A DNA stretch of 64,000 nucleotides. Source: Nocardioides humi. Its GTDB lineage: Bacteria > Actinomycetota > Actinomycetes > Propionibacteriales > Nocardioidaceae. A model generated the notes under the pieces. The model saw nothing but the letters and a program-made list of their open reading frames with translations, was not told the DNA's origin and made no database searches. Location of the stretch: contig NZ_CP041146.1 of assembly GCF_006494775.1 (NCBI RefSeq), positions 3,596,001 to 3,660,000 of the forward strand. Direction: 5' to 3'. Position 1 is the first letter of the stretch. Every line of letters begins with the position of its first letter. A program made the translations under genes and the position numbers. Shown here piece by piece: positions 1 through 64,000 of this stretch.

Positions 1-1
1 C

Positions 2-2701
2 GCGTGCGCGGCCATGGCCACGCTGCCGGTCTACGTCTTCAACGACCTGACCGCGAACGGACAGCTCTCCCTGCCCTTCCTGCCCAGCCTGGCGCTGGAT
101 CCGCCACTACCGGTCGCCGTGCTCATCAGTCTCACCGAGGGCGCGCTCATCGCCCTCCTGGTGCACCTCGTGATCTTCTACCCGCTGCGCAACGCACCCG
201 AGCTGGCGCGGGTGGTCGCCTCGATCGGCCTGTTCCTGGCCATCACGCAGGGGATCTCCCTGCGGTACGGCGCGGAGCAGCGACCGTTGCTCCCGGTGCT
301 GCCCGAGTCCCCGGAGCTCACGGTCGGGGGCGCCATCCTCAACACGCCGCGCCTCTGGCTGGCAGGCCTCGTCGTGGTGCTGTCCCTGGCGACCAGCCTC
401 TGGCTCGCCCGCACCCGCTGGGGTCTCGCCGTCCGGGCCTCGGCGGAGAACGAGCGCGCCGCCGCACTGGCCGGCATCTCGCCGGCCAAGGTCGCGTTCG
501 TCAGCCTCCTGCTGGCGACGGTCTCCACCACGCTGGTGTTCGTGCTGGCCGGTCCGACGATCGGCCTGCTCACGCCGACGGCGCCGCCGATGCTGATCGT
601 CCCGGCCCTGGCCGCCGCCCTGCTCGGCCGTCTCCGCTCGATCGGCTGGACCCTCCTCGCCGGCCTCGCCATCGGCGTCGCCTCCGCACAGATCACCTAC
701 TTCTCCAGCGTGGAGCCGTGGTGGCCGACCTGGGCGCGGCAGGGTCTCGGCGACGCCCTGCCGTTCGCGATCATCGTCGTGGCGCTCTTCCTCATGGGCC
801 GACGGATCCCGGGCCGCGCAGCGGAGGTCACGGTCTCGCTGCCCAGCGTGGTCGTGCCCCGCAACCGGCTGCTCGTCGTCGTGCTCACCGCAGGCCTCGG
901 TCTCGTCGCGGTGCTCGGCACCGAGGGGGTCTACCGGTACGGCGTGGTCACGACGCTCGCCTCGCTGCTCATCATGCTCTCGTTCGTCGTGCTGACGGGG
1001 GCCGTGGGGCAGATCTCCCTCGCCCAGGCGGCGTTCGCCGGCGCTGCGGGGTTCGCGCTCTCGAAGATCGGCGACGCCCTGCCGTTCCCGATCTCGATGA
1101 TCGTCGCGGCGCTCGCCGCGTCGGCACTCGGCGTGCTGCTGGGCCTCCCCGCGCTGCGGATCCGCGGCGTGCAGCTGGCCATCGTCAGCCTCGCCGCGGC
1201 GCTCGCCATCCAGAAGTTCGTCTTCTCCAACTCGGCGTTCACCGACCCGGGCGGGAACTTCGTCCCGAGCCCGTCCCTGTTCGGATGGGAGATCGCACCG
1301 CAGAGCGGGAGCGTGATCGCCACGCGCGAGTTCTGTCTCCTCGTGTTCGCCGTCGTGCTGGTGGTCACGCTCCTCGTCGGCAACGTGCTGCGCGGGGAGA
1401 CCGGACGTCACTTCCTCGCGGTCCGGTCCAACGAGAGCGCGGCGGCCTTCGCCGGCATCGACGTGGCGCGCACCAAGATCGTGGCGTTCGCCGTCTCCTC
1501 CTTCCTGGCCGGACTGGGCGGTTCGCTCCTCAGCTACACCCGAGGACAGCTCGACGGCGGCTCCTACGGAGTGGTGGTCGGCCTCACCTTCCTCGCCGTC
1601 GCCTACGTCGGCGGCATCACGAGCATCGGGGGAGCGGTGGTGGCCTCCGTGCTCGCTCCGCTCGGCGTCCTGTACGTGTTCATCGACCGTGACCTCAACG
1701 GCGCCAGCTGGTACCCACTTGCCGGCGGCCTCCTCCTCATCGTCACCGTGCTGCAGAACCCGAGCGGCATCGCCGGTCAGTTCCGCAGGGACCTGGGACG
1801 ACTCTCCGCGCGACTCCGCGGAGGGCGTCGCGTCGGGCCGGCGACCGCGACCCCTCCGGCGTCCGCGCCCGCCGCACCGGATCCCGAACCGATGCTGCGC
1901 CGGGAGATCGGCGGCACCTGCTTCGAGGCCCGCGGGGTCACCGTCCGGTACTCCGGCCTGGTGGCGGTCGACGCCGTCGACCTGGAGGTGCGGGCCGGGG
2001 AGATCGTCGGCCTCATCGGACCGAACGGGGCGGGCAAGACCAGCTTCGTGGACGCCATCACCGGCTTCTGCAAGGCGGACGGCACGATCAGCCTCGGCGG
2101 CCGCGAGATCTCGAGGCACGGCCCCACCCGGCGGGCCCACGAGGGCCTCGCCCGGACCTGGCAGAACACCGAGCTGTTCGGCGATCTCTCCGTGGCGGAC
2201 AACGTCCGGGTGGCGACCGAGCGGGGTGGCCTCGCCGGCCTCGCCCGCGACGCCGTGAGGCCGACGCGACCGGTCAAGCGGAGTGTCACCGATGCGCTCC
2301 GGCTGCTGGCCCTGGACGACATCGCCGACCAGCCGGCCACGGCGCTCTCCCTCGGCCGGCAGAAGCTGGTCGGCGTCGCGCGGGCGCTCGCCATGGAGCC
2401 CCGGATGCTGTGCCTCGACGAGCCCGCGGCGGGACTGGACAGCTACGAGACCGCCGAGTTCGCAGGGACGCTCCGGCGGATCGCCTCCTCCGGCGTGGGC
2501 TGCCTCCTCATCGACCACGACATGGGCCTGGTCCTCGACGTCTGCGACCGTCTCTACGTGCTCGAGTTCGGCGAGGTGATCGCCGTCGGCAGGCCCGACG
2601 AGGTAAGGCGCGACCCGCGCGTCATCCAGGCCTACCTCGGCTCGGCCGCGGCGTCCGCTGTCGAGACGTCCGGCCTCGCGACCGAGGGGCAGCGCCGATG
2701 A
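2..2701 (+). CDS. Fused branched-chain-type ABC importer: permease-permease-ATPase (LivH-LivM-LivG), 5' partial
   Basis: One open frame runs from the window edge and joins three importer parts. A LivH-like permease covers roughly the first 290 residues, a LivM-like permease about 290-600 (with the family's GQISLAQAAFAG segment), and a LivG-like ATPase about 640-895. In the ATPase, Walker A GPNGAGKT lies near residue 670, an LSLGRQ signature near 778 and the Walker B LCLDEP near 798. The protein would sit in the cytoplasmic membrane and import a small carboxylate or amino acid. The first membrane helices of LivH are missing, so the start lies upstream of the window. The stop TGA originally overlapped the ATG of livF, but an IS110 element now separates them. 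Separate chains are the family norm, so a three-way fusion is unusual. Substrate unknown. Confidence 0.9.
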   Translation, partial: ACAAMATLPVYVFNDLTANGQLSLPFLPSLALDPPLPVAVLISLTEGALIALLVHLVIFYPLRNAPELARVVASIGLFLAITQGISLRYGAEQRPLLPVLPESPELTVGGAILNTPRLWLAGLVVVLSLATSLWLARTRWGLAVRASAENERAAALAGISPAKVAFVSLLLATVSTTLVFVLAGPTIGLLTPTAPPMLIVPALAAALLGRLRSIGWTLLAGLAIGVASAQITYFSSVEPWWPTWARQGLGDALPFAIIVVALFLMGRRIPGRAAEVTVSLPSVVVPRNRLLVVVLTAGLGLVAVLGTEGVYRYGVVTTLASLLIMLSFVVLTGAVGQISLAQAAFAGAAGFALSKIGDALPFPISMIVAALAASALGVLLGLPALRIRGVQLAIVSLAAALAIQKFVFSNSAFTDPGGNFVPSPSLFGWEIAPQSGSVIATREFCLLVFAVVLVVTLLVGNVLRGETGRHFLAVRSNESAAAFAGIDVARTKIVAFAVSSFLAGLGGSLLSYTRGQLDGGSYGVVVGLTFLAVAYVGGITSIGGAVVASVLAPLGVLYVFIDRDLNGASWYPLAGGLLLIVTVLQNPSGIAGQFRRDLGRLSARLRGGRRVGPATATPPASAPAAPDPEPMLRREIGGTCFEARGVTVRYSGLVAVDAVDLEVRAGEIVGLIGPNGAGKTSFVDAITGFCKADGTISLGGREISRHGPTRRAHEGLARTWQNTELFGDLSVADNVRVATERGGLAGLARDAVRPTRPVKRSVTDALRLLALDDIADQPATALSLGRQKLVGVARALAMEPRMLCLDEPAAGLDSYETAEFAGTLRRIASSGVGCLLIDHDMGLVLDVCDRLYVLEFGEVIAVGRPDEVRRDPRVIQAYLGSAAASAVETSGLATEGQRR

Positions 2702-2718
2702 GTAGCCCTGTGTCAACG

Positions 2719-4110
2719 TCAGGCCGCGAGAACGGCTTGGAGCGCGTTGTGTTGGTCGGGCTGGTAGGTGGTGCCGTCTTGCCAGCAGCGCCAGATGACG
2801 CCGAGCCAGGCGCGGGCCAGGATGCGGGTGGCGTGGGGATGGTCCTTGCCGCGGGCGATGGCGTCGTTGTAGATCTTCGCGGCCCAGGGGTTGGCGCGTC
2901 GGGAGTCGCCGGCGAAGTCGCAGACCGCGTCGCGGAGCTCCTTGTTGACCGCCCACCTGTAGGTGACGGCCTTGTGCTTGCCGGACTGTTTGGTCGAGGG
3001 CGCGACGCCGGCCAGACAGGCCAGGGACGCGGCGTCGGGGAAGCGGCCGCGGACGTCGCCGATTTCGGCGAGCAGTCGCGCGGCGCGAACGGTGCCGCCA
3101 CGGGGCAGGGACTGGAAGATGTGGGCGTCGGCGTGCAGGGCGAGTTGCTCGGCGATCTGGGCTTCCAGAGTGGCGATCTGCTCGACGATCTCGGTCAGGA
3201 CGCTCAGCATGGCGCGGGTGACGTGCGCGCGCGCAGCGCCATCGGGACCGACCGGTCCGCGGGGCGCGGCCTGCAGGTGCGCGAACAGGTCGGCGGGGTC
3301 CTTGCGGCCGCAGTAGCCGACACTGCCAAGCCAGGCAGCCAGTCGCTTCACGCTGAGCCAGTCGGCTCGCTCCTGGCAGTCGAAGCGGGCCAGGAACTTC
3401 AGGCTGATCTGGGAGTCCAAGTCACTGAAGAGCCCGACCGCGCCGGGGAACGCGGCCTGCAGGTGCGCCCGCAGCTGGTTGCACAGCGCGACGCGGTGCT
3501 TGACCAGTTCGCGGCGGGCGCGGACGGTGGCGCGCAGCGTCTTCGTGGCCTCGCTGTTGTGGGTGAGCGGGCGGAGCCGGGTCCGGTCGGTGCGCAGGGT
3601 GTCGGCCAGGACGTAGGCGTCGAACCGGTCGTCCTTGTTGCCGGCCGAGCCGTAGCGGCTGCGCAGGTTCTTGAGCCGGTTCGGGCTGATCACGACCACG
3701 GTCATGTCCGCCTCGAGCAGGGCGTCGACGACCGGTCCGTCGCCGCGCTCGATGGCGACCTCGCCCACGCCGTGCTGGCCCAGGAACTTCACCAGGGCGC
3801 GGAGTCCGGGGCTGGTGTGATCGACGCTCTTGCGGGCGATCTCGAGGCCACGGTCGTTGACGATGCTGACCGCGTGGTCCTCGCTGGCCCAGTCCACACC
3901 GGCGGTGACACTGTTGACGGGCTCCTCAGGCAGCTCCTCAGGCAGCTCCTCAGGCAGCTCCTCAGGCAGCTCCTCAGGCAGCTCCTCAGGCAGCTCCTCA
4001 GGCAGCTCCTCAGGCAGCTCCTCAGGCAGCTCCCCAGGCAGCTCCTCAGGCAGCTGGTCGGGCAGTTTCCTACCTGTGGTGTTGTTCGGGGTGGTGCTGG
4101 CAGACTTCAC
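2719..4110 (-). CDS. IS110-family transposase with N-terminal (LPEE)n repeat
   Basis: 463 aa from a GTG at 4110 preceded by GAGGAGG with 5-nt spacing; longer upstream starts lack such a site. After the repeat tract comes the DEDD RuvC-like catalytic domain (TAGVDWASEDH, then VAIERGDGP, then KDDRFDAYVLAD). The C-terminal Transposase_20 domain carries the serine motif around PSTKQSGK. In this family the enzyme recombines DNA using a bridge RNA from the element's non-coding end. It is longer than the roughly 400 aa norm because about 60 residues of acidic Leu-Pro-Glu-Glu repeats precede the catalytic domain. No start codon lies between the repeat and the first catalytic Asp, so the repeat should be translated. 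Confidence 0.92.
   Translation of the reverse strand: MKSASTTPNNTTGRKLPDQLPEELPGELPEELPEELPEELPEELPEELPEELPEELPEELPEEPVNSVTAGVDWASEDHAVSIVNDRGLEIARKSVDHTSPGLRALVKFLGQHGVGEVAIERGDGPVVDALLEADMTVVVISPNRLKNLRSRYGSAGNKDDRFDAYVLADTLRTDRTRLRPLTHNSEATKTLRATVRARRELVKHRVALCNQLRAHLQAAFPGAVGLFSDLDSQISLKFLARFDCQERADWLSVKRLAAWLGSVGYCGRKDPADLFAHLQAAPRGPVGPDGAARAHVTRAMLSVLTEIVEQIATLEAQIAEQLALHADAHIFQSLPRGGTVRAARLLAEIGDVRGRFPDAASLACLAGVAPSTKQSGKHKAVTYRWAVNKELRDAVCDFAGDSRRANPWAAKIYNDAIARGKDHPHATRILARAWLGVIWRCWQDGTTYQPDQHNALQAVLAA
3922..4065. repeat. 12-bp minisatellite inside the transposase gene
   Basis: Eleven head-to-tail 12-bp units (plus strand CTCCTCAGGCAG) run from 3922 to 4053. Ten are identical and one has T to C (4030-4041). 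A degenerate twelfth unit follows at 4054-4065. Read on the minus strand they encode LPEE units with a single LPGE. The near identity suggests recent expansion by slippage, and copy number is likely to vary between element copies. Confidence 0.95.
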
Positions 4111-4386
4111 GTCAGCCTCCTCGCTGCTAGACCCAGTGGGGAGGCACCCTCTTTTCGGTGCCGGGACGCATCTGTCAGTCAGCTCACTGATCGGCGCTCC
4201 CAGCCAGCCACGGGGTCGGCCTTGGCGCTCAGCCCTGTCGACGATCACGGCGTCCCGAGTGACCGCCGGGCCCTGCAGAACTCATCGTGGACCTCACTGG
4301 GTCGAGCGAGCAGGGCAGTGACCCGACGGCACCTGGGGTGCATCAGCGGCCCATCCAGGACCACCGACGCGAGGAAGGTAGTCCAG
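4111..4386 (-). ncRNA. Non-coding end of IS110, candidate bridge-RNA locus
   Basis: These 276 bp lie upstream of the transposase start and contain no convincing gene. In IS110-group elements this end encodes the bridge RNA that pairs with target and donor DNA. A small hairpin is visible (GGCACC, 8-nt loop, GGTGCC, about 4143-4162). The exact RNA ends and guide loops cannot be read here. The right edge also supplies the GAGGAAGG ribosome-binding site now used by livF. Confidence 0.35.
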
Positions 4387-5099
4387 TGAGCATCCTGCTG
4401 CAGACTCGGGAACTGGTCGCCGGCTACGGCAACATCCCCGCCGTACGGGGTGTCTCGATCGACGTCCGCGAGGGCGAGGTGGTCTCGCTCCTCGGCCCCA
4501 ACGGCGCCGGGAAGAGCACGACGCTGCTGACCCTGGCCGGCGTGCTGAAGCCGTTGGGGGGCGAGGTCGAGGTCCTGGGCGCACGCGTCGCCAAGGCGGG
4601 CGCGCACCTGGTCGCCCGGCGCGGCACGGTGCTCGTCCCGGAGGGCCGCGGGCTGTTCCGGCAGCTGACCGTGCGGGAGAACCTGCGCATCCGGCATCCC
4701 AAGCGGTCGCCGGTCACGGTGGAGTCCGTGCTCGGCTACTTCCCCGCCCTGGAGAAGGTGATGGACCGCACGGCGGGCGTCCTCTCCGGGGGAGAGCAGC
4801 AGATGGTGGCCATCGCCGGCGCTCTCCTGTCGGCGCCCCGCCTGATCATGCTCGACGAGCTGAGCCTCGGCCTGGCGCCGATCATCGTCGAGCGCCTGCT
4901 GCCCACCGTCCGGCGGATCGCCCAGGACACCGGGGCCGGCGTCCTGCTCGTCGAGCAGCACGTCAGCGCCGCCCTCGCCGTCGCGGACCGCGGGTACATC
5001 CTCGTCGACGGCCGCATCGAGCACGCAGGGACGGCGCAGGAGCTGCAGGGAGCCGCCGCGGCGATCGAGGCCGCCTATCTCGGAGGAGGTACCGCGTGA
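4386..5099 (+). CDS. livF: Branched-chain-type ABC transporter ATP-binding protein (LivF)
   Basis: 237 aa ATPase, partner of the upstream LivHMG fusion. Walker [10 protein letters not shown] lies near residue 38, the signature LSGGEQQM near 134 and Walker [14 protein letters not shown] near 154. The best start is the GTG at 4386, preceded by GAGGAAGG that belongs to the inserted IS110. The original start was most likely the ATG in the ATGA overlap at 2698. Insertion thus replaced ATG by GTG and coupling by a new ribosome-binding site. The stop overlaps the next SDR as GTGA. Expression now depends on readthrough or a promoter in the element. Confidence 0.9.
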
Positions 5100-5974
5100 G
5101 GGCCGTATCCGACCTGACCGGCCGGGTGGCCGTCGTCACGGGGTCGAGTCGTGGGATCGGCAAGGGCGTGGCCCACGTGCTGGGGGAGCGCGGTGCGACC
5201 GTCTACGTGACGGGCCGCACCGTGACCGGCGGCTCGTCGGAGCTGCCGGGCACGATCGGGGAGACGGCTGCTGAGGTGACGCGCAGGGGCGGAGTGGGCA
5301 TCCCGGTCCGGGTCGACCACCACGACGACAGCAGCGTCGCGGCCCTCTTCGCGCGGGTCGCCGACGAGTCCGGGCAGATCGACATCCTGGTCAACAGCGC
5401 CTCGACCCTGGACTCCAAGGCGGACCGGCTGCGGTCCCGGCCCGGCTTCTGGGACCAGGACCTGGGCGAGTGGGAGAAGTTCCACGACATCGGCCTGCGC
5501 TCCCACTACGTCGCGAGTGCGTACGCCGCGCGCCTGATGGTGCCCCGGCGGTCGGGCCTCATCGTGAACGTGTCCTCCGCCGGCGCCGTCACCTACTACA
5601 TGTCGGCGGCCTACGGGTCCGCCAAGGCGGCCCTGGACAAGCTGTCCCACGACATGGCCCACGAGCTGGCGCCGTACGGCGTCTCGGTCGTGTCGATCTG
5701 GCCGGGCCAGGTACGCACCGAGATGGGACTGTGGATGTCCGAGCACGGGATCATGGACATCTCCGCGGCGGAGACGCCCGAGCTCTCCGGTCGCGCTGTC
5801 GCCGCGATGGCCACCGACGCCCGGATCGCCGAGCGCTCCGGCAGGGCGTTCTACACCGCCGACCTGGCATCCGACTACGACTTCACCGACGTCGACGGAT
5901 CGGTTCCGCAGCGACCGGTGATGAGCGACATCGTCCGCACGACTCCGGCGGCGATCCCCCCGACGACCAGGTAG
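5096..5974 (+). CDS. Short-chain dehydrogenase/reductase (SDR)
   Basis: 292 aa Rossmann-fold oxidoreductase. The cofactor motif is TGSSRGIG near residue 16, the NAG-type motif reads VNSAS, the catalytic Ser lies in NVSSAG, and the active-site Tyr-Lys is YGSAK. Longer than a minimal SDR, with a C-terminal tail. The GTG start overlaps the livF stop (GTGA), which places it in the transporter operon. It probably oxidises or reduces an alcohol or ketone intermediate of the imported compound. Substrate cannot be inferred. Confidence 0.88.
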
Positions 5975-5984
5975 GACGCAGCCG

Positions 5985-7376
5985 GTGCAGAGGCGGACGG
6001 ACGGGGACTCGGCCCCGGGCGGCACCTTCGTCGTGCTCGCCCTCGGGGTCACCGCGTTCGCCCTCCTCCAGACACTGATCGTCCCGGTGCTCCCGCTCCT
6101 GAGGGAGCGCTTCGGGGTGAGCCAGTCCTCCATCGCCTGGCTGGTCACCGCGAACCTGCTCGCCGCCGCCGTCGCCACGCCCCTCAGCGGCCGCGTCGGC
6201 GACCGGGTGGGCAAGCACCGCGTCCTCGTCGGCTCACTCGTCCTGCTGACGGCCGGCTCCCTGCTCGCCGCTGTGGCGCCCGGCTTCCACGTGCTCGTGG
6301 CGGCCCGCGTGCTGCAGGGCCTGGGAGCCGGGATCACGCCGATGACCTACGCCATCGCGCGCGACGAGTTCGCGGCGGATGCGGTCGCGACCCTGACGGG
6401 CGTGCTGGCGGCCCTGGTCGCCGTCGGCGGCGGCATCGGGGTGGTGCTCGCCGGCCCGCTCGAGCAGCTGCTCGGCATCCGGTCGCTCTTCTGGGTCCCC
6501 GGCGCGGTCCTCGCCGTCCTCGTCGTCGCCAGTGTCCGCGTGGTGCCGCCGTCCCCGGTGCGGTCGGAGACGCCGGTGAACCCGGCGTCCGCTCTGCTCC
6601 TCGGCACCTGGCTGGTGACCCTGCTGCTGGCGCTCACCCAGGGCCAGGCGTGGGGGTGGCTGTCACCGGGTCTGCTCGGCACCGCCGCGCTGTGCGCGCT
6701 CACGTTCGGCACGTGGATCCGGGTCGAGCGGCGAACCGCCAGCCCGACCCTCGACCTGGGGCTGATGTCGATGCCGGTGGTGGCGCTGCTGAATCTCGTC
6801 GCCTTCCTGGTCGGGATCGAGATGTTCGCCTCCCTGACCCTGATGCCGCTCTACTTCCAGGCGGCGCCCGCCGGCGGGTACGGCTTCGGCTCCACGACCA
6901 CGGAGGCAGGTCTGCTCATCCTCCCGTCGGGCTTCACGATGTTCGTCTTCGGTGCCCTGGCCGCGCGCTTCAGTCGCCTGTTCGGCAACCGCTCCGTGCT
7001 GTGGTGGGGCTGTTCGGCCTGTGCCGCGGCGATGCTGCTGCTCGCCCTGATCGGGACGGGCGAAGGGTGGGCGTACCTGGCGACCGGTGTCCTGGGTGCG
7101 GGCCACGGCCTCGTGTTCGCGACGGTCGCGTCCCATCTGACGCTGAGCGTGCCCCAGGCCCAGACAGGGGTGGCCGGAGGCATGAACATCAACCTGCGCC
7201 AGATCGGCGGCGCCCTCGGCATCACCGTCACCTCGGCGCTGCTGGCGGCCTCGGCCACCTCCGCGGGGGACGCCTCCGAGGCGGCCTTCCGCGGGTGCTT
7301 CGTCCTCCTGGCCGGCGTCGTGCTCCTGGCGGTCCCCGCGGTGGGCATGCTGCCCGGCCCGCGACCGGCCCGATAG
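5985..7376 (+). CDS. MFS transporter, DHA2-like (EmrB/QacA type)
   Basis: 463 aa integral membrane protein with many hydrophobic segments, about 14 by eye. The cytoplasmic motif-A loop reads GRVGDRVGKHR near residue 72, and motif C-like glycines appear in helix 5. The family uses the proton gradient to export drugs or organic ions. A GTG start lies 10 nt after the SDR stop, so it is probably the last gene of the livHMG-livF-SDR operon. It may export a toxic intermediate or import substrate. The direction is not visible in sequence. Confidence 0.88.
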   Translation: MQRRTDGDSAPGGTFVVLALGVTAFALLQTLIVPVLPLLRERFGVSQSSIAWLVTANLLAAAVATPLSGRVGDRVGKHRVLVGSLVLLTAGSLLAAVAPGFHVLVAARVLQGLGAGITPMTYAIARDEFAADAVATLTGVLAALVAVGGGIGVVLAGPLEQLLGIRSLFWVPGAVLAVLVVASVRVVPPSPVRSETPVNPASALLLGTWLVTLLLALTQGQAWGWLSPGLLGTAALCALTFGTWIRVERRTASPTLDLGLMSMPVVALLNLVAFLVGIEMFASLTLMPLYFQAAPAGGYGFGSTTTEAGLLILPSGFTMFVFGALAARFSRLFGNRSVLWWGCSACAAAMLLLALIGTGEGWAYLATGVLGAGHGLVFATVASHLTLSVPQAQTGVAGGMNINLRQIGGALGITVTSALLAASATSAGDASEAAFRGCFVLLAGVVLLAVPAVGMLPGPRPAR

Positions 7377-7388
7377 CGCCCGCCGCGG

Positions 7389-7403
7389 TTCCGGCACCCG
7401 GAA
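7389..7403. promoter_or_regulatory. Operator-like palindrome TTCCG-N5-CGGAA upstream of livG
   Basis: Perfect 5+5 bp inverted repeat with a 5-bp spacer, 89-103 bp before the livG start. It belongs to a set of similar sites across the island. Forty-four bases downstream of its start lies GTCACTGTC (7433), which recurs at 43 bases from the site upstream of the binding-protein gene. Confidence 0.65.
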
Positions 7404-7491
7404 CGGCGGGTGGCCGGCCAGGTGTGTCCTGCGTCACTGTCACGATCACCGTCGGTCAGGCGACGGGACACCAGCTCGTGAAGGGGCGTAC

Positions 7492-8253
7492 ATGGCCGAC
7501 CTCGTCGTTGAGGAACTCTCCATGCGGTTCGGCGGCATCACCGCGCTCGACTCGCTCTCCATGACCGTCGAGGCCGGGCAGATCTGCGGGCTCATCGGGC
7601 CGAACGGTGCAGGGAAGACCACCCTCTTCAACTGCGTCGGCCGCGTGTACCAGCCGAGCGCCGGAAGCGTGCGTCTCGGGGACGTCGACCTGCTGGCGCT
7701 GCCCGCCCACCGGATCGCGTACGCGGGGGTCGCGCGGACCTTCCAGAACCTGGGCCTGTTCCCCTCCCTGACGTTCCTCGAGAACGTGATGGCAGGGGCC
7801 TACTCCAGCGTCGGCGGCGGCTTCCTCAAGTCCATCCTGCGGATCGGTATCGCGGCCCAGGAGCGCGAGCTCGAGGCGCGCGCACATCGCCTCCTGGAGA
7901 TGCTCGAGCTGGACCGGCACGCGTTCAGCCTCGCCAAGGACCAGCCGTTCGGGACGCTCAAGCGCCTCGAGATCGCGCGGGCCCTCGCCAGCGGCCCCCG
8001 CCTCCTGCTCCTGGACGAGCCGGCGGGCGGACTCACCGACAGCGAGGTGGGGGAACTGTCGGAGCTGATCGACAGCCTTCCCGAGCGGTTCGGGGTGACG
8101 GTGCTGCTCGTCGAGCACAGGATGGCGATGGTCATGGGCATCTCCGACAAGATCGTCGCGATGAGCTACGGCAGGAAGCTCGCCGAGGGCTCTCCCGAGG
8201 AGATCCGCCAGCATCCCGAGGTCATCGCCTCCTACCTCGGTGGTGCGGCGTGA
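7492..8253 (+). CDS. livG: Branched-chain-type ABC transporter ATPase (LivG)
   Basis: 253 aa. Walker A GPNGAGKTT lies near residue 36, the LivG-specific FQNLGLFPSLT near 84, a signature region FGTLKRLEIARAL in place of canonical LSGGQ, Walker B LLLLDEPAGG near 170, and a switch His in VEHRM. One of two ATPases of the second Liv-type importer. First gene of a livG-livF-livH-livM operon; its stop overlaps livF by 4 nt (GTGA). Probably regulated through the palindrome at 7389. Confidence 0.94.
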   Translation: MADLVVEELSMRFGGITALDSLSMTVEAGQICGLIGPNGAGKTTLFNCVGRVYQPSAGSVRLGDVDLLALPAHRIAYAGVARTFQNLGLFPSLTFLENVMAGAYSSVGGGFLKSILRIGIAAQERELEARAHRLLEMLELDRHAFSLAKDQPFGTLKRLEIARALASGPRLLLLDEPAGGLTDSEVGELSELIDSLPERFGVTVLLVEHRMAMVMGISDKIVAMSYGRKLAEGSPEEIRQHPEVIASYLGGAA

Positions 8254-8957
8254 GCGCCCTGGTCCTGGAGGACGTGTGCGCCGGCTACGGCGCCGGCGAC
8301 GTCCTCGGCGACGTCGGCCTCCGCGTCGATCCGGGGGAGATCGTGGTCATCCTCGGCGCGAACGGGGCGGGCAAGACGACCCTCATGCGCGCGATCTCCG
8401 GCACCATCGCTCGGCGGGGCACGGTCCGGCTCGGAGACCGCGACCTGGTCCGCGCGAAGCCCGACCAGATCGTGCGGGCCGGGGTCGTGCAGGTGCCGCA
8501 GGGCCGCGGCACCATCGCCGACCTCTCGGTCGAGGACAACCTCCGGCTCGGGGCGTACATCCGCCGCGACAAGGAGGTCGCCAAGGACCTCGCCCACTGG
8601 TACGACGTCTACCCGCGCCTGGCCGAGCGCCGCAAGCAGAAGGCCGGGTTCCTCTCGGGGGGCGAGCAGCAGATGCTGGCCATCGCGCGCACCCTCATGA
8701 CGCGACCCCGGGTGCTGCTCTGCGACGAGCCGAGCCTCGGCCTCTCGCCGCGCCTCACCTCGGAGCTCTTCGCGTCCCTCGCGTCCCTCAACAAGGAGCT
8801 CGACCTCTCCATCCTGGTCGTCGAGCAGAACGCCATGGTCGCCCTCGCCATCGCCTCGCGCGCCTATCTGCTGGAGGCCGGGCGGCTCGCCCCCAGCCGG
8901 GATGCGGCCGAGCTGATGAGCGACGACGCCATCAAGACCGCATATCTCGGAGGCTGA
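8250..8957 (+). CDS. livF: Branched-chain-type ABC transporter ATPase (LivF)
   Basis: 235 aa, GTG start overlapping livG. Walker A GANGAGKTT lies near residue 33, then VPQGRGTIADLSVEDNL, the typical LivF loop. The signature is LSGGEQQM near 135, Walker B VLLCDEPSLGLS near 156 and the switch His position reads VVEQN. Pairs with LivG to energise the LivH/LivM permease. It is not closely similar to the livF at 4386, so the two importers are separate systems and not a recent duplication. Confidence 0.94.
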   Translation: MSALVLEDVCAGYGAGDVLGDVGLRVDPGEIVVILGANGAGKTTLMRAISGTIARRGTVRLGDRDLVRAKPDQIVRAGVVQVPQGRGTIADLSVEDNLRLGAYIRRDKEVAKDLAHWYDVYPRLAERRKQKAGFLSGGEQQMLAIARTLMTRPRVLLCDEPSLGLSPRLTSELFASLASLNKELDLSILVVEQNAMVALAIASRAYLLEAGRLAPSRDAAELMSDDAIKTAYLGG

Positions 8958-8961
8958 GACC

Positions 8962-9852
8962 GTGGATCTGCTGATCGCCCGCGTCCTCGACGGGTTCAAC
9001 AACGGGGTCATCTACGGATTCCTCGGTCTCGCGCTCGTGTGCGTCTACCGCGGGACCGGGCACCTCAACCTCGCCCAGGGCGAGATGGCGATGTTCTGCG
9101 CGTTCCTGGCCTACGCGTTCATCGGCGCCGGCCTTCCCGTGCCCCTGGCCATCCTGCTGGTCGTCGCCATCGGGTTCGTCGGCGGCGCGACCGTCGAGCG
9201 GTTCCTGATCCGTCCCCTCGGTCACGACGCGGAGTACCCGATCCTGCTCGTCACCGTCGGCATATTCCTCGCGCTCAACGCAGGAGCCGGGGTGATCTGG
9301 GGCGGTGATCCCCTGGTGTTCCCGACGGTCGTCCCGTCCGGTCCCGACGACTACATAGCCGTCCTCGGCCAGCGGCTGCACTATCAGAAGGTGGTCATCG
9401 CCGGCCTCCTGGCGGCGTGCCTCGCCGTCCTGTACGCGCTGTTCCGCTACACGCGGATCGGGCTGGCGATGCGGGCGTCGTCCAGCAATCCGGACTCGAC
9501 GCTGCTCCTGGGAGTCCCGGTCCACCGGATCAACTCGCTCGGCTGGGCGATCGCGGCCGGCGTGGGCGCCCTGCTCGGGCCGCTCGTCGCCCCCAGCACG
9601 ACGCTCAACACGATGATGATGCTGCACTTCATCCTCTACGCCTGCGCGGCGGCGACCCTGGGCGGGTTCGACAGCCCCGCCGGCACGGTGTTCGCGGGCG
9701 TGATGCTCGGCGTGGTGGAGAACATCGTCGCCAGCTACGTCGGGGCCGTCGGGTCGGACCTGAAGCAAGGCGTCACCCTGCTCATCCTCCTGGCGGTGCT
9801 CATGATCCGCCCGTCGGGACTGTTCGGATCCCAGAAGGTGGAGCGAATCTGA
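8962..9852 (+). CDS. livH: Branched-chain-type ABC transporter permease (LivH)
   Basis: 296 aa, about eight hydrophobic segments. It carries the family's early signature (YGFLGLALVCVYRGTGHLNLAQ, residues about 16-37, starting in helix 1) and the EAA-like cytoplasmic loop around RASSSNPDS. Forms the transmembrane channel with LivM. Starts 4 nt after livF at a GTG, and its TGA overlaps the livM ATG (TGATG). This intact N-terminus shows what is missing from the fused permease at the window start. Confidence 0.93.
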   Translation: MDLLIARVLDGFNNGVIYGFLGLALVCVYRGTGHLNLAQGEMAMFCAFLAYAFIGAGLPVPLAILLVVAIGFVGGATVERFLIRPLGHDAEYPILLVTVGIFLALNAGAGVIWGGDPLVFPTVVPSGPDDYIAVLGQRLHYQKVVIAGLLAACLAVLYALFRYTRIGLAMRASSSNPDSTLLLGVPVHRINSLGWAIAAGVGALLGPLVAPSTTLNTMMMLHFILYACAAATLGGFDSPAGTVFAGVMLGVVENIVASYVGAVGSDLKQGVTLLILLAVLMIRPSGLFGSQKVERI

Positions 9853-10937
9853 TGGCTGTCCTCCCGCGCGACATCCCGCGTGACACCCACCTCTTCAAGG
9901 CGCTCAGGCTGGCTCCGGCCGTGGCGACCGTGGTCGTCGTGCTGTTGATCCCGTACGTCCTGCCCACCTACCGCATCAGTCAGATCAGCGGCGCCTGTGT
10001 GATGGCCCTGGCCGTGGTCGGGCTCAACCTGCTGACCGGCTACGGGGGCCAGATCTCCCTGGGCCACGCGGCGTTCTTCGGGCTGGGGGCCTACACGACC
10101 GGCATCCTGATCGCGACGTACGACGTCGGCTGGATCCTCGCCTTCGGTGCCAGCGTCGTGGTGTGCTTCGTCGTGGGGGTGCTCGTCGGGATGCCGGCGC
10201 TGCGGGTCAGGGGCATGTACCTCGCGCTGGTGACGCTGGCGCTGGGCGTTCTGTTCCCCAGCCTGGTGCGACGGTTCAGCGAGCTGACCGGAGGCTCGCT
10301 CGGACTCATGGGCATCCGGGTCGATCCGCCGGACATCGCCTACTTCGGTGGTCCGACGGCGAACATCCTGTGGCAGTACTGGATGACGATGATCTGTCTC
10401 GGCCTCGGCTGCCTCGTGGTCTGGAACCTCGTGCGGAGCAGGACCGGCCGCGCCATCGTCGCGCTGCGCGACAACGAGCGCGCGGCGATCATCATGGGGG
10501 TCAACCGCACCCTGGTCCGGACCACCCTCTTCGGGGTGTCCGCGGGGATCGCCGGGCTCGCGGGAGCGCTGTTCGCGGTCCAGACGGGCCTGCTGACCCC
10601 TGAGAGCTTCTCCCTGCTCGTCACCATCTACTTCCTCGTGGCGATGGTGCTCGGGGGCAGCTCGACCTACTGGGGCCCCATCCTGGGCGGCTTCGCGATC
10701 TACTTCATCCCCATCTGGTCCTCCGACGTGACCGGCGGGCCGATCTCCGGCGTGCTGTTCGGCGCCGTCGTGATCGCGCTCGTGTTCCTCATGCCCAGCG
10801 GACTCGTCGGGCTCGCCAAGAGCGCGGCCGCCCGGTTCGTCACCTTCTCCCCTGTGGCTCCCGCGCCGGCGGAGCCGGATCCCTCAGGAGAGGTCGCCGC
10901 CCGGCGGAGGGAGCTGGCCGCCGACCGGGTCTCCTGA
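9852..10937 (+). CDS. livM: Branched-chain-type ABC transporter permease (LivM)
   Basis: 361 aa from the ATG that overlaps the livH stop. It has the LivM hallmark GLNLLTGYGGQISLGHAAFF near residue 56 and the ATPase-contact loop with RDNERAA near residue 210. About ten hydrophobic segments, then a polar Pro/Ala/Glu-rich tail of about 35 residues. The 3' end overlaps the convergent hydrolase gene by 54 bp, and its stop codon lies in the loop of a perfect palindrome. Confidence 0.93.
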   Translation: MAVLPRDIPRDTHLFKALRLAPAVATVVVVLLIPYVLPTYRISQISGACVMALAVVGLNLLTGYGGQISLGHAAFFGLGAYTTGILIATYDVGWILAFGASVVVCFVVGVLVGMPALRVRGMYLALVTLALGVLFPSLVRRFSELTGGSLGLMGIRVDPPDIAYFGGPTANILWQYWMTMICLGLGCLVVWNLVRSRTGRAIVALRDNERAAIIMGVNRTLVRTTLFGVSAGIAGLAGALFAVQTGLLTPESFSLLVTIYFLVAMVLGGSSTYWGPILGGFAIYFIPIWSSDVTGGPISGVLFGAVVIALVFLMPSGLVGLAKSAAARFVTFSPVAPAPAEPDPSGEVAARRRELAADRVS

Positions 10938-11666
10938 GACCCGGTCGAGGAGGCCGGCCAGCTCGACCGGTCGGGAGAGGAAGGGGGAGTGGTCGGTATC
11001 GAGGGTGAGGACGTGCTCGGGGGCGAAGCCCCGGTGCATCGACCGCTGCTTGGCGAGAGGGATCGCCCGGTCCCGCGTGCACTCGACGTAGAAGCGGGGA
11101 ACGCGTCCGGACACCGAGGGTGCGGTCACCGGCTGCGTCTCGACCAGGAGGCTCTCGGGCCGGAGCCGCTCCTGCGCCCATGCGGCCGCCTTCGGCTCGC
11201 AGCAGCCGTAGAAGGCCTCCACCGCGCCCTCGCGCAGGATGGCCGAGCATCCGTTCCGCTCGTCGACCACACGGCAGTCGCGCACCGCCGAGGTCTCGAA
11301 GCCGGTGGCACTGAGGTCCAGCATGCTCTCGCCGGGACCTGGCACGAATGCGCAGACGTACACCAGCGCCGCCAGCTCGTCGGCGACCAGGGCCGCGGCC
11401 TGGGTCGCGGCCAGGCCTCCCATGCTGTGGGCCACCAGGATCGGCCTGGTTCGGGAGCCCCCGTCAGCGCCGCGGCGTACGGCGGCCACCACTCGGCCGG
11501 CGGACGCGTCCAGCGTCAGCCGGGCCGCCGCGCCGGTCGAGCCGGCGTCGTCGCCGTGGAGCTCGACCGCCTCGGTCGTGTGTCCCATGCCGCGCAGCAC
11601 GGCCTCGAGCGGCTGCCAGCACCACGGGCCGTGCCAGGCGCCGTGCACCAGGACGAAATGGCTCAT
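10884..11666 (-). CDS. Alpha/beta-hydrolase, esterase-like
   Basis: 260 aa. Oxyanion segment LVHGAWHGPWCW at residues 6-17, nucleophile elbow AHSMGG with Ser81, and a final His in DTDHSPF near residue 232. This matches small salicylate/methyl-ester esterase-like hydrolases of actinobacteria. Probably hydrolyses an ester or thioester in the cytoplasm. A longer upstream open frame has no good start; the ATG at 11666 begins the conserved fold. Convergent with livM and divergent from the binding-protein gene, with two operator-like sites between. Function in the pathway unknown. Confidence 0.85.
   Translation of the reverse strand: MSHFVLVHGAWHGPWCWQPLEAVLRGMGHTTEAVELHGDDAGSTGAAARLTLDASAGRVVAAVRRGADGGSRTRPILVAHSMGGLAATQAAALVADELAALVYVCAFVPGPGESMLDLSATGFETSAVRDCRVVDERNGCSAILREGAVEAFYGCCEPKAAAWAQERLRPESLLVETQPVTAPSVSGRVPRFYVECTRDRAIPLAKQRSMHRGFAPEHVLTLDTDHSPFLSRPVELAGLLDRVSGDPVGGQLPPPGGDLS
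10922..10947. terminator. Palindrome over the livM stop, likely bidirectional terminator
   Basis: A 12-bp perfect stem (CGACCGGGTCTC and its complement) with a 2-nt centre at 10934-10935. The livM TGA lies at its middle. It sits within the overlap of two convergent genes and could stop transcription from either side. No U-tract follows. Confidence 0.55.
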
Positions 11667-11708
11667 GGCCGAACGGTAGGAGCACGGCGCCGGCCGCCCG
11701 GTCCGGCA

Positions 11709-11723
11709 TTCCGGCCCACGGAA
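11709..11723. promoter_or_regulatory. Operator-like palindrome TTCCG-N5-CGGAA (perfect)
   Basis: Sequence TTCCGGCCCACGGAA, 43 bp upstream of the minus-strand hydrolase start. First of two sites in this divergent intergenic region. Confidence 0.65.
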
Positions 11724-11737
11724 CCGGCGGCCCGCCG

Positions 11738-11752
11738 TTCTGGCCGCCGGAA
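11738..11752. promoter_or_regulatory. Operator-like palindrome, one mismatch
   Basis: Sequence TTCTGGCCGCCGGAA, 29 bp from the neighbouring site and 95-109 bp upstream of the binding-protein start. GTCACTGTC follows at 11781, at nearly the same spacing as in the livG promoter. Confidence 0.6.
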
Positions 11753-11846
11753 CGCGCCTTGGCGCGTCCACCGTGACGTGGGTCACTGTCGCCGGGACCA
11801 GGGGTCGGCCGTCGACCCCGTGTGGCCATAGCGAAGGAGAGCGACT

Positions 11847-13178
11847 GTGGAGTTGCTGAGACTGCACCGCGGGTTCGGGGCCGCGCTCGCCGTAGGTGTG
11901 CTCGTCGTGACGGGATGCGGCGCACCCGGGGGATCGGGTGGGACGAGCGAGCTGTCGGACGCGGAGTCCGCAGCCGCGAAGAACCTCGGCATCGACCTCG
12001 ACGACTGCCCCGCCGGCGTCACCGACGAGGTCGAGGGCACCGTCAAGGTCGGCCAGACGCTGCCGCTGTCCGGGCCCATCGCGAGCGCGCTCAGCCCGAT
12101 CGGCGCCGGCGTCCAGGTACGGTTCGAGGTCGCCAACGAGTCCGGTGCCTACGAGCACGACTTCGAGCTGGTCCAGAAGGACGACCAGTTCGCCCCTGAC
12201 AAGGCGCTGGTCGCCTCCCGCGAGCTGGTGGCCAAGGACCAGCCCGTCGCCTTCACCTCCCAGGTGGGCACGCCCCAGGTCCTCGCCGTCCGGGACGTGA
12301 TGGAGGAGACCTGCACGCCGCTCATCCCGGCGGTCTCCAACGGCGTCTCGGCCAACAGTCCCGACTCGCACCCGTGGACGGCGGTCGTGACGCTGCCCTC
12401 GGCGGTGGACGTGCGTGCCTGGAAGGACCACGTCGTCGAGACCCACCCGGACGGCGCCAAGGTCGCGTTCCTCTACTCCAACGACGCGTCCGGCGAGGAC
12501 TATCGTGCCGCCGTCGAGCGGGAGCTCGAGGGGACCGATCTCGAGCTGGTGGCGACCGAGTCGGTCGAGATCACCGAGACGGCGGCACCGGCGTCGCAGA
12601 TCACGACCCTCCGGTCCAGCGGCGCGGACGTCATGTTCCTCGCGCCTCAGGCATCGCAGTGCACGCCCGCGCTGACCGAGATGGCCAGCCAGGGATGGCA
12701 CCCCGACATCTACGTCACGGCGAGCTGCCCCACGCTCGCCCTGGATCAGGCCGGCCAGGCGGCCGACGGCGTCTACTACAACCGCTACCTGAAGGACCCG
12801 TTGCGTGCTCCCGACAACAACGACCCCGACGTCCTCGCCTGGCTGGACAACATGAAGAGGTACGAACCCGGCGCGCCCATCAACCAGACCTCGCTGGCCG
12901 GATATGTCGACGCGGCCGTGTTCTTCGCCGCCGTCGACGACGCCCTGGACTCGGAGCTGGGGCTGAGCAGGCTGGGGCTCATCGTGGCCGCGGCGCACGT
13001 CGACTTCCAGTCGGAGCTGATGCCCGACGGCGTGAAGATCCAGCTGGACGGCCTCGACGACCAGGTGGCGATCGAGTCGACGCTGATGGCGAAGTACGAC
13101 GCGTCGACCAAGATCCTCGACGACGTCAAGCTCTACGACTACCAAGGGCAGATGACGGGCGTGGCCAGCCACGGCTAG
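11847..13178 (+). CDS. Periplasmic-binding-type substrate-binding lipoprotein of Liv importer
   Basis: 443 aa. Type II signal peptide with lipobox LVVTGC and lipidated Cys24, then a low-complexity linker and a Peripla_BP_6 (LivJ-like) domain starting at VKVGQTLPLSGP. Tethered to the outer face of the membrane, it would capture substrate for LivHMGF encoded just upstream. GTG start with GAAGGAGA 7 nt before it. Monocistronic, with its own promoter region containing two operator-like palindromes and a terminator downstream. In catabolic islands such proteins often bind aromatic acids; the ligand here is not evident. Confidence 0.92.
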   Translation: MELLRLHRGFGAALAVGVLVVTGCGAPGGSGGTSELSDAESAAAKNLGIDLDDCPAGVTDEVEGTVKVGQTLPLSGPIASALSPIGAGVQVRFEVANESGAYEHDFELVQKDDQFAPDKALVASRELVAKDQPVAFTSQVGTPQVLAVRDVMEETCTPLIPAVSNGVSANSPDSHPWTAVVTLPSAVDVRAWKDHVVETHPDGAKVAFLYSNDASGEDYRAAVERELEGTDLELVATESVEITETAAPASQITTLRSSGADVMFLAPQASQCTPALTEMASQGWHPDIYVTASCPTLALDQAGQAADGVYYNRYLKDPLRAPDNNDPDVLAWLDNMKRYEPGAPINQTSLAGYVDAAVFFAAVDDALDSELGLSRLGLIVAAAHVDFQSELMPDGVKIQLDGLDDQVAIESTLMAKYDASTKILDDVKLYDYQGQMTGVASHG

Positions 13179-13215
13179 GAGCTGGACAGCGGCCCGACCG
13201 GCGGTGCCGGCGTGG

Positions 13216-13249
13216 CGGGGCAGGGTGATGACGACGTCGCCCTGCCCCG
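13216..13249. terminator. Hairpin terminator after the binding-protein gene
   Basis: 10-bp stem CGGGGCAGGG/CCCTGCCCCG with a 14-nt loop, starting 38 nt after the stop codon. No U-tract, as is usual at this GC content. Confidence 0.65.
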
Positions 13250-13256
13250 TGCGTGG

Positions 13257-13271
13257 TTCCGGCCGCCGAAA
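13257..13271. promoter_or_regulatory. Operator-like palindrome, one mismatch
   Basis: Sequence TTCCGGCCGCCGAAA, 43-57 bp upstream of the enoyl-CoA hydratase start. Confidence 0.58.
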
Positions 13272-13313
13272 CGACACGCGACCGTCGCGGCGCCCCGGCC
13301 GTAGCCTCGGCAC

Positions 13314-14090
13314 GTGGAGAACGTGACGTACGAGCAGCTCGGCCAGGTCGCGGTGATCACCCTGAACCGGCCCGAGAAGAGGAATGCCATCGACGCGCGG
13401 ATGGCGCACGCCATCGCGTCGGCGCTCGACCGCGTCGAGACGGATCCCACGATCCGCGCCGCCGTCCTGGCCGCCACCGTCACCGAGCCGCGACCCGTCT
13501 TCTGCTCGGGTCACGACCTCACGGCGATCCCCGGCGAGCTCGAGGGCGGTGAGCTCGCGGCCACGTCGAAGGGCGGTTTCGCCGGCATGACGCGCTACGA
13601 GCGGACCAAGCCGCTGGTCGCCGCGGTGGACGGCCTGGCGACGTCGGGCGGCCTCGAGATGGTGCTCGCCTGCGACCTGGTGGTCGCGACGACGCGCTCG
13701 TCGTTCGCGCTGGCCGAGGTCCGCTGGGGGCTGGTCGCCGGTGCCGGAGGCCTGTTCCGGCTGCCGTGGGCGATCGGCCCCGCCGCGGCGATGGACATGA
13801 TCCTGACCGGTGAGGCGATCGATGCCCAGCGGGCCTACACGCTCGGCCTCGTGGGCACCCTCGTCGAGGACGACGTCGTCGCCGCTGCTGTGCACCGAGC
13901 CGAGCTCGTCTGCGCTCACAGCCCGGCTGCGGTCACGGTCAGCCGCCGGGTGGCGGACTGCGCCTTCGCGCTGCCGGAGACCGAGCTGTGGGCCCTCAAC
14001 GACCGCCTGGAGCACGACCTGCTCGCCACCGACGAAGGCGTCGGTCAGGGCCTGCAGGCGTTCGCGCAGCGCGGGTCGGCGACGTCCTAG
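13314..14090 (+). CDS. Enoyl-CoA hydratase/isomerase (crotonase family)
   Basis: 258 aa. Oxyanion-hole segments FCSGHDLTA near residue 64 and TSGGLEMVLACD near 108. A Glu at the first catalytic position (LAEVRWGL, near 137); the second catalytic Glu position reads AMDMIL, with Asp. Likely hydrates an unsaturated acyl-CoA in side-chain or ring degradation. GTG start. Single gene with its own operator-like site, convergent with the MaoC/CoA-transferase pair. Confidence 0.88.
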   Translation: MENVTYEQLGQVAVITLNRPEKRNAIDARMAHAIASALDRVETDPTIRAAVLAATVTEPRPVFCSGHDLTAIPGELEGGELAATSKGGFAGMTRYERTKPLVAAVDGLATSGGLEMVLACDLVVATTRSSFALAEVRWGLVAGAGGLFRLPWAIGPAAAMDMILTGEAIDAQRAYTLGLVGTLVEDDVVAAAVHRAELVCAHSPAAVTVSRRVADCAFALPETELWALNDRLEHDLLATDEGVGQGLQAFAQRGSATS

Positions 14091-14107
14091 CCCGAGCGTC
14101 TGGTCAC

Positions 14108-14155
14108 CTACACCAGCCACCTGCTCGGCGTCTACACCAGCCACCTGCTCAGCGT
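14108..14155. repeat. 24-bp tandem duplication at the end of the MaoC gene
   Basis: Two adjacent 24-bp copies (14108-14131 and 14132-14155) with one mismatch. The second contains the last codons and stop of the MaoC gene, so the first is a duplicated 3' end lying just past the stop. Confidence 0.9.
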
Positions 14156-14590
14156 CGTCGCGGTGCACACCGGCGGCTCGAGCCGCTCGGCCTCGAGGAC
14201 CACGCGCACGGCGAGCTGGACCCCGCCGGGGACGTCGATGCACGACAGCACCTCGCCGCGCCCGCGGAGCCGGGCCGGGGCGGGAACGGCGGAGAAGGTG
14301 ACGCCGTCGACCCCGTAGTTCACGCCCAGGCGCATGCCCCGGACCTGCACGAGCCGGGGAAGGAAGTGGTTGCAGAGGGCCAGGAGCAGGAGCTCGGGCA
14401 GCCGGGCCGGTGGTGCGGGGTCCGACGGGATCGGGCGCGCTGGGAGCCCCGACGCCGCGGCCTCGAAGGAGGCCACCTGCCCCGGGTCCACCCGCGTCCA
14501 GGGGGTCGGGCCCGGACGCGCACCGACCGAGGCCCGGACGCCCTCGACGCCGTGGACGATCAAGGGGGCGTTCGAGCCGGGTCCGGTCAT
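14132..14590 (-). CDS. MaoC-like dehydratase (hotdog fold)
   Basis: 152 aa single-hotdog protein with DPGQVASFEAAAS near residue 35 and GVNYGVDGVTF near 88, typical of actinobacterial (R)-enoyl-CoA hydratases of the MaoC family. The family hydrates trans-2-enoyl-CoA to (R)-3-hydroxyacyl-CoA. Its ATG overlaps the stop of the upstream CoA-transferase (ATGA), so the two are translated together. Some relatives need a second hotdog subunit; none is visible here. Confidence 0.85.
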   Translation of the reverse strand: MTGPGSNAPLIVHGVEGVRASVGARPGPTPWTRVDPGQVASFEAAASGLPARPIPSDPAPPARLPELLLLALCNHFLPRLVQVRGMRLGVNYGVDGVTFSAVPAPARLRGRGEVLSCIDVPGGVQLAVRVVLEAERLEPPVCTATTLSRWLV

Positions 14591-16862
14591 CGCGCCTGCG
14601 GTGCGAACTCGTCCCCGATGACGCCGTCCCGGCGCAGCACTGCGCGCTCGTCCTCGTCGAAGCCGAGGTCGGCCAGGATCTCGTCGTTGTGCTGTCCGAG
14701 CATCGGCGCGGGTCCGGGCATCGCCGACGCGGGCGCGGCCGAGAACCGCATCGGCCAGCCGATGAACCGGACGTCGCCGTTGAGGGGGTGCTTCACGGTG
14801 AACACACGCTGGCGCGCCTGCAGCGCCGGATGCTCGATGATCTCGGCGTCCCTTCCCACCAGAGCCGCCGCCACCCCGAGCGCTGCAGCTCCTCCAGCAC
14901 CACGGGCGAGGAGTGCGCGGCGCACCACGCCGCGAGCTCGGCGTACGGCTCCCGGTCGACCCGGATCCCCAGTGCGGCGAGCGAGATCCACGTCTCGCGG
15001 TCGGGGATCGTCACCGCGAGCCAGTCGCCGCTGCCGGTGGCGAAGGTGTCCTGCACGACGAGGCCCTCCCGGCGATTGCCGAGCCGGCCGGGTTCGGCGC
15101 CCAGTGAGCCGGCGATCACGGCGCGCGCGCTGAGCGGGGTGGCGGCGTCGCAGAGGGCCACCTCGATCGTGGTCGCCCGCCCCGTCCGGTCCCGCCGCCG
15201 GAGCGCGGCCAGCACGGCGGAGGCCGTGGTGAACGCCGACATGGGATCGATGGCCGATCCGGTGAGGACGGGCGGGCCGTCCGCATAGCCGGTCATGGCC
15301 GCGACACCCGACGTCGAGTCTGCGGTGAAGGTCGTCCCCGGCCGATCGCGCCAGGGGGACCGGAGCCCCCAGGCCGGCATCCGGACGACGATCACGCCCG
15401 GGTTCAGGGCCTGCATGCCGGCGGCGTCGAGGCCGAGCCGGTCGAGCACCCGCGGCGAGTAGTTGTCGATGACGACGTCCGCCGAGGCGACCAGCCGCCG
15501 CAGCACCTCGACGCCGCGTGCGTCCGAGAGCTCCGCGGTGATGCCGCGGGCGCCCATGTTGCACTGGTTGAACAGCGACTGGCGGTCCCAGAACCGTGGG
15601 AGCTGCGGGTCCACCATCGAGAAGCGGATCGGGTCGGGACGGCGCACGCTCTCGACCTTGATCACGTCGGCGCCGAGGTAGGTGAGGTAGCTCGCCGCGA
15701 GCGGCCCGGCCTGGAAGAGACCGAACTGGACGACGCGCATGCCGGCGAGCGGCCGGAAGCCGGCGGCGGAGCCGCCGGCGGTGGATCGGGGCGCCGGCTC
15801 ACGGGAGGACAGGTCCTGGTCGTGGTCGTCGACGTCCGCGAGCACCCCCGGCGCCCAGTCCGGCAGGTGACCGAAGCGGTACGCCGGCCGGGGGATCAGC
15901 GCGGTGGCCGGACCGTCGGGGGTGTCGACCGGGGCCTCGACGTACGTCCCGCGGCTGCGGAACGGGAGGGACCGGGGGACATCGGCCGGCTCGACGACCG
16001 GGACCAGCGAGGCACGGTGCTGCTCGGAGGTGTCCATCAGCTCCGCGATCGTGAACTGCCGCGTGTAGCCACCGATGAGCTCGGTCAGCTCGTCGGCGTG
16101 GGCGAACCGCTGGCTGAGAGTCGCGTACCGGGGGTCGCGCAGCTCCTGCAGGTCGGCCATCTCGACGAAGATCTCCCAGTGCAGCTGGCTCACCACCGGC
16201 ACGCAGACCCAGCCGTCCTTCGCCGGCTGGACGGTGGCGATGAACCGGGAGGGGATCGGGTCGGGCAGGTGTCCCTCGATCTGGTGCGGCAGCCAGGGAT
16301 AGCCGGCATGGGCGATGAGGGCCTCCAGCCGCGAGACGTCGACCTCGTTGCCCCGCCCCGTCCGGTCGCGGTGGAGGATCGCGCTGAGCGCCCCGACCGC
16401 GGCGCAGAGTCCCGCCGTCGTCTCGGACAGATCGGTGGTGGTGGCCACGGGCGGGCGGTCGCCGGTGTCGCGCACCGCCATGAGGCCGCTCTCCGCCTCG
16501 AGGACGAACGGACTGGTGGGCCGGTCCCAGGCCGCTCCGCGCCCGTAGTCGGAGATGCGGACCACGACGATGTCGTCCCGGCCGGCAGCGACCCGGTCGA
16601 CCACGTGGCCGGCCGCGTCGTCGTCGGTCACGACCACGTCCGCCCGGGAGACCCAGCGCGCCAGCGTCTCCTCGTCGGGCGCCACGATCGACTGCTTCCG
16701 GCCGTGCAGGAACAGTGAGTAGCCGGGTTCGCTCTCGCGTCGCGGGTCTCCACCCGCGGGCTCGATCCGGGCCACCCTGGCGTCGAAGTCGGCGAGGATC
16801 CGGGTGCACTGGGACGCGGCGTCCGTCGTTCCTACCTGCAGCACGAACACGTCGTCGAGCAC
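14587..16862 (-). pseudogene. Two-domain family III CoA-transferase (CaiB/BaiF), frameshifted near the 3' end
   Basis: Two tandem CaiB/BaiF domains (about residues 1-370 and 375-757) that would move CoA between an acyl-CoA and a free acid. The second begins at LAGMRVVQFG. The frame is intact to about residue 662 (VVLEELQRSG), then continues in another frame as VAAALVGRDAEIIEHPALQ to a normal end. One G is missing in the run at 14874-14877; restoring it gives about 757 aa. As written, the protein loses its last 96 residues. This is a sequencing error or a fresh mutation, since everything else is intact. Upstream lies an imperfect operator-like site (16934). Confidence 0.85.
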
Positions 16863-16933
16863 CGGGCTCCTCCTCGGGTGTGGGGGTGGTCACCGTGACC
16901 CTAGGGGGACGCGGACCGCGTCTGCGGTCGCTT

Positions 16934-16948
16934 TGCCAGTGTCCGGAA
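16934..16948. promoter_or_regulatory. Weak operator-like site upstream of CoA-transferase
   Basis: Minus-strand sequence TTCCGGACACTGGCA: left half perfect, right half 3 of 5. It lies 72-86 bp before the CoA-transferase start, in a 133-bp gap. Confidence 0.3.
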
Positions 16949-16995
16949 CACCTGCTTTCAGGCCCGTGCGCCGTCGTGGCAGGCGTCGTGCCGGA

Positions 16996-17811
16996 TCAGA
17001 CAGTTCCCCCGCCGTCGACCCGCAGCACCTGTCCGGTCACGAACGACGCACGTCGGGAGAGGAGGAACAGGGCGGCGTCGACGACCTCGGCCACCTCGGC
17101 GTGCCGGCCCAGCGGAACCGCCTGCGCGGTCTCCGCCGAGGCGAGACCGGTGCGCGCCGACTGTGCCAGGACGCGAGCCGTCCGGACGACGCCCGGCGCG
17201 ACGCAGTTGGCGCGAACGCCGGCGGGTCCCAGCTCGACCGCCAGGTGGCGGACGTAATGCTCGACCGCGGCCTTGCTGGCTCCGTACAGGGCACCGTAGC
17301 CGTGGGGGGCGACCGCCACGGCGGCCGCGCTGGACAGCGCGACGATCGACCTGAGTCCGTCGGGACGCAGCCGGGGGACCGCCGCCCGGCAGGTGTTGAC
17401 CAGGGTCCGGAGGTTGGCGTCCAGCAGCACGGTGACGTCCGCGTCCGGCGTCACGCTCGCCTGGCTGCGCTCGTACGGTGCCACGATGCCGCCCGCGACG
17501 GCGACGACGGCGTCGATCCCGCCGTAGCGGTCGGCCACCTCGTCGAACGCCGACGTACACGCCACCGGGTCCGCGAGATCGACGGTCAGGGCGATCGAAC
17601 CCGGTGACCTCGCCTCCAGCTCCTCCCCGATCGATGCGGCGCTCAGCTCCTCCCCGTACCGGACGGAGGCGGCCAGGTCGATATCCAGGACGGCGACCCG
17701 GCTGCCGGCTCCGGCCAGGGCCAGTGCGGCCGCGCGCCCGATCCCGCGTGCGCCGCCGGTGACGACCACCGCCGATCCGGCGAGCCCGTCGTCGCGGTCG
17801 CTCGCCGTCAT
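16996..17811 (-). CDS. Short-chain dehydrogenase/reductase
   Basis: 271 aa SDR. Cofactor motif TGGARGIG near residue 19, catalytic Ser in ALSSAA and YGASK as active-site Tyr/Lys. Ends RVDGGGTV, as classical SDRs do. Its ATG overlaps the stop of the upstream flavoprotein dehydrogenase (ATGA), so the two are co-translated and probably act in sequence: desaturation or oxidation, then alcohol oxidation. Substrate unknown. Confidence 0.88.
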   Translation of the reverse strand: MTASDRDDGLAGSAVVVTGGARGIGRAAALALAGAGSRVAVLDIDLAASVRYGEELSAASIGEELEARSPGSIALTVDLADPVACTSAFDEVADRYGGIDAVVAVAGGIVAPYERSQASVTPDADVTVLLDANLRTLVNTCRAAVPRLRPDGLRSIVALSSAAAVAVAPHGYGALYGASKAAVEHYVRHLAVELGPAGVRANCVAPGVVRTARVLAQSARTGLASAETAQAVPLGRHAEVAEVVDAALFLLSRRASFVTGQVLRVDGGGTV

Positions 17812-19187
17812 GCCGTCACGCTCAGCCCCGCGGCCCGCCCCAGGGTCGCCGCCGCGCTCAGCGCGCTGCCGCTCAGGTACCCCGAGCCGTGGAGACCCCC
17901 GACGAGCTCGCCCGCCGCGTGAAGCCCCTCGATCGCCTCGTCGAACACGTCCACGACGCGCAGCTCCCGGTCGACGGCGACACCACAGAAGGTCGTCGTC
18001 AGCGCGTTCGTGCAGGGGAAGGCGAAGAAGGGCGACTCCTCGACGCGGGCGCCACCGGGCTCGCCGAAGTCCTGGTGGGCGCGCCCGAAGAGGTCGCGGC
18101 CCGCCTCGATCGCGTCGTTGTAGTGGCCGATCGTTCGAACGAGAGCGTCCGCCGGGACGTCGATGCGCTCGGCGAGCCGGGTGAGGTCGGGCTCCTCGGC
18201 GAGGGCGCCGTCCCGGCGGGCGCCGGCGAAGTCGAGAGGACCCGCCAGCTCGGCCCCACGCCGCATCACCTTGACGTCGAAGACCTGGAAGGCGACGGCC
18301 CCGGGCTGCGCAGCACAGAGGCTGCTCATCAGCTTGTAGTGCAGATCCTCACTCACGAACCGCTCACCCCTCCGGTTCACGAGGACCGCTCCTCGAGTGA
18401 CCGGATAGAGCAGCCGCGGCGCGACCCGCTCGCCGCTCGCGCTCCAGCCGGGCAGCGAGGCCCCGAAGGTCGCCCGGAGATTGCCCATGTCGCGGAGCCG
18501 GGCGCCGAGCGAGCAGGCCAGCCGCAGCCCTCCGCCGTCGTTGTGCGGCCCGCCGAGGGGGACGGCGTCCGCGATGTCGGGTGCGAAGGTCCGGACGAGG
18601 TCGCGGCTCTGGGAGAAGCCGCCCGTGGCCAGGACGATCGAGCGGGCGACCACCGACACCAGTCGGCCCTTCGTCTCGGCCTCGAGCCCCGTCACCCGCC
18701 GCTCCCCGCCCGGCCTCCGGACCAGGCGCTGGACGTCGACCTCGGTGATGAGCCGGACCGACGGGTGCTCCGTGAGTCGTTCGTGCAGCTTCTCCACCAC
18801 CGCGCCGGGGACGGTGTCGTGGATCCGTGGCAGGACGCCGGCCCGAGGGGTCGGGAGCAGGGTGAAGTCGACCCCCTGCTCGCCCAGCCACCGGTACGTC
18901 GCCAGCTGGTGGGCCACGAAGGTGTCGACCGTGGCGGGGTCGGCGTCGCCGCGCCCGGCGGCGAGGAGATCCTCCCGCAACGCGTCGGGGGTATCGGTGA
19001 ACCCGGCCCTCGCCTGATGGTCCGTGCCCGCGAACAGGAAGCCGCCACCGGCCTTCCGCGACGATCCGCCCACGGTCGGGCCTCGCTCGAGGACGAGCAC
19101 GTCCGCGCCCCGGTCGGCGGCGACCAGGGCGGCTGCGTGACCGGCGACGCCGGTGCCGAGGACCACCACGTCCGCGTGGATCAGCAT
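17808..19187 (-). CDS. FAD-dependent dehydrogenase, fumarate reductase/3-ketosteroid-dehydrogenase type
   Basis: 459 aa. N-terminal FAD site VLGTGVAGHAAALVA, then GGSSRKAGGG and SIVLATGGF. The C-terminal GELVGGLHG...YLSGSAL segment closes the FAD domain, as in the FAD_binding_2 family. Members insert or remove a C=C double bond next to a carbonyl. ATG at 19187 with the Rossmann strand immediately following. Shares a 100-bp divergent promoter with the FAD hydroxylase; one operator-like palindrome lies between. Likely desaturates a cyclic ketone or acid in this pathway, but this is inferred from context. Confidence 0.82.
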   Translation of the reverse strand: MLIHADVVVLGTGVAGHAAALVAADRGADVLVLERGPTVGGSSRKAGGGFLFAGTDHQARAGFTDTPDALREDLLAAGRGDADPATVDTFVAHQLATYRWLGEQGVDFTLLPTPRAGVLPRIHDTVPGAVVEKLHERLTEHPSVRLITEVDVQRLVRRPGGERRVTGLEAETKGRLVSVVARSIVLATGGFSQSRDLVRTFAPDIADAVPLGGPHNDGGGLRLACSLGARLRDMGNLRATFGASLPGWSASGERVAPRLLYPVTRGAVLVNRRGERFVSEDLHYKLMSSLCAAQPGAVAFQVFDVKVMRRGAELAGPLDFAGARRDGALAEEPDLTRLAERIDVPADALVRTIGHYNDAIEAGRDLFGRAHQDFGEPGGARVEESPFFAFPCTNALTTTFCGVAVDRELRVVDVFDEAIEGLHAAGELVGGLHGSGYLSGSALSAAATLGRAAGLSVTA

Positions 19188-19229
19188 GGGCCCGATGCCA
19201 CCACAGCGTGGAGGTCTGCTCAAACGATG

Positions 19230-19244
19230 TTCTGGCGTCCGGAA
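19230..19244. promoter_or_regulatory. Operator-like palindrome in divergent promoter, one mismatch
   Basis: Sequence TTCTGGCGTCCGGAA, almost exactly midway: 43 bp from each divergent start codon (19187 minus, 19288 plus). One bound regulator could control both. Confidence 0.62.
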
Positions 19245-19287
19245 CCTCGCCTCGCCTCGGGTCCCGGGCTCCCGCAACATCCGGCGA

Positions 19288-20934
19288 ATGGACCTCAACT
19301 CATTCGATGTGCTGGTCGTCGGCGCCGGGCCGACGGGCTTCACGCTGGCCATCGACCTCGGGCAACGCGGTGTTCGCACGCTCCTGGTCGAGCGTGACCC
19401 GTCGACCAAGCAGTTCCCGAAGATGGACCGCTCGAACGCGCGGACCATGGAGATCTTCCGGCGGCTGGGCATCGCCGACCGCGTCCGGGAGCAGGGCTAC
19501 CCGCCCGAGGCCTCGATGGACGTCCTCGTGGTCACCCGGCTCAGCGACCCGCCGCTGGCCACGCTGACCTATCCGACGGTCGCCCAGCATCGCCGGATGA
19601 TCGCGGCCGCGACCGACAGCTCGGAGCCGCTCGAGCCCTATCAGCTCGTGTCGCAGAACGACCTCGAGCCGCTTCTCCTCGACGTCGCGAAGAACACGCC
19701 CAACGTGGTGGTCCGGTTCGGTGCCGAGCTGGTCAGCTTCGAGCAGACCGAGGAGCAGGTGACCGCGACGCTCCGCGGGACGGACGGAGGGGAGGAGACC
19801 GTCGCGGTCTCCTACCTGGTCGGCTGCGACGGCGGGCAGAGCACGGTGCGCAAGACATTGGGCATCCCGCTGGAGGGGCACGGAAGCATCGCGCAGCTCA
19901 AGCAGATCGCGATCGAGTCCGACGCGCTCTACGACCGGATACCGATCGGCAAGGCCCGGCACTACTACTTCGCGGACCCCCAGGGCAGCGCCATCGTGGT
20001 CCAGGGCAGCCGGCGGCACTTCACGCTCAACTCCGTGCTCCCCGACGACGCCGATGTCGAGCAGGAGGTGCGTGACCGCATCGGCTTCGACGTGCCGTTC
20101 GAGGTCACCAACGTGACGCCGTGGAAGTTCCACCTGCTGCTGGCCGAGCGCTACCGCGACGGCCGGGTCTTCATCGCGGGCGACGCGGCGCACCTCGTGA
20201 TCCCCACGGGTGGTCTCGGCATGAACACCGGCGTGGGCGACGCGATCGACCTCTCCTGGAAGCTCGCGGGCACCGTCCGGGGCTGGGGAGGCCCCGGCCT
20301 CCTCGACGGCTACGAGGCCGAGCGGCGGCGGGTCGGCCGCCGCAACGTGAACGCCGCGGGCTGGGCGGCCGACGGCATGAGCCGGTGGCGGGTCTTCACG
20401 ACCGACGACACCTACGCCGAGTCGCCCGAGGGGGAGGCGGTCCGCGACATCGTGGGCGCCGCAGCGGCGATCCACCAGCGCCGGGTGCACGAGATGATCG
20501 GTGTCGAGCTGGACTACAGCTACGCGGGGTCGGGGCTGATCGCGTCGACCTCCCCGGAGGACGCCGAGTGGGCCACGACGGTCTACAGCGGCCGCTGCCG
20601 ACCGGGCGTCCGCCTGCCCCACCTGTGGCTCGCGGACGGCCGCTCGTCGCTGGACGCGGTCGGACCGGACTTCACCGTTCTCGTGCTCCGCACCGACGCC
20701 GAGACCGGGACGCTGTCGGCCGCCCTGACCGAGGCGGGCGCCCCCTTCGAGGTCGTCACCCTGGACGACGAGCACGCCGCGCGGACCTATGGTTGCTCGG
20801 TGCTGCTGATCAGGCCCGACCTCCACGTCGTCTGGTGCGGTGACGTCGCCCCCGACGCGGCCGCCGCCACCGACCTGGTCGCGAGGGCGGTCGGCCGAAC
20901 CGGCGGCGTACCCGAAGGGGCTGGAGGCCGGTGA
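19288..20934 (+). CDS. FAD-dependent aromatic hydroxylase (MhpA/phenol hydroxylase type)
   Basis: 548 aa class A flavin monooxygenase: GAGPTG near residue 11, the DG motif LVGCDGGQSTVR near 178 and the second FAD motif GDAAHLVIPTGG near 295. A C-terminal thioredoxin-like domain (about 440-540) has the order seen in MhpA and phenol hydroxylases. The family uses NADPH and O2 to hydroxylate a phenolic ring, often producing the diol for meta cleavage. ATG at 19288. Its TGA overlaps the ATG of the acyl-CoA dehydrogenase (TGATG). Length matches MhpA (about 550 aa). Substrate not determined. Confidence 0.88.
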   Translation: MDLNSFDVLVVGAGPTGFTLAIDLGQRGVRTLLVERDPSTKQFPKMDRSNARTMEIFRRLGIADRVREQGYPPEASMDVLVVTRLSDPPLATLTYPTVAQHRRMIAAATDSSEPLEPYQLVSQNDLEPLLLDVAKNTPNVVVRFGAELVSFEQTEEQVTATLRGTDGGEETVAVSYLVGCDGGQSTVRKTLGIPLEGHGSIAQLKQIAIESDALYDRIPIGKARHYYFADPQGSAIVVQGSRRHFTLNSVLPDDADVEQEVRDRIGFDVPFEVTNVTPWKFHLLLAERYRDGRVFIAGDAAHLVIPTGGLGMNTGVGDAIDLSWKLAGTVRGWGGPGLLDGYEAERRRVGRRNVNAAGWAADGMSRWRVFTTDDTYAESPEGEAVRDIVGAAAAIHQRRVHEMIGVELDYSYAGSGLIASTSPEDAEWATTVYSGRCRPGVRLPHLWLADGRSSLDAVGPDFTVLVLRTDAETGTLSAALTEAGAPFEVVTLDDEHAARTYGCSVLLIRPDLHVVWCGDVAPDAAAATDLVARAVGRTGGVPEGAGGR

Positions 20935-22127
20935 TGACCATCTCGACCGAGGCCACCGCTCTGCGGGAGGAGATCCGCGCCTGGGGACTGGCCCACGTCC
21001 GGCCGCTGGCGCGTGAGGCGGACCGTCTGCACGGGCCGCCGCCGGGCGTGGAGGCCGTGCTTGCGGCAGCCCCGACCGACCTGGCGGCGATCGCGGTCGC
21101 CGCCCTGCCGTCGCTGCCCGAGGAGCTCCGGCCGTGGTTCCCGTCCGAGCGCGAGACCGGCTACGTGCTGGGCGCGCTGATGATGGAGGTCCAGCCCTAC
21201 GGTGACAGCTGGGTCCTCACCCAGCTGCGAGGCGCGGGCATCGCGGAGAAGGTCGTGAAGCTGCTCGGCACCCCTGAGCAGCAGGAGAGGTGGGTCGGCA
21301 GCCACTCCGGGACCTTCCGGCGGACCGCCTTCGCGCTCACCGAGCCCCACTTCGGCTCGGACCCGTCGAGTGTGGCCACGACGGCCACGCGCGACGGCGA
21401 CGGCTGGGTGATCAACGGACGCAAGATGTACTGCTCGAACGGCGCGAGCGCCGACTACGCCGTCGTCTTCGCGACCATCGACAAGGAGGCCGGCGCCGAC
21501 GGGATCCGGGCGTTCGTGGTGCCGACGGGCACCCCCGGGTACGTCGTGGGCAAGCGCAACGAGACGAAGCTGGGCATCCGCTCCCACGAGACGTCCGAGC
21601 TGCTCTTCGAGCAGATGGCGGTGCCCGCGGACGCCCTGCTCGGCGGCGAGGACGCGGGTGGGAACGGACTGATGGGCGCGCTGGGCACGCTGAACACCAG
21701 CCGTCCCCTGATGGGCGCCTGGGCGCTGGGGATCGCGGGGGCCGCACTGGACGCCGCCAGGGAGTGGTTCGGCGAGAACGCCGACGCCTACTCCGCCCGC
21801 CGGCGGCAGCTGGCGCAGGACGACCTGCGGCGGATGGACACCGCCATCGCCGAGGCCCGCACCCTGGTGCTGCAGGCGTGCGAGCTGGCCAACCGTGGTG
21901 TCCCGAACCGCCGGGAGGCGTCGACGGCCAAGGCCGTCGCCCCCGCCGTGGGCGAGGCGGTGTGCCGCCGCGTCATCGAGCTGGTCGGTCCCGAGGCCGT
22001 GTCCGAGCAGCACCTCTTCGAGAAGTGGTTCCGCGACGTGCGGATCATGGACATCTTCGAGGGCTCGGGGCAGATCCAGCGGCTGATGGTCAGCCGCTCG
22101 CTGATGGGACGGAACGCCGTCCGCTAG
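20934..22127 (+). CDS. Acyl-CoA dehydrogenase
   Basis: 397 aa, FAD-dependent desaturase of acyl-CoA esters. Middle-domain motif FALTEPHFGSDPSS near residue 130 and C-terminal helical domain ending FEGSGQIQRLMVSR. ATG at 20934 chosen because GGAGG (20923-20927) is spaced 6 nt from it; a GTG three bases earlier is possible. Overlaps the hydroxylase stop. Pairing with a ring hydroxylase suggests that side-chain beta-oxidation and ring attack run together. Confidence 0.9.
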   Translation: MTISTEATALREEIRAWGLAHVRPLAREADRLHGPPPGVEAVLAAAPTDLAAIAVAALPSLPEELRPWFPSERETGYVLGALMMEVQPYGDSWVLTQLRGAGIAEKVVKLLGTPEQQERWVGSHSGTFRRTAFALTEPHFGSDPSSVATTATRDGDGWVINGRKMYCSNGASADYAVVFATIDKEAGADGIRAFVVPTGTPGYVVGKRNETKLGIRSHETSELLFEQMAVPADALLGGEDAGGNGLMGALGTLNTSRPLMGAWALGIAGAALDAAREWFGENADAYSARRRQLAQDDLRRMDTAIAEARTLVLQACELANRGVPNRREASTAKAVAPAVGEAVCRRVIELVGPEAVSEQHLFEKWFRDVRIMDIFEGSGQIQRLMVSRSLMGRNAVR

Positions 22128-22154
22128 AACCGCTCGGGCGCGCCGCAACGCGGA

Positions 22155-22175
22155 TATACTGTGACCCGCGACACA
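22155..22175 (+). promoter_or_regulatory. Promoter and possible operator of the IclR gene
   Basis: TATACT (22155-22160) is a good -10 hexamer, rare in this GC-rich DNA. An interrupted inverted repeat TGTGACCCGCGACACA (22160-22175) overlaps its downstream edge and could be an autoregulatory site. No clear -35 element. It does not match the TTCCG-N5-CGGAA palindrome. Confidence 0.5.
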
Positions 22176-22215
22176 GCTCCCGGAAGCTCGTCGACACTGC
22201 AACTGGAGGTCAACG

Positions 22216-23016
22216 GTGACCATCGAACCGGAGGTTCGCCAGGCGACGGAGGCGCCGTCGATCCTCTCCAAGGCCTTCGACCTGCTGTACTCCTTCAACA
22301 CCCGGGACCGGGTCATGACGCTGAGCGAGCTGTCCCGCGCGTCCGGCCTGGCCAAGTCGACGGTCCACCGACTGCTCGCGCGGCTGATCGAGCTCGGTGC
22401 GGTGGAGCCGCACCGGTCGGGCTACAAGCTCGGCGTGGGGCTGCTGCAGCTGACCGCGAGCATGCCGTCGGCCGCGATCCGCGAGATCGCCGTGCCGTAC
22501 CTCGCCGCCCTGCACCGGTGGAGTCGTCACAGCGTGCACTTCGGCGTGCTGCGCGATCTCGACGTCGTCTATCTCGAGAAGCTGGTCGGGCAGGGTGCGC
22601 CGGTGACGATCACGTCGGTGGGCTCGCGGGTCCCGGCGAACTGCACGGCGATCGGGAAGGCCCTGCTCGCCTGGAACTCCCTCGACTCGTTCGAGGAGGA
22701 CGCCCCTGAGCGGCTGCCGCGCCTGACCCCGCGCTCCATCACCGACCCGCGCGTGCTCGTCGAGCAGCTCCGGCAGATCCGTCGCGACGGTGTCGCCGTG
22801 GAGGTCGGCGAGGCCCAGGCCGGGATCGCGTGCGTGGGGGTCCCGATCGTGATCAACGGCTACGCGGCGGCGGCGATGTCGATCGCCTACCCGATCGACC
22901 AGGGCGTGTCGGAGAAGGCGGAGCACGCACTGGTCGACGCGGCGGGCCGGATCGCGCGCGAGGCCAAGGGCGCCATGGCCCGAGGTCAGAGCGGATGGTT
23001 CCCCGCCGAGCCCTGA
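22216..23016 (+). CDS. IclR-family transcriptional regulator
   Basis: 266 aa. N-terminal winged helix (about residues 15-80, with LSELSRASGLAKSTVHRLLARL as the recognition unit) and C-terminal effector-binding domain (about 90-255). IclR proteins often control aromatic catabolism; MhpR is a member. GTG start with CTGGAGG 7 nt upstream. It sits among the meta-cleavage genes and is the only pathway-type regulator in the first 49 kb, so it is the best candidate for controlling the island. Its 3' end overlaps the convergent hydratase gene by 31 bp. Confidence 0.92.
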   Translation: MTIEPEVRQATEAPSILSKAFDLLYSFNTRDRVMTLSELSRASGLAKSTVHRLLARLIELGAVEPHRSGYKLGVGLLQLTASMPSAAIREIAVPYLAALHRWSRHSVHFGVLRDLDVVYLEKLVGQGAPVTITSVGSRVPANCTAIGKALLAWNSLDSFEEDAPERLPRLTPRSITDPRVLVEQLRQIRRDGVAVEVGEAQAGIACVGVPIVINGYAAAAMSIAYPIDQGVSEKAEHALVDAAGRIAREAKGAMARGQSGWFPAEP

Positions 23017-23855
23017 GTCGCGGGTCCGTCGTACGGGTCGGAGAACGTGACGGCGGCGGTCCCGACATGGCGGACCGACGCCTCGTACCGCGCACCGGCG
23101 TGCACCGGCACGGTGGGGCCGGCGGCGCCGGTCAGCACGATCTCGCCGCGTCGTAGCGGACTGCCGTAGCCCGCGACCGTGCTCGCGAGCCACTGGAGCG
23201 CCCGGACCGGGCCGCCGTGGGAGGCCGCGGCGTGGCCCACGGCGACGGGACGCCCGTCCTCGCGGAGGTGCACGACCAGTCGGTCGAGGTCGAGGTCGGT
23301 CCGCGGCACCGACGCGCCCAGCACGTAGATGGCGGCCGAGCCGTTGTCGGCGATGGCGTCGACCAGGGTGGCCTGCCCGTCCCGCAACCGGTTGTCGACG
23401 ACCTCGAGGGCCACCCCGACGTGCCCGATGGCGTCGCGGACCTCCGCATCGCCGGGGTCCGGGCCGAGGTCGGCCGCCAGGTGCACCATCAGCTCCGCGC
23501 TGAGCCGCGGCCGCAGGAAGGTGTGGGTGTACGCGAGCCCGTCGTTGGGCACCTGCATGCTGCCGAGGAGGACGCCGGACCCCAAGCACCGCGCGCCCCG
23601 GCGTGCGCGGCCGGCGCCGGGGACGGCGCCGACCTTGCGGCCGACCCACCGGTCTCCGGACTCGATCCGCTTCCCGACCACGCGCTGCTGGATCGCGTAG
23701 GCGAGGGCGAGGTCGTCCTGGCCGATCAGGTCGCGCAGCAGCGTGCTGGGCGACAGGCGTGTGGCGGCGGCCTCGAGCCGTTCGACGGCGCGGACCACGA
23801 GCTCCTCGCTGAGGAAGGGGGACGGGGGCTCCGCCGGGCTCGGGGCCGCGGACAT
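22986..23855 (-). CDS. 2-keto-4-pentenoate hydratase (MhpD/fumarylacetoacetase-like)
   Basis: 289 aa. FAH-superfamily hydratase of the meta-cleavage pathway: adds water to 2-hydroxypenta-2,4-dienoate to give 4-hydroxy-2-oxovalerate. Shows GRKVG near residue 72 (family lysine) and RPRLSAELMVHLAADL near 118. The stretch between them (GRARRGARCLGSG, about 83-95) is Arg-rich and unlike the usual TSPAVQ...LGV segment, so a pair of compensating indels there is possible. Starts 1 nt after the stop of the upstream acyl-CoA dehydrogenase. The aldolase and acylating aldehyde dehydrogenase that normally follow are absent from the window. Confidence 0.8.
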   Translation of the reverse strand: MSAAPSPAEPPSPFLSEELVVRAVERLEAAATRLSPSTLLRDLIGQDDLALAYAIQQRVVGKRIESGDRWVGRKVGAVPGAGRARRGARCLGSGVLLGSMQVPNDGLAYTHTFLRPRLSAELMVHLAADLGPDPGDAEVRDAIGHVGVALEVVDNRLRDGQATLVDAIADNGSAAIYVLGASVPRTDLDLDRLVVHLREDGRPVAVGHAAASHGGPVRALQWLASTVAGYGSPLRRGEIVLTGAAGPTVPVHAGARYEASVRHVGTAAVTFSDPYDGPATQGSAGNHPL

Positions 23856-23856
23856 G

Positions 23857-24978
23857 TCACGGTGCCCGGAACGCCGAGACCAACGGGTCGTGGTCGAGGG
23901 CGGCCAGGGTCATGGCGTCGCGGTACCAGCGCTCGACGGGATGGTCCGCGATGTAGCCGTGACCGCCCAGCACCTGGACGGCGGCACGGGTCTGGTCGAC
24001 CGCTCGGCCGCACGCGCGGACGACGACGTCCGTGGTGCGCTGCTCGAGGTCCTGCGGCGCCGGGCTCTCGTCCAGGAGCCGCGCCAGGTCGAGGACGGCG
24101 CCGTGCGAGGCCGCGTGGGACATCGCCGCCTCGGCGAGCAGGAAGGCGACACCCTGGTAGGAGGCGATCGGCTTGCCGAAGGCGATCCGCTCGGTGGCGT
24201 AGGTCGAGGCGTACTCGATCGCCGCGCGCCCGGCACCCAGCGCGAGCGCCGCGGTCGTCAGCCGGACGAGCGCGAGCGCCGCCTCGACCTGCGCCGGCGC
24301 GGCGGACAGCTCCGCGGCCGCCGGGATCCGGACGTCGTCCAGGATCACCGTGCGGGTCGGGGCCGCACGGAGACCGAGGGACCGGTCGGCGTCCTCGCCG
24401 GGAGACACCACGACGGCACCCTCCGGCAGCCCGTCGAGCGCGAAGAGGCGGAGGCGCCCGGTGTCGTCGCGGGCCGCCAGCAGCACGAGATCCGCGGAGT
24501 CCGCACGGAGGACGGCGAGCTTCCGGCCGGTCACGACGACGTCCTCGCCCGCTGCCCGGACGGTGGTCCGGTACTCGCTGGGGGAGCGGCCGTGCCCTTC
24601 GAGGACCAGCAGGGATCCCCTGGCGGGCGTGTCCTGGGCGGCGCCGAGCAGACGCGTGTGCTGAGCGGCGGTCCCGAGCCGGCCGACCACGACGGCGGGC
24701 AGGCCGGAGACCACCGCGTCGTACGCCATCCCGGGATCGCCCCACGCCAGCCGTTGGACGCACAGCAGGTAGTCGGGTGCGGCGATGGGGCCGGCGCCAC
24801 CCACCGACGCGGGGAGCGGCGCGGTCACCCCGAGCTCGTGGAGTCGCCCGGCGACCACGGGCGGAGTGCGACCCTCCGCCTCGGCGGCCGCCGCGTGGTC
24901 GCGCATCTCCCGGGTGGCGAAGCCGGTGAGGACCTCGTCGATCGCCTTCTGGTCCTCGCTCAGCAACTGGTCGATCAT
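23857..24978 (-). CDS. Acyl-CoA dehydrogenase
   Basis: 373 aa. N-terminal helices (DQKAIDEVLTGFA), a shortened middle domain with few recognisable FAD-contact motifs, and a C-terminal domain with AIEYASTYATERIAFGKPI near residue 255 and VLGGHGYIADHPVERWYRD near 335. ATG at 24978 follows a GAGGAG site; the longer upstream frame is non-coding. Divergent from the extradiol dioxygenase across 218 bp. Forms a two-gene unit with the hydratase. Likely desaturates a branched or cyclic acyl-CoA. Confidence 0.88.
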   Translation of the reverse strand: MIDQLLSEDQKAIDEVLTGFATREMRDHAAAAEAEGRTPPVVAGRLHELGVTAPLPASVGGAGPIAAPDYLLCVQRLAWGDPGMAYDAVVSGLPAVVVGRLGTAAQHTRLLGAAQDTPARGSLLVLEGHGRSPSEYRTTVRAAGEDVVVTGRKLAVLRADSADLVLLAARDDTGRLRLFALDGLPEGAVVVSPGEDADRSLGLRAAPTRTVILDDVRIPAAAELSAAPAQVEAALALVRLTTAALALGAGRAAIEYASTYATERIAFGKPIASYQGVAFLLAEAAMSHAASHGAVLDLARLLDESPAPQDLEQRTTDVVVRACGRAVDQTRAAVQVLGGHGYIADHPVERWYRDAMTLAALDHDPLVSAFRAP

Positions 24979-25096
24979 GTCGGTCTCCTCGGTCCGCGGG
25001 TGCTCCCCAGTGTGCTCAGCCGAGCACGCTCGTGCCGGAACCAGAATGCCTCGTTCCACTCGCCGATACCGTCGCGCCGCCGGGTGCCCGGCGTGG

Positions 25097-25111
25097 TTCC
25101 GGCGACCGAAA
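25097..25111. promoter_or_regulatory. Operator-like palindrome in divergent promoter, one mismatch
   Basis: Sequence TTCCGGCGACCGAAA, 86-100 bp before the extradiol dioxygenase and about 120 bp before the divergent acyl-CoA dehydrogenase. Confidence 0.58.
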
Positions 25112-25196
25112 CCCGGCATGGCCGGACCGCGCGGAGCGCAGCACGATCGATCCAGGTCGGTCCCGCCGGGGGACCGGGTGGACGGAAGGACCCTCC

Positions 25197-26261
25197 ATGG
25201 GCGACGTGATCGGCATCGGCCTGACCCACTACCCGATGCTCGCCACGACGGACGAGCGGATGGCCGACCTGCTCCGGCACACCCTCACCGACACCGGGAT
25301 CCCGGAGGCCGAGAAGGACCCTGCTGTCTGGCCCGAGCACGGCCGGCTCGAGTGGGGCGACGACCAGGGCGTCGCCTCCGCGGCCGTGCACCGCGCGGCA
25401 CTCGTCCGCGGTCTGGAGCGCACCCGGCAGGCCGTGCTCGACTTCCAGCCGGACGTCCTCGTGGTCTGGGGGGACGACCAGTACGAGAACTTCCGCGAGG
25501 AGGTCATCCCGTCCTTCTGCGTCCTCGCGTACGGCGACGTCGAGGTCGAGCCCCTCGCCATCCTCAAGAAGATCGACCTGCCCAACGTCTGGGGGCACCC
25601 GGACGGCTACGCGTTCACGATGCGGGGCGCCCCGGACGTCGCGAAGACCCTGGTCCGCTCGCTGCTGGAGAGCGGCCTCGACGCGGCGTACTCCTACGAG
25701 AAGCGTGAGGGCATCCACTTCCCCCACGCCTTCGCCAACACCCAGCTGTTCCTCGACTACGACAACGCCGGCCAGGACTTCACGATCCCGATCGTGCCGA
25801 TCGCCGTGAACTGCTACGGCGAGCACGTCATCAGCCGTCGCGGTGGCATGGCGCGCTTCGACGAGATCGACTTCGGCAAGCACGTCGACCCGCCGGGGCC
25901 GAGCCCCGAGCGCTGCTTCCAGCTCGGCCAGGCGGTGGCGACGTGGGCCCGGGCGACGGACCTCCGGGTGGCGCTCGTCGCCTCGTCCAGCTGGTCGCAC
26001 GCCTTCCTGAACGACAAGGAGTGGCACCTCAGGCCGGACACGGCCGCGGATCGGGCGCTCTACGACGCGATGGTCGAGGGACGGTACGACACCTGGCGGG
26101 CGGTCACCACCCGCGACGTCATCGACGCCGGCCAGCACGAGGTGCTCAACTGGCACTGCCTCCTGGGGGCGATGTCCGAGCTCGGCCTGTCGCTCGAGTG
26201 GTCGGACTTCGTCGAGACCAGCATCTTCAACTCGAACAAGGCCTTCGCGGTCTTCCGGTGA
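25197..26261 (+). CDS. Class III extradiol ring-cleavage dioxygenase (LigB superfamily)
   Basis: 354 aa. Family fold with first metal ligand His11 (GIGLTHYP), a HFPHAF segment near residue 180 and WSHAF near 264. The family opens a catechol ring next to the diol with O2 and non-haem Fe(II). At the second metal ligand position, where LigB and MhpB have a DH motif, this protein has DDQ (residues 93-95), so Gln replaces His. ATG at 25197 after GGAAGGA. Its stop overlaps the amidohydrolase (GTGA). Likely the meta-cleavage step after the FAD hydroxylase or Rieske enzyme. Confidence 0.85.
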   Translation: MGDVIGIGLTHYPMLATTDERMADLLRHTLTDTGIPEAEKDPAVWPEHGRLEWGDDQGVASAAVHRAALVRGLERTRQAVLDFQPDVLVVWGDDQYENFREEVIPSFCVLAYGDVEVEPLAILKKIDLPNVWGHPDGYAFTMRGAPDVAKTLVRSLLESGLDAAYSYEKREGIHFPHAFANTQLFLDYDNAGQDFTIPIVPIAVNCYGEHVISRRGGMARFDEIDFGKHVDPPGPSPERCFQLGQAVATWARATDLRVALVASSSWSHAFLNDKEWHLRPDTAADRALYDAMVEGRYDTWRAVTTRDVIDAGQHEVLNWHCLLGAMSELGLSLEWSDFVETSIFNSNKAFAVFR

Positions 26262-27268
26262 CCGCGCCGCGCCTGATCGACGTCCATGCGCACGTCTTCC
26301 CGCGCGGGTTGCCCGACCTCGCGGAGCGCACCGGCGACCCGCGCTGGCCGGTCCTGAGGATCGGCCGCGACGCGTCGGAGGTGCGGGTGGACGGGGCGGC
26401 CTTCCGATCCTCGCCGCACACTCTCTGGGACGTCGGGGCGCGACTGGCGGCCCTGGACGCCGCCGGCGTCGAGCAACAGGTCGTCTCCCCCCTTCCCGTC
26501 GGACTCGTCGGCTGGGCGGACGCCGGCCTGGCCGGCGCATGGACCGCCGAGATGAACGAGGCCGTCGCGCGATCCGTCGCCGACGGGGACGGGCGACTCC
26601 TCGGTCTGGGCTGCGCCCCCTTCGGCGTGGACCTGCGCTCGCACGACGCGGCCGCGGAGGCGGTCGCCCGGATCGCGAGCGATCCCCGCCTGACCGGGAT
26701 CGAGATCTCGACGCTGCCGGGTGGACTCGAGCTCGATGACGACGGGCTGGTCCCGTTCTGGGAGGCCGTCGCCCACCACGACCTCCCGGTGTTCGTGCAC
26801 CCCACGGACGGCGGGGCCGTCCGCCGTCGGGGACAGCCCTTCGACTTCGGCGTCGGCATGCTCACCGACACGGCCATGGCGGCGACCGCGCTCGTCTTCG
26901 GCGGCGTGCTGGACCGGCTCCCGCGGCTCCGGATCGCCCTCGCCCACGGCTGCGGCGCGCTCCCGTGGATGCTGCCGCGGCTGCAGGTCATCGGCCGCTC
27001 GATGGGCCACGACCCCGTCCGCGTGGCCGAGACGGTCCGGCGGCTGTGGGTCGACACCCTGGTGTTCGACCCGGAGCACCTCCGTCTCCTCGTGCGCCGC
27101 TTCGGTGCGGACCACCTCCTGCTCGGCACCGACGACCCGTTGATCGTCGGCCAGCTCGACCAGGCGCCGGCGCTGGTCCGGGCGGCCGCGGCGGACGGAG
27201 TCCTCGGCGTCGTGGACCCGACCGGCGTACTGGGCGGGAACGCCCGGCGCTTCCTCGGCCTGGACTGA
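26258..27268 (+). CDS. Amidohydrolase, ACMSD-like decarboxylase family
   Basis: 336 aa amidohydrolase_2 protein. Metal site visible: HxH (His10, His12) in DVHAHVFP, a further His in FVHPT near residue 178, HG in LAHGCG near 230 and Asp in GTDDPL near 292. Relatives (aminocarboxymuconate-semialdehyde decarboxylase, gamma-resorcylate decarboxylase) remove CO2 from ring-cleavage or aromatic acids. GTG start overlaps the dioxygenase stop, so it may decarboxylate the ring-cleavage product or a carboxylated diol. Followed by a strong terminator. Confidence 0.86.
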   Translation: MTAPRLIDVHAHVFPRGLPDLAERTGDPRWPVLRIGRDASEVRVDGAAFRSSPHTLWDVGARLAALDAAGVEQQVVSPLPVGLVGWADAGLAGAWTAEMNEAVARSVADGDGRLLGLGCAPFGVDLRSHDAAAEAVARIASDPRLTGIEISTLPGGLELDDDGLVPFWEAVAHHDLPVFVHPTDGGAVRRRGQPFDFGVGMLTDTAMAATALVFGGVLDRLPRLRIALAHGCGALPWMLPRLQVIGRSMGHDPVRVAETVRRLWVDTLVFDPEHLRLLVRRFGADHLLLGTDDPLIVGQLDQAPALVRAAAADGVLGVVDPTGVLGGNARRFLGLD

Positions 27269-27272
27269 CGCG

Positions 27273-27310
27273 GGCGGGGCCGCGCACCGAGTCGGCACGC
27301 CGGCCCCGCC
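27273..27310. terminator. Bidirectional terminator
   Basis: Perfect 9-bp stem GGCGGGGCC/GGCCCCGCC with a 20-nt loop, in the 49-bp gap between convergent genes. Confidence 0.7.
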
Positions 27311-27317
27311 ACCGGCC

Positions 27318-28274
27318 TCAGGGCCGGGCGACCAGGTCGGACAGCTCGGGGCGCCGTCTCGACACCCCGGCGGCATCGGCCGTGGCGCCGGAGACTCGGC
27401 CGTCGCGGAAGAACTCCAGGAAGACCTGGTTGAAGAGCTCGGGCTGGTCGGACTGGCCCTGGTGCCCGCAGTCGGCCGGGTAGAAGAACTGGATCCTCGG
27501 CAGGTGGTCCTCCTGGTGGTAGCCCCACTCGACGGGCTGGAGCACGTCGTCCTGCCCGTACAGGCAGATCCCGGGCGCCTCCACCCGGTCCAGCCGCCCC
27601 TTCGTCGCCAGGCGGGCGGCGCGGTCGCCCGTCAGCTGGAGGAAGGCGTAGTCCCACATGGAGGGGAAGAAGGCCTTGAACGCCTGGTCGTGCCGGGCCG
27701 CGGCCTCGGCCCGCATCTGGATCAGCTCCTCGCTCATCGTGCCGCTGGTGATCGCGGTCATGCCCGCGCGCATGCTCTCGGCGTTGCCGTCGATCTTGGG
27801 CAGCGGTACGGCGCCCTCGGGGCGGTTCCCGGGGGCGACGTCGCCCACGTCGGCGGCGATGATGACGAAGCTGGCGACACGCTCGGGGTGGGCGCACACG
27901 TAGTTGACCGTGTTGATGCCGCCCATCGAGTTGCCGGCGAGATGGAACCTGTCGAGGCACAGCGCTGTCGTGAACTCGTGGAGGAAGTCCACATGGCTCT
28001 CGATGCCGGCCGGCCAGTACTCCTCTCGGGTGTCCGAGAGACCGAAGGCCGGCTGGTCGGGGCAGTAGACACGGAAGCCGTTGGCGCCCAGGAAGGGCGC
28101 CATGTGCCGCCATCCGGCGGTGCCGCTCGATCCCGGAAGTCCGCCGTGCAGCAGGACGACGGCCGGGCCCGTGTCACCCGAGGTCATGTAGTGCGCCTTG
28201 GCGCCACTGGCCAGGCGTACCCACCGGCTCGCCATGCCGGGAACGTGCACGATGCCTTCTTCGGTCAGGGTCAT
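27318..28274 (-). CDS. Meta-cleavage-product C-C hydrolase (MhpC/BphD-like)
   Basis: 318 aa alpha/beta-hydrolase. LLHGGLPGSSG near residue 41, nucleophile elbow GNSMGG with Ser116 (the GNSMGG form is typical of MhpC/BphD enzymes), Asp242/243 in YGQDDVLQP and His271 in DCGHQGQ. Hydrolyses the C-C bond of 2-hydroxy-6-oxo-dienoates from extradiol cleavage, feeding the keto-pentenoate hydratase. ATG at 28274 after AAGGAGA. Last gene of the dioxygenase operon. Confidence 0.85.
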   Translation of the reverse strand: MTLTEEGIVHVPGMASRWVRLASGAKAHYMTSGDTGPAVVLLHGGLPGSSGTAGWRHMAPFLGANGFRVYCPDQPAFGLSDTREEYWPAGIESHVDFLHEFTTALCLDRFHLAGNSMGGINTVNYVCAHPERVASFVIIAADVGDVAPGNRPEGAVPLPKIDGNAESMRAGMTAITSGTMSEELIQMRAEAAARHDQAFKAFFPSMWDYAFLQLTGDRAARLATKGRLDRVEAPGICLYGQDDVLQPVEWGYHQEDHLPRIQFFYPADCGHQGQSDQPELFNQVFLEFFRDGRVSGATADAAGVSRRRPELSDLVARP

Positions 28275-28302
28275 TGCTCTCTCTCCTTGTGGTCCGCCGG
28301 CG

Positions 28303-28938
28303 TCACGCAGGCGGGGGGTTGCCGGCGTCATGCCGGACAGCGAGGGGGGTGGGACGCGGGGCGAGGCGCTTCTCGAACCACTCGCCGATGCGCTGCCACG
28401 CATCGAAGTGCGAGCCGTCCGCGTCCGGGAACGAGGCCGGGAGCGGAGCACAGGGGACGATCTCGACGTGGACGCGCGCCCGGCGTCGTACCGTGCTCAG
28501 CCAGGAGCGGACGCTCTCCGGCTCGACGCCCTCCGCACCCACCAGACCGAGCCACGGCACCCGGGGCTCTCCCACGAGCTCGAGGACCGACGTCCAGCTC
28601 GCCGCGGCCGCCACGGGGAGCTCCGCGGCCGCTGTCAGCACGTCGGCGGAGGACCGTCCGAAGCACAGCAGGCCGGTCTGGTCCGGCTCCCAGCCGCGGT
28701 CCGTGAGTCGGGTGAGCGCCCGGGACGCCGAGGCGAGCGGTCCGGCCCGGCCCGGCCCCGCCACCGTGCACTCCAGGCCGCGGTCGGCGAGGCTGAGGGC
28801 GGCCTGGGTCGCCAGCCGCCGGAAGGCGTCCTCGTCCGAGGCCTCGACGAGGACCGCCACCGCGCTCGAGGCCAGGCCGTCGAGGTCCAGCTCGGTGACC
28901 GGCGTGCCGTCCGGGGCGACGCCATGGGTGAGGGTCAC
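28303..28938 (-). CDS. Dienelactone-hydrolase-like protein with partly degenerate active site
   Basis: 211 aa. Not firmly recognised. The elbow LLCFGR (near residue 90) resembles the Cys nucleophile motif GFCFGG of dienelactone hydrolases, and the following lpvAAA segment and C-terminal AWQRIGEWFEKRL fit the end of that fold. The acid position (VGAEGVEPESV) has no Asp, so catalysis is uncertain. Lies between the Rieske alpha subunit and the C-C hydrolase, so a pathway role is likely. The GTG start is one option; no strong ribosome-binding site decides it. Confidence 0.6.
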   Translation of the reverse strand: MTLTHGVAPDGTPVTELDLDGLASSAVAVLVEASDEDAFRRLATQAALSLADRGLECTVAGPGRAGPLASASRALTRLTDRGWEPDQTGLLCFGRSSADVLTAAAELPVAAAASWTSVLELVGEPRVPWLGLVGAEGVEPESVRSWLSTVRRRARVHVEIVPCAPLPASFPDADGSHFDAWQRIGEWFEKRLAPRPTPLAVRHDAGNPPPA

Positions 28939-28962
28939 GATCGTGGGCCTTCGCGCCGGTCG

Positions 28963-30245
28963 TCAGCCCACGTTCGACGCGAACGCCGTCGGCTGCCGGT
29001 GCGGCTCCGGAAGCGGCTCCTCGCCCGTGAGGAGTTGGTTCCAGCGGCGCCAGAAGCCGCGCATCTGCACCTCGTCGGCCGAGCCAGGGAGGTCCCGCCG
29101 CATCCCGCGGGAGATGTCGGACCAGGGCAGCTCCCGGTGGCCGGCGAAGCCCCGCTGACAGCTCTCGAGGGCTTCCACGTCGTCGGGCGTCGCGAGGCCG
29201 CCGGGTCCCAGAAGGTCAGGAAGTTGTCCAGTCGCGCCGTGCGCAGGTGGGCCGCCTCGTTGCGGGGCACCAGCTCCCAGCTCGTGATCTCGGTGAAGTC
29301 CGGGGCGACGGGCTGCATCGTCCGGACGATGAGGGCGGAGACCAGGTCGATGACGACCAGGTTGGGGAAGATCACCAGGTTGCGGCCGCCGTAGAAGATC
29401 TCGTCGGTGCGGTCGCCGTGGACCTCGCGCACGCGAGCGACGACCTCGTCGTGCTCGGCCTGGGCCGCGGCGTCGAGCGGCCGGCCGAAGGCCGGTCCCC
29501 GCCCCTGGATCAGGCCGTGTCCGCCGCCGAGGTCCTGTCCCCAGGACTCGCCGATGCCGGCTCCGCGGAACTCCTTGCCGCCCGCCTTCATCATCTCGAC
29601 GTAGCGCTGGTGGGTGGAGATGGCGTGGTAGCCGTCGAAGCTGTTCTCGACGAGCAGCTTCCAGTTGGCTCGCATCGAGTACCGGTGGCTGCCGTCCAGC
29701 ACCTCCAGCCCGTCGAGGGCCTGGTCGCAGATGACGTCGAGATGGTGGCGGGCCCGGCCCAGGTAGCTCCGGAGGTCCGGCCCCTCGGCGGCGAAGCTGA
29801 CGAAGACGAAGCCGCGGTAGGAGTCCAGGCGGGGCGGAGTGGCCAGGCCGAGGTGCTCGCGGTCGAAGTCGGGTCCGTACGACTCGTCGTCCGGGATGGC
29901 GCGCAGCCGTCCCGACGTGTCGAAGGTCCAGGAGTGGTAGAAGCACTTGAGGAAGCGCTCGTTCCCCGCGTCGGACCTGCAGAGGAGCGTCCCGCGATGG
30001 GGGCAGGAGTTCAGGAACACCCGCACCTGCTCCTTCTGGTCCCTGACGAGGATCACCGGGCGGCCGGCGACGGTGCGGGTGCGGTAGTCGTTGCGCGCCG
30101 GCACCTCGGACTCGTGGCCGACGTACACCCAGGCGGACTCGAAGATCTTCGCCTGCTCCTGCGCGAACACCTCGGGGTCCACCATGGTGGACCGGTGCAC
30201 GCGGAAGCGCGGCGTCGACCTGTCGTCGATCACGTACCGGGACAT
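28963..30245 (-). pseudogene. Rieske ring-hydroxylating dioxygenase alpha subunit, frameshifted near the 3' end
   Basis: Rieske [2Fe-2S] ligands Cys81, His83, Cys101, His104 and mononuclear iron site Asp204, His207, His212 are all present. With NADH-derived electrons and O2 the family makes cis-dihydrodiols. The frame is normal to about residue 346 (DNFLTFWDP), then continues one frame over as [18 protein letters not shown] to a proper end near 427 aa. One base is missing around 29203-29206. As written, the last 80 residues are replaced by unrelated sequence. ATG at 30245 after AGGAGA. A perfect operator-like site lies 83-97 bp upstream. Confidence 0.88.
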
Positions 30246-30327
30246 GGGCGTCTCCTGTTCTCCGATGCTCGAGCGCGACCATCTGCCCTCGATCCTCGTG
30301 CGGCCCGGCGAGCCGGACGAGGGCCGG

Positions 30328-30342
30328 TTCCGCGGCACGGAA
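30328..30342. promoter_or_regulatory. Operator-like palindrome TTCCG-N5-CGGAA (perfect)
   Basis: Sequence TTCCGCGGCACGGAA in the 103-bp gap between the SDR stop and the Rieske alpha start. It suggests that alpha has its own regulated promoter inside the operon. Confidence 0.65.
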
Positions 30343-30348
30343 CAGGAG

Positions 30349-31170
30349 TCAGACGCGCCCACGCGGCGGGCGGACCGGCCAGTACTTGGCGGTCGCGCCT
30401 CCGTCCACGACGAGGTTCGCTCCGGTCATCATGCGTGAGTCGTCGGAGGAGAGGAAGACGAGCGCGCCCACGTAGTCGTCGGGCTCCGGGAGCCGGTCCA
30501 TCGGCAGCAGGCCCTCGAAGTCGTTGTCGTACGCCGGCGCGAGGTCGTCCGCCCGGCCGGACTGGATCCTCGCCGCCTCCGGACTGGTCGTCCGGGTCGC
30601 GGTCGGCGTCAGGCCGTTGACCCGGATGCGGTGGCGCGCCAGCTCGACGGCCGCGGCCCTCGTGAAGTTGAGCAGTCCGGCCTTGGCGGTGGTGTATCCG
30701 ATGTTGCCGGGCTGGCCCTGCAGCGCCGCGGTCGACAGCATGTTGATCACCGATCCGCCGTCGCCCCGGTCGATCATCAGCCGGGCGACCGTCCGGGTGT
30801 AGAGCAGGGCGCCGGTGAGGATGATGTCGACCTGGCGGCGGAAGTCCTCGACGGTGATGTCGAGAAGCCCGCGATGGTGGATCCAGACCGCGTTGTTGAC
30901 GAGCACGTCGATCCGGCCCCAGCGGTGCGCGAGGTCGTCGACGACGCCCTGCACGCGCTCCGGGTCGGTCACGTCGTCCTGGTAGGCGATCGCCTCGCCA
31001 CCGGTGCGCCGGATGCCCTCGGCACAGGCCTCCGCCCGTCCGGGCACCAGGTCGGTGCACGCGACCGACGCTCCCGCGGCCGCCAGGCCTCGGGCGAGGA
31101 CGCCGCCGATATGGGGGCTGGTGCCCGTCACGAGCGCCGTCCTGCCCGCCAGCGGGCCGGTGCCGTTCAT
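30349..31170 (-). CDS. SDR, probable cis-dihydrodiol dehydrogenase
   Basis: 273 aa. Cofactor motif TGTSPHIGG near residue 15 (variant of TGxxxGIG), NNAV in place of NNAG, Ser in MLSTAA and YTTAK as catalytic Tyr/Lys. Lies between the dioxygenase beta and alpha genes; its ATG overlaps the beta stop. By position it should re-aromatise the dihydrodiol to a catechol using NAD+. This is inferred from gene order only. Confidence 0.85.
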   Translation of the reverse strand: MNGTGPLAGRTALVTGTSPHIGGVLARGLAAAGASVACTDLVPGRAEACAEGIRRTGGEAIAYQDDVTDPERVQGVVDDLAHRWGRIDVLVNNAVWIHHRGLLDITVEDFRRQVDIILTGALLYTRTVARLMIDRGDGGSVINMLSTAALQGQPGNIGYTTAKAGLLNFTRAAAVELARHRIRVNGLTPTATRTTSPEAARIQSGRADDLAPAYDNDFEGLLPMDRLPEPDDYVGALVFLSSDDSRMMTGANLVVDGGATAKYWPVRPPRGRV

Positions 31171-31670
31171 AGGATGACGCTGAGCTTGCCCTGCGGGCTG
31201 AGCGCGTCCAGGTCGAGGATCGCCCGGCGCTCCCGGAAGCGCAGCTCGGCGCCTTCCCGCACGAGCCGGTGCTCGTAGCGGCCGACGTAGGTGTCGACGA
31301 CGCCGCTGCGGCTCCGGGTGAGGATGAAGTTCGCCCGCACGTCCAGCTCGCCGGGCCGTTCGACGACCCGGACGTTGCCGACCAGCCGGCGGGTGCGGGA
31401 GTGGGGGTACTCCGCGTGGGCGCTCCGCGTGAGGAGCGACGTCGCGCGCTGCTCCAGCATGAACCTGTCATCGTGGACGAGCACGAGGTCCCGCGTCGGA
31501 TCCCCGTCGGGACGGTCCGTCGACGGCACGACATAGCGGCAGTCGAGCGTGAAGAGCTCCAGCCACTCCATCAGCTGCCACCGGTCGAGGAGATCGGCCT
31601 CGTGGAAGAGGAACTCCTCCATCTCGGCGCGGAGCTCGCGACCGCTCGCGCCCGGGGTCGGGCCGCTCAC
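31167..31670 (-). CDS. Aromatic-ring-hydroxylating dioxygenase beta subunit
   Basis: 167 aa NTF2-fold protein of the ring-hydroxylating beta family: EEFLFHEADLLDRWQLMEWLELF at about residues 19-41, then CRYVVPST and the C-terminal FRERRAILDLDAL. Structural partner of the alpha subunit in hetero-hexameric oxygenases. GTG at 31670 overlaps the stop of the preceding gene (GTGA), which decides the start over longer frames. Length is normal (160-190). Confidence 0.88.
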   Translation of the reverse strand: MSGPTPGASGRELRAEMEEFLFHEADLLDRWQLMEWLELFTLDCRYVVPSTDRPDGDPTRDLVLVHDDRFMLEQRATSLLTRSAHAEYPHSRTRRLVGNVRVVERPGELDVRANFILTRSRSGVVDTYVGRYEHRLVREGAELRFRERRAILDLDALSPQGKLSVIL

Positions 31671-32230
31671 GGCACCAGGTGGTGGTAGGCCTCGTCGTCC
31701 GGGAACCGGGCGCTCTGGTGGAAGGAGCCCGCCAGCGGGTGCACGGGCCGCTCGGACGACTCCTCGGCGAGATCCATGACGACCTTGCGGTGGGCGATCC
31801 GCCACTCGCCGTCGCGGCGCTCGAACCGGTCGAGGTACCGGCCGACGAAGAGCGAGACGTGGTCGCCGTCCGCGTCCTCGCGCTCCGGGGCGGCGAGCAC
31901 CTCCTGCAGCGGCCGTCCGTGGCGCTGATGCGCGATGAAGTAGGTCTCGACGGCGGCGAAGTCCCCGGTGATCTCGATGAGGGGCTCGCCGAGCAGATGG
32001 TGGGAGGGTCCGCGCAGTGCGGAGCTGCGCCACTCCTGGTCCGCGAACTCGTCTCCCGAGACGACCACGAAGCCGTGCTCATCGGAGCTGTCCGGGTGGT
32101 ACACGCTGCGGATCAGCTCCGGGTCCACTCGGTCGACGCCTCGCGCGTACCGCGCCAGGGCGTCCCGGATCAGCTCGCGGTCGACCAGCCATCGCAGTCG
32201 GTCCTCCGGGAGCTCGGGGGAGTTGGCCAC
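31667..32230 (-). CDS. SnoaL-like (NTF2-fold) protein
   Basis: 187 aa from a GTG at 32230 preceded by AGGAGGAA. SnoaL_4-type domain: IRDALARYARGVDRVDPELIRSVYHPD (about residues 21-47) and a C-terminal GRYLDRFERRDGEWRIAHR. First gene of the dioxygenase operon, directly followed by the beta subunit, which has the same general fold. It may be an alternative beta-type subunit or a small hydratase/isomerase. Function not established. Confidence 0.78.
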   Translation of the reverse strand: MANSPELPEDRLRWLVDRELIRDALARYARGVDRVDPELIRSVYHPDSSDEHGFVVVSGDEFADQEWRSSALRGPSHHLLGEPLIEITGDFAAVETYFIAHQRHGRPLQEVLAAPEREDADGDHVSLFVGRYLDRFERRDGEWRIAHRKVVMDLAEESSERPVHPLAGSFHQSARFPDDEAYHHLVP

Positions 32231-32293
32231 CGTTCCTCCTCTGGTCGTCGGGGGTCGCTGCACTCTGCGACACACCGCCGGTGGACGGCGACG

Positions 32294-32318
32294 ACCGGTT
32301 CCGCCGTCCGGAACCGGT
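32294..32318. promoter_or_regulatory. Extended operator-like palindrome, perfect, divergent promoter
   Basis: The strongest copy: 10-bp arms ACCGGTTCCG and CGGAACCGGT around a 5-bp spacer. It lies in the 150-bp gap between the dioxygenase operon (minus) and the 12-gene operon (plus), where it could control both. Confidence 0.7.
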
Positions 32319-32391
32319 GGGCGGCAGGGGTGGCCTAGCGACTGGAACACCTCCTTGAGCGGGCGGGGAGCGGCTGCGAAGGATGCCGCTC

Positions 32392-33261
32392 ATGGCACTG
32401 GCGGCACCTCACCACGACCTCGACGAGACCACGTTGCCCGATGTGACCGGCCGGCTGCGCGACGCGGTCGCCCTGGTCGTCGGCGCGGGCTCGATCGGCT
32501 CCCGCCCCGGCAACGGCGCGGCGACGGCCATCCTGTTCGCCCGCGCCGGTGCCCGGGTCTTCTGCGTCGACCGCGACCCGGACGCGCTCCGGCGCACGGT
32601 CGCGACCATCCGGGCCGAGGGCGGTGAGGCGGCCGGAGCGGTGGCCGACGTCCAGGTCGAGGAGCAGGTCCGGGCCGCGGTGGAGGAGTGCGCCGCGACC
32701 TTCGGCGGCGTCGACGTGCTCCACAACAACGTCGGCATCGGCGTTCCCGGTGCGCTGGCGGACGTACAGGAGCGGCACTGGGACCTGGTCATGGACGTGA
32801 ACCTCACGGGTACCTTCCTCGCCTGCAAGCACGCGATCCCCCACCTGCTCCGCTCGACCCGCGGCGGCGCGATCGTCAACGTCTCCTCCATCGCCTCCCA
32901 GGTGACCAGCGGGGTCCCGCTGATCGCGTACGGGGCGTCCAAGGCGGGCGTCGATCACCTGACCAGGGTCGTCGCGGCGCAGTACGGCGCGACCGGGCTC
33001 CGCTGCAACGCGGTCCTGCCGGGACTGATCGACAGCCCGACGGTCTACGCGGGCCTCACGACCGACGAGGCCGAGGCCGAGCGGATGCGCGAGCGACGAC
33101 ACCGGATGGCGCCGAGCGGCCGGATGGGGCAGGTGTGGGACGTCGCCTACGCCTCCTTGTTCCTGGCGTCCGAGGACGCCTCCTACATCACCGGGGTGCT
33201 GCTCCCCGTCGACGCAGCGATCACCACCCAGGTCGTGGCCCCCACGTGGGACGACGTGTGA
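32392..33261 (+). CDS. SDR with extended glycine-rich loop
   Basis: 289 aa from the ATG at 32392 (AAGGA spaced 8 nt); another ATG at 32383 is possible. The cofactor loop reads GAGSIGSRPGNGAA in place of TGxxxGIG, NNAG is replaced by NNVG, and the Ser, YGASK and PGLIDSP features are normal. A second SDR at 36305 shares the same variant loop. Opens the 12-gene overlapping operon. Substrate unknown. Confidence 0.85.
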   Translation: MALAAPHHDLDETTLPDVTGRLRDAVALVVGAGSIGSRPGNGAATAILFARAGARVFCVDRDPDALRRTVATIRAEGGEAAGAVADVQVEEQVRAAVEECAATFGGVDVLHNNVGIGVPGALADVQERHWDLVMDVNLTGTFLACKHAIPHLLRSTRGGAIVNVSSIASQVTSGVPLIAYGASKAGVDHLTRVVAAQYGATGLRCNAVLPGLIDSPTVYAGLTTDEAEAERMRERRHRMAPSGRMGQVWDVAYASLFLASEDASYITGVLLPVDAAITTQVVAPTWDDV

Positions 33262-34019
33262 GCGCCGGCGGTCTCGCCGGCCGGACGGCGGTCCTCACCG
33301 GCGCCAGCCGCGGCCTCGGCGCCGCCATGGCCCGCGAGCTGGCGGCCAGGGGCGCATCGGTGGTCCTGCTCGCCCGGTCGCTCCCCGGGCTCACCGCGGT
33401 CGCGGCCGAGATCGCGGACGCCGGCGGGTCGGCGACGGCCATCCCGTGCGACCTCGGCGACCCAGAGCGGGTCCGCGACGTCGCGGCGGCCGTCGTCGCG
33501 GACCACGGACCGGTCGACGTCCTCGTCAACAACGCGGGCACGGGATGGGACCTGAGCACCCTCGAGACCAGCGACGCGGACGTGGAGCGGGTGTTCCGGG
33601 TCAACCTCTTCGGCGCCATGGCGCTGACCAGGGAGCTCGGGCGGTCGATGGTCGAGCGCGGGAGCGGGAAGGTCATCAACGTCTCCTCCGTCGGAGGCTT
33701 GGTCGGCATCCCGTCGCTCTCCGTGTACGGCGCCTCGAAGGCGGCGGTCGCGCACTGGACCAAGGCCCTGGCCGCGGAGTGGGCACGCCACGGCGTCACG
33801 GTCAACGCGGTCGCTCCCGGTCTCTTCCTGACCGAGATGAACGGCGACGCCCTGGCCGACGAGGACGTCCGGCGCCGGGTCCTGAGGGACGTCCCGCTGC
33901 GCCGCTTCGGGGATCCGGAGCAGCTCGCCGAGATCGTGGCGTTCCTGGCCTCGAGATCGGCCGACTACGTCACCGGGCAGGTGCTCGCCGTCGACGGAGG
34001 GATGTCCAGTGCCCTCTGA
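33258..34019 (+). CDS. Short-chain dehydrogenase/reductase
   Basis: 253 aa classical SDR: TGASRGLG near residue 13, NNAG, NVSS, YGASK, ending AVDGGMSSAL. GTG start overlaps the preceding stop (GTGA). Typical 3-hydroxyacyl/3-ketoacyl oxidoreductase layout, so it could be a beta-oxidation alcohol dehydrogenase in this operon. Confidence 0.88.
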   Translation: MSAGGLAGRTAVLTGASRGLGAAMARELAARGASVVLLARSLPGLTAVAAEIADAGGSATAIPCDLGDPERVRDVAAAVVADHGPVDVLVNNAGTGWDLSTLETSDADVERVFRVNLFGAMALTRELGRSMVERGSGKVINVSSVGGLVGIPSLSVYGASKAAVAHWTKALAAEWARHGVTVNAVAPGLFLTEMNGDALADEDVRRRVLRDVPLRRFGDPEQLAEIVAFLASRSADYVTGQVLAVDGGMSSAL

Positions 34020-34632
34020 CCACCGACCCGTCGACCCGCTCCGACCCCGCACCGCGACGGTCCGCGTCCGACCGCTCCCCGCCTCGGAGTGGACGGACGC
34101 GCAGCGCGAGGTGCTGGACCGGATCGACGTCGAGAACAGCGACAGCCTCAACCTGTTCACGACCCTGGCGCGGCATCCGCGGCTGCTGCGGCACTGGATC
34201 CCGTTCGCCGGCTCGCTCCTCATGAGGAGCACGCTCACTCCTCGCGAGCGCGAGCTGCTCATCATGCGGACCTCGGCCGTGGTGGGCGTTCCCTACGAGT
34301 GGGTCGCGCACGTCTCGATCTCCCGGGGGCTGGGATTCGGTCCGACCGAGCTCGACGCGCTGCAGGTCGGTCCCGACGCCCCGTCGTGGACCCCGGAGGA
34401 GTCGACGCTCCTGAGCTCCGTCGACGAGCTGGTCGGCACCGGCGTGATCAGCGGGACCACGTGGGACCGGCTCCGCGCCGGGCACGACGAGCAGCAGCTG
34501 ATCGAGATCCCGATGCTGGTCGGCGCGTACGTGATGCTCGGCTACGTCGTGAACTCGCTGGGGGTCGAGCCCGACGCCGGCGAGGTCACCGTCGGCGAGC
34601 GCGCCCCGAGGACGTCCGATGACCACGGCTAG
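34009..34632 (+). CDS. Carboxymuconolactone decarboxylase-family protein
   Basis: 207 aa AhpD/CMD-fold protein. TPRERELLIMRTSAVVGVPYEWVAHV (about residues 79-104) holds the conserved Glu and His; the Cys pair of AhpD peroxidases is absent, so disulfide chemistry is unlikely. Such proteins are common in aromatic and steroid operons, with unclear role. GTG start overlaps the preceding SDR by 11 nt and the next gene by 14 nt. Confidence 0.83.
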   Translation: MPSDHRPVDPLRPRTATVRVRPLPASEWTDAQREVLDRIDVENSDSLNLFTTLARHPRLLRHWIPFAGSLLMRSTLTPRERELLIMRTSAVVGVPYEWVAHVSISRGLGFGPTELDALQVGPDAPSWTPEESTLLSSVDELVGTGVISGTTWDRLRAGHDEQQLIEIPMLVGAYVMLGYVVNSLGVEPDAGEVTVGERAPRTSDDHG

Positions 34633-36308
34633 CGGCGCCGCGATCCACGCGAGGGACGTCTACGACGACGCGACCAGGGAGCGCTTCCGGCGCACCGGGG
34701 ACTGGCGGGACACCCCCGTCAGCCGGCTCCTCCTGCGCAACGCCACCCAGCAGCCGGACGACGTCGCGGTGGTCGACGCCGACGAGCAGGTCACCTGGTC
34801 GGAGCTCGCCGCGCGTGCCCGCGCCGTCGCGAGCGCCTACGTCGCGCTGGGGCTGGAGCCCGGCGACTACATCGGGATCCAGCTCCCCAATCGCGTCGCG
34901 TTCCTGGAGGCCTACTACGGCGCGGCGCTCGCCGGGCTCCGCGTCGTCACCCTGATGACCATCTATCGCGAGGCCGACCTGGAGTTCATGCTGGGCCAGG
35001 TCGGTGCCCGCGCCCTGGTCACCGCGGGCGACTTCCGCGGTCACGACCACGCCTCGATGGGGGTCGCGGTCGCGAGCGCCGTACCGACGCTCGAGCACGT
35101 CCTGCTGACCGGGGGCCGGCACCCGGGCGCGATCTCGCTCGTCGACGTGGCCGCCCGCTCGGTCCCCCTCACCGACGAGCTCGTCGCCGCGCGGGCGCTC
35201 GACCCCGACACGACGTCGCGGGTGGCCTTCACCTCCGGGACCAGCGGTCGCCCCAAGGGCGTCGTGCACACCGGCAACACCGATCTGGTGTCGCCGGCCT
35301 GGATGATGCGGATCCTCGGCCTCGACCGCGACAGCAACGTCTTGGTGGGGAGCCCCTGGCGCACGTCGCCGGACTCACCTTCGGCGTGCACCAGACCGCC
35401 CTGTGCGGCTCCACGCTGGTCCTGCAGGAGAGCTGGGAGGCCGCCGCCGCCACCGGTCTGGTCGAGCGTCACGCGGTCCGGGTGATGATCTCCTCCCGCA
35501 TCTTCGCCTCCGAGCTGCTGGACGCCGCCGATGCTTCACGCGAGAGGCTGGCCAGCCTGCGCTGGTTCGTCGCCGGCGGATCGGCCGTACCCCCGACCTG
35601 GTCCAGCGGGCCGAGCGCGACTTCGGCGTGCGGGTCCTGCGCTCCCTCGGCATGACCGAGGCCCCCGTGCACGTCGTCAACCGTCCGGCGGACCGCGCCG
35701 AGCTGCGCGCCCGTCGGGACGGCCGGGTCGTCGACGGCGCGGAGGCCAGAGTGGCCCGTCTCGGCGACCGGACGCAGGACGCGGCGCCGGGGGAGGCCGG
35801 CGAGTTCGCGACCCGTGGACCCCACGTGTTCCTCGGCTACCTCGGCGAACCCGACCTCACCGCCGAGGCCCGCGACGAGCGCGGCTGGTACTACAGCGGC
35901 GACCTGGTCCGTGTGGACGACGACGGCTTCTTCGAGCACCTCGGGCGGATCAAGGACATCGTCAACCGCGGCGGGATCAAGATCAGCGCCGCGGAGGTGG
36001 AGGCCGTGGTGCTCCGCCACCCGGCGGTGAGCGCCTGCGCCGTCGTCCCCGTCCCCGACGAGAGGCTCGGCGAGCGGACCTGCGCATGCGTCGTGCTGGC
36101 GCCCGGGCAGGCGCTCGAGCTCGACGACCTGGTCCGGCACTTCGAGAAGGAGCGGATCACCCGCCAGAAGTGGCCCGAGCGGCTCGAGCTGCTCACCGAC
36201 CTGCCGACCAACGCCGCCGGGAAGGTCGACAAGCAGCAGCTCAGGTCGCTCCTGGCCACCCCGGAGCGCCACCCCGACAGAACCGACGAGGAGACCCACC
36301 ACCGATGA
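34619..36308 (+). pseudogene. Acyl-CoA synthetase (AMP-forming), two frameshifts
   Basis: ANL-family ligase that would activate a carboxylic acid as its CoA ester. AMP motif FTSGTSGRPKGVVHT near residue 204; C-terminal GWYYSGDLVRVDDDG, the hinge GRIKDIVNRGGIKIS and the final catalytic Lys in NAAGKVDKQQL. The frame breaks after LVGSP (C run 35353-35356) and again after AVPP (C run 35590-35594). Adding one C at each restores a single 563-aa protein. As written the protein stops near residue 289. Remaining residues look fully conserved, so sequencing error is as likely as real loss. Confidence 0.88.
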
Positions 36309-37150
36309 ACACACCCCCACGTCTCAGCGGCAAGGTCGCCATCGTCACGGGCGCCGGCTCGACCGGAGCCGAGCTGAGCAACGGACGCGCGGTCGCGATC
36401 CGGTTCGCCCAGGAGGGCGCCCGGGTCGTCGCCGTCGACAGGTCGCTGGAGGCGGCCGAGGCGACGGCCGCCGCGATCGGGGACAGCTGCCTCCCCCTCC
36501 AGGCCGACGTCTCGCGGCCCGAGCAGGTCGCCGCGATGGTCGACACCTGTCTCACCGAGCTCGGGCGCGTGGACGTCCTCCACAACAACGTGGGCATCGG
36601 CTCGCTGGGAGGGCCGGAGACCGAGGCCCGCAAGGCCTGGGACCTCCTCCTCCGGGTCAACCTCAAGAGCGTCCTGCTCACCACGCGAGCCGTGCTGCCC
36701 ACGATGATCGCCCAGGGCAGCGGCTCGATCATCAACATCTCCTCGCTGGCCGGCCTCGCCTACTGGGGCGTGCCGTCGGTCGCCTACGCGTCCACCAAGG
36801 CGGCGCTGAACCAGATGAGCCGGCTCATCGCGCACGACCACGCGAGGTACGGCATCCGGTGCAACGTCATCGCACCCGGACTCATCGACACGCCCACCGC
36901 CCACCTCGGCCTGCTCCCGGTGTACGGCGGTGACCCGGCGGAGCTGCGCCGCCGCCAGGAGAGCCTCGCACCTGCGCGGCGCATGGGACGGCCGGAGGAG
37001 ATCGCCGCCGCCGCGGTCTTCCTCGCGTCTGACGAGTCCCGCTACGTCAGCGGGGTCGTGCTCCCGGTGGACGGCGGCCTGGCCACCCAGATGGTCTCGC
37101 CCGAGTGCTGGGCGATCGACGACGCCCGCGACGTGGAGGCGGCGACATGA
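36305..37150 (+). CDS. SDR with extended glycine-rich loop
   Basis: 281 aa. Loop TGAGSTGAELSNGRAVA, NNVG, Ser in NISSLAG, YASTK, and the tail PVDGGLATQMVSPE. It resembles the SDR at 32392 in the same operon, including loop length and the NNVG motif, so the two are paralogues. ATG overlaps the preceding stop (ATGA). Confidence 0.87.
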   Translation: MNTPPRLSGKVAIVTGAGSTGAELSNGRAVAIRFAQEGARVVAVDRSLEAAEATAAAIGDSCLPLQADVSRPEQVAAMVDTCLTELGRVDVLHNNVGIGSLGGPETEARKAWDLLLRVNLKSVLLTTRAVLPTMIAQGSGSIINISSLAGLAYWGVPSVAYASTKAALNQMSRLIAHDHARYGIRCNVIAPGLIDTPTAHLGLLPVYGGDPAELRRRQESLAPARRMGRPEEIAAAAVFLASDESRYVSGVVLPVDGGLATQMVSPECWAIDDARDVEAAT

Positions 37151-38043
37151 CGGCGTACGGCTGCTATCTGCCCGTCCATGCCGAGGAGGCCCCGGACGTC
37201 CGCGAGGTCGCCGCGGTGGCCAGGGACGCCGAGCAGGCGGGACTGCGTCATGTCTGGGCGGCCGACCACCTGACGTGGAACCGCCAGATGCTCGCGCCGC
37301 TGCCCACGCTGGCGCATGTGGCCGGGGGAACCGAGCGGATCGGCCTCGGGATCGGCGTCTATCTCCTGCCCCTGCGTCACCCCGCCCTGGCCGCCAAGGA
37401 CCTGGCGACCCTGGACCACCTGAGCGGTGGCCGGCTGGAGCTGGGGGTGGGTGTCGGCGGTGAGAACCCGGACGAGTACCGGGCAGCGGGCATCCCGCCC
37501 GGGCGGGCCGGCCGACGTCTCGACGACGCCCTCGACGTGGTGACGGCGCTGTGGGAGGGCCGACCCACCCCGCCCACGGAGACCTTCGGCGAGCTCCCCG
37601 AGAGCCCGATCGGGCCCCGTCCCGCCCGCCCTGTCCCGCTCTGGGTGGGCGGGCGCTCCGAGGCCGCCATCACGCGCGCGGCGCGCTGGGGCCACGGTTG
37701 GCTGGCGATGTGGGTCAGCCCGGAACGGGTGGCCCAGGAGGCGCAGCACCGCCTCCACGGACTCCGGATCGGGCTGAATGTGTTCACGCGCGTGGAGCGG
37801 TCCCGCGCAGCGGCCGATCAGGTCCTCGAGCGGCAGGTCGCCTCCGCCTACCGGATGCCGTACGACAAGGTCCGGCGCTACGCCCTCGCCGGGACGCCCA
37901 CCGAGGTGGCCGAGCGGATCGCGGCGTACGTCGCGGCGGGCGTGACCGACGTCGTCTTCAACTTCGCCGGGGCCGACGAGCGTGAGCAGCTGCGCCGGAT
38001 CTGTGACGACGTGCTGCCCGAGGTCGGGGGGTCCGTGGCGTGA
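37147..38043 (+). CDS. Luciferase-like, F420-dependent-type oxidoreductase
   Basis: 298 aa TIM-barrel protein of the LLM class: GLRHVWAADHL near residue 31, LGIGVYLLPLRHPALAAKDLATLD near 68-91 and GRLELGVGVGG near 98. Actinobacterial members mostly use coenzyme F420 as hydride carrier; FMN is possible. ATG overlaps the preceding SDR stop. May oxidise an alcohol or reduce an enone in the pathway. Confidence 0.85.
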   Translation: MTAYGCYLPVHAEEAPDVREVAAVARDAEQAGLRHVWAADHLTWNRQMLAPLPTLAHVAGGTERIGLGIGVYLLPLRHPALAAKDLATLDHLSGGRLELGVGVGGENPDEYRAAGIPPGRAGRRLDDALDVVTALWEGRPTPPTETFGELPESPIGPRPARPVPLWVGGRSEAAITRAARWGHGWLAMWVSPERVAQEAQHRLHGLRIGLNVFTRVERSRAAADQVLERQVASAYRMPYDKVRRYALAGTPTEVAERIAAYVAAGVTDVVFNFAGADEREQLRRICDDVLPEVGGSVA

Positions 38044-39014
38044 AGGCGCTCGTCGTCGACCAGCCCGGTCCCGCCGCGCAGGTGCGGATCCGCGAGATCG
38101 AGGACCCCAGGCCCGGTCCCGCCGAGGTCGTCGTCCAGGTCGAATGGGCCGCGGTCAACTTCGCCGACCTCACGGCCGCCCGCGGCCTCTACCCCTACGC
38201 CAGCCGCCCCCCGCTGGTCCCCGGCGTCGAGGTCGTCGGGCGCGTCGTCCCGCAGTCCCCCGACGAGACACCCCGGCGCGTATGCGCCTTCGTCGGCAGC
38301 GGCGGCTGGGCGGAGCGGGTGAGCGTCCACCGCGACCTCGTGGTCCCCCTTCCGGACGACGCCGACCCACTCGCGGTGGCGGCCGGGCTGACCGTCGTCG
38401 CCACTGTCCAGCTGTGCGCCGACCAGGCCCGCATGGAGTCCGGCGAGCACGTCCTCGTCCACGGAGCCAGCGGGGGGATCGGCTCCGTCGCCGCCCAGGT
38501 GCTCAAGGGCGCGGGAGCGGGCTCGGTGACCGGCACCCTGCGCAACATGGACCGGGCGGAGCTGGCCCGCGCCCACGGCTACGACCACGTCGTGTCGGCG
38601 ACGCGGTTCCCGGTCGAGGTGCCCGGCACCGTCCCGGGCGGCGCGGTCGATGTGGTCATCGACGGTGTGGGTGGCTGGACGCGCGCCGCCTCCTTCGCGC
38701 TCCTACGGCCCTTCGGCAGGCTGGTCGCCATCGGGAACTCGTCCCGGGGGAGCGAGGAGCCGCCGACGGGCGCCGAGCTCCGGGCGGCCAACACCGCCGT
38801 CGTGGGCGCGTCCCTCGGTGCCCTGTCCAGCCGCACGCCCCACCTGGCGACCGCGTATCTCGAGCGAGCCGTGCGCGACCTGGCGTGCGGCTCCGTCAGC
38901 CTCCCCGTCGACGTCCTGGCCGCCGACCGGCTCACGGACGTGCTCGGCCTCCTCGAGGGCCGGGCCGCCGACGGGAAGCTCGTCCTCGATCTCACCCAAG
39001 GAGTCGAACCGTGA
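38040..39014 (+). CDS. Zinc-free quinone oxidoreductase-like MDR enzyme
   Basis: 324 aa medium-chain reductase. N-terminal GroES-like fold with AAVNFADLTAARGLYP near residue 38, and NADPH site VHGASGGIGSVAAQV near 140. It lacks the structural zinc Cys cluster, as in quinone oxidoreductases and enoyl reductases (QOR group). Could reduce a conjugated C=C bond. GTG start overlaps the preceding stop. Confidence 0.87.
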   Translation: MKALVVDQPGPAAQVRIREIEDPRPGPAEVVVQVEWAAVNFADLTAARGLYPYASRPPLVPGVEVVGRVVPQSPDETPRRVCAFVGSGGWAERVSVHRDLVVPLPDDADPLAVAAGLTVVATVQLCADQARMESGEHVLVHGASGGIGSVAAQVLKGAGAGSVTGTLRNMDRAELARAHGYDHVVSATRFPVEVPGTVPGGAVDVVIDGVGGWTRAASFALLRPFGRLVAIGNSSRGSEEPPTGAELRAANTAVVGASLGALSSRTPHLATAYLERAVRDLACGSVSLPVDVLAADRLTDVLGLLEGRAADGKLVLDLTQGVEP

Positions 39015-39814
39015 CCGAAAGCTTCTCCCTCGCCGAGCGGGGGGACTGCGCGATCGTCACCCTGCACCGTCCCGCGTCGTACAACGCCCTGCGCCCCGAG
39101 GACGTCGCCGCCCTGCGCACCGCCGTCAGGGGGCTGGAGGGTAGTGTCCGCGCGGTCGTCATCACCGGGGACGGCGGCGCCTTCTGCGCCGGCTCCGAGG
39201 TGCGTCCCGGTCTGACGGCCCTCGGCTACTGGGCGATGCTCCGCGAGTGGAAGCTGCTGGTGCGGACCCTGAGGCGCAGCCCCCTCGCCACGATCGCGGC
39301 CGTCAACGGCCTCACCGTGTGCGGTGGCTTCGAGATGATCCTGGCCTGTGACTTCGTCCTGGTGGCGGAGGACGCGCACGTGCTCGACCAGCACGTGAAG
39401 TTCGACCTCCACCCGGGGGCCGGAACGACCGTCGCCCTTCCCCGGCGCATCGGCTCCCAACGCGCCCTGTGGCACCTCGTCAGCGGGGAGCACCTCGCCC
39501 CGGAGCGACTGGTCGAGCTCGGCCTCGCCCTCGAGGTCTGCCCGCCCGACGAGCTCCTCGACCGAGCCGTCGCGGTGGCCGCGGTGGTGGCGCGACGGGC
39601 GCCGGCGACCTTCGCCTCCGTCAAGGACTGCGTGCGGCGCAGCGGCCTTCCGCTCGACCGGTTCCTCGAGCGGGTCGCCTGCCTGCGCAACACGCGGCGG
39701 CTGGGCGCGAGCGGGAAGGAGGTCCGGGAGCGACGGTTCGCCGAGAACTCCGAGGTCGTCTCGACGATCGAACGCGGCCGACGTCCCGGCGCGGAGGGGA
39801 GGACGACCGCATGA
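39011..39814 (+). CDS. Enoyl-CoA hydratase/isomerase family protein
   Basis: 267 aa crotonase fold. Oxyanion segments FCAGSEV near residue 59 and CGGFEMILACD near 103. The catalytic Glu positions read DQHVKFDLHPGAG, so the first Glu is not conserved and a hydratase role is not certain; isomerase, hydrolase or lyase are alternatives. GTG start overlaps the preceding gene and its stop overlaps the acyl-CoA dehydrogenase. Confidence 0.83.
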   Translation: MTESFSLAERGDCAIVTLHRPASYNALRPEDVAALRTAVRGLEGSVRAVVITGDGGAFCAGSEVRPGLTALGYWAMLREWKLLVRTLRRSPLATIAAVNGLTVCGGFEMILACDFVLVAEDAHVLDQHVKFDLHPGAGTTVALPRRIGSQRALWHLVSGEHLAPERLVELGLALEVCPPDELLDRAVAVAAVVARRAPATFASVKDCVRRSGLPLDRFLERVACLRNTRRLGASGKEVRERRFAENSEVVSTIERGRRPGAEGRTTA

Positions 39815-41139
39815 GCTGGGAGTTCAGCACCGACGAGGAGTACGCCGAGCAGCTCGCCTGGGCGCGGGAGTTCGTCCGGACGGAGATCTGGCCGATCGAG
39901 ACGATCGAGGACCAGCTCGACGCCGAGGCGCTGGACACGATCTACGCACCACTGCAGGAGCGGGTCAAGGCACGGGGCCTGTGGGCCGCCCACCTGCCGC
40001 CCGAGCACGGTGGGCAGGGCTTCGGCCAGGTCAAGCTCGGCCTCCTGAACGAGATCCTCGGCACGAGCACCCGTTGGGCGCCCCGCGCCTTCGGCTGCAA
40101 CCCACCGGACTCCGGCAACAGCGAGGTCCTGGCGCTCGCCGGGACCCGCGAGCAGAAGGAGCGATGGCTGGCACCGCTCCTCGCCGGCGAGCTGAAGTCG
40201 GCGTTCAGCATGACGGAGCCCGACACGGCCGGCTCCGACCCGACGCTGCTCGCGACCCGCGCGATCCGCACCGGCGACGAGTACGTCCTGGACGGGACCA
40301 AGTGGTTCACCTCCGAGGGCTCGGTCGCCGACTTCCTCATCGTGATGGCGGTGACGGACCCGGACGCGCCGGCGCATCGTCGCGCGACGATGTTCGTCGT
40401 CCCCGTCGACACGCCCGGGGTCACCATCGTCCGCGACGTCCCCACCATGGAGCGGCCCTTCGAGCGACACGGGATCCACGGCGGCCACGCCGAGGTCCGC
40501 TACGACGCCGTCAGGATCCCGGTCAGCCACCGCCTGGGCGAGGAGGGGGACGGGTTCGCGATCGCGCAGCAGCGCCTCGGCCCGGGCCGCATCCATCACT
40601 GCATGAGGTGGCTGGGTGTCGCGGGGCGCGCCTTCGACATGCTCCGCGAGCGTGCGAACACGCGCTACGCCCACGGATCCCTCCTGGCGGAGAAGCAGAC
40701 GATCCAGAACTGGGTGGCGGACTCGGCGGCGGAGATCCACGCCGCGAGGCTGATGACGCTGCAGGCCGCCTGGGTGATGGACACCCAGGGAGCAGCGGCC
40801 GCCCGCAACGAGGTCGCGATGATCAAGTACTTCGGTGCGCGGGTGCTGCACGACGTGGTCGACCGGGCCCTGCAGGCGCACGGCGCGCTGGGGTACTCCA
40901 CGGACATGCCGCTCGAGGCGATGTACCGCGACGCCCGGGCGGCGCGGATCTACGACGGCCCGGACGAGGTCCACCGCCAGTCGGTCGCCCGCCGCCTCCT
41001 CCGCAGCGACGCCGGCCTCGCCCCGGGCTCCCTGCCGAGCCAGTACGTGCCGGCGCGACGGGCGGCGGCGACCGTCAGGTTCCGGACCGTCCTCGACGCG
41101 GCCCGGGCCAGGTCGTCGACGCCGGCCCCGCCGTCATGA
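39811..41139 (+). CDS. Acyl-CoA dehydrogenase, ACAD10/11-like
   Basis: 442 aa. N-terminal helices, FSMTEPDTAGSDPT near residue 130, and LGPGRIHHCMR at about 256-266, a segment characteristic of the ACAD10/ACAD11 group. Ends near FDG-type DGPDEVHRQSVARRLL. In mammals and in Pseudomonas LvaC this group works with an APH-like kinase domain to dehydrate 4-hydroxyacyl-CoA through a phosphorylated intermediate. The kinase gene follows here with an ATGA overlap. Inferred role: eliminate phosphate or desaturate a hydroxyacyl-CoA. Confidence 0.87.
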   Translation: MSWEFSTDEEYAEQLAWAREFVRTEIWPIETIEDQLDAEALDTIYAPLQERVKARGLWAAHLPPEHGGQGFGQVKLGLLNEILGTSTRWAPRAFGCNPPDSGNSEVLALAGTREQKERWLAPLLAGELKSAFSMTEPDTAGSDPTLLATRAIRTGDEYVLDGTKWFTSEGSVADFLIVMAVTDPDAPAHRRATMFVVPVDTPGVTIVRDVPTMERPFERHGIHGGHAEVRYDAVRIPVSHRLGEEGDGFAIAQQRLGPGRIHHCMRWLGVAGRAFDMLRERANTRYAHGSLLAEKQTIQNWVADSAAEIHAARLMTLQAAWVMDTQGAAAARNEVAMIKYFGARVLHDVVDRALQAHGALGYSTDMPLEAMYRDARAARIYDGPDEVHRQSVARRLLRSDAGLAPGSLPSQYVPARRAAATVRFRTVLDAARARSSTPAPPS

Positions 41140-42149
41140 GCGCGGTGCTTCCCGACGTCGAGGCGGCCCTGACCGGATGGCTCTCCGCCGAGACAGGCGT
41201 CGGCGTCCGAGTCAGGTCCGTGGAGCCCACGCCCGGCAACGCCGGCCGCGGCTACCTGTCCCGGGTGTCGATCGGCGGCCGGGAGCTCGGGATCGCGGTC
41301 CGGCTGGCGGTCCCGGGCATCGCGGAGACCGGAACCAACGACGTGCTGCGGCAGGCCCGGCTGGTCGAGCACGTGCACGCCCACGACGTACCGGTCCCGG
41401 GCGTGCTGTGGCGCACCGCGGACCACCACTGGTTCGGATCGAGCGCGGTGGCCTATCAGTGGGTCGAGGCGAAGCCGCTCCACTTCTTCCGGGAGGACCT
41501 GTCGGTGCCCGCTCCTGCGGACCGGCATGCGGACCTGCTCCTCCAGGCGGTGGACGCGCTGGCACAGCTCCACGGGGTCCCCGTCCCGGACGGGGTCGGC
41601 CGAGGAGCCGATGCCACCACCGAGGTCCGCCGATGGCAGTCGCTCCTCGGCAGACTGGACGCGCAGGACCCGCTGGACCCCGCTGACATCGCCGCGGTGG
41701 AGGCGCTGGGACGGATCCTGCTCGAGGATCCGCCACCCCTGGAGGTCGGGCTGATCCACGGCGACTTCCAGTCCAACAACCTGCTGTTCGCCGACGGCCG
41801 CCTCAGGGCGATCGTCGACTGGGAGCTGGCCGGCGCGGGTCCCCAGCTGCTGGACCTCGCCTGGCTCGCGCTCTTCGCCGACCTGTCGTGCTGGTCGCCC
41901 GGCCAGCGTGCCCGGATGCGCGTCGACGTCCCCACCGCGGCGCTCACGGAGCGGTACGCCGCCCTCCGCGGCGGGACGCCCGGCCTCGCCTGGGCGCGTG
42001 CCGCGGCCTGCTACCGCTTCGCCGCGCTCACCCTCTACAACCTGCGCCTGCACCGCACCGGCAAGAGACCGGACGCCGCATGGGAGCAGCTGGCCGACTC
42101 GGTGCCCTGTCTGGTCGCCGCCGGACGACGAGCACAGGAGACGACATGA
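41136..42149 (+). CDS. APH-fold kinase (LvaA/ACAD10-kinase-like)
   Basis: 337 aa phosphotransferase. Catalytic loop HGDFQSNN (His208, Asp210, Asn215) and metal-binding DWE (Asp228). Substrate is more likely a hydroxyacyl-CoA than an antibiotic, because it is translationally coupled to an ACAD10/11-like dehydrogenase. In LvaA and in the N-terminal domains of ACAD10/11 this fold phosphorylates the 4-hydroxy group of acyl-CoAs. Not an obvious resistance gene. Confidence 0.85.
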   Translation: MSAVLPDVEAALTGWLSAETGVGVRVRSVEPTPGNAGRGYLSRVSIGGRELGIAVRLAVPGIAETGTNDVLRQARLVEHVHAHDVPVPGVLWRTADHHWFGSSAVAYQWVEAKPLHFFREDLSVPAPADRHADLLLQAVDALAQLHGVPVPDGVGRGADATTEVRRWQSLLGRLDAQDPLDPADIAAVEALGRILLEDPPPLEVGLIHGDFQSNNLLFADGRLRAIVDWELAGAGPQLLDLAWLALFADLSCWSPGQRARMRVDVPTAALTERYAALRGGTPGLAWARAAACYRFAALTLYNLRLHRTGKRPDAAWEQLADSVPCLVAAGRRAQETT

Positions 42150-42913
42150 CCTACAGCACGCCCGACCGGCTGTTCAGCCTCGCGGGCAAGGTGGCCATGG
42201 TCACCGGTGGCAGTCGCGGTCTCGGCGCCGAGATGGTCCGGGCCTTCGCCGCGGCCGGCGCGGACGTGGTGATCGCCAGCCGCCGGCTCGAGAGCTGTGA
42301 GGAGCTCGCCGCGGAGGTACGGCGGGAGACCGGCCGGCGCGCCCTCCCCATCGCGCTGCACGCCGGCGCCTGGGACCAGGCGGCCGACGTGGTCGACGCG
42401 GTCCTCCGCGAGATGGGTGGCATCGACGTCCTCGTCAACAACGCGGGGATGTCGCCGGTCTACCCGGATCTCGCGTCGATCACGGAGGAGCTCTGGCAGA
42501 AGGTCTTCGACGTCAACCTCCGGGGCCCGTTCCGGCTCAGCCAGCTGGTCGCTCCCACCATGGTCGAGCGGGGCGGCGGGTCCATCGTCAACATCGGCAC
42601 GGCGGCGGTGTTCAAGCCTCGCGACTACCTCCTGCCGTACGCCGCCGCGAAGTCCGGCGTGCTGTCGATCACCGAGGCGATGGCCCACGCCTACGGCCCG
42701 ACGGTGCGGGTGAACGCGATCATCCCCGGCCGCTTCTTCAGCGACATCAGCAAGCACTGGGACATGGACGAGATCGCGGTCGAGGTCCAGCAGTTCGCGG
42801 CCCGGCGTGGCGGCGAGGTCGACGAGATCGTCGGTGCCGCGCTGTACCTGGCGTCGGGAGCGAGCAGCTACACCACGGGCGCCCAGCTGCGGGTCGACGG
42901 CGGGTACGCATGA
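42146..42913 (+). CDS. SDR with Thr at the catalytic Ser position
   Basis: 255 aa SDR: TGGSRGLG near residue 20, NNAG near 97 and YAAAK near 170. Thirteen residues before the Tyr, where Ser is normal, stands Thr (NIGTAAVFKPRDY). Ends RVDGGYA. ATG overlaps the kinase stop and the gene's stop overlaps the reductase. Thr can replace Ser in some SDRs, so activity is still plausible. Confidence 0.86.
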   Translation: MTYSTPDRLFSLAGKVAMVTGGSRGLGAEMVRAFAAAGADVVIASRRLESCEELAAEVRRETGRRALPIALHAGAWDQAADVVDAVLREMGGIDVLVNNAGMSPVYPDLASITEELWQKVFDVNLRGPFRLSQLVAPTMVERGGGSIVNIGTAAVFKPRDYLLPYAAAKSGVLSITEAMAHAYGPTVRVNAIIPGRFFSDISKHWDMDEIAVEVQQFAARRGGEVDEIVGAALYLASGASSYTTGAQLRVDGGYA

Positions 42914-43878
42914 GCCGGACCTCCGAGGGCCGGCTCCCGGTCATCGTGCGGGAGCGGGAGCGGCTGACCGACGACATCGTCCGGCTGACGCTCGGACCCG
43001 CCGACGGAGCGCCGCTGCCGGCGTGGACTCCGGGAGCCCACATCGATCTGGTGCTGGGACCCTGCGCCCTGGTCCGGCAGTACTCGCTGTGCGGGGATCC
43101 CCGCGACCGGACCTCGTGGCGGGTGGCGGTGCTGCGCGAGGCGGGCGGGCGGGGCGGCTCTGTGTTCGTGCACGACCAGGTGCGTGAGGGGCTGGTCCTC
43201 GAGGCGTCGTCGCCCCGCAACCACTTCGAGCTGGAGACCGCCGGTCGCTACGTCTTCATCGCCGGCGGGATCGGCGTCACGCCGATCGTCCCGATGCTCG
43301 CGGCCGCCGACGCCGCCGGCGCCGCGTGGTCGCTGACCTACGGCGCCCGGGGTCGCGACGCGCTGGCGTTCGCCGGAGAGGCGGCGACGTACGGCGACCG
43401 CGTGCGGCTGCACGCACATGACGAGAGCGGTCCCATCGACCTCCCCGCCGCGCTCGGCGAGCCGGATCCCACCGCCCTCGTCTACTGCTGCGGGCCCGAG
43501 CCGCTGCTCGCGGCCGTCGAGGACCACCTCGCCCTGACGCCGGGATGGTCGCCCCGCCAGCTCCGCACGGAGCGGTTCGCCCCCCGGAGTGACGCGCTCG
43601 ACCGGCCCTCGACCCCCTTCGAGGTGGAGCTCCGGCGGACGGGCGTGCGCGTGCAGGTCGCGGCGGACCAGTCGGTCCTGGAGGCGGTGCGGGCCGCCGG
43701 CGTCGTCGTGGAGTCCTCCTGCGCGGAGGGAACCTGCGGCACCTGCGAGACGGCCGTGCTGGGAGGACGGGTGGACCACCGGGACGCGATCCTCGACGAC
43801 GACGAGCGGGCGGCGAACGACGTGATGTTCCTCTGCGTGTCCCGCGCCGCCGACGGAGAGCTCGTCCTCGACCTCTGA
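42910..43878 (+). CDS. Phthalate-dioxygenase-reductase-type oxidoreductase (VanB-like)
   Basis: 322 aa, three domains in order: FMN-binding barrel with RQYSL near residue 57, NAD(P)H domain with AGGIGVTPIVPML near 118, and C-terminal plant-type [2Fe-2S] ferredoxin with Cys271, Cys276, Cys279, Cys309. Passes electrons from NADH to a Rieske oxygenase without a separate ferredoxin. The only such oxygenase here is the alpha/beta pair at 28.9-31.7 kb on the other strand, and it is the natural partner. Last gene of the 12-gene operon. Confidence 0.9.
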   Translation: MSRTSEGRLPVIVRERERLTDDIVRLTLGPADGAPLPAWTPGAHIDLVLGPCALVRQYSLCGDPRDRTSWRVAVLREAGGRGGSVFVHDQVREGLVLEASSPRNHFELETAGRYVFIAGGIGVTPIVPMLAAADAAGAAWSLTYGARGRDALAFAGEAATYGDRVRLHAHDESGPIDLPAALGEPDPTALVYCCGPEPLLAAVEDHLALTPGWSPRQLRTERFAPRSDALDRPSTPFEVELRRTGVRVQVAADQSVLEAVRAAGVVVESSCAEGTCGTCETAVLGGRVDHRDAILDDDERAANDVMFLCVSRAADGELVLDL

Positions 43879-43905
43879 GGGGCGCCGGTCCGAGCCGGTG
43901 CCCTC
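43877..43905. terminator. Bidirectional terminator between convergent genes
   Basis: An 11-bp stem with one bulged G and one G-T pair, and a 6-nt loop (43889-43894). It overlaps the stop codons of both the reductase and the convergent SDR. Confidence 0.62.
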
Positions 43906-44668
43906 AGGTCACCAGCAGCCCGCCGTCCACCGGCAGGACGACGCCGGTGACGTACGCCGCGGCGTCGCTCGCGAGGAAGAGCACCGCCCCGGACAGCTCG
44001 TGGGCCTCACCCAGCCGTCCGGCGAGGACGCGATGCTCGACCAGGTACGACTCGTAGCTCTCGTCGTAGGTGCCTGTCATCTCGGTGCGGAACGAGCCTG
44101 GGGCGATGGCGTTCACCCGGATGCCCCGGCGTCCGGTCCACTGCTGGGCCAGGTCGCGGGTCAGGCCCAGCACCCCGGCCTTGCTGGAGGAGTAGGCCGC
44201 CTGCGGCAGCCCCGCCGTGGTGAGCGCGAGGGCGCTGGCGATGTTGACGATCGAGGAGCCGCGGGGCATCCGGCTCGCGCACGCCTGCGACATGAAGAAG
44301 GTCCCGACCAGGTTCAGGTCGACCACCGCGCGGAACTCCTCCTCCGTCTCCCGCAGGGCCGGGACGGCGGACGCCACGCCGGCGTTGTTGACCAGGACGT
44401 CGATCGCGCCGAACCGCTGCGCCGCCTCCGCCGCCACCCGCTCGCAGTCCTCCCGCACGGATACGTCCGCCACCACGGCGGCGCAGTCCCCGCCCAGCGC
44501 GCGGATCTCCTCCGCGACCCGTTCGAGTCGGTCGGGGCGACGCGCCGCCAGGACGAGCGTGGCACCGGCCCCCGCCAGGTCGACGGCGACCCGGGCGCCG
44601 ATCCCGGACGAGGCGCCGGTCACCACCGCCACCCTCCCGGCGAGGGAGAACCTCTCGAGCACCGACAA
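43904..44668 (-). CDS. Short-chain dehydrogenase/reductase
   Basis: 254 aa classical SDR: TGASSGIG near residue 17, NNAG, Ser in NIASALAL, YSSSK, ending PVDGGLLVT. The start is probably TTG at 44668 because GAGGAG lies 5-6 nt before it; GTG at 44662 is the alternative. Monocistronic, divergent from the ring-opening module. Confidence 0.86.
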   Translation of the reverse strand: MSVLERFSLAGRVAVVTGASSGIGARVAVDLAGAGATLVLAARRPDRLERVAEEIRALGGDCAAVVADVSVREDCERVAAEAAQRFGAIDVLVNNAGVASAVPALRETEEEFRAVVDLNLVGTFFMSQACASRMPRGSSIVNIASALALTTAGLPQAAYSSSKAGVLGLTRDLAQQWTGRRGIRVNAIAPGSFRTEMTGTYDESYESYLVEHRVLAGRLGEAHELSGAVLFLASDAAAYVTGVVLPVDGGLLVT

Positions 44669-44695
44669 CGCGACTCCTCACGGGCTGGAGACCTG

Positions 44696-44710
44696 TTCCG
44701 CACGCCGGGC
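44696..44710. promoter_or_regulatory. Weak operator-like site
   Basis: TTCCGCACGCCGGGC: left half perfect, right half two mismatches. 28-42 bp upstream of the SDR start, in the divergent region before the ring-opening module. Confidence 0.3.
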
Positions 44711-44852
44711 CACGGCGCTGACACCGGGAGCAGGTCCGGTTACCAATGCACCGGAGCCTCGACCGGGTGCCTGCCCGGATCAAGGCCGCACCCCATTCGT
44801 CGGAACACCGGCCGCCCCGGTCGTCGCCCGACCTGACAGCACTGGAGCGGAC

Positions 44853-45935
44853 ATGCCGAAGGCACTGGTCGTCGGGGGTACCGGCCCGACCGGACCCCAG
44901 ATCGTCGCGGGACTCGTCGAGCGTGGCTTCGAGACCACGGTCTTCCACCGAGGCACGCACGAGGCGCCCTTCCCCGACGAGGTCGCGCACCTGCACGCCG
45001 ACCCCCACTTCGCGGAGTCGATCGAGTCCGCGCTCTCGGGCCGCAGCTACGACGTCGCCGTGTGCATGTACGGCCGCCTCCGCCTGCTCGCCCCGGCGCT
45101 GGTGGGCAGGACGGAGCGGGTGATCAGCGTCGGTGGGCCGTCGTACCTGCGGACGGACTCACGTCCCGCGGGCGAGGCGCACGAGCGGTTGACGGAGCCG
45201 ACGATGTTCCGTCGCATGCTCGAGACCGAGGAGACCGTCTTCGCGCACCACGAGCGGGGAGACTTCTCGCTGACCCATCTGCGGTTCGCCACCATGTACG
45301 GGCCGCGTCAGCTGGCGCCGCGCGAGTGGAGCATCATCCGCCGGCTCCTCGACGGCCGCACGTGGATCCCGGTCCTCGACGGCGGCCTCACGCTCGAGAG
45401 CCGGTCCTATGTGGACAACGCCGCCCACGCCGTCCTCAGCGTCGTCGACCATCCGGAGGCGAGCGCGGGCCGCGCGTACAACGTGGCGGACGCCGACGTG
45501 CTCTCCGACGCGGACACCGTGGCCGTGCTGGCCGGCCACCTGGGGGTCGAGGTCGAGCTGGTGACCTTCCCGGCCCGCTCCGGGCAGCCGGGGCACTTCT
45601 GGGGCGTGGGCCGCGAGCTGTTCAACGACCTCCCCGACCGCGCTCCCTCGATGCGACACCAGCTGCTCGACACCTCGAGGATCCGGCGGGAGCTCGGCTA
45701 CGTCGAGCCGGTCCCCACCCACGAGGGACTGCGGCGGACCGCCGAGTGGTACGCACGCCACCGGCCGCGGCCCGGCGGGGAGGAGGAGCGCCAGCTCGGT
45801 GACCCGTTCGACTACGCCGCCGAGGACGCCTACCGGCACGCGGCGGCGGAGTACGCCGATCGGCTCGCCGGCATCCCATTCGCCGGAAACACCTATGGCC
45901 ACCCCTACGACCACCCACGAGCATCGCGTCCGTGA
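44853..45935 (+). CDS. NAD-dependent epimerase/dehydratase family protein
   Basis: 360 aa extended SDR. N-terminal GGTGPTG (residues 8-14), then an atypical active-site region around SLTHLRFATMYGPRQLAP and a YNVADADVLSD segment. Resembles actinobacterial reductases annotated as NAD-dependent epimerases, whose reactions are unclear. First gene of the BadI/BadH-like module; the GTG of the next gene overlaps its stop. Confidence 0.82.
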   Translation: MPKALVVGGTGPTGPQIVAGLVERGFETTVFHRGTHEAPFPDEVAHLHADPHFAESIESALSGRSYDVAVCMYGRLRLLAPALVGRTERVISVGGPSYLRTDSRPAGEAHERLTEPTMFRRMLETEETVFAHHERGDFSLTHLRFATMYGPRQLAPREWSIIRRLLDGRTWIPVLDGGLTLESRSYVDNAAHAVLSVVDHPEASAGRAYNVADADVLSDADTVAVLAGHLGVEVELVTFPARSGQPGHFWGVGRELFNDLPDRAPSMRHQLLDTSRIRRELGYVEPVPTHEGLRRTAEWYARHRPRPGGEEERQLGDPFDYAAEDAYRHAAAEYADRLAGIPFAGNTYGHPYDHPRASRP

Positions 45936-46729
45936 CAGACCACAACGAAGAGCTGCTGTACGACGTCGACCGCCAGGTGGCGACGATCACGATCAACCGC
46001 CCCCGCGTCCTGAACGCCTTCACGATCCAGACGCTCCGTGACATCACGGCCCTCATCGAGCGCGCCGGCCAGGATCCCGCGGTCCGGGTCATCGTGCTCA
46101 CCGGCGCCGGCGAGCGATCCTTCTGCGCCGGCGGCGACGTGTCGACGGAGAACGAGGCCCTGGCCGAGGACGAGACGGCGTTCGCCCGGGTGAACAAGCG
46201 GCTGTACGAGGTCTACCGCGAGTGCATGAAGCCGATCATCGCGCGGGTCAACGGCTACGCGATCGGCGGCGGCAACCACCTCGCCTACATGGCCGACTTC
46301 ACCATCGCGGCGGACCACGCCGTCTTCGGCCAGAACGGCCCCCGGGTCGGCAGTCCCGCCGAGGGCTGGATCGTCGCCCACCTGCGCTCCGTCATCGGCA
46401 TCAAGCGGGCCAAGGAGATCTGGATGCTCTGCCGGCGGTACACCGCCCAGCAGGCCCTCGAGTGGGGACTCGTCAACGCCGTCGTCCCCCTGGCCGACCT
46501 CGACGCCGAGGTGCGTCGCTGGTGCGACGACATGATCGACCTCAGCCCGACCGTGCTCAAGCTGGTCAAGCGGTCCTTCGACGACAGCCTGCTGCCCGTG
46601 CGCGAGCGCCTCGACTCGGTCTCGCTCCTGCAGGAGGTCAACCCGGAGTTCATCTCCTCGGGCGAGCAGGCCGAGGGGGCCAACGCCTTCATGGAGAAGC
46701 GCAAGCCGGACTTCTCGTCATGGGGATGA
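45932..46729 (+). CDS. BadI-like ring-cleaving hydrolase (crotonase family)
   Basis: 265 aa. Crotonase fold with FCAGGDVSTEN near residue 65, GYAIGGGNHLAYMADFTIA near 110, FGQNGPRVGS near 132 and AKEIWMLCRRYTAQQALEWGLVN near 157. These agree better with 2-ketocyclohexanecarboxyl-CoA hydrolase (BadI) and MenB than with ordinary hydratases. BadI hydrolyses the ring of a cyclic beta-keto acyl-CoA. The next gene is BadH-like, matching the benzoate/cyclohexanecarboxylate pathway. Specific substrate inferred only. Confidence 0.8.
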   Translation: MTDHNEELLYDVDRQVATITINRPRVLNAFTIQTLRDITALIERAGQDPAVRVIVLTGAGERSFCAGGDVSTENEALAEDETAFARVNKRLYEVYRECMKPIIARVNGYAIGGGNHLAYMADFTIAADHAVFGQNGPRVGSPAEGWIVAHLRSVIGIKRAKEIWMLCRRYTAQQALEWGLVNAVVPLADLDAEVRRWCDDMIDLSPTVLKLVKRSFDDSLLPVRERLDSVSLLQEVNPEFISSGEQAEGANAFMEKRKPDFSSWG

Positions 46730-47469
46730 CGTCGCGGGTCCTCGTCGCCGGCGCCGCCAGCGGCATCGGCGCCGCCACGGCGGCGCTGTTCGCGGAGCGC
46801 GGCCATCACCTGGCTCTCGCCGACCTCTCCGTCGACCGCCTCGACGAGACCGGCGCCGCCGTCCGGGCCCTCGGGGGCGACCCGGCGGTGATCGGCTTCG
46901 ACGCGACGGATCTGCGGTCCTGCCGGGAGCTGCTCGCCGCGGCGACCCGTCACCTCGGCGGCGTGGACGCCGTCGTGTCCACCGTCGGCTGGACCGAGAC
47001 GCATCCCTTCCTCGAGGAGGAGCCGGAGTACTGGCGTCGCGTGGTCGACGTGAACCTCATGGGCAGCATCAACCTCACCCGTGCCGCACTCGAGGTCATG
47101 GTTCCGGCCGGAGGCGGCAGCATCGTGCTGACCGCGTCCGAGGCCGGCAAGGTCGGCACCGTGGGCGAGACGCTGTACGCCGCCGCCAAGGCCGGCGTGA
47201 TCGGATTCGTGAAGTCCGTCGCCCGCGAGGTCGCGCGGCACGGCGTCCGGGTCAACGCCACGGCTCCGGGGCCCACCGAGACCCCGCTGCTCCGGGCACA
47301 GGCCGACCAGGACCGCGTCGTCGACCGCACCATCCGCGCCGTCCCGATGCGCCGCATCTCGACGCCCGACGAGCAGGCGCGGGCGCTCTACTTCCTGGCC
47401 ACCGACGAGGCCTCCTACGTGACCGGGCAGACCCTCAGCGTCAGCGGCGGCCTGTCCATGAGCTCCTAG
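46726..47469 (+). CDS. BadH-like 2-hydroxycycloalkanecarboxyl-CoA dehydrogenase (SDR)
   Basis: 247 aa from the ATG that overlaps the preceding stop (ATGA); an ATG at 46720 is also in frame. Loop GAASGIG; GW after the VVSTV strand where NNAGW stands in BadH; ASEAGKVGTVGETLYAAAK as Ser/Tyr/Lys region; ending SVSGGLSMSS. These fit BadH, which oxidises 2-hydroxycyclohexanecarboxyl-CoA to the keto compound opened by BadI. Confidence 0.8.
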   Translation: MTSRVLVAGAASGIGAATAALFAERGHHLALADLSVDRLDETGAAVRALGGDPAVIGFDATDLRSCRELLAAATRHLGGVDAVVSTVGWTETHPFLEEEPEYWRRVVDVNLMGSINLTRAALEVMVPAGGGSIVLTASEAGKVGTVGETLYAAAKAGVIGFVKSVAREVARHGVRVNATAPGPTETPLLRAQADQDRVVDRTIRAVPMRRISTPDEQARALYFLATDEASYVTGQTLSVSGGLSMSS

Positions 47470-47490
47470 ACCGGCGGGAGAGACGTTCTC

Positions 47491-49146
47491 GTGGCAGATG
47501 CACCCGTCCATGCGCGCGACGCCTACCCTGCGGAGACGATCGCGGCGCACAAGGCAGGCGGCAGCTGGGCCGACCTCACCCTGGCCGACCTGCTGAGCCG
47601 GCACGTCGCCGCCCGTCCCGGCGGCCTCGCGGTGGTCGGCACGGGAGCGCGGCTCACGTGGGCCGAGCTCGACGCCCAGGTCGGTGCGGCGGCGGGTGTG
47701 CTGCGCGAGCTCGGCGTCGGCCCCGGGTCCCGGGTGGCCCTCCAACTCCCGAACTGGGCCGAGTTCGTGACCCTCTACCTGGCGGCGCAGCGACGGGGTG
47801 CGGTCCTGGTGCCGACCGCCTACTCGTACGCCAGCGGCGACGTGATCCACATGCTCCGCGTGAGCGGTGCCGACACCTGGATCCTTCCGGTGCGGGTGGG
47901 CGGCCGCGACTACCGCCACGAGGTGGCGCAGGTGCGCGAGGAGGTCCCGCACGTCCGTACCGTGCTCCGGGTCGCGGGCCCGCACGTCGGGCCGGGCGAC
48001 GACGTGGCCGCCGACGCACCCGTGCTGGAGCGCGTCCGCGGCGTGGGCAGCGTCGACGCCCCCGCCGCCGCGGGGCTCCGGCCCGACCCCGACGCCCTGT
48101 CGCGCCTCACCTTCACCTCCGGCACGACGGCGCTCCCCAAGGCCGTCGTGCACACCCACAACACCGACCTCGTCGCGCCCGCCTGGCTCAGGGACGCCCT
48201 GACCCTGGACGAGTCGACGCCGTTGTGGATCCCCAGCCCGGTGACCCATACCGCGGGCCTGGTCCTGGGCCTCTTCGTCTCCCTCCTCGCCGGCTCGCCG
48301 CTCGTCCTGCAGGAGCGCTGGGACGTCGAGGAGGCGCTGCGGATCGTGGCGCGCGAGCGTGCTCACTACACGGTGGGCGCCACCCCCTTCCTCACCGGTC
48401 TGCTGGACCAGGGCAGGCGCGCCGTCGAGCCGTTGCGGTCACTGACCTACTTCGTCTGCGGCGGCACCCCGATCCCGCCCGACGTCGTCAGGAGGGCCCG
48501 GGCCGAGATCGGGGTGTCCGTGCTGCGCGGCTTCGGGCAGTCCGAGGCCCCTCTCCACACCCTGAACCGACCCGAGGACGCCGACCGGTTCCGTGAGGGG
48601 TACGACGGTCGGCCCTTCCCCGGCGCCGAGCTCGCCATCGGCGGCCGGCCCTGGCGGCCCGGCCGGTCCGCGACCGGCGCCTACGCGACCCGCGGACCCC
48701 ACGTGTTCCTGGGCTACTTCAACGACCCTGACGCCACCTCCCGGGACCTGGCTCCCGACGGGTGGTACCGCAGTGGCGACATCTGCGAGGTCGGTCCCGA
48801 GGGCTTCGTCCGCTACGTCGACCGGGTCAAGGACGTGATCAACCGAGGTGGGCTGAAGATCAGCGCCATGGAGGTCGAGCAGCTCGTGCTGACCCACGAG
48901 GGGGTGGCGGCGGCCGCCGTCGTACCGGTGCCGGACGACGTCCTGGGCCAGCGGATCGGGATCTACCTGGTCGCCGCCCCGGGGAGCGCACCGCTCAGCA
49001 AGGAGCAGGTCACCGGGCATCTCGCCGAGCTCGGCGTGAGCAAGACCAAGTGGCCCGAGCGGGTCGGCCACCTCGACCGACTCCCGATGACCGCCTCGGG
49101 CAAGGTGCAGAAGAGCGAGCTGCCGCCGTTCCCACCGCTGCGCTGA
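47491..49146 (+). CDS. Acyl-CoA synthetase (AMP-forming), candidate alicyclic acid CoA ligase
   Basis: 551 aa ANL ligase, intact. FTSGTTALPKAVVHTH near residue 208, RGFGQSEAP near 350, GWYRSGDICEVGPEG near 425, hinge DRVKDVINRGGLKIS and Lys in TASGKVQKSEL near 537. Resembles the frameshifted ligase at 34619. GTG start 21 nt after the BadH-like gene. Its position fits the AliA role: activating a cyclohexanecarboxylate-like acid before dehydrogenation, hydration, oxidation and ring opening. Confidence 0.87.
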   Translation: MADAPVHARDAYPAETIAAHKAGGSWADLTLADLLSRHVAARPGGLAVVGTGARLTWAELDAQVGAAAGVLRELGVGPGSRVALQLPNWAEFVTLYLAAQRRGAVLVPTAYSYASGDVIHMLRVSGADTWILPVRVGGRDYRHEVAQVREEVPHVRTVLRVAGPHVGPGDDVAADAPVLERVRGVGSVDAPAAAGLRPDPDALSRLTFTSGTTALPKAVVHTHNTDLVAPAWLRDALTLDESTPLWIPSPVTHTAGLVLGLFVSLLAGSPLVLQERWDVEEALRIVARERAHYTVGATPFLTGLLDQGRRAVEPLRSLTYFVCGGTPIPPDVVRRARAEIGVSVLRGFGQSEAPLHTLNRPEDADRFREGYDGRPFPGAELAIGGRPWRPGRSATGAYATRGPHVFLGYFNDPDATSRDLAPDGWYRSGDICEVGPEGFVRYVDRVKDVINRGGLKISAMEVEQLVLTHEGVAAAAVVPVPDDVLGQRIGIYLVAAPGSAPLSKEQVTGHLAELGVSKTKWPERVGHLDRLPMTASGKVQKSELPPFPPLR

Positions 49147-49158
49147 CGGCCGGACGCG

Positions 49159-49926
49159 TCACGCCCCGCGGGCGGCGTACGCCGCGGCGGTCACGAGCCA
49201 CTGCTGGAGCGTGGTCGCGCCCACCCGGAGGTCGGGGACGAGGGTGGCCTCGCCGGGGCCGAAGGTGGTGCCGAGGTACTCGGCGCCGGTGTCCGGGACG
49301 ACCCGGCGCATGTCGCCGGTCGCGCGCAGGAACTCCGTGGCCAGGCGGGGGAACGACATGACCTCGGGGCCGGCGACCTGGACGATCCCGCCCTGGGGGT
49401 CCGCGGCGACGCTGTGCGCCATGATCCGGGCGAGGTCCGCGCCCGCGACCGGCTGGACGCGGATGTCGGGCACGTGGACGGCGGCGGACTCCGGGGCGCT
49501 GACGAGGGATGCCCGGAGGGCCTCGAGGTAGGTCGTGGAGCGCACGATGGTGTAGGGCACGCCGCGGGCCCGGACCAGCTGCTCCTGGACCTCCTTGCCG
49601 CGGAAGTACGGGCTGTTGACCCGGTCCGCGCCGACGATCGAGAGCAGGACGTGATGCTCGACGCCGGCCCGGCCGGCGGCCGTCAGCAGGTTCCTCGTGG
49701 TCGTGTCGAAGAACGCGAACGCCTCGCGGTACGGCGTCCGGCGGGGCAGGTTGACCGCGTTCACGAGCACCTGTGCGCCCGCGAGCGCGTCCTCGAGCCC
49801 GCGGCCGGACAGTGCGTCGACGCCGCGGCTCGGGCTGGCGACGACCACCTCGTGCCCGTGGTCGGCCAGCGACTCGACGATGCGTGCTCCCAGTCGGCCG
49901 GTTCCTCCGGCGATGACGATCCTCAT
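49159..49926 (-). CDS. NmrA-like NAD(P)-binding protein
   Basis: 255 aa atypical SDR: GGTGRLG (residues 7-13), VLLSIVGADRV, and RSTTYLEAL in the substrate region; no YxxxK pair. Such proteins are sensors or reductases of unknown substrate. Start ATG overlaps the hydrolase stop (ATGA). A relative lies at 62856. Last gene of the sigma/LAL/hydrolase run; convergent with the CoA ligase. Confidence 0.82.
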   Translation of the reverse strand: MRIVIAGGTGRLGARIVESLADHGHEVVVASPSRGVDALSGRGLEDALAGAQVLVNAVNLPRRTPYREAFAFFDTTTRNLLTAAGRAGVEHHVLLSIVGADRVNSPYFRGKEVQEQLVRARGVPYTIVRSTTYLEALRASLVSAPESAAVHVPDIRVQPVAGADLARIMAHSVAADPQGGIVQVAGPEVMSFPRLATEFLRATGDMRRVVPDTGAEYLGTTFGPGEATLVPDLRVGATTLQQWLVTAAAYAARGA

Positions 49927-50660
49927 GCCCACTCCGACCGGACGGGGCCGGTCTCCGTGACAGCCGCGGTGACGACACGGACCACGGCGTCCGGGTCCGC
50001 GAGGTGACCGAGGTGTCCGGCCCGGTGGTGGACGACGGTCCCGCCCGCGCGGGCCGCCATCGCCTCCTGAGTCTCCGGCGGGAGGACGCGGTCCTCGGTG
50101 CCGATGAGGAACCAGCTCGGGAGCCGGTCCGAGGCCGGCATGGCGGACACCTCGTCGAGCGCGCCGAGCGAGATCGGCCGCTGCGCCGCCCACAGGACCT
50201 GGCGGTGCGCCCGGCGCAGTCCCGAGGCGAAGGTGTCGACGAAGGTGCGCTCCGGGAGGTAGCAGTCGCTGTCCCACCGGCGCCGGTGGTGGCGCGGGAC
50301 GATGTCGAGCGCTCGGTCCGCGGCGTCGGCGGAGTAGATCGAGTCGTGCCCGACGAGCTCGGTGATCGTCTCCCCCTCGGTCGGCACCAGTCCGTTGACG
50401 AAGACGAGCGCCTGCACGTCCGGGTCGTCGGTCACGGCGTTGGCGACGACGCCGGCGCCGTACGAGTGCCCGACCAGGACGAGGGGACCGTCGATGGTCT
50501 CGAGCCGCTGCTGCAGGTGTACGGCGTCGCCGGCCAGGGAGCGGAGCGGGCAGGGGTGCGCCAGGACGGGGTACCCCAGCGAGTGGAGCCGCCGCAGCAC
50601 CGGCGCCCAGGCCGACGTGTCGGACCAGGCGCCGTGGACGAGCACGATGGTGGGGGTCAT
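49923..50660 (-). CDS. Alpha/beta-hydrolase
   Basis: 245 aa. LVHGAWSDTSAW near residue 7, nucleophile Ser66 in GHSYGAG, Asp in IGTEDRVLP and His in GHLGHLADP. Similar in layout to the hydrolase at 60538. Likely an esterase of unknown substrate. It overlaps the NmrA gene and follows the DUF3040 gene by 14 nt. Confidence 0.84.
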   Translation of the reverse strand: MTPTIVLVHGAWSDTSAWAPVLRRLHSLGYPVLAHPCPLRSLAGDAVHLQQRLETIDGPLVLVGHSYGAGVVANAVTDDPDVQALVFVNGLVPTEGETITELVGHDSIYSADAADRALDIVPRHHRRRWDSDCYLPERTFVDTFASGLRRAHRQVLWAAQRPISLGALDEVSAMPASDRLPSWFLIGTEDRVLPPETQEAMAARAGGTVVHHRAGHLGHLADPDAVVRVVTAAVTETGPVRSEWA

Positions 50661-50674
50661 GGGATGTCCTGTCC

Positions 50675-50944
50675 TCAGGGCCGGGCGCGCCACTCGACGA
50701 GACCCCACAGGCCGAGGCCGCACAGCAGCCCCGACCACAGCACGCTGCCGTCGCCGAGCCCGGTGGAGGCCACCATGTAGGCCACCGCGCAGGCGAGGTA
50801 GCCGAGCGGGTAGAACCGCCGCGCGAAGGCGGCGCGCCGGCCCTCCGGCTCGCCCAGGCGCTCCAGGAGCGCGGCCAGGTGCCGGTCGCGGCGCAGCTCG
50901 TCCTCGATGGAGGCGAGGGAGCGTCTTTCCCAATCGTTCAGCAT
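50675..50944 (-). CDS. DUF3040 membrane protein
   Basis: 89 aa. N-terminal amphipathic helix MLNDWERRSLASIEDEL typical of DUF3040, then two hydrophobic segments (about residues 45-62 and 66-83). Small actinobacterial membrane protein of unknown role. Start ATG at 50944, 67 nt after the LAL stop. Confidence 0.85.
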   Translation of the reverse strand: MLNDWERRSLASIEDELRRDRHLAALLERLGEPEGRRAAFARRFYPLGYLACAVAYMVASTGLGDGSVLWSGLLCGLGLWGLVEWRARP

Positions 50945-51011
50945 GAGTCGTCACCGGGGTCGGTCGCCGCGGGTGTCGCGGATGTCGTACCTGATCGACC
51001 GCGGCCCGGCC

Positions 51012-53813
51012 TCAGCTGTGACGCTCTCCCTGGTCCCGGCCGCCCTGGTCCCGCGCTGCGAGAGCGGCCCCGATCTGGCGGCGCGAGCGGACCCCGAGCT
51101 TCGCGAACACCTTCCGCAGGTGCCAGTCGACGGTGTGGGAGCTGATGAACAGCTCCGCGCCGATCTCGGCGTTCTTCAGGCCGTCGGCGGCCAGCCGGGC
51201 GATCTGGGCCTCCTGCGTCGTGAGCGCGTCGGGGACCCTGGGAGGTGCCGGCCGCGGCGCGGCGGCGCCGGTGGCGGCGAGCTCGCGGCGGGCACGCTCG
51301 GCGAAGGCGGTCGCGCCGATCTGGGTCAGCAGGTGGTGGGCCCGCCCGAGCATCCGCCGCGCCTCGGGCGTCCGCTCCTGCCGGCGCAGCCACTCGCCGT
51401 AGACGAGATGCGCCCGCGCCACCTGCATGCCGACCTGCGCCGGCGCGAGCCGCTCGAGCGCCTCCCGGTAGTACGGCTCGGCGGCGTCGGGCTCGCTCAC
51501 CAGCGCCGTGACGTACGCCGCGGTGCCGGCCGCCCAGTCGGTGCGGCCGGCCTCCGCGCGGCTGCGGAGGTCGGCCACCGCGGCGGACGCCTCCTCGGGT
51601 CGGCCCAGCCGCGCCGCGGCCTCGGCGAGCTCGAGCATCGACCAGGTGGACAGGCCCATCTCGGCGGGATGGGCCGCACCGCGTCGGGCCGCGGCGAGCG
51701 CCTCCTCGTGACGGCCCAGCCCGTTGAACAGCACGGCGGCGGACCACTCGCTGGCGGTGATCGCCTTCCCGTCGTCGCGCAGCTGGACGTCCTGGGCCAC
51801 GGCGTCGATCGCGCGCTGGGTCTCCGTCTCCTGTCCGCGCCACGGCGCGACGACCAGGGCGCCGTAGTGCGCGAAGAAGCTGCTCCCGGTGATCTCGCCC
51901 AGGGTCGCGGCCTGGGCGGCCAGCGACTCCGCGGTGACCAGGTCCCCGGCGTACACCCGGGCCGAGAGTCGCAGCAGGAGGGCGGACGGCAGCACCGCCA
52001 GCGCCCCGAGCTCCCGCGCCAGCTCCACCAGCGTGGTGGAGAAGGTCGTCCAGCTGCCGAAGTCCCAGGCGTCGTGCGCCGCCCGGCACGCCAGCGGGAG
52101 CCAGCCGACGCCCTCGTCCGCGCCGAGCGTGGGTCCCTGGCCGAGCTGGGTCAGGGCCTGCTGGACGAGGGGTACGCCGGCGGCGTACCCCTCCGCGACC
52201 ACGAGTGCGATGCCCCGGAGCAGCCGGTCCACGCGGCGGTGCGTCAGCGGCTCGGGCATGCCGAGCACGGCCGCCGCCACCTCGGGCAGGCCGACCTCCC
52301 CGGCCATCTGGCCCGCGGTCAGCGCCGCGTACATGGCGTCGCGGTAGGTCTCGGTGGCGAGGGCGGGGTCCAGCGGCTCCAGGCGCCGCGCGGCGGAGAG
52401 CAGCAGCGGCAGGCCGGAGCTCGCACTCTGCGAGGCGAACAGGATCCGCCCGCGGGCCAGGTCGGCCTGGGCGGCGTCGTACTCGCCGAGGGGCGCGAAC
52501 CGGGCGAGGTCGAGCAGCTCGACGGCCTGGTCGAACGCCCCGGCCTGGGTCTTGGCCTGGGCGGCCGCCACGGTGCGGGAGCCGCGCCTCGCCGGGTCCG
52601 GGGTCAACTGCGCGGCCCGGTCGAGGAACGCCGCCGCGGCGGCGATGCCACCCCGGGCACGAGCGCGCTCGGCGGCCTGCTCGAGCCCGGCCGCGACGGC
52701 CTCGTCCGCCTCGGGGACGGCGCTCGCCAGGTGCCAGGCCCGCCGCTCCGGGTCGTGGTCGGGATCCGTGGCCTCGGCGAGGGCGTGGTGGACCTGCTGG
52801 CGGCGGGTGGGAGAGGCCGTGCCGTACGCCGCCGAGCGCACGAGGGGATGGCGGAAGCGGACCATGCTGCGGACCAGGACCAGCCCGGTCGCCTCGGCCT
52901 CGGCCGCCGCGGGCTCGAACTCGATGCCGAGCAGCGCCACCGCCCGCCGCAGCACGGCGGGATCGCCGGCGGGCTCGGCCGCCGCGGTGAGCAGGAACTG
53001 CTGGGTGGCGGGCGTCAGCTCCTCGATCCGGTCCAGGAAGCCGCGCTCGATCTGGTGGGCGAGCGGGAGGGCCTGGGGTGTGCCGGGCTCCCCGGCCTCC
53101 TCCGTCGCGGTGAGGCCGCGGGGGAGCTCGAGGAGGGCCAGCGGGTTCCCCCGCGCCTCGGCCAGGATGCGGTCGAGCACGCGGTCGTCGAAGCGTCCCG
53201 GGCTGGTCCGGGCGAGCAGGGCGCGGGCGTCGGGGTCGCCGAGCCCCTCGACGAGCATCCGGGGCAGGCCCTGGAGGGGGTGTCCGGCGATCGGCTCGCG
53301 GAGCGCGAACACGAGTGCGACCCGCTCGGCGAGCAGCCGCCGCGCCACGAAGGCCAGGGTCTGGGCCGACACCTGGTCCAGCCACTGACCGTCGTCGACC
53401 AGGCACACCACGGGCTGCGTGGCGGCGGCGTCGGCGAGGAGGTTGAGGACCGCCAGGCCGACGAGGAAGCGGTCCGGCGGGTCGCCGGCGCTCATCCCGA
53501 ACGCGGTCTCGAGCGCGCTGCGCTGCGGCTCCGCGAGGCGGTCGAGGTTGCGGAGCAGCGGCGCACAGAGCTGGTGCAGCCCGCCGAAGGCCAGCTCGAC
53601 CTCGGCCTCGACCCCGGAGATGCGCATCACCCGGCAGCCGGACGCGTGCTCCTGGACGTGGTCGAGCAGGGCGGTCTTGCCGATCCCGGCGTCGCCGTGG
53701 ACCAGCAGGGCGGCACCGTGTCCGCCCTTGGCGCTCGTGACGAGCTCGTCGAGGGCGGTGCACTCGCGGCGCCGGCCGAGCAGGCCTCCGTGCGCCCCAG
53801 TCGTTCGCTCCAT
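51012..53813 (-). CDS. Large LuxR-family (LAL) transcriptional regulator
   Basis: 933 aa. N-terminal AAA-type ATPase with Walker A GDAGIGKT (residues 40-47) and Walker B VVCLVDDGQWLD, a long TPR-like helical middle, and a C-terminal LuxR helix-turn-helix (from about 864, EIGAELFISSHTVDWHL). LAL proteins activate operons in response to a ligand and ATP. ATG at 53813. Follows the sigma gene by 44 nt. Clearly paralogous to the LAL at 54720. Target genes unknown; it could act on its own neighbours. Confidence 0.92.
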   Translation of the reverse strand: MERTTGAHGGLLGRRRECTALDELVTSAKGGHGAALLVHGDAGIGKTALLDHVQEHASGCRVMRISGVEAEVELAFGGLHQLCAPLLRNLDRLAEPQRSALETAFGMSAGDPPDRFLVGLAVLNLLADAAATQPVVCLVDDGQWLDQVSAQTLAFVARRLLAERVALVFALREPIAGHPLQGLPRMLVEGLGDPDARALLARTSPGRFDDRVLDRILAEARGNPLALLELPRGLTATEEAGEPGTPQALPLAHQIERGFLDRIEELTPATQQFLLTAAAEPAGDPAVLRRAVALLGIEFEPAAAEAEATGLVLVRSMVRFRHPLVRSAAYGTASPTRRQQVHHALAEATDPDHDPERRAWHLASAVPEADEAVAAGLEQAAERARARGGIAAAAAFLDRAAQLTPDPARRGSRTVAAAQAKTQAGAFDQAVELLDLARFAPLGEYDAAQADLARGRILFASQSASSGLPLLLSAARRLEPLDPALATETYRDAMYAALTAGQMAGEVGLPEVAAAVLGMPEPLTHRRVDRLLRGIALVVAEGYAAGVPLVQQALTQLGQGPTLGADEGVGWLPLACRAAHDAWDFGSWTTFSTTLVELARELGALAVLPSALLLRLSARVYAGDLVTAESLAAQAATLGEITGSSFFAHYGALVVAPWRGQETETQRAIDAVAQDVQLRDDGKAITASEWSAAVLFNGLGRHEEALAAARRGAAHPAEMGLSTWSMLELAEAAARLGRPEEASAAVADLRSRAEAGRTDWAAGTAAYVTALVSEPDAAEPYYREALERLAPAQVGMQVARAHLVYGEWLRRQERTPEARRMLGRAHHLLTQIGATAFAERARRELAATGAAAPRPAPPRVPDALTTQEAQIARLAADGLKNAEIGAELFISSHTVDWHLRKVFAKLGVRSRRQIGAALAARDQGGRDQGERHS

Positions 53814-53857
53814 GGCTGCTGGGGAGCCTACCGGCAGGCGCGGGTCCCGGGCGGCGC

Positions 53858-54541
53858 TCAGGCGGCTCGCGACTGCTCCTGCTGTGCCGTGTTCCGCTGC
53901 CAGGTCCCCTGGCAGAGCAGCCGCTCCAGGTCGTCGAGGCCGCGGCCGCCCGCCGCCGCCGCGAAGGCCGTCGTCAGCCGGCGGTGCGCCAGCCGGTCGA
54001 CCGGGCGGTCCCGCCCGGTCCGGATCCGCGGCTGGGCCCGGTGCACGAGCTGTCGTGCGTTCGGGCTGCTCGTGCCGAGCAGGTCGGCGATGTCGTGGTA
54101 GCTGTAGTCGAAGCACTTGCGCAGCAGGTACGCCGCCAGCTCGGCCGGTGACAGGCGCGCCATCAGCAGCCACAGGGAGTCCGCCACGTCGCCGGCCTGC
54201 TCGACCCCGAGGGTGAGGTCCTGGGTCCCGTCGGGGACCTCCGAGACCGGTGCGTCCATGGCGACCTCGTGGCGGTGCCGGGCCGACTGGATGACGTTGA
54301 TGGCGAGGCGGGTCGTGGTCGTGGTCAGGAAGGCGGCCGGGTTCCGGATCGCCTCCAGGTCGGTGCGCTGCCAGCGCAGCCATGCCTCCTGGACCACGTC
54401 GTCCGCGCCGCAGGCGTCGCCGGTCACGCGGTAGGCGATGCGGAACAGGTGGGGCCGCAGGGCGAGGAAGCTGGCGAGCGCCGGCTCGTGGGATGCCGGT
54501 GCGCCGGGCCCGGCCGTCGTACTCGGGATGGGGAGAGACAT
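53858..54541 (-). CDS. ECF-type sigma factor lacking the usual C-terminal SnoaL domain
   Basis: 227 aa. Region 2 (RPHLFRIAYRVTGDACGADDVVQEA) and region 4 (LRKCFDYSYHDIADLLGTSSPNARQLVHRA) are intact. In SigJ-like ECF sigmas a SnoaL-like domain follows; here only its first helix is recognisable before the protein ends in a Gln-rich tail. The gap to the LAL gene (44 bp) leaves no room for the rest. ATG at 54541 after AGGAGG. No anti-sigma gene nearby. Confidence 0.87.
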   Translation of the reverse strand: MSLPIPSTTAGPGAPASHEPALASFLALRPHLFRIAYRVTGDACGADDVVQEAWLRWQRTDLEAIRNPAAFLTTTTTRLAINVIQSARHRHEVAMDAPVSEVPDGTQDLTLGVEQAGDVADSLWLLMARLSPAELAAYLLRKCFDYSYHDIADLLGTSSPNARQLVHRAQPRIRTGRDRPVDRLAHRRLTTAFAAAAGGRGLDDLERLLCQGTWQRNTAQQEQSRAA

Positions 54542-54670
54542 GGGTGGATTCCTCCTGTGAACGGCCCTCTCGGTGCCGTGTGCTCCACCCTTCGCGCCCA
54601 CGGGGGCGCACCGCGCCCCGGAGTCGCGTGGTCGACCCCCTGGCCCGGTACGTGGCCACCCGGGCCACGA

Positions 54671-54721
54671 GACCCCGGGGACCACGCACCACCCTGGTGC
54701 GCCGCGTGGGGTCCCGGGGTC
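54671..54721. terminator. Long hairpin terminator after the second LAL gene
   Basis: Arms GACCCCGGGG and CCCCGGGGTC enclose an inner CGCACCA/TGGTGCG stem with a 3-nt loop and small bulges. It touches the LAL stop codon and separates LAL transcription from the sigma gene. Confidence 0.6.
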
Positions 54722-57497
54722 AGGCGGGCGTGGCCAGGCCCAGGGCCTCCAGCGCCGCGGGCAGCTCGCGCCGCGAGCCCACGCCCAGCTTCGTGTACAC
54801 CTTGCGGAGGTGCCACTCGATCGTGTGCGGGCTGAGGAACAGCTCCGCGCCGATCTGCGGGTTGGTCATCCCGCCGGCCGCGAGCACCGCGATCTGCGAC
54901 TCCTGCGGGGTCAGCCGCGTCGCCGGCTGCGACTCCCGCACGCGGATGTGCTCGCCGGTGGCCTCGAGCTCGCGGCGCGCCCGCTCCGCGAAGGCCCGCG
55001 CGCCCATGCCGTCGAACATCTCGTACGACGTGCGCAGCTGGGTCCGCGCCTCGGCCCGCCGCTGGCTGCGGCGCAGCCACTCGCCGTACAGCAGGTGGGT
55101 CCGGGCGACCTCCACCACGACCCGGTCCTGGGCCAGCAGCTCCAGGCCGTGCCGGTACGACGCGTCGACGTCGTCGGTCTCGGCGAGCAGCGCCCGGCTG
55201 CGGGCCCGGACGCCGCGCGCCCAGCCCGACGGGACCGGCTCGGTGAGCTCGGTCAGCCGGGCCAGGGACTCGCGGGCCTCGGCCAGCTCGCCGCAGCGCG
55301 CCGCGGCCTCGATGTGCTCGACCAGCGACAGCCCGGTGAAGTTGAAGCCGTCGTGCTCGATGCCGGCGCGTGCCGCGACCAGCGCCTCCTCGTAGCGCCC
55401 GAGACCGTTGTTGAGGACGCCCTGGACGTAGCCGGTGACCCCCAGGAGCGAGACCTCGCCGTGCTGTGTGGCGCTCACCCGCGCCTCGTCGATCACGCCC
55501 GCGGCGGGGCCTGCCTCGCCCCGCCAGGCGGCCAGCACCAGCGCGGCGTACTTGTGCGGGGCGTTCCCGGTCGCCGTGGCGATCGCGTCGGCCTCGTTGA
55601 TCATCGCGTCGGCGGTGGCGAAGTCGCCGTGGTGGATGCGGACGCCGCCGGCGTAGATGAGGGCGGGCGGCAGCACGCCCAGCGCGCCGATGTCCCGGGC
55701 CAGCCGCACGGCCCGGCCTGAGAGGGCGTCCCACGCGGGCAGGTCCCACGCGTAGTGGATGAAGGCCTCCAGCGCCACCGGGACCAGCAGCAGCCAGCGC
55801 ATGATCGCGTCGCGGCCGTCCAGCTCCTCGCCCACGAAGGGCTCGAGCGCCCGGCGCAGCGCGGGGATGCCGGGCTCGTGTCCGTCGGCGAGGAGCGTCG
55901 CGACGCCGTCCAGGAGCAGGTCGGAGGCGGCCGAGCCGGAGGCGGTCACCCGGGCGGAGCGGGCGGCGACGGCCGCCGCGCGGGCGCCGGAGGGGCCGTG
56001 GACCCGGCCGGCGAACACGGTCGCGCTGATGGCCTCGAGATAGGTCTCCCGCGCGAGCGGGGAGCCGGTGTCGTCGAACCGTGCGGCCGCGTCGAGCAGC
56101 AGCGGCGCGGCCTCGTCGCTGCGGCTGCGGGTGAACAGGATGCGGGCGCGCAGGCGGGTCAGCCGTGCCCGGTCCAGCGGCTCGAGCGGGCACAGGTCGG
56201 CCAGCGCGGACATCTCCGTCGCCCGGTCCAGCGAGGCCGCGGAGAAGTGCGCCTCGGCCGCCGCCAGCGCCCGGCTACCTCGCGCCCAGGCGTCCGGCGT
56301 GAGGACGGCGGCGCGCTCGAGGAGCACGGCCTCGGCGGCCACGCCACCACGCTGCCGGGCGCGGCCGGCGGCCTGGACCAGCCCGGCGGCCACCTCCTCG
56401 TCGGGTCCCGCGGCGGCCTGGGCGGCGTGCCACGCGCGCCGGTCCGGGTCCAGCACCGGGTCCGTCGCGGCCGCCAGCGCCCGGTGGGCGGAGCGACGCT
56501 CGGCCGGGTCGGCGTGGCGGTAGACCGCGGAGCGCGCCAGCGGGTGGCGGAACCGGACGGACTCGCCGAACTCGACCAGCCCGGCGGCCTTGGCGGGGGC
56601 GGCGTCCGGGGTGATGCCGAGGGCCTCGGAGGCGCGGACCAGGAGCCGGGCGTCGCCGATCGGCTCCGCGGCCGCGAGCAGGAGGAGCTTCCGGGTCTGG
56701 GCCGGCAGCGCCTCGACGCGCTGCGCGAAGTCCTGCTCGACCCGGCCGGAGACCGAGACCGGCTCGACGTCCTCGACGCCGTAGGCCAGCTCGGCGGCGC
56801 TCCGGCCGCGGGCGAGCTCGCGCAGGGCGAGCGGGTTGCCGTGGGTCTCGGCGACCACCCGGTCGCGGATCCGCTTGTCGAGCCGCCCGCCGAACACGGC
56901 GGCGAGGAGTTCGGCCGAGGCCCCCGCGTCGAGGCCGCCGACCGGCAGGTGGGGGAGGTCGAGCAGCACCGCCGCCCCCTCCGGGTCGCGCACCGCGAAC
57001 ACCATGGCCACGGCCTCGGCGAGGAGGCGGCGGGCCACGAACTCCAGTGTCTGCAGCGACACCTGGTCCAGCCACTGCGCGTCGTCGACGACCAGGAGCA
57101 CCGGCCGGGTCTCGGACGCCCGGGTGAGGAGGCTGAGCACCGCCAGGCCGACGAGGAAGCGATCGGGCGGGTCGCCGGCGGCCGTCCCGAACGCGACCTG
57201 GAGGGCGTCGCGCTGGGGTGGGGGGAGCGCGTCGATCCCGGCCAGGAACGGCGCGCAGAGCTGGTGCAGGCTCGCGTAGGCGAGCTCCATGTCCGCCTCG
57301 ACGCCCTGGGCCCGGCTCACGGTGACGCCCGCCGCCTGCTCGGCGACGTAGGAGAGGAGGACCGACTTCCCGATGCCCGCCTCGCCCCGGAGCACGCGGA
57401 CCGCGGAGTCCCCGGCGCGCAGCGCGCCCAGCAGATCGTCCAGCGCCGCGCACTCGCGGCGCCGACCGACCAGGTGGGGAAGCGGGGGAGTGCTCAT
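54720..57497 (-). CDS. Large LuxR-family (LAL) transcriptional regulator
   Basis: 925 aa from ATG at 57497 (AGGAG spaced 5 nt). Walker A GEAGIGKS (residues 38-45), Walker B LLVVDDAQWLD, helical repeats, and LuxR HTH from about 862 (QIGAELFLSPHTIEWHL). Same architecture and length as the LAL at 51012, with many shared motifs (GDPPDRFLVGLAVL, RRLLAE), so the two arose by duplication. Divergent from the flavoprotein gene at 57628, which it may regulate. Confidence 0.92.
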   Translation of the reverse strand: MSTPPLPHLVGRRRECAALDDLLGALRAGDSAVRVLRGEAGIGKSVLLSYVAEQAAGVTVSRAQGVEADMELAYASLHQLCAPFLAGIDALPPPQRDALQVAFGTAAGDPPDRFLVGLAVLSLLTRASETRPVLLVVDDAQWLDQVSLQTLEFVARRLLAEAVAMVFAVRDPEGAAVLLDLPHLPVGGLDAGASAELLAAVFGGRLDKRIRDRVVAETHGNPLALRELARGRSAAELAYGVEDVEPVSVSGRVEQDFAQRVEALPAQTRKLLLLAAAEPIGDARLLVRASEALGITPDAAPAKAAGLVEFGESVRFRHPLARSAVYRHADPAERRSAHRALAAATDPVLDPDRRAWHAAQAAAGPDEEVAAGLVQAAGRARQRGGVAAEAVLLERAAVLTPDAWARGSRALAAAEAHFSAASLDRATEMSALADLCPLEPLDRARLTRLRARILFTRSRSDEAAPLLLDAAARFDDTGSPLARETYLEAISATVFAGRVHGPSGARAAAVAARSARVTASGSAASDLLLDGVATLLADGHEPGIPALRRALEPFVGEELDGRDAIMRWLLLVPVALEAFIHYAWDLPAWDALSGRAVRLARDIGALGVLPPALIYAGGVRIHHGDFATADAMINEADAIATATGNAPHKYAALVLAAWRGEAGPAAGVIDEARVSATQHGEVSLLGVTGYVQGVLNNGLGRYEEALVAARAGIEHDGFNFTGLSLVEHIEAAARCGELAEARESLARLTELTEPVPSGWARGVRARSRALLAETDDVDASYRHGLELLAQDRVVVEVARTHLLYGEWLRRSQRRAEARTQLRTSYEMFDGMGARAFAERARRELEATGEHIRVRESQPATRLTPQESQIAVLAAGGMTNPQIGAELFLSPHTIEWHLRKVYTKLGVGSRRELPAALEALGLATPA

Positions 57498-57627
57498 CGG
57501 TCTCCTGCGGGGGCGGTCGCGGACCTGGCGCCCGGCAGGTCCCAGGAGCACGGTAGCGCCCTGTCACGGGGAGTGCGCCCGCGCGGTCGGTACGGCAGGT
57601 ACGCGTCAGGCACACAGGAGGTCCCGC

Positions 57628-59358
57628 ATGCGCGCACGGAAGCACCAGCTGGCCACGTCCGTCCTCGTGATCGGCACCGGAGGGTCCGGCCTGCGGGCGG
57701 CCATCGAGCTCGCCGAGACCGGCGTCTCGGCGCTCGCGGTGGGCAAGCGGGGGCTCGACGACGCCCACACGGTGCTGGCGGCGGGCGGGATCAACGCCGC
57801 CCTCGCGACCACCGACGCCGCCGACACCTGGGAGCAGCACGCGGCCGACACCCTGCAGGAGGGCTACCTGCTCGCCGACCCCCGCACCGTGCAGATCGTG
57901 GCGCAGGGCGCGGCGCAGGGGATCCACGACCTCGAGCGGTACGGCATGCGGTTCGACCGCCAGCCGGACGGCCGGATCGCCCAGCGGTACTTCGGCGCGC
58001 ACACCTACCGCCGGACCGCCTTCGCGGGCGACTACACCGGCCTCGAGGTGCAGCGCGCCCTCCTGCAGCACGTCTCCCGTCTCGCGATCCCGGTGCTGTC
58101 CACCGTCTACGTGACCGAGCTGCTCGTCGACGACGGCGTGGTGTTCGGCGCCTACGGCTTCGACCTGGTCGACGGGTCGCGGTACGTCATCCACGCGGAC
58201 GCCGTGATCCTGGCGACCGGCGGCCACACCCGGATCTGGCGGCGCACGTCGTCGCGGCGCGACGAGAACACCGGCGACTCCCTGCGGCTCGCCGTCGAGG
58301 CGGGCGCCCGGCTCCGCGACGCCGAGCTGGTCCAGTTCCACCCGTCGGGGATCCTGGAGCCGGAGAACGCCGCGGGCACGCTCGTCAGCGAGGCCGCGCG
58401 AGGCGAGGGCGGGGTGCTGCTCAACAGCCTCGGCGAGCGCTTCATGGCGCGCTACGACCCCGAGCGGATGGAGCTGTCCAGCCGCGACCGGGTGGCGCTG
58501 GCGTCGTACACCGAGATCAAGGAGGGACGGGGCACCGACGCCGGCGGGGTGTGGCTCGACCTGTCCCACCTCCCGCGCGAGACGATCCTCACCCGGCTGC
58601 CCCGGGTGCACCAGACGCTGCTCGAGCTGCAGATGCTGGACATCACCAGCGACCCGATCGAGGTCGCGCCCACCGCGCACTACTCCATGGGAGGGGTCTG
58701 GGTCCGCCCCGAGGACCACGGGACCGACGTCGAGGGGCTGTACGCGATCGGCGAGGCCGCCAGCGGGCTCCACGGCGCCAACCGGCTGGGCGGGAACTCG
58801 CTGGTCGAGCTGCTCGTCTACGGCCGGCTCGCCGGGCAGGCCGCCGGGGACTACTCGACGGGACTGACCGGTCAGCGCCGCTCGCTCGGCGCCGTCCGGG
58901 ACGCGGAGGCCGAGGTCGACCGGACGCTGTCGCTGGACGGCGGGCAGAACGTCCGCGCCCTGCAGCGCACCCTGCGCAACCTGATGACCGAGCACGCCGG
59001 CGTCGTCCGCGACGAGGACGGCCTGCGGGCGGGCCTGGCCGCGCTCGAGGACCTCGAGTCACGCGCCGCCGACGTGGGCGTCCATGTCGACATCAGTGGG
59101 TTCCAGGACCTCGCACACGCCTACGACCTCCGCTCGGGCCTGCTCGCCGCCCGCGCGACGCTCCTGTGCGCCCTGGAGCGGCGCGAGACCCGCGGCTGCC
59201 ACAACCGCTCCGACTTCCCCGAGCTCGACCCCGAGCTGCAGGTCAACCTGGTGTGGTCCCCGTCGACCGGCGTGCGCCAGGAGGCCATCCCCCCGATCCC
59301 GACCGACCTCGCGGCGCTGATGCACGACGTCTCCGCCGAGGGGAAGCTCCTCGAGTAG
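57628..59358 (+). CDS. Fumarate reductase/succinate dehydrogenase/L-aspartate-oxidase-type flavoprotein
   Basis: 576 aa. N-terminal FAD site GTGGSGLRAA near residue 16; HTVLAAGGINAAL near 47; catalytic-type segments FHPSGI near 230 and EAARGEGGVLLN near 246; HYSMGGVWV near 351; C-terminal helical domain from about 430. No iron-sulfur or membrane-anchor gene follows, so a soluble oxidase or dehydrogenase is likelier than a respiratory complex. nadB-like function is possible, but no nadA or nadC is near. ATG at 57628 after AGGAGG. Confidence 0.85.
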   Translation: MRARKHQLATSVLVIGTGGSGLRAAIELAETGVSALAVGKRGLDDAHTVLAAGGINAALATTDAADTWEQHAADTLQEGYLLADPRTVQIVAQGAAQGIHDLERYGMRFDRQPDGRIAQRYFGAHTYRRTAFAGDYTGLEVQRALLQHVSRLAIPVLSTVYVTELLVDDGVVFGAYGFDLVDGSRYVIHADAVILATGGHTRIWRRTSSRRDENTGDSLRLAVEAGARLRDAELVQFHPSGILEPENAAGTLVSEAARGEGGVLLNSLGERFMARYDPERMELSSRDRVALASYTEIKEGRGTDAGGVWLDLSHLPRETILTRLPRVHQTLLELQMLDITSDPIEVAPTAHYSMGGVWVRPEDHGTDVEGLYAIGEAASGLHGANRLGGNSLVELLVYGRLAGQAAGDYSTGLTGQRRSLGAVRDAEAEVDRTLSLDGGQNVRALQRTLRNLMTEHAGVVRDEDGLRAGLAALEDLESRAADVGVHVDISGFQDLAHAYDLRSGLLAARATLLCALERRETRGCHNRSDFPELDPELQVNLVWSPSTGVRQEAIPPIPTDLAALMHDVSAEGKLLE

Positions 59359-59550
59359 CGCGATGACGCCCACCGCCCGCGCCGCCGCCGGCCGCGCGGC
59401 GCGCCGCCGACGCCTGCACGCGGCGCTCCTGCGCGGCGTCGTCGCCGTGGAGCCGCGCTCCTCCGCACGCGCACAGCCGGCGCCGCGACTCGTCACAACC
59501 CGCAGCCGAGACCTGTCGAAACCGACGACACCCAGGAAAGGGGAGAACAG

Positions 59551-60498
59551 ATGAACAACCACCTCGAGACCGAGGCCCGGAAGATGGCGGAGGCGACCGC
59601 GAACCCGCCGTACTTCTACGAGATGACGCCGGACCAGGCACGCGCGGTGCTCGACGACGTCCAGGCACAGCCCGTGCCCGTTCCCGACGTCGACGAGAAG
59701 TGGGTCGACGTCACGTCGCCCGTCGCCGACGTCCGGGTCCGGATCGTCCGGCCGCCGGCGGCCACCGAGCCGCTCCCGGCGGTCGTCTACCTCCACGGCG
59801 GCGGATGGGTGCTGGGCAACGCCGGCACCCACGACCGGCTGGTCCGCGAGCTCGCGGTCGGCGCGGGCGCGGCCGTCGTCTTCGTGGAGTACGACCGCTC
59901 GCCCGAGGCGCAGTACCCCCGCGCCCTCGAGCAGGCCTACGCCGCGGCGCAGTGGATCACCTCCCACGGCGCCGAGGAGGGCCTCGACGGGAGCCGCATC
60001 GCCGTGGCCGGCGACTCGGTGGGCGGCAACATGGCCGCTGCGCTGACGATCATGGCGAAGCGCCGCGGCGACGTCTCCTTCTGCCACCAGTCGCTGTACT
60101 ACCCGGTGACGGACGCGGCCCAGGACACCGCGAGCTACGCGGCGTTCGCGGAGGGCCCCTTCCTGCTGGCGAAGTCCATGGCCTGGTTCTGGGACGCCTA
60201 CCTCCCCGACGAGGAGAGGCGCGCGGAGATCACCGCGTCGCCGCTGCGGGCGACCTCGGAGGATCTCGCCGGCCTGCCCGAGGCGCTGGTCCTCGTGGTC
60301 GAGAACGACGTGCTCCGCGACGAGGGCGAGGCCTACGCGCGCAAGCTCGGCGCCGCCGGGGTGCGGACGACCGTCGTCCGCTACAACGCGACGATCCACG
60401 ACTTCATGATGCTCAACCCGCTGCGCACGTCCGCCGCCAGCACCGCGGCGATCGAGCAGGCCGTCCACGTCCTGCGCAAGGCGTTCACCCCTGCCTGA
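59551..60498 (+). CDS. Alpha/beta-hydrolase, hormone-sensitive-lipase family
   Basis: 315 aa. HGGG oxyanion motif (82-85), nucleophile Ser156 in GDSVGG, Asp near ENDVLRDEG and His in IHDFMML. Carboxylesterase of the HSL group. ATG at 59551 preceded by GGAAAGGGGAG. The upstream 192 bp (59359-59550) hold no supported gene. Forms a short unit with the next hydrolase. Confidence 0.88.
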   Translation: MNNHLETEARKMAEATANPPYFYEMTPDQARAVLDDVQAQPVPVPDVDEKWVDVTSPVADVRVRIVRPPAATEPLPAVVYLHGGGWVLGNAGTHDRLVRELAVGAGAAVVFVEYDRSPEAQYPRALEQAYAAAQWITSHGAEEGLDGSRIAVAGDSVGGNMAAALTIMAKRRGDVSFCHQSLYYPVTDAAQDTASYAAFAEGPFLLAKSMAWFWDAYLPDEERRAEITASPLRATSEDLAGLPEALVLVVENDVLRDEGEAYARKLGAAGVRTTVVRYNATIHDFMMLNPLRTSAASTAAIEQAVHVLRKAFTPA

Positions 60499-60537
60499 CC
60501 GGCAGGACCCACCACCCACACAGAAGAGGAAAACGCA

Positions 60538-61272
60538 ATGAACCACCAGTCCCCGACCGTCGTCCTGGTCCACGGAGCCTTCGCCGAGTCCGCCAGCTGG
60601 AACGGAGTGATCGAGCAGCTCTACGGCAAGGGCGTCGAGGCGATCGCCGTGGCCAACCCGCTGCGCGGCGTCGCCAACGACGCCGCCTACGTCCGCGACG
60701 TGATCGCCGGCCTCGACCGGCCGGTCCTGCTCGTCGGCCACTCGTACGGCGGCATCGTCATCACCGAGGCCGCGGCCGAGAACCCGGCCGTCGTCGGTCT
60801 CGTGTACGTCGCCGCGTTCGCGCCGGACACCGGCGAGAGCGCGCTGACGCTCTCCACCAGCCACCCGGGCAGCACGCTCGGCGAGGCACTCGTCGCCTAC
60901 CCGGTCAGCAGCGGCGGCAACGAGTTCGCGATCCGGCTCGACCGGTTCCGCGAGCAGTTCGCGGCCGACGTACCGCTTCCGGTGGCGGGCAAGATGGGAC
61001 GCACGCAGCGTCCCGTCACCGAGCTCGCGCTCAGCGAGGGGCTGCCCACCGGCAGCCCGGCGTGGCGGACCCTGCCGTCCTGGTTCGTCTTCGGCGACGA
61101 GGACCGCAACATCCCCCCGGCCGCGCTGCGCGCCGAGGCCGAGCGGGCCGGCGCCCGCGGTGTCCGCGAGGTGGCGGGCGCGTCGCACGCCCTCACCGTG
61201 TCCCGGCCCGAGGAGGTCGCCGCGAGCATCCTCGAGGCGCTGTCCGCCACGGCCGCGGCCGATGCGGCCTGA
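60538..61272 (+). CDS. Alpha/beta-hydrolase
   Basis: 244 aa. LVHGAFAESASW near residue 10, Ser69 in GHSYGG, Asp in FGDEDRNIP and His in GASHALTVS. Matches small actinobacterial esterase/haloperoxidase-like hydrolases; substrate unknown. ATG at 60538 after AGAGGAAA, 39 nt after the previous gene. Confidence 0.87.
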   Translation: MNHQSPTVVLVHGAFAESASWNGVIEQLYGKGVEAIAVANPLRGVANDAAYVRDVIAGLDRPVLLVGHSYGGIVITEAAAENPAVVGLVYVAAFAPDTGESALTLSTSHPGSTLGEALVAYPVSSGGNEFAIRLDRFREQFAADVPLPVAGKMGRTQRPVTELALSEGLPTGSPAWRTLPSWFVFGDEDRNIPPAALRAEAERAGARGVREVAGASHALTVSRPEEVAASILEALSATAAADAA

Positions 61273-61474
61273 GGCACGGGCCCGAGCGGCCTCGGGGGAG
61301 CCCTCCCTGGAGGTCGTGCCGTGCCCGGAGTGCGAGCGCCCGGCGGAGGTCGTCGAGCGCTGCTTCCTCATCGGGACCGACGGACCGGTCGAGCACGTGC
61401 GCATCCAGTGCGTCGACCGCCACTGGTTCCTGATGCCCGCACCGGAGACGGCGCGCACGCCGCGTGCCGCCTGA
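61262..61474 (+). CDS. Small zinc-ribbon-like protein
   Basis: 70 aa, ATG at 61262 overlapping the hydrolase 3' end by 11 nt. Four cysteines (21, 24, 34, 50) and His54, with CPEC at 21-24, suggest a metal-binding ribbon. No family assigned. Downstream hairpin supports it as the last gene of the unit. Confidence 0.6.
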   Translation: MRPEARARAASGEPSLEVVPCPECERPAEVVERCFLIGTDGPVEHVRIQCVDRHWFLMPAPETARTPRAA

Positions 61475-61487
61475 GCCCGGCGGGACC

Positions 61488-61529
61488 GAGCGGCGTGAGC
61501 GGGCACCCGGTGCTCCGCTCACGCCGCTC
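61488..61529. terminator. Bidirectional terminator, perfect 15-bp stem
   Basis: Arms GAGCGGCGTGAGCGG (61488-61502) and the exact complement (61515-61529) with a 12-nt loop. It lies between convergent genes and overlaps the ltrA stop codon. Confidence 0.75.
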
Positions 61530-62709
61530 CGGCCGTGCGGCCGACCGCACTGCCGGCCACGAGGACCGCCACCACCAGTGCGGCGCCGCAGACCGCCGGT
61601 ACCGCGCCGATGGTCCCGGCGGCCCAGGCGAGGGCCGCGAGCGCGGTCGCGGCGACCGCGAGACCGGCGCCGGCGATCGGGCTGCGGCCGCCGGGCAGGT
61701 GGACCAGCGCGAGGGACGCGAGCGTGAGCGCGAGGGGGACCAGCACCGCGCCGGCCGCGAGGTGGGCGGAGACCGGCGGCGGGTCGTGGTGGCCCGCCTC
61801 GGTCGCCAGCACCACGACCTCCAGGCCGGCGCCGACCGCCGCGATCGCCGCGAAGACGGCCAGGTGCCCGTAGCCCCAGACGAACGACCAGGCCCTCCGC
61901 TCCTCCAGCAGCTCGCCCGCGGGACCGGCGAAGTACAGCCACCACAGTCCGACCAGGATCGTGAGGCCGGCGGCCGAGAGCGCGACGAGCCGCAGCCGCG
62001 GCCGGCTGTCGGCGAGGCCCGCCACCGCGTTGGTCGCGGCCAGCACGCTCTCGCCGAGCAGGACGATCGCGAAGAGGCCGTAGCGCTCGGCGATGTGGTG
62101 GGGGTGCCAGGAGGTGCCGCCGGCGCGCTCGGCCCACACCGGCAGCGCCATCTCCAGCCCGGCGAGCACGACGAAGGACCCGAGGTCGCCGGCGACGCCG
62201 CCGCCCAGGAACAGGCGGAGCAGCCAGAGTCCCTGGAGCACCGAGATCCCGGCGGCGTACCGGAGGGCGGTACGCCGGCCCGGCCGGTGCTGGACGGCGG
62301 CGCGCAGCCAGAGGCTCACCAGGCCCAGGCGCATCACCACGTAGCCGATCGTCACGGTGACGAGGTGGCCGGACGCGAAGCTGTCGCCCACGCCGGCCGC
62401 CAGGACCAGCACGCCGGCCATCTGCACGAAGGTGGCGATGCGGTAGGCGACGTCGTCGGTGTCGTACGCCGAGGTGAACCAGGTGAAGTTCATCCACGCC
62501 CACCAGATGGCGAAGAAGGCCATCGTGAAGGCGGCGTACCCGCCGGCGACCCGGCCGTGGACCACCTGCTCGGCCAGGTTCGCGGAGGTCTGGGCGACGG
62601 CGACGACGAAGGTCAGGTCGACGAGGAGCTCCAGGGGCGTCGCCACCCGGTGGCGCTCGTCGGTGGTCCTCGCGCGCATGGGCAGGTGCAGGGGAGTACG
62701 CGTCCTCAC
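61519..62709 (-). CDS. ltrA: Low temperature requirement protein A (LtrA) family
   Basis: 396 aa membrane protein with about ten or more hydrophobic segments. Family motifs: TPLELLVDLTFVVAVAQTS near residue 24, WWAWMNFTWFTSAYD near 70 and AERYGLFAIVLLGESV near 205. Named from a Listeria cold-growth gene; biochemical role unknown. GTG at 62709 has GGAG nearby; ATG at 62679 is an alternative. Divergent from the NmrA gene across 146 bp. Confidence 0.88.
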   Translation of the reverse strand: MRTRTPLHLPMRARTTDERHRVATPLELLVDLTFVVAVAQTSANLAEQVVHGRVAGGYAAFTMAFFAIWWAWMNFTWFTSAYDTDDVAYRIATFVQMAGVLVLAAGVGDSFASGHLVTVTIGYVVMRLGLVSLWLRAAVQHRPGRRTALRYAAGISVLQGLWLLRLFLGGGVAGDLGSFVVLAGLEMALPVWAERAGGTSWHPHHIAERYGLFAIVLLGESVLAATNAVAGLADSRPRLRLVALSAAGLTILVGLWWLYFAGPAGELLEERRAWSFVWGYGHLAVFAAIAAVGAGLEVVVLATEAGHHDPPPVSAHLAAGAVLVPLALTLASLALVHLPGGRSPIAGAGLAVAATALAALAWAAGTIGAVPAVCGAALVVAVLVAGSAVGRTAGAA

Positions 62710-62855
62710 GTGCGCTCCGACCGGACAGGCCGCCGATCCGTGACATCCGGCGCGCAGTGATAGGACACGGCGCCGGGCTGTCACAGCCGCCGTGCGTCCA
62801 CGGTCGGTTGATCGCAAGTCCCACAGACCGTCACCGAACTCCCGAAGGAGACATC

Positions 62856-63635
62856 ATGCGCATCGCCATCGCCGGCGCGACCGGACTGGTCGGGTCGTCC
62901 CTCGCCCGGGCGGCCGAAGCCGCCGGCCACCAGGTCGTCCCGCTCGCCAAGGAGACCGGCTTCGACATCCTCCGGCCCGACGGCCTGGTCGAGGCCCTCG
63001 AAGGAGCCGACGCCGTCGTCGACGTCATGCAGAGTCCCACGCTCGACGAGGCGGAGGCCACGGCCTTCTTCACCGAGGCGTCCCGGAACCTCGGCACGGC
63101 CGCCGCCCAGGCCGGCGTCGGCCGCTCGGTCGTGCTGTCGATCATCGGCGTCGACCGGATCGCCGCGACCGACGAGGAGGCGGGCACCGGCTTCGACGGC
63201 TACTACCGCGCGAAGTACGCGCAGGAGCAGGCCACCGCCGCCCACGCCCCCTCGCCGCACGTCGTGCGGTCGACGCAGTTCCACGACATCGCCCGGCAGG
63301 CCATCGGCTGGGGCAGGGACGGCGACCGCACGGTGGTCCCCGACCTGGTGACCCAGCCCGTCGCGGTCGACGCGATGGTGCAGGTCCTCCTCGGCGTCGC
63401 CACCGGCGAGATCGCCGGCGACCTGAACGAGGTGGGCGGTCCGGGCCGGGAGTCGCTGACCGCGATGTCGACCGCGTTCGCGCGCTCGACGGGCGACACC
63501 GTCGAGGTGACCGCGGGACCGGTCGGCGACCTGGTCCGGGACGGCGTCCTGCTGCCCGGGGAGGGGGCTCACCTGGTGGGCCCGTCGTTCGCGGAGTGGC
63601 TCGCCGGCGTGGCCGCCGCCACGGCGGCCCGCTGA
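62856..63635 (+). CDS. NmrA-like NAD(P)-binding protein
   Basis: 259 aa. GATGLVG (residues 7-13), SVVLSIIGVDRIAA near 89 and a RSTQFHDI substrate-region segment, the same layout as the protein at 49159. No classical SDR catalytic Tyr-Lys pair. Probably a reductase or redox sensor. ATG after GAAGGAG. Often adjacent to sigma factors in actinobacteria. Confidence 0.84.
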   Translation: MRIAIAGATGLVGSSLARAAEAAGHQVVPLAKETGFDILRPDGLVEALEGADAVVDVMQSPTLDEAEATAFFTEASRNLGTAAAQAGVGRSVVLSIIGVDRIAATDEEAGTGFDGYYRAKYAQEQATAAHAPSPHVVRSTQFHDIARQAIGWGRDGDRTVVPDLVTQPVAVDAMVQVLLGVATGEIAGDLNEVGGPGRESLTAMSTAFARSTGDTVEVTAGPVGDLVRDGVLLPGEGAHLVGPSFAEWLAGVAAATAAR

Positions 63636-63793
63636 CCGAGCGTCGTACCGCCGCCGGCGAGAGCCCGGCGGAGAGCACCCGGAGCGAAGGTCGAGTCGCA
63701 GGTAAGGACGAGTCCGACCGGGTTTCACCGGGGCGGCGCACGCCGCCACGCCGGAAGCAGAGAGCGATTGGACCCGCTCGTCACCTTCCCTCC

Positions 63794-63827
63794 GTGCCGC
63801 AGGGCCTCGTCCGAGGTCCTGCGGCAC
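63794..63827. terminator. Strong hairpin upstream of the last gene
   Basis: A 10-bp outer stem (GTGCCGCAGG/CCTGCGGCAC) and 5-bp inner stem (CCTCG/CGAGG) with a 2-nt loop, 20 nt before the next ATG. It may terminate the NmrA transcript or form a leader structure. The rest of the 212-bp gap (63636-63847) shows nothing else. Confidence 0.5.
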
Positions 63828-63847
63828 GCCACGTGAGAGGACACGAC

Positions 63848-64000
63848 ATGTCACGCGTCATCGAGACCTCGCGGCTGACCCTGCGGCCGTGGCGGGCTGT
63901 GGACCACCCGTCCGCGAGCAGGGTCTACGGATCGCCCGCGGTGCACTCGCGGCTGGATCCGCGGCTGTCCCTGTCGACTCCGGCGGCGCTCCGCAGGACG
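63848..64000 (+). CDS. GNAT-family acetyltransferase, 3' partial (start only)
   Basis: 51 codons before the window edge. The opening IETSRLTLRPWRAVDH and the following VYGSPAV resemble RimJ/RimL-type N-acetyltransferases (usual pattern TxRLxLRPW...D, then YGDPEV). ATG at 63848 after GAGAGGA. The acetyl-CoA site lies outside the window, so this is provisional. Confidence 0.6.
   Translation, partial: MSRVIETSRLTLRPWRAVDHPSASRVYGSPAVHSRLDPRLSLSTPAALRRT

Follow-up and report, generated by a model that had tools for sequence, protein, structure and literature searches.

Which protein reads the palindrome TTCCG-N5-CGGAA that recurs between the catabolic genes of this 64,000-nucleotide stretch of Nocardioides humi DNA (the window), and in which direction would it act? 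Our analysis makes it probable that the IclR-family regulator encoded at 22216-23016 (+) uses the fuller form, GTTC(C/T)(G/A)-N5-(C/T)(G/A)GAAC, as its operator, and that about ten promoters over 34 kb make up one catabolic regulon, likely activated.

The palindrome and its clustering

The original prediction listed eight near-perfect intergenic copies. All eight were found at their positions in the window, four without mismatch (7389, 11709, 30328 and 32299) and four with one (11738, 13257, 19230 and 25097), and, given the start codons assigned here, every one is intergenic. The 10-bp arms described at 32294-32318 are likewise visible in the sequence. A ninth copy occurs 1.6 kb ahead of the window, at window position -1643. 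Extended by the flanking G/C, the motif reads GTTCYG-N5-CRGAAC, and the genome-wide scan for which the original prediction had called found this exact form seven times in the 6.22-Mb genome (about 73% GC) and the reversed control not once. Six of the seven copies fall within 34 kb (3594357-3628314, window -1643 to 32314), a clustering with a rough bound of P about 2e-10. In the same genome, TTCCG-N5-CGGAA with up to one mismatch was hardly enriched (80 places versus 68 for the reversed control), and the form with up to two mismatches was dropped as evidence, the window holding 31 matches where its shuffled versions averaged 29.1. The motif excess therefore depends on stringency: the looser forms are near background while the exact extended form is clustered.

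A position weight matrix (PWM) built from 91 sites outside the window, themselves collected with a consensus whose first version came from the window, placed the nine island sites at ranks 1 to 9 in 124 kb. A composite scan of 124 kb (PWM of at least 4 plus YANNNT) gave 12 hits, eight in the island and four weak ones outside it (scores 4.3-8.0), and none in the reversed sequence. As had been claimed, the block from 49 to 64 kb holds no strong copy, the best there being at 60587 (PWM 10.6). The regulon begins outside the window, at -1643. The proposal of a local regulon is itself backed by the genome-wide clustering, the intergenic placement and the recurrence in orthologous loci.

The IclR regulator and its relatives

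The protein encoded at 22216-23016 matches Pfam HTH_IclR with 56.6 bits (cut-off 22) and IclR_C with 111.5 bits (cut-off 24); against the PcaR/PcaU/PobR subfamily model TIGR02431 it scores 118.5 bits, below the curated cut-off of 284.75. A single-protein scan of genome contigs gave no match and a three-sequence alignment scan gave 13 loci. Three of six plasmid records with an IclR orthologue were taken in, as were four more of 46 with a LigB relative (L107-L110). Candidate scoring covered at most 27 candidates per genome, and L097 was left out of the counts because it shares its contig with G057.

The motif recurs in 16 further loci, from seven genera, that carry an orthologue of the window's IclR (45-57% identity, plasmid clusters included), and it stands upstream of iclR in 15 of them; the sole exception is L099, which belongs to the same genome as L098. 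The recognition-helix stretch KSTVHRL is present in all 16. GTTCC-N7-GGAAC occurs 26 times in 13 loci and each other spacing from 0 to 20 at most once. Altogether, 472,522 bases of IclR-linked DNA, window included, contain 100 sites versus 11 for the reversed control, related genomes among them not being independent. At 30 of the 100 sites no window-homologous gene lies within 260 bp, and in L104-L106 all 26 sites fall outside annotated CDS. No excess was seen in four homologous dioxygenase clusters whose regulator is instead of the GntR/FCD type, with 3 sites versus 4 for the control in 124 kb.

Since the computed motif tracks the IclR clade, stands upstream of iclR in nearly all of these loci and is not in excess with a GntR/FCD-type regulator, we infer that the neighbouring IclR regulator very probably binds the palindrome. 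The naming of this protein as first candidate binder is now strongly supported by the motif-orthologue linkage. The doubt that had been raised over its own promoter was well placed: the region 22127-22216 holds no motif copy, only a half-site discerned by eye, which makes the window an exception among the orthologous loci.

Spacing to a -10-like hexamer and the predicted targets

At 90 of the 100 IclR-linked sites a hexamer NANNNT stands 38-39 bp away from the centre of the palindrome on one side or both, a count that accepts either side at an offset chosen from the same data; nine of nine window sites have it. Ten other offset pairs gave a mean of 8.5 per 100 sites, and 2 of the 11 control-pattern sites had NANNNT at 38/39 bp. 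On the iclR side the hexamer was at 38/39 in 8 of 15 loci, at 37 or 40 in four and absent in three; four other LigB promoters were without it. No conserved -35 was found at the IclR-linked sites. A -10 element usually spans about -12 to -7, which would put the centre of the operator at about -50 relative to the start of transcription. Such a position, a fixed distance and no conserved -35 together suggest an activator layout; fixed operator placement upstream of -35 is characteristic of activators, and the predicted layout has it.

Five predicted operators face plus-strand genes. GTTCCGGCACCCGGAAC (7388-7404), with CACTGT at 7435-7440, would serve the ABC importer operon from 7492, and GTTCTGGCCGCCGGAAC (11737-11753), with CACTGT at 11784-11789, the periplasmic binding protein gene at 11847. 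For GTTCCGGCCGCCGAAAC (13256-13272; TAGCCT at 13302-13307) the predicted target is the enoyl-CoA hydratase, whose GTG at 13314, 6 nt past the hexamer, is a candidate leaderless start. GTTCTGGCGTCCGGAAC (19229-19245; CAACAT at 19275-19280) precedes an FAD aromatic hydroxylase with its ATG 7 nt after the hexamer, at 19288, and GTTCCGGCGACCGAAAC (25096-25112; CACGAT at 25142-25147) a LigB-type extradiol dioxygenase with its ATG at 25197. The divergent minus-strand genes at these last two sites, FAD_binding_2 and acyl-CoA dehydrogenase respectively, are without a spaced hexamer. Some of the genes look leaderless.

On the minus strand, ATTCCGGCCCACGGAAC (11708-11724), with TACCGT at 11673-11678, most likely serves a gene not among the targets named earlier, the alpha/beta hydrolase at 10884-11666 (Abhydrolase_6, 80.4 bits), whose ATG is 6 nt past the hexamer and which is a likely regulon member. 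GTTCCGCGGCACGGAAC (30327-30343; GAGGAT at 30292-30297) is the predicted operator of the Rieske oxygenase alpha subunit, in an arrangement that is the same in 11 other loci. GTTCCGCCGTCCGGAAC (32298-32314; CAGAGT at 32262-32267) had been assigned to the 12-gene operon; the site is real, but its spaced hexamer points to the minus-strand SnoaL_4 gene, and the SDR operon at 32383 (+) has none on its side. Two weaker sites had also been proposed. The one at 16933-16949 (TTGCCAGTGTCCGGAAC, PWM 11.3) is plausible, with a minus-strand TAGGGT (16898-16903) 38 bp off its centre, on the side of the CaiB-type CoA transferase gene (14793-16862, -), its putative target; the one at 44695 (PWM 6.6), without a spaced hexamer, is probably not a site.

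Elsewhere in the genome, the exact copy at 1814732 (PWM 20.7, with CAGCCT on the minus side at 38 bp) immediately follows a thiolase gene, precedes a minus-strand PLD-domain gene by about 390 bp, and was left out of the regulon count. The one-mismatch copy at 3565392 (PWM 17.8), without a spaced hexamer, is probably due to chance, and none of eight other one-mismatch genomic copies has a PWM above 14.

Mode of control and known systems

In the model that we favour, a dimer or tetramer of IclR would bind the palindrome at about ten promoters across the 34 kb, with a poor -10 hexamer, and no conserved -35, following the operator centre at 38-39 bp. The likeliest mode is that, once an aromatic inducer is bound, IclR just upstream of the -35 region would contact RNA polymerase and activate transcription. 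The regulon would comprise two branched-chain-type ABC importers, the alpha/beta hydrolase, the enoyl-CoA hydratase, probably the CoA transferase, the FAD ring hydroxylase, the extradiol dioxygenase and the Rieske oxygenase. The Rieske, LigB, ring hydroxylase and 2-keto-4-pentenoate-hydratase-like genes and the CoA steps suggest that the substrate is an aromatic or hydroaromatic acid; a comparison of LigB with PDB sequences gave no match.

It seems rather unlikely that the same protein acts at the same sites as a repressor relieved by its inducer, or in a dual role. IclR proteins are often repressors (PMC13273656 and PMC9582017, in their available parts), and repression at iclR itself would fit the 7 of 15 loci in which the hexamer is shifted or absent. 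An operator near -50, however, leaves -35 and -10 uncovered, many promoters share the one fixed distance, and a conserved -35 is missing; the putative CatR repressor site of Rhodococcus opacus overlaps the -35/-10 of the catR promoter (PMC9582017, same part). We give still less weight to a different regulator binding in place of this IclR or alongside it. The IclR paralogue at 4573589 could also bind, since it has palindromes of PWM 19.7 and 15.4 at its 5' side and shares STVHRL with the window's IclR, whose gene lacks a site of its own; yet the paralogue lies about 0.95 Mb from the island, and in other genomes, plasmid clusters included, it is to orthologues of the window's IclR that the motif is linked. 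That the sites are transcription terminators, or palindromes arisen by chance in GC-rich DNA, is highly improbable: the looser motif forms are at or hardly above background, but the sites are clustered, keep a 7-bp spacing and a fixed distance to the -10-like hexamer, recur with the IclR orthologue and are not in excess in GntR/FCD-linked clusters.

Activation by IclR remains our preferred reading, and the motif belongs to a known IclR class. In the available part of Suvorova and Gelfand 2021 (PMC8222616), the GTT-11-AAC subgroup of IclR-family group 1 is given as GTTYCRYW3RYGRAAC. Each of the nine sites is a 17-mer in this frame, within one mismatch of GTTCYRN5YRGAAC, and shares with it the 17-bp palindrome, the GTT/AAC ends, the YCR/YGR core, the IclR regulator and aromatic catabolism. 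Their centres are GC-rich, with position 7 mostly G, in contrast to the W3 centre of the subgroup; measured from the start codon, its site centres are commonest at -22 and mostly within -20 to -80, whereas those of the window lie at about -50 to -124; and no -10 spacing rule appears in that part of the description (PMC8222616). What is new here is this spacing rule, from operator centre to -10-like hexamer. GenR of Corynebacterium glutamicum, listed in the same part as ATTCC-N7(5)-GGAAT, has the same half-site and 7-bp spacing but A/T ends and a 3-hydroxybenzoate/gentisate regulon (PMC8222616). The palindrome TTCTGCACAGCAGAA, proposed for the IclR-like gentisate regulator of Rhodococcus sp. 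TFB, is also TTCYG-N5-CRGAA and likewise precedes a catabolic gene as well as the gene of the regulator, but the pathway differs and the part of the source at hand names two sites and no multi-promoter regulon (PMC3937715). By mode of action, HbaR1 and VanR1 of R. opacus PD630 are comparable, being described in the available text as IclR activators of aromatic funnelling pathways for other substrates (PMC9582017). The IclR-extradiol-Rieske region of Gordonia polyisoprenivorans 135 has the same core genes, the window's gene set being larger, and the accessible part of its description gives no operator (PMC11117675); the motif is present in L089, also from G. polyisoprenivorans. IclR is not mentioned in PMC11852219, and a literature search covering few subscription papers found no paper on this regulon.

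A broader proposal, for which we see about even chances, is that a compact promoter module is conserved in at least seven actinobacterial genera and is found on plasmids as well. In it, a 17-bp IclR operator would precede a degraded -10, often CANNNT, by exactly 38-39 bp, with no -35 and with a leaderless start in some genes. IclR would be the obligatory activator at about ten scattered promoters of one island, genes could join by gaining one operator-to-(-10) unit, and the window's lineage would have dropped autoregulation. From catabolic genes that carried no annotation, the analysis derives a regulon open to testing, with its regulator named and nine strong operators predicted; the spacing rule forecasts the responding promoters, their direction and the positions of transcript starts. 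It can also be applied to annotate related clusters in Rhodococcus, Gordonia, Nocardia, Pseudonocardia and others, and could guide the design of an inducible promoter for such hosts. Repression is the role usually ascribed to IclR proteins, and a mode of action readable from sequence layout would be useful.

The palindrome and its distribution

All eight copies of the palindrome TTCCG-N5-CGGAA located by the original prediction are present where it placed them. Nine strong copies lie between positions -1643 and 32314 (negative positions precede the window start), a region referred to here as the island. Their first base is G in eight cases (A at 11708) and their last base is C in all nine, which gives the longer form GTTCYG-N5-CRGAAC; at 13256 and 25096 one arm carries the half-site GTTTCG. 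All nine are intergenic, in gaps of 99-218 bp as delimited by the start codons placed in this analysis. A genome-wide scan revealed clustering of the exact long form, although the short form with up to one mismatch was barely enriched over the reversed motif used as control (80 versus 68), and within the window the motif with up to two mismatches showed no excess over background (31 versus 29.1). The exact long form occurs seven times in the 6.22 Mb genome, six of them in the island, and its reversed control does not occur.

Among IclR motifs, this one is a GC-rich variant of the GTT-11-AAC class (PMC8222616). The nearest named operator relatives found in published descriptions are the GenR site of C. 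glutamicum (PMC8222616) and the site TTCTGCACAGCAGAA proposed for the gentisate IclR-like regulator of Rhodococcus sp. TFB (PMC3937715). The IclR-extradiol-Rieske core was pictured earlier in Gordonia polyisoprenivorans 135, in passages that mention no operator (PMC11117675).

The IclR regulator as candidate binder

The local IclR-family regulator (22216-23016, + strand), in which both IclR domains were detected, had been named as the first candidate binder, and footprinting across genomes supports this candidacy. Among 96 related genomes, its own included, close relatives occur in two others of the same genus, G033 (55%) and G057 (53%); the next ranked reach only about 37%. In G033, both exact genomic copies of the motif lie within 7 kb of the IclR relative, which has a one-mismatch copy upstream. 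In G057, all four exact and five of the 14 one-mismatch copies fall in the 41 kb around the relative, one of them directly upstream of iclR. An alignment of three IclR proteins, searched against named genomes with the motif playing no part in selection, yielded 13 loci from Gordonia, Nocardia, Nocardioides, Streptomyces and Mycolicibacterium. These loci contain 26 copies of GTTCC-N7-GGAAC, and no alternative spacing between 0 and 20 turned up more than once. The motif is also present on three plasmids of Rhodococcus and Pseudonocardia, taken from six found with the IclR orthologue, with site counts of 9, 5 and 12 (control: 1, 1 and 2). None of these 26 sites falls within an annotated CDS, although intergenic DNA makes up only 10-42% of the stretches.

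Related extradiol clusters in which an FCD- or GntR-type protein replaces IclR were found on four other plasmids (Rhodococcus ruber, R. pseudokoreensis, Mycobacterium paragordonae and Streptomyces sp. NBC_01454), and their 124 kb held three motif matches versus four for the reversed control, whereas the 17 IclR-linked stretches, the window's included (472,522 bases), held 100 versus 11. The motif thus tracks the regulator rather than the catabolic genes. These four clusters share the extradiol core, three of them also having amidohydrolase and Rieske genes, and the core seems to have swapped regulators. A PWM built from 91 non-window sites ranked the nine island sites 1 to 9 in 124 kb, the following scores being 17.8 and then 12.7, a ranking not entirely independent because the consensus that gathered the 91 sites began with the window.

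The original prediction described a different repeat in the promoter of the window's own iclR. The operator is indeed absent there, and the gap before the gene (22101-22216) starts beside GGACGGAACGCCGTCC, a short palindrome close to where the upstream gene ends, with TATACT after it. An IclR paralogue of 36% identity (L083 9854-10778; about 4573453-4574377 of the same genome) is divergent from an ABC importer; it has two palindromes resembling the motif near its start and a recognition helix resembling that of the local IclR, so cross-talk is possible.

Predicted targets in the island and in other genomes

Putative targets were assigned by the direction of a -10-like hexamer spaced 38-39 bp from the palindrome centre. 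The operator at -1643 would serve a periplasmic binding protein (Peripla_BP_6) just upstream of the window and then the importer genes at its start, and that at 7388 the second ABC importer, whose binding protein would be served from 11737. Those at 11708, 13256, 19229, 25096 and 30327 point to an alpha/beta hydrolase (10884-11666, - strand), an enoyl-CoA hydratase, an FAD ring hydroxylase, a LigB-type dioxygenase and the Rieske alpha gene, respectively; a copy at 16933 probably belongs to a CoA transferase. The operator at 32298 points to a SnoaL_4 gene, whose product is perhaps the oxygenase beta subunit. It also lies 77 bp upstream of the SDR operon (32383, + strand), the 12-gene operon of the original prediction, but no spaced hexamer faces that operon, which makes its control by the site less certain.

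A further, half-conserved copy, GTTCCACTCGCCGATAC (25053-25069, PWM 12.7), lies 43 bp, about four helical turns, from the 25096 site, within the divergent promoter of the acyl-CoA dehydrogenase and LigB genes. In the first ABC system, an IS110-type transposase gene (2719-4248, - strand) separates the importer permease/ATPase gene from the ATPase gene that follows and may have interrupted that operon. Two large adjacent AAA_16 + GerE (LuxR-type) regulators (51012-57551, - strand) lie outside the site cluster.

Motif sites precede iclR in 15 of the 16 other loci, and besides the window they precede Rieske alpha in 11 loci, the ring hydroxylase in four (one with a 27% relative) and the importer in three. 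All 11 Rieske alpha sites have the hexamer at 38/39. On the iclR side it is at 38/39 in eight loci, at 37 or 40 in four, and absent in L096, L104 and L106; the LigB promoters of these three loci and of L100 also have no spaced hexamer.

Promoter geometry

Around the 100 sites, TANNNT occurs 17 times at 38 bp and 14 times at 39 bp from the palindrome centre, whereas at offsets other than 37-40 it averages 0.2 occurrences, with a maximum of 3. With a match on one or both sides counted, NANNNT stands at 38/39 at 90 of the 100 sites and YANNNT at 66; ten alternative offset pairs give a mean of 8.5 for NANNNT, and two of 11 control-pattern sites have it at 38/39; the offset was picked from the same data and related genomes are not independent samples. 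By group, the NANNNT counts are 9/9 in the window, 8/9 in Gordonia, 6/6 in Nocardia, 28/30 in Nocardioides, 8/11 in Streptomyces, 9/9 in Mycolicibacterium, 17/21 in Rhodococcus and 5/5 in Pseudonocardia. All nine spaced hexamers of the window are directed at an adjoining gene. The exact copy outside the island, at 1814732, likewise has a hexamer at this spacing (CAGCCT) but is not counted in the regulon.

Across 74 promoter-like arms there are 26 cases with a start codon 6-8 bases after the hexamer, and in the window the starts 11666, 13314 and 19288 show this arrangement, which suggests that some transcripts are leaderless. Between operator and hexamer no position exceeds 0.37 bits, hence no clear -35 is seen. 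Given the usual position of the -10 element, the spacing would place the operator centre near -50. Excerpts of a study on Rhodococcus opacus describe two IclR proteins as activators of aromatic funnelling pathways, whereas the putative site of the repressor CatR overlaps the -35/-10 of the catR promoter (PMC9582017). The island regulon belongs to a kind already known, with a predicted regulator-operator pairing, and the spacing rule is the part without an earlier report in the literature searched; an operator fixed just upstream of the -35 would have the placement that an activator needs.
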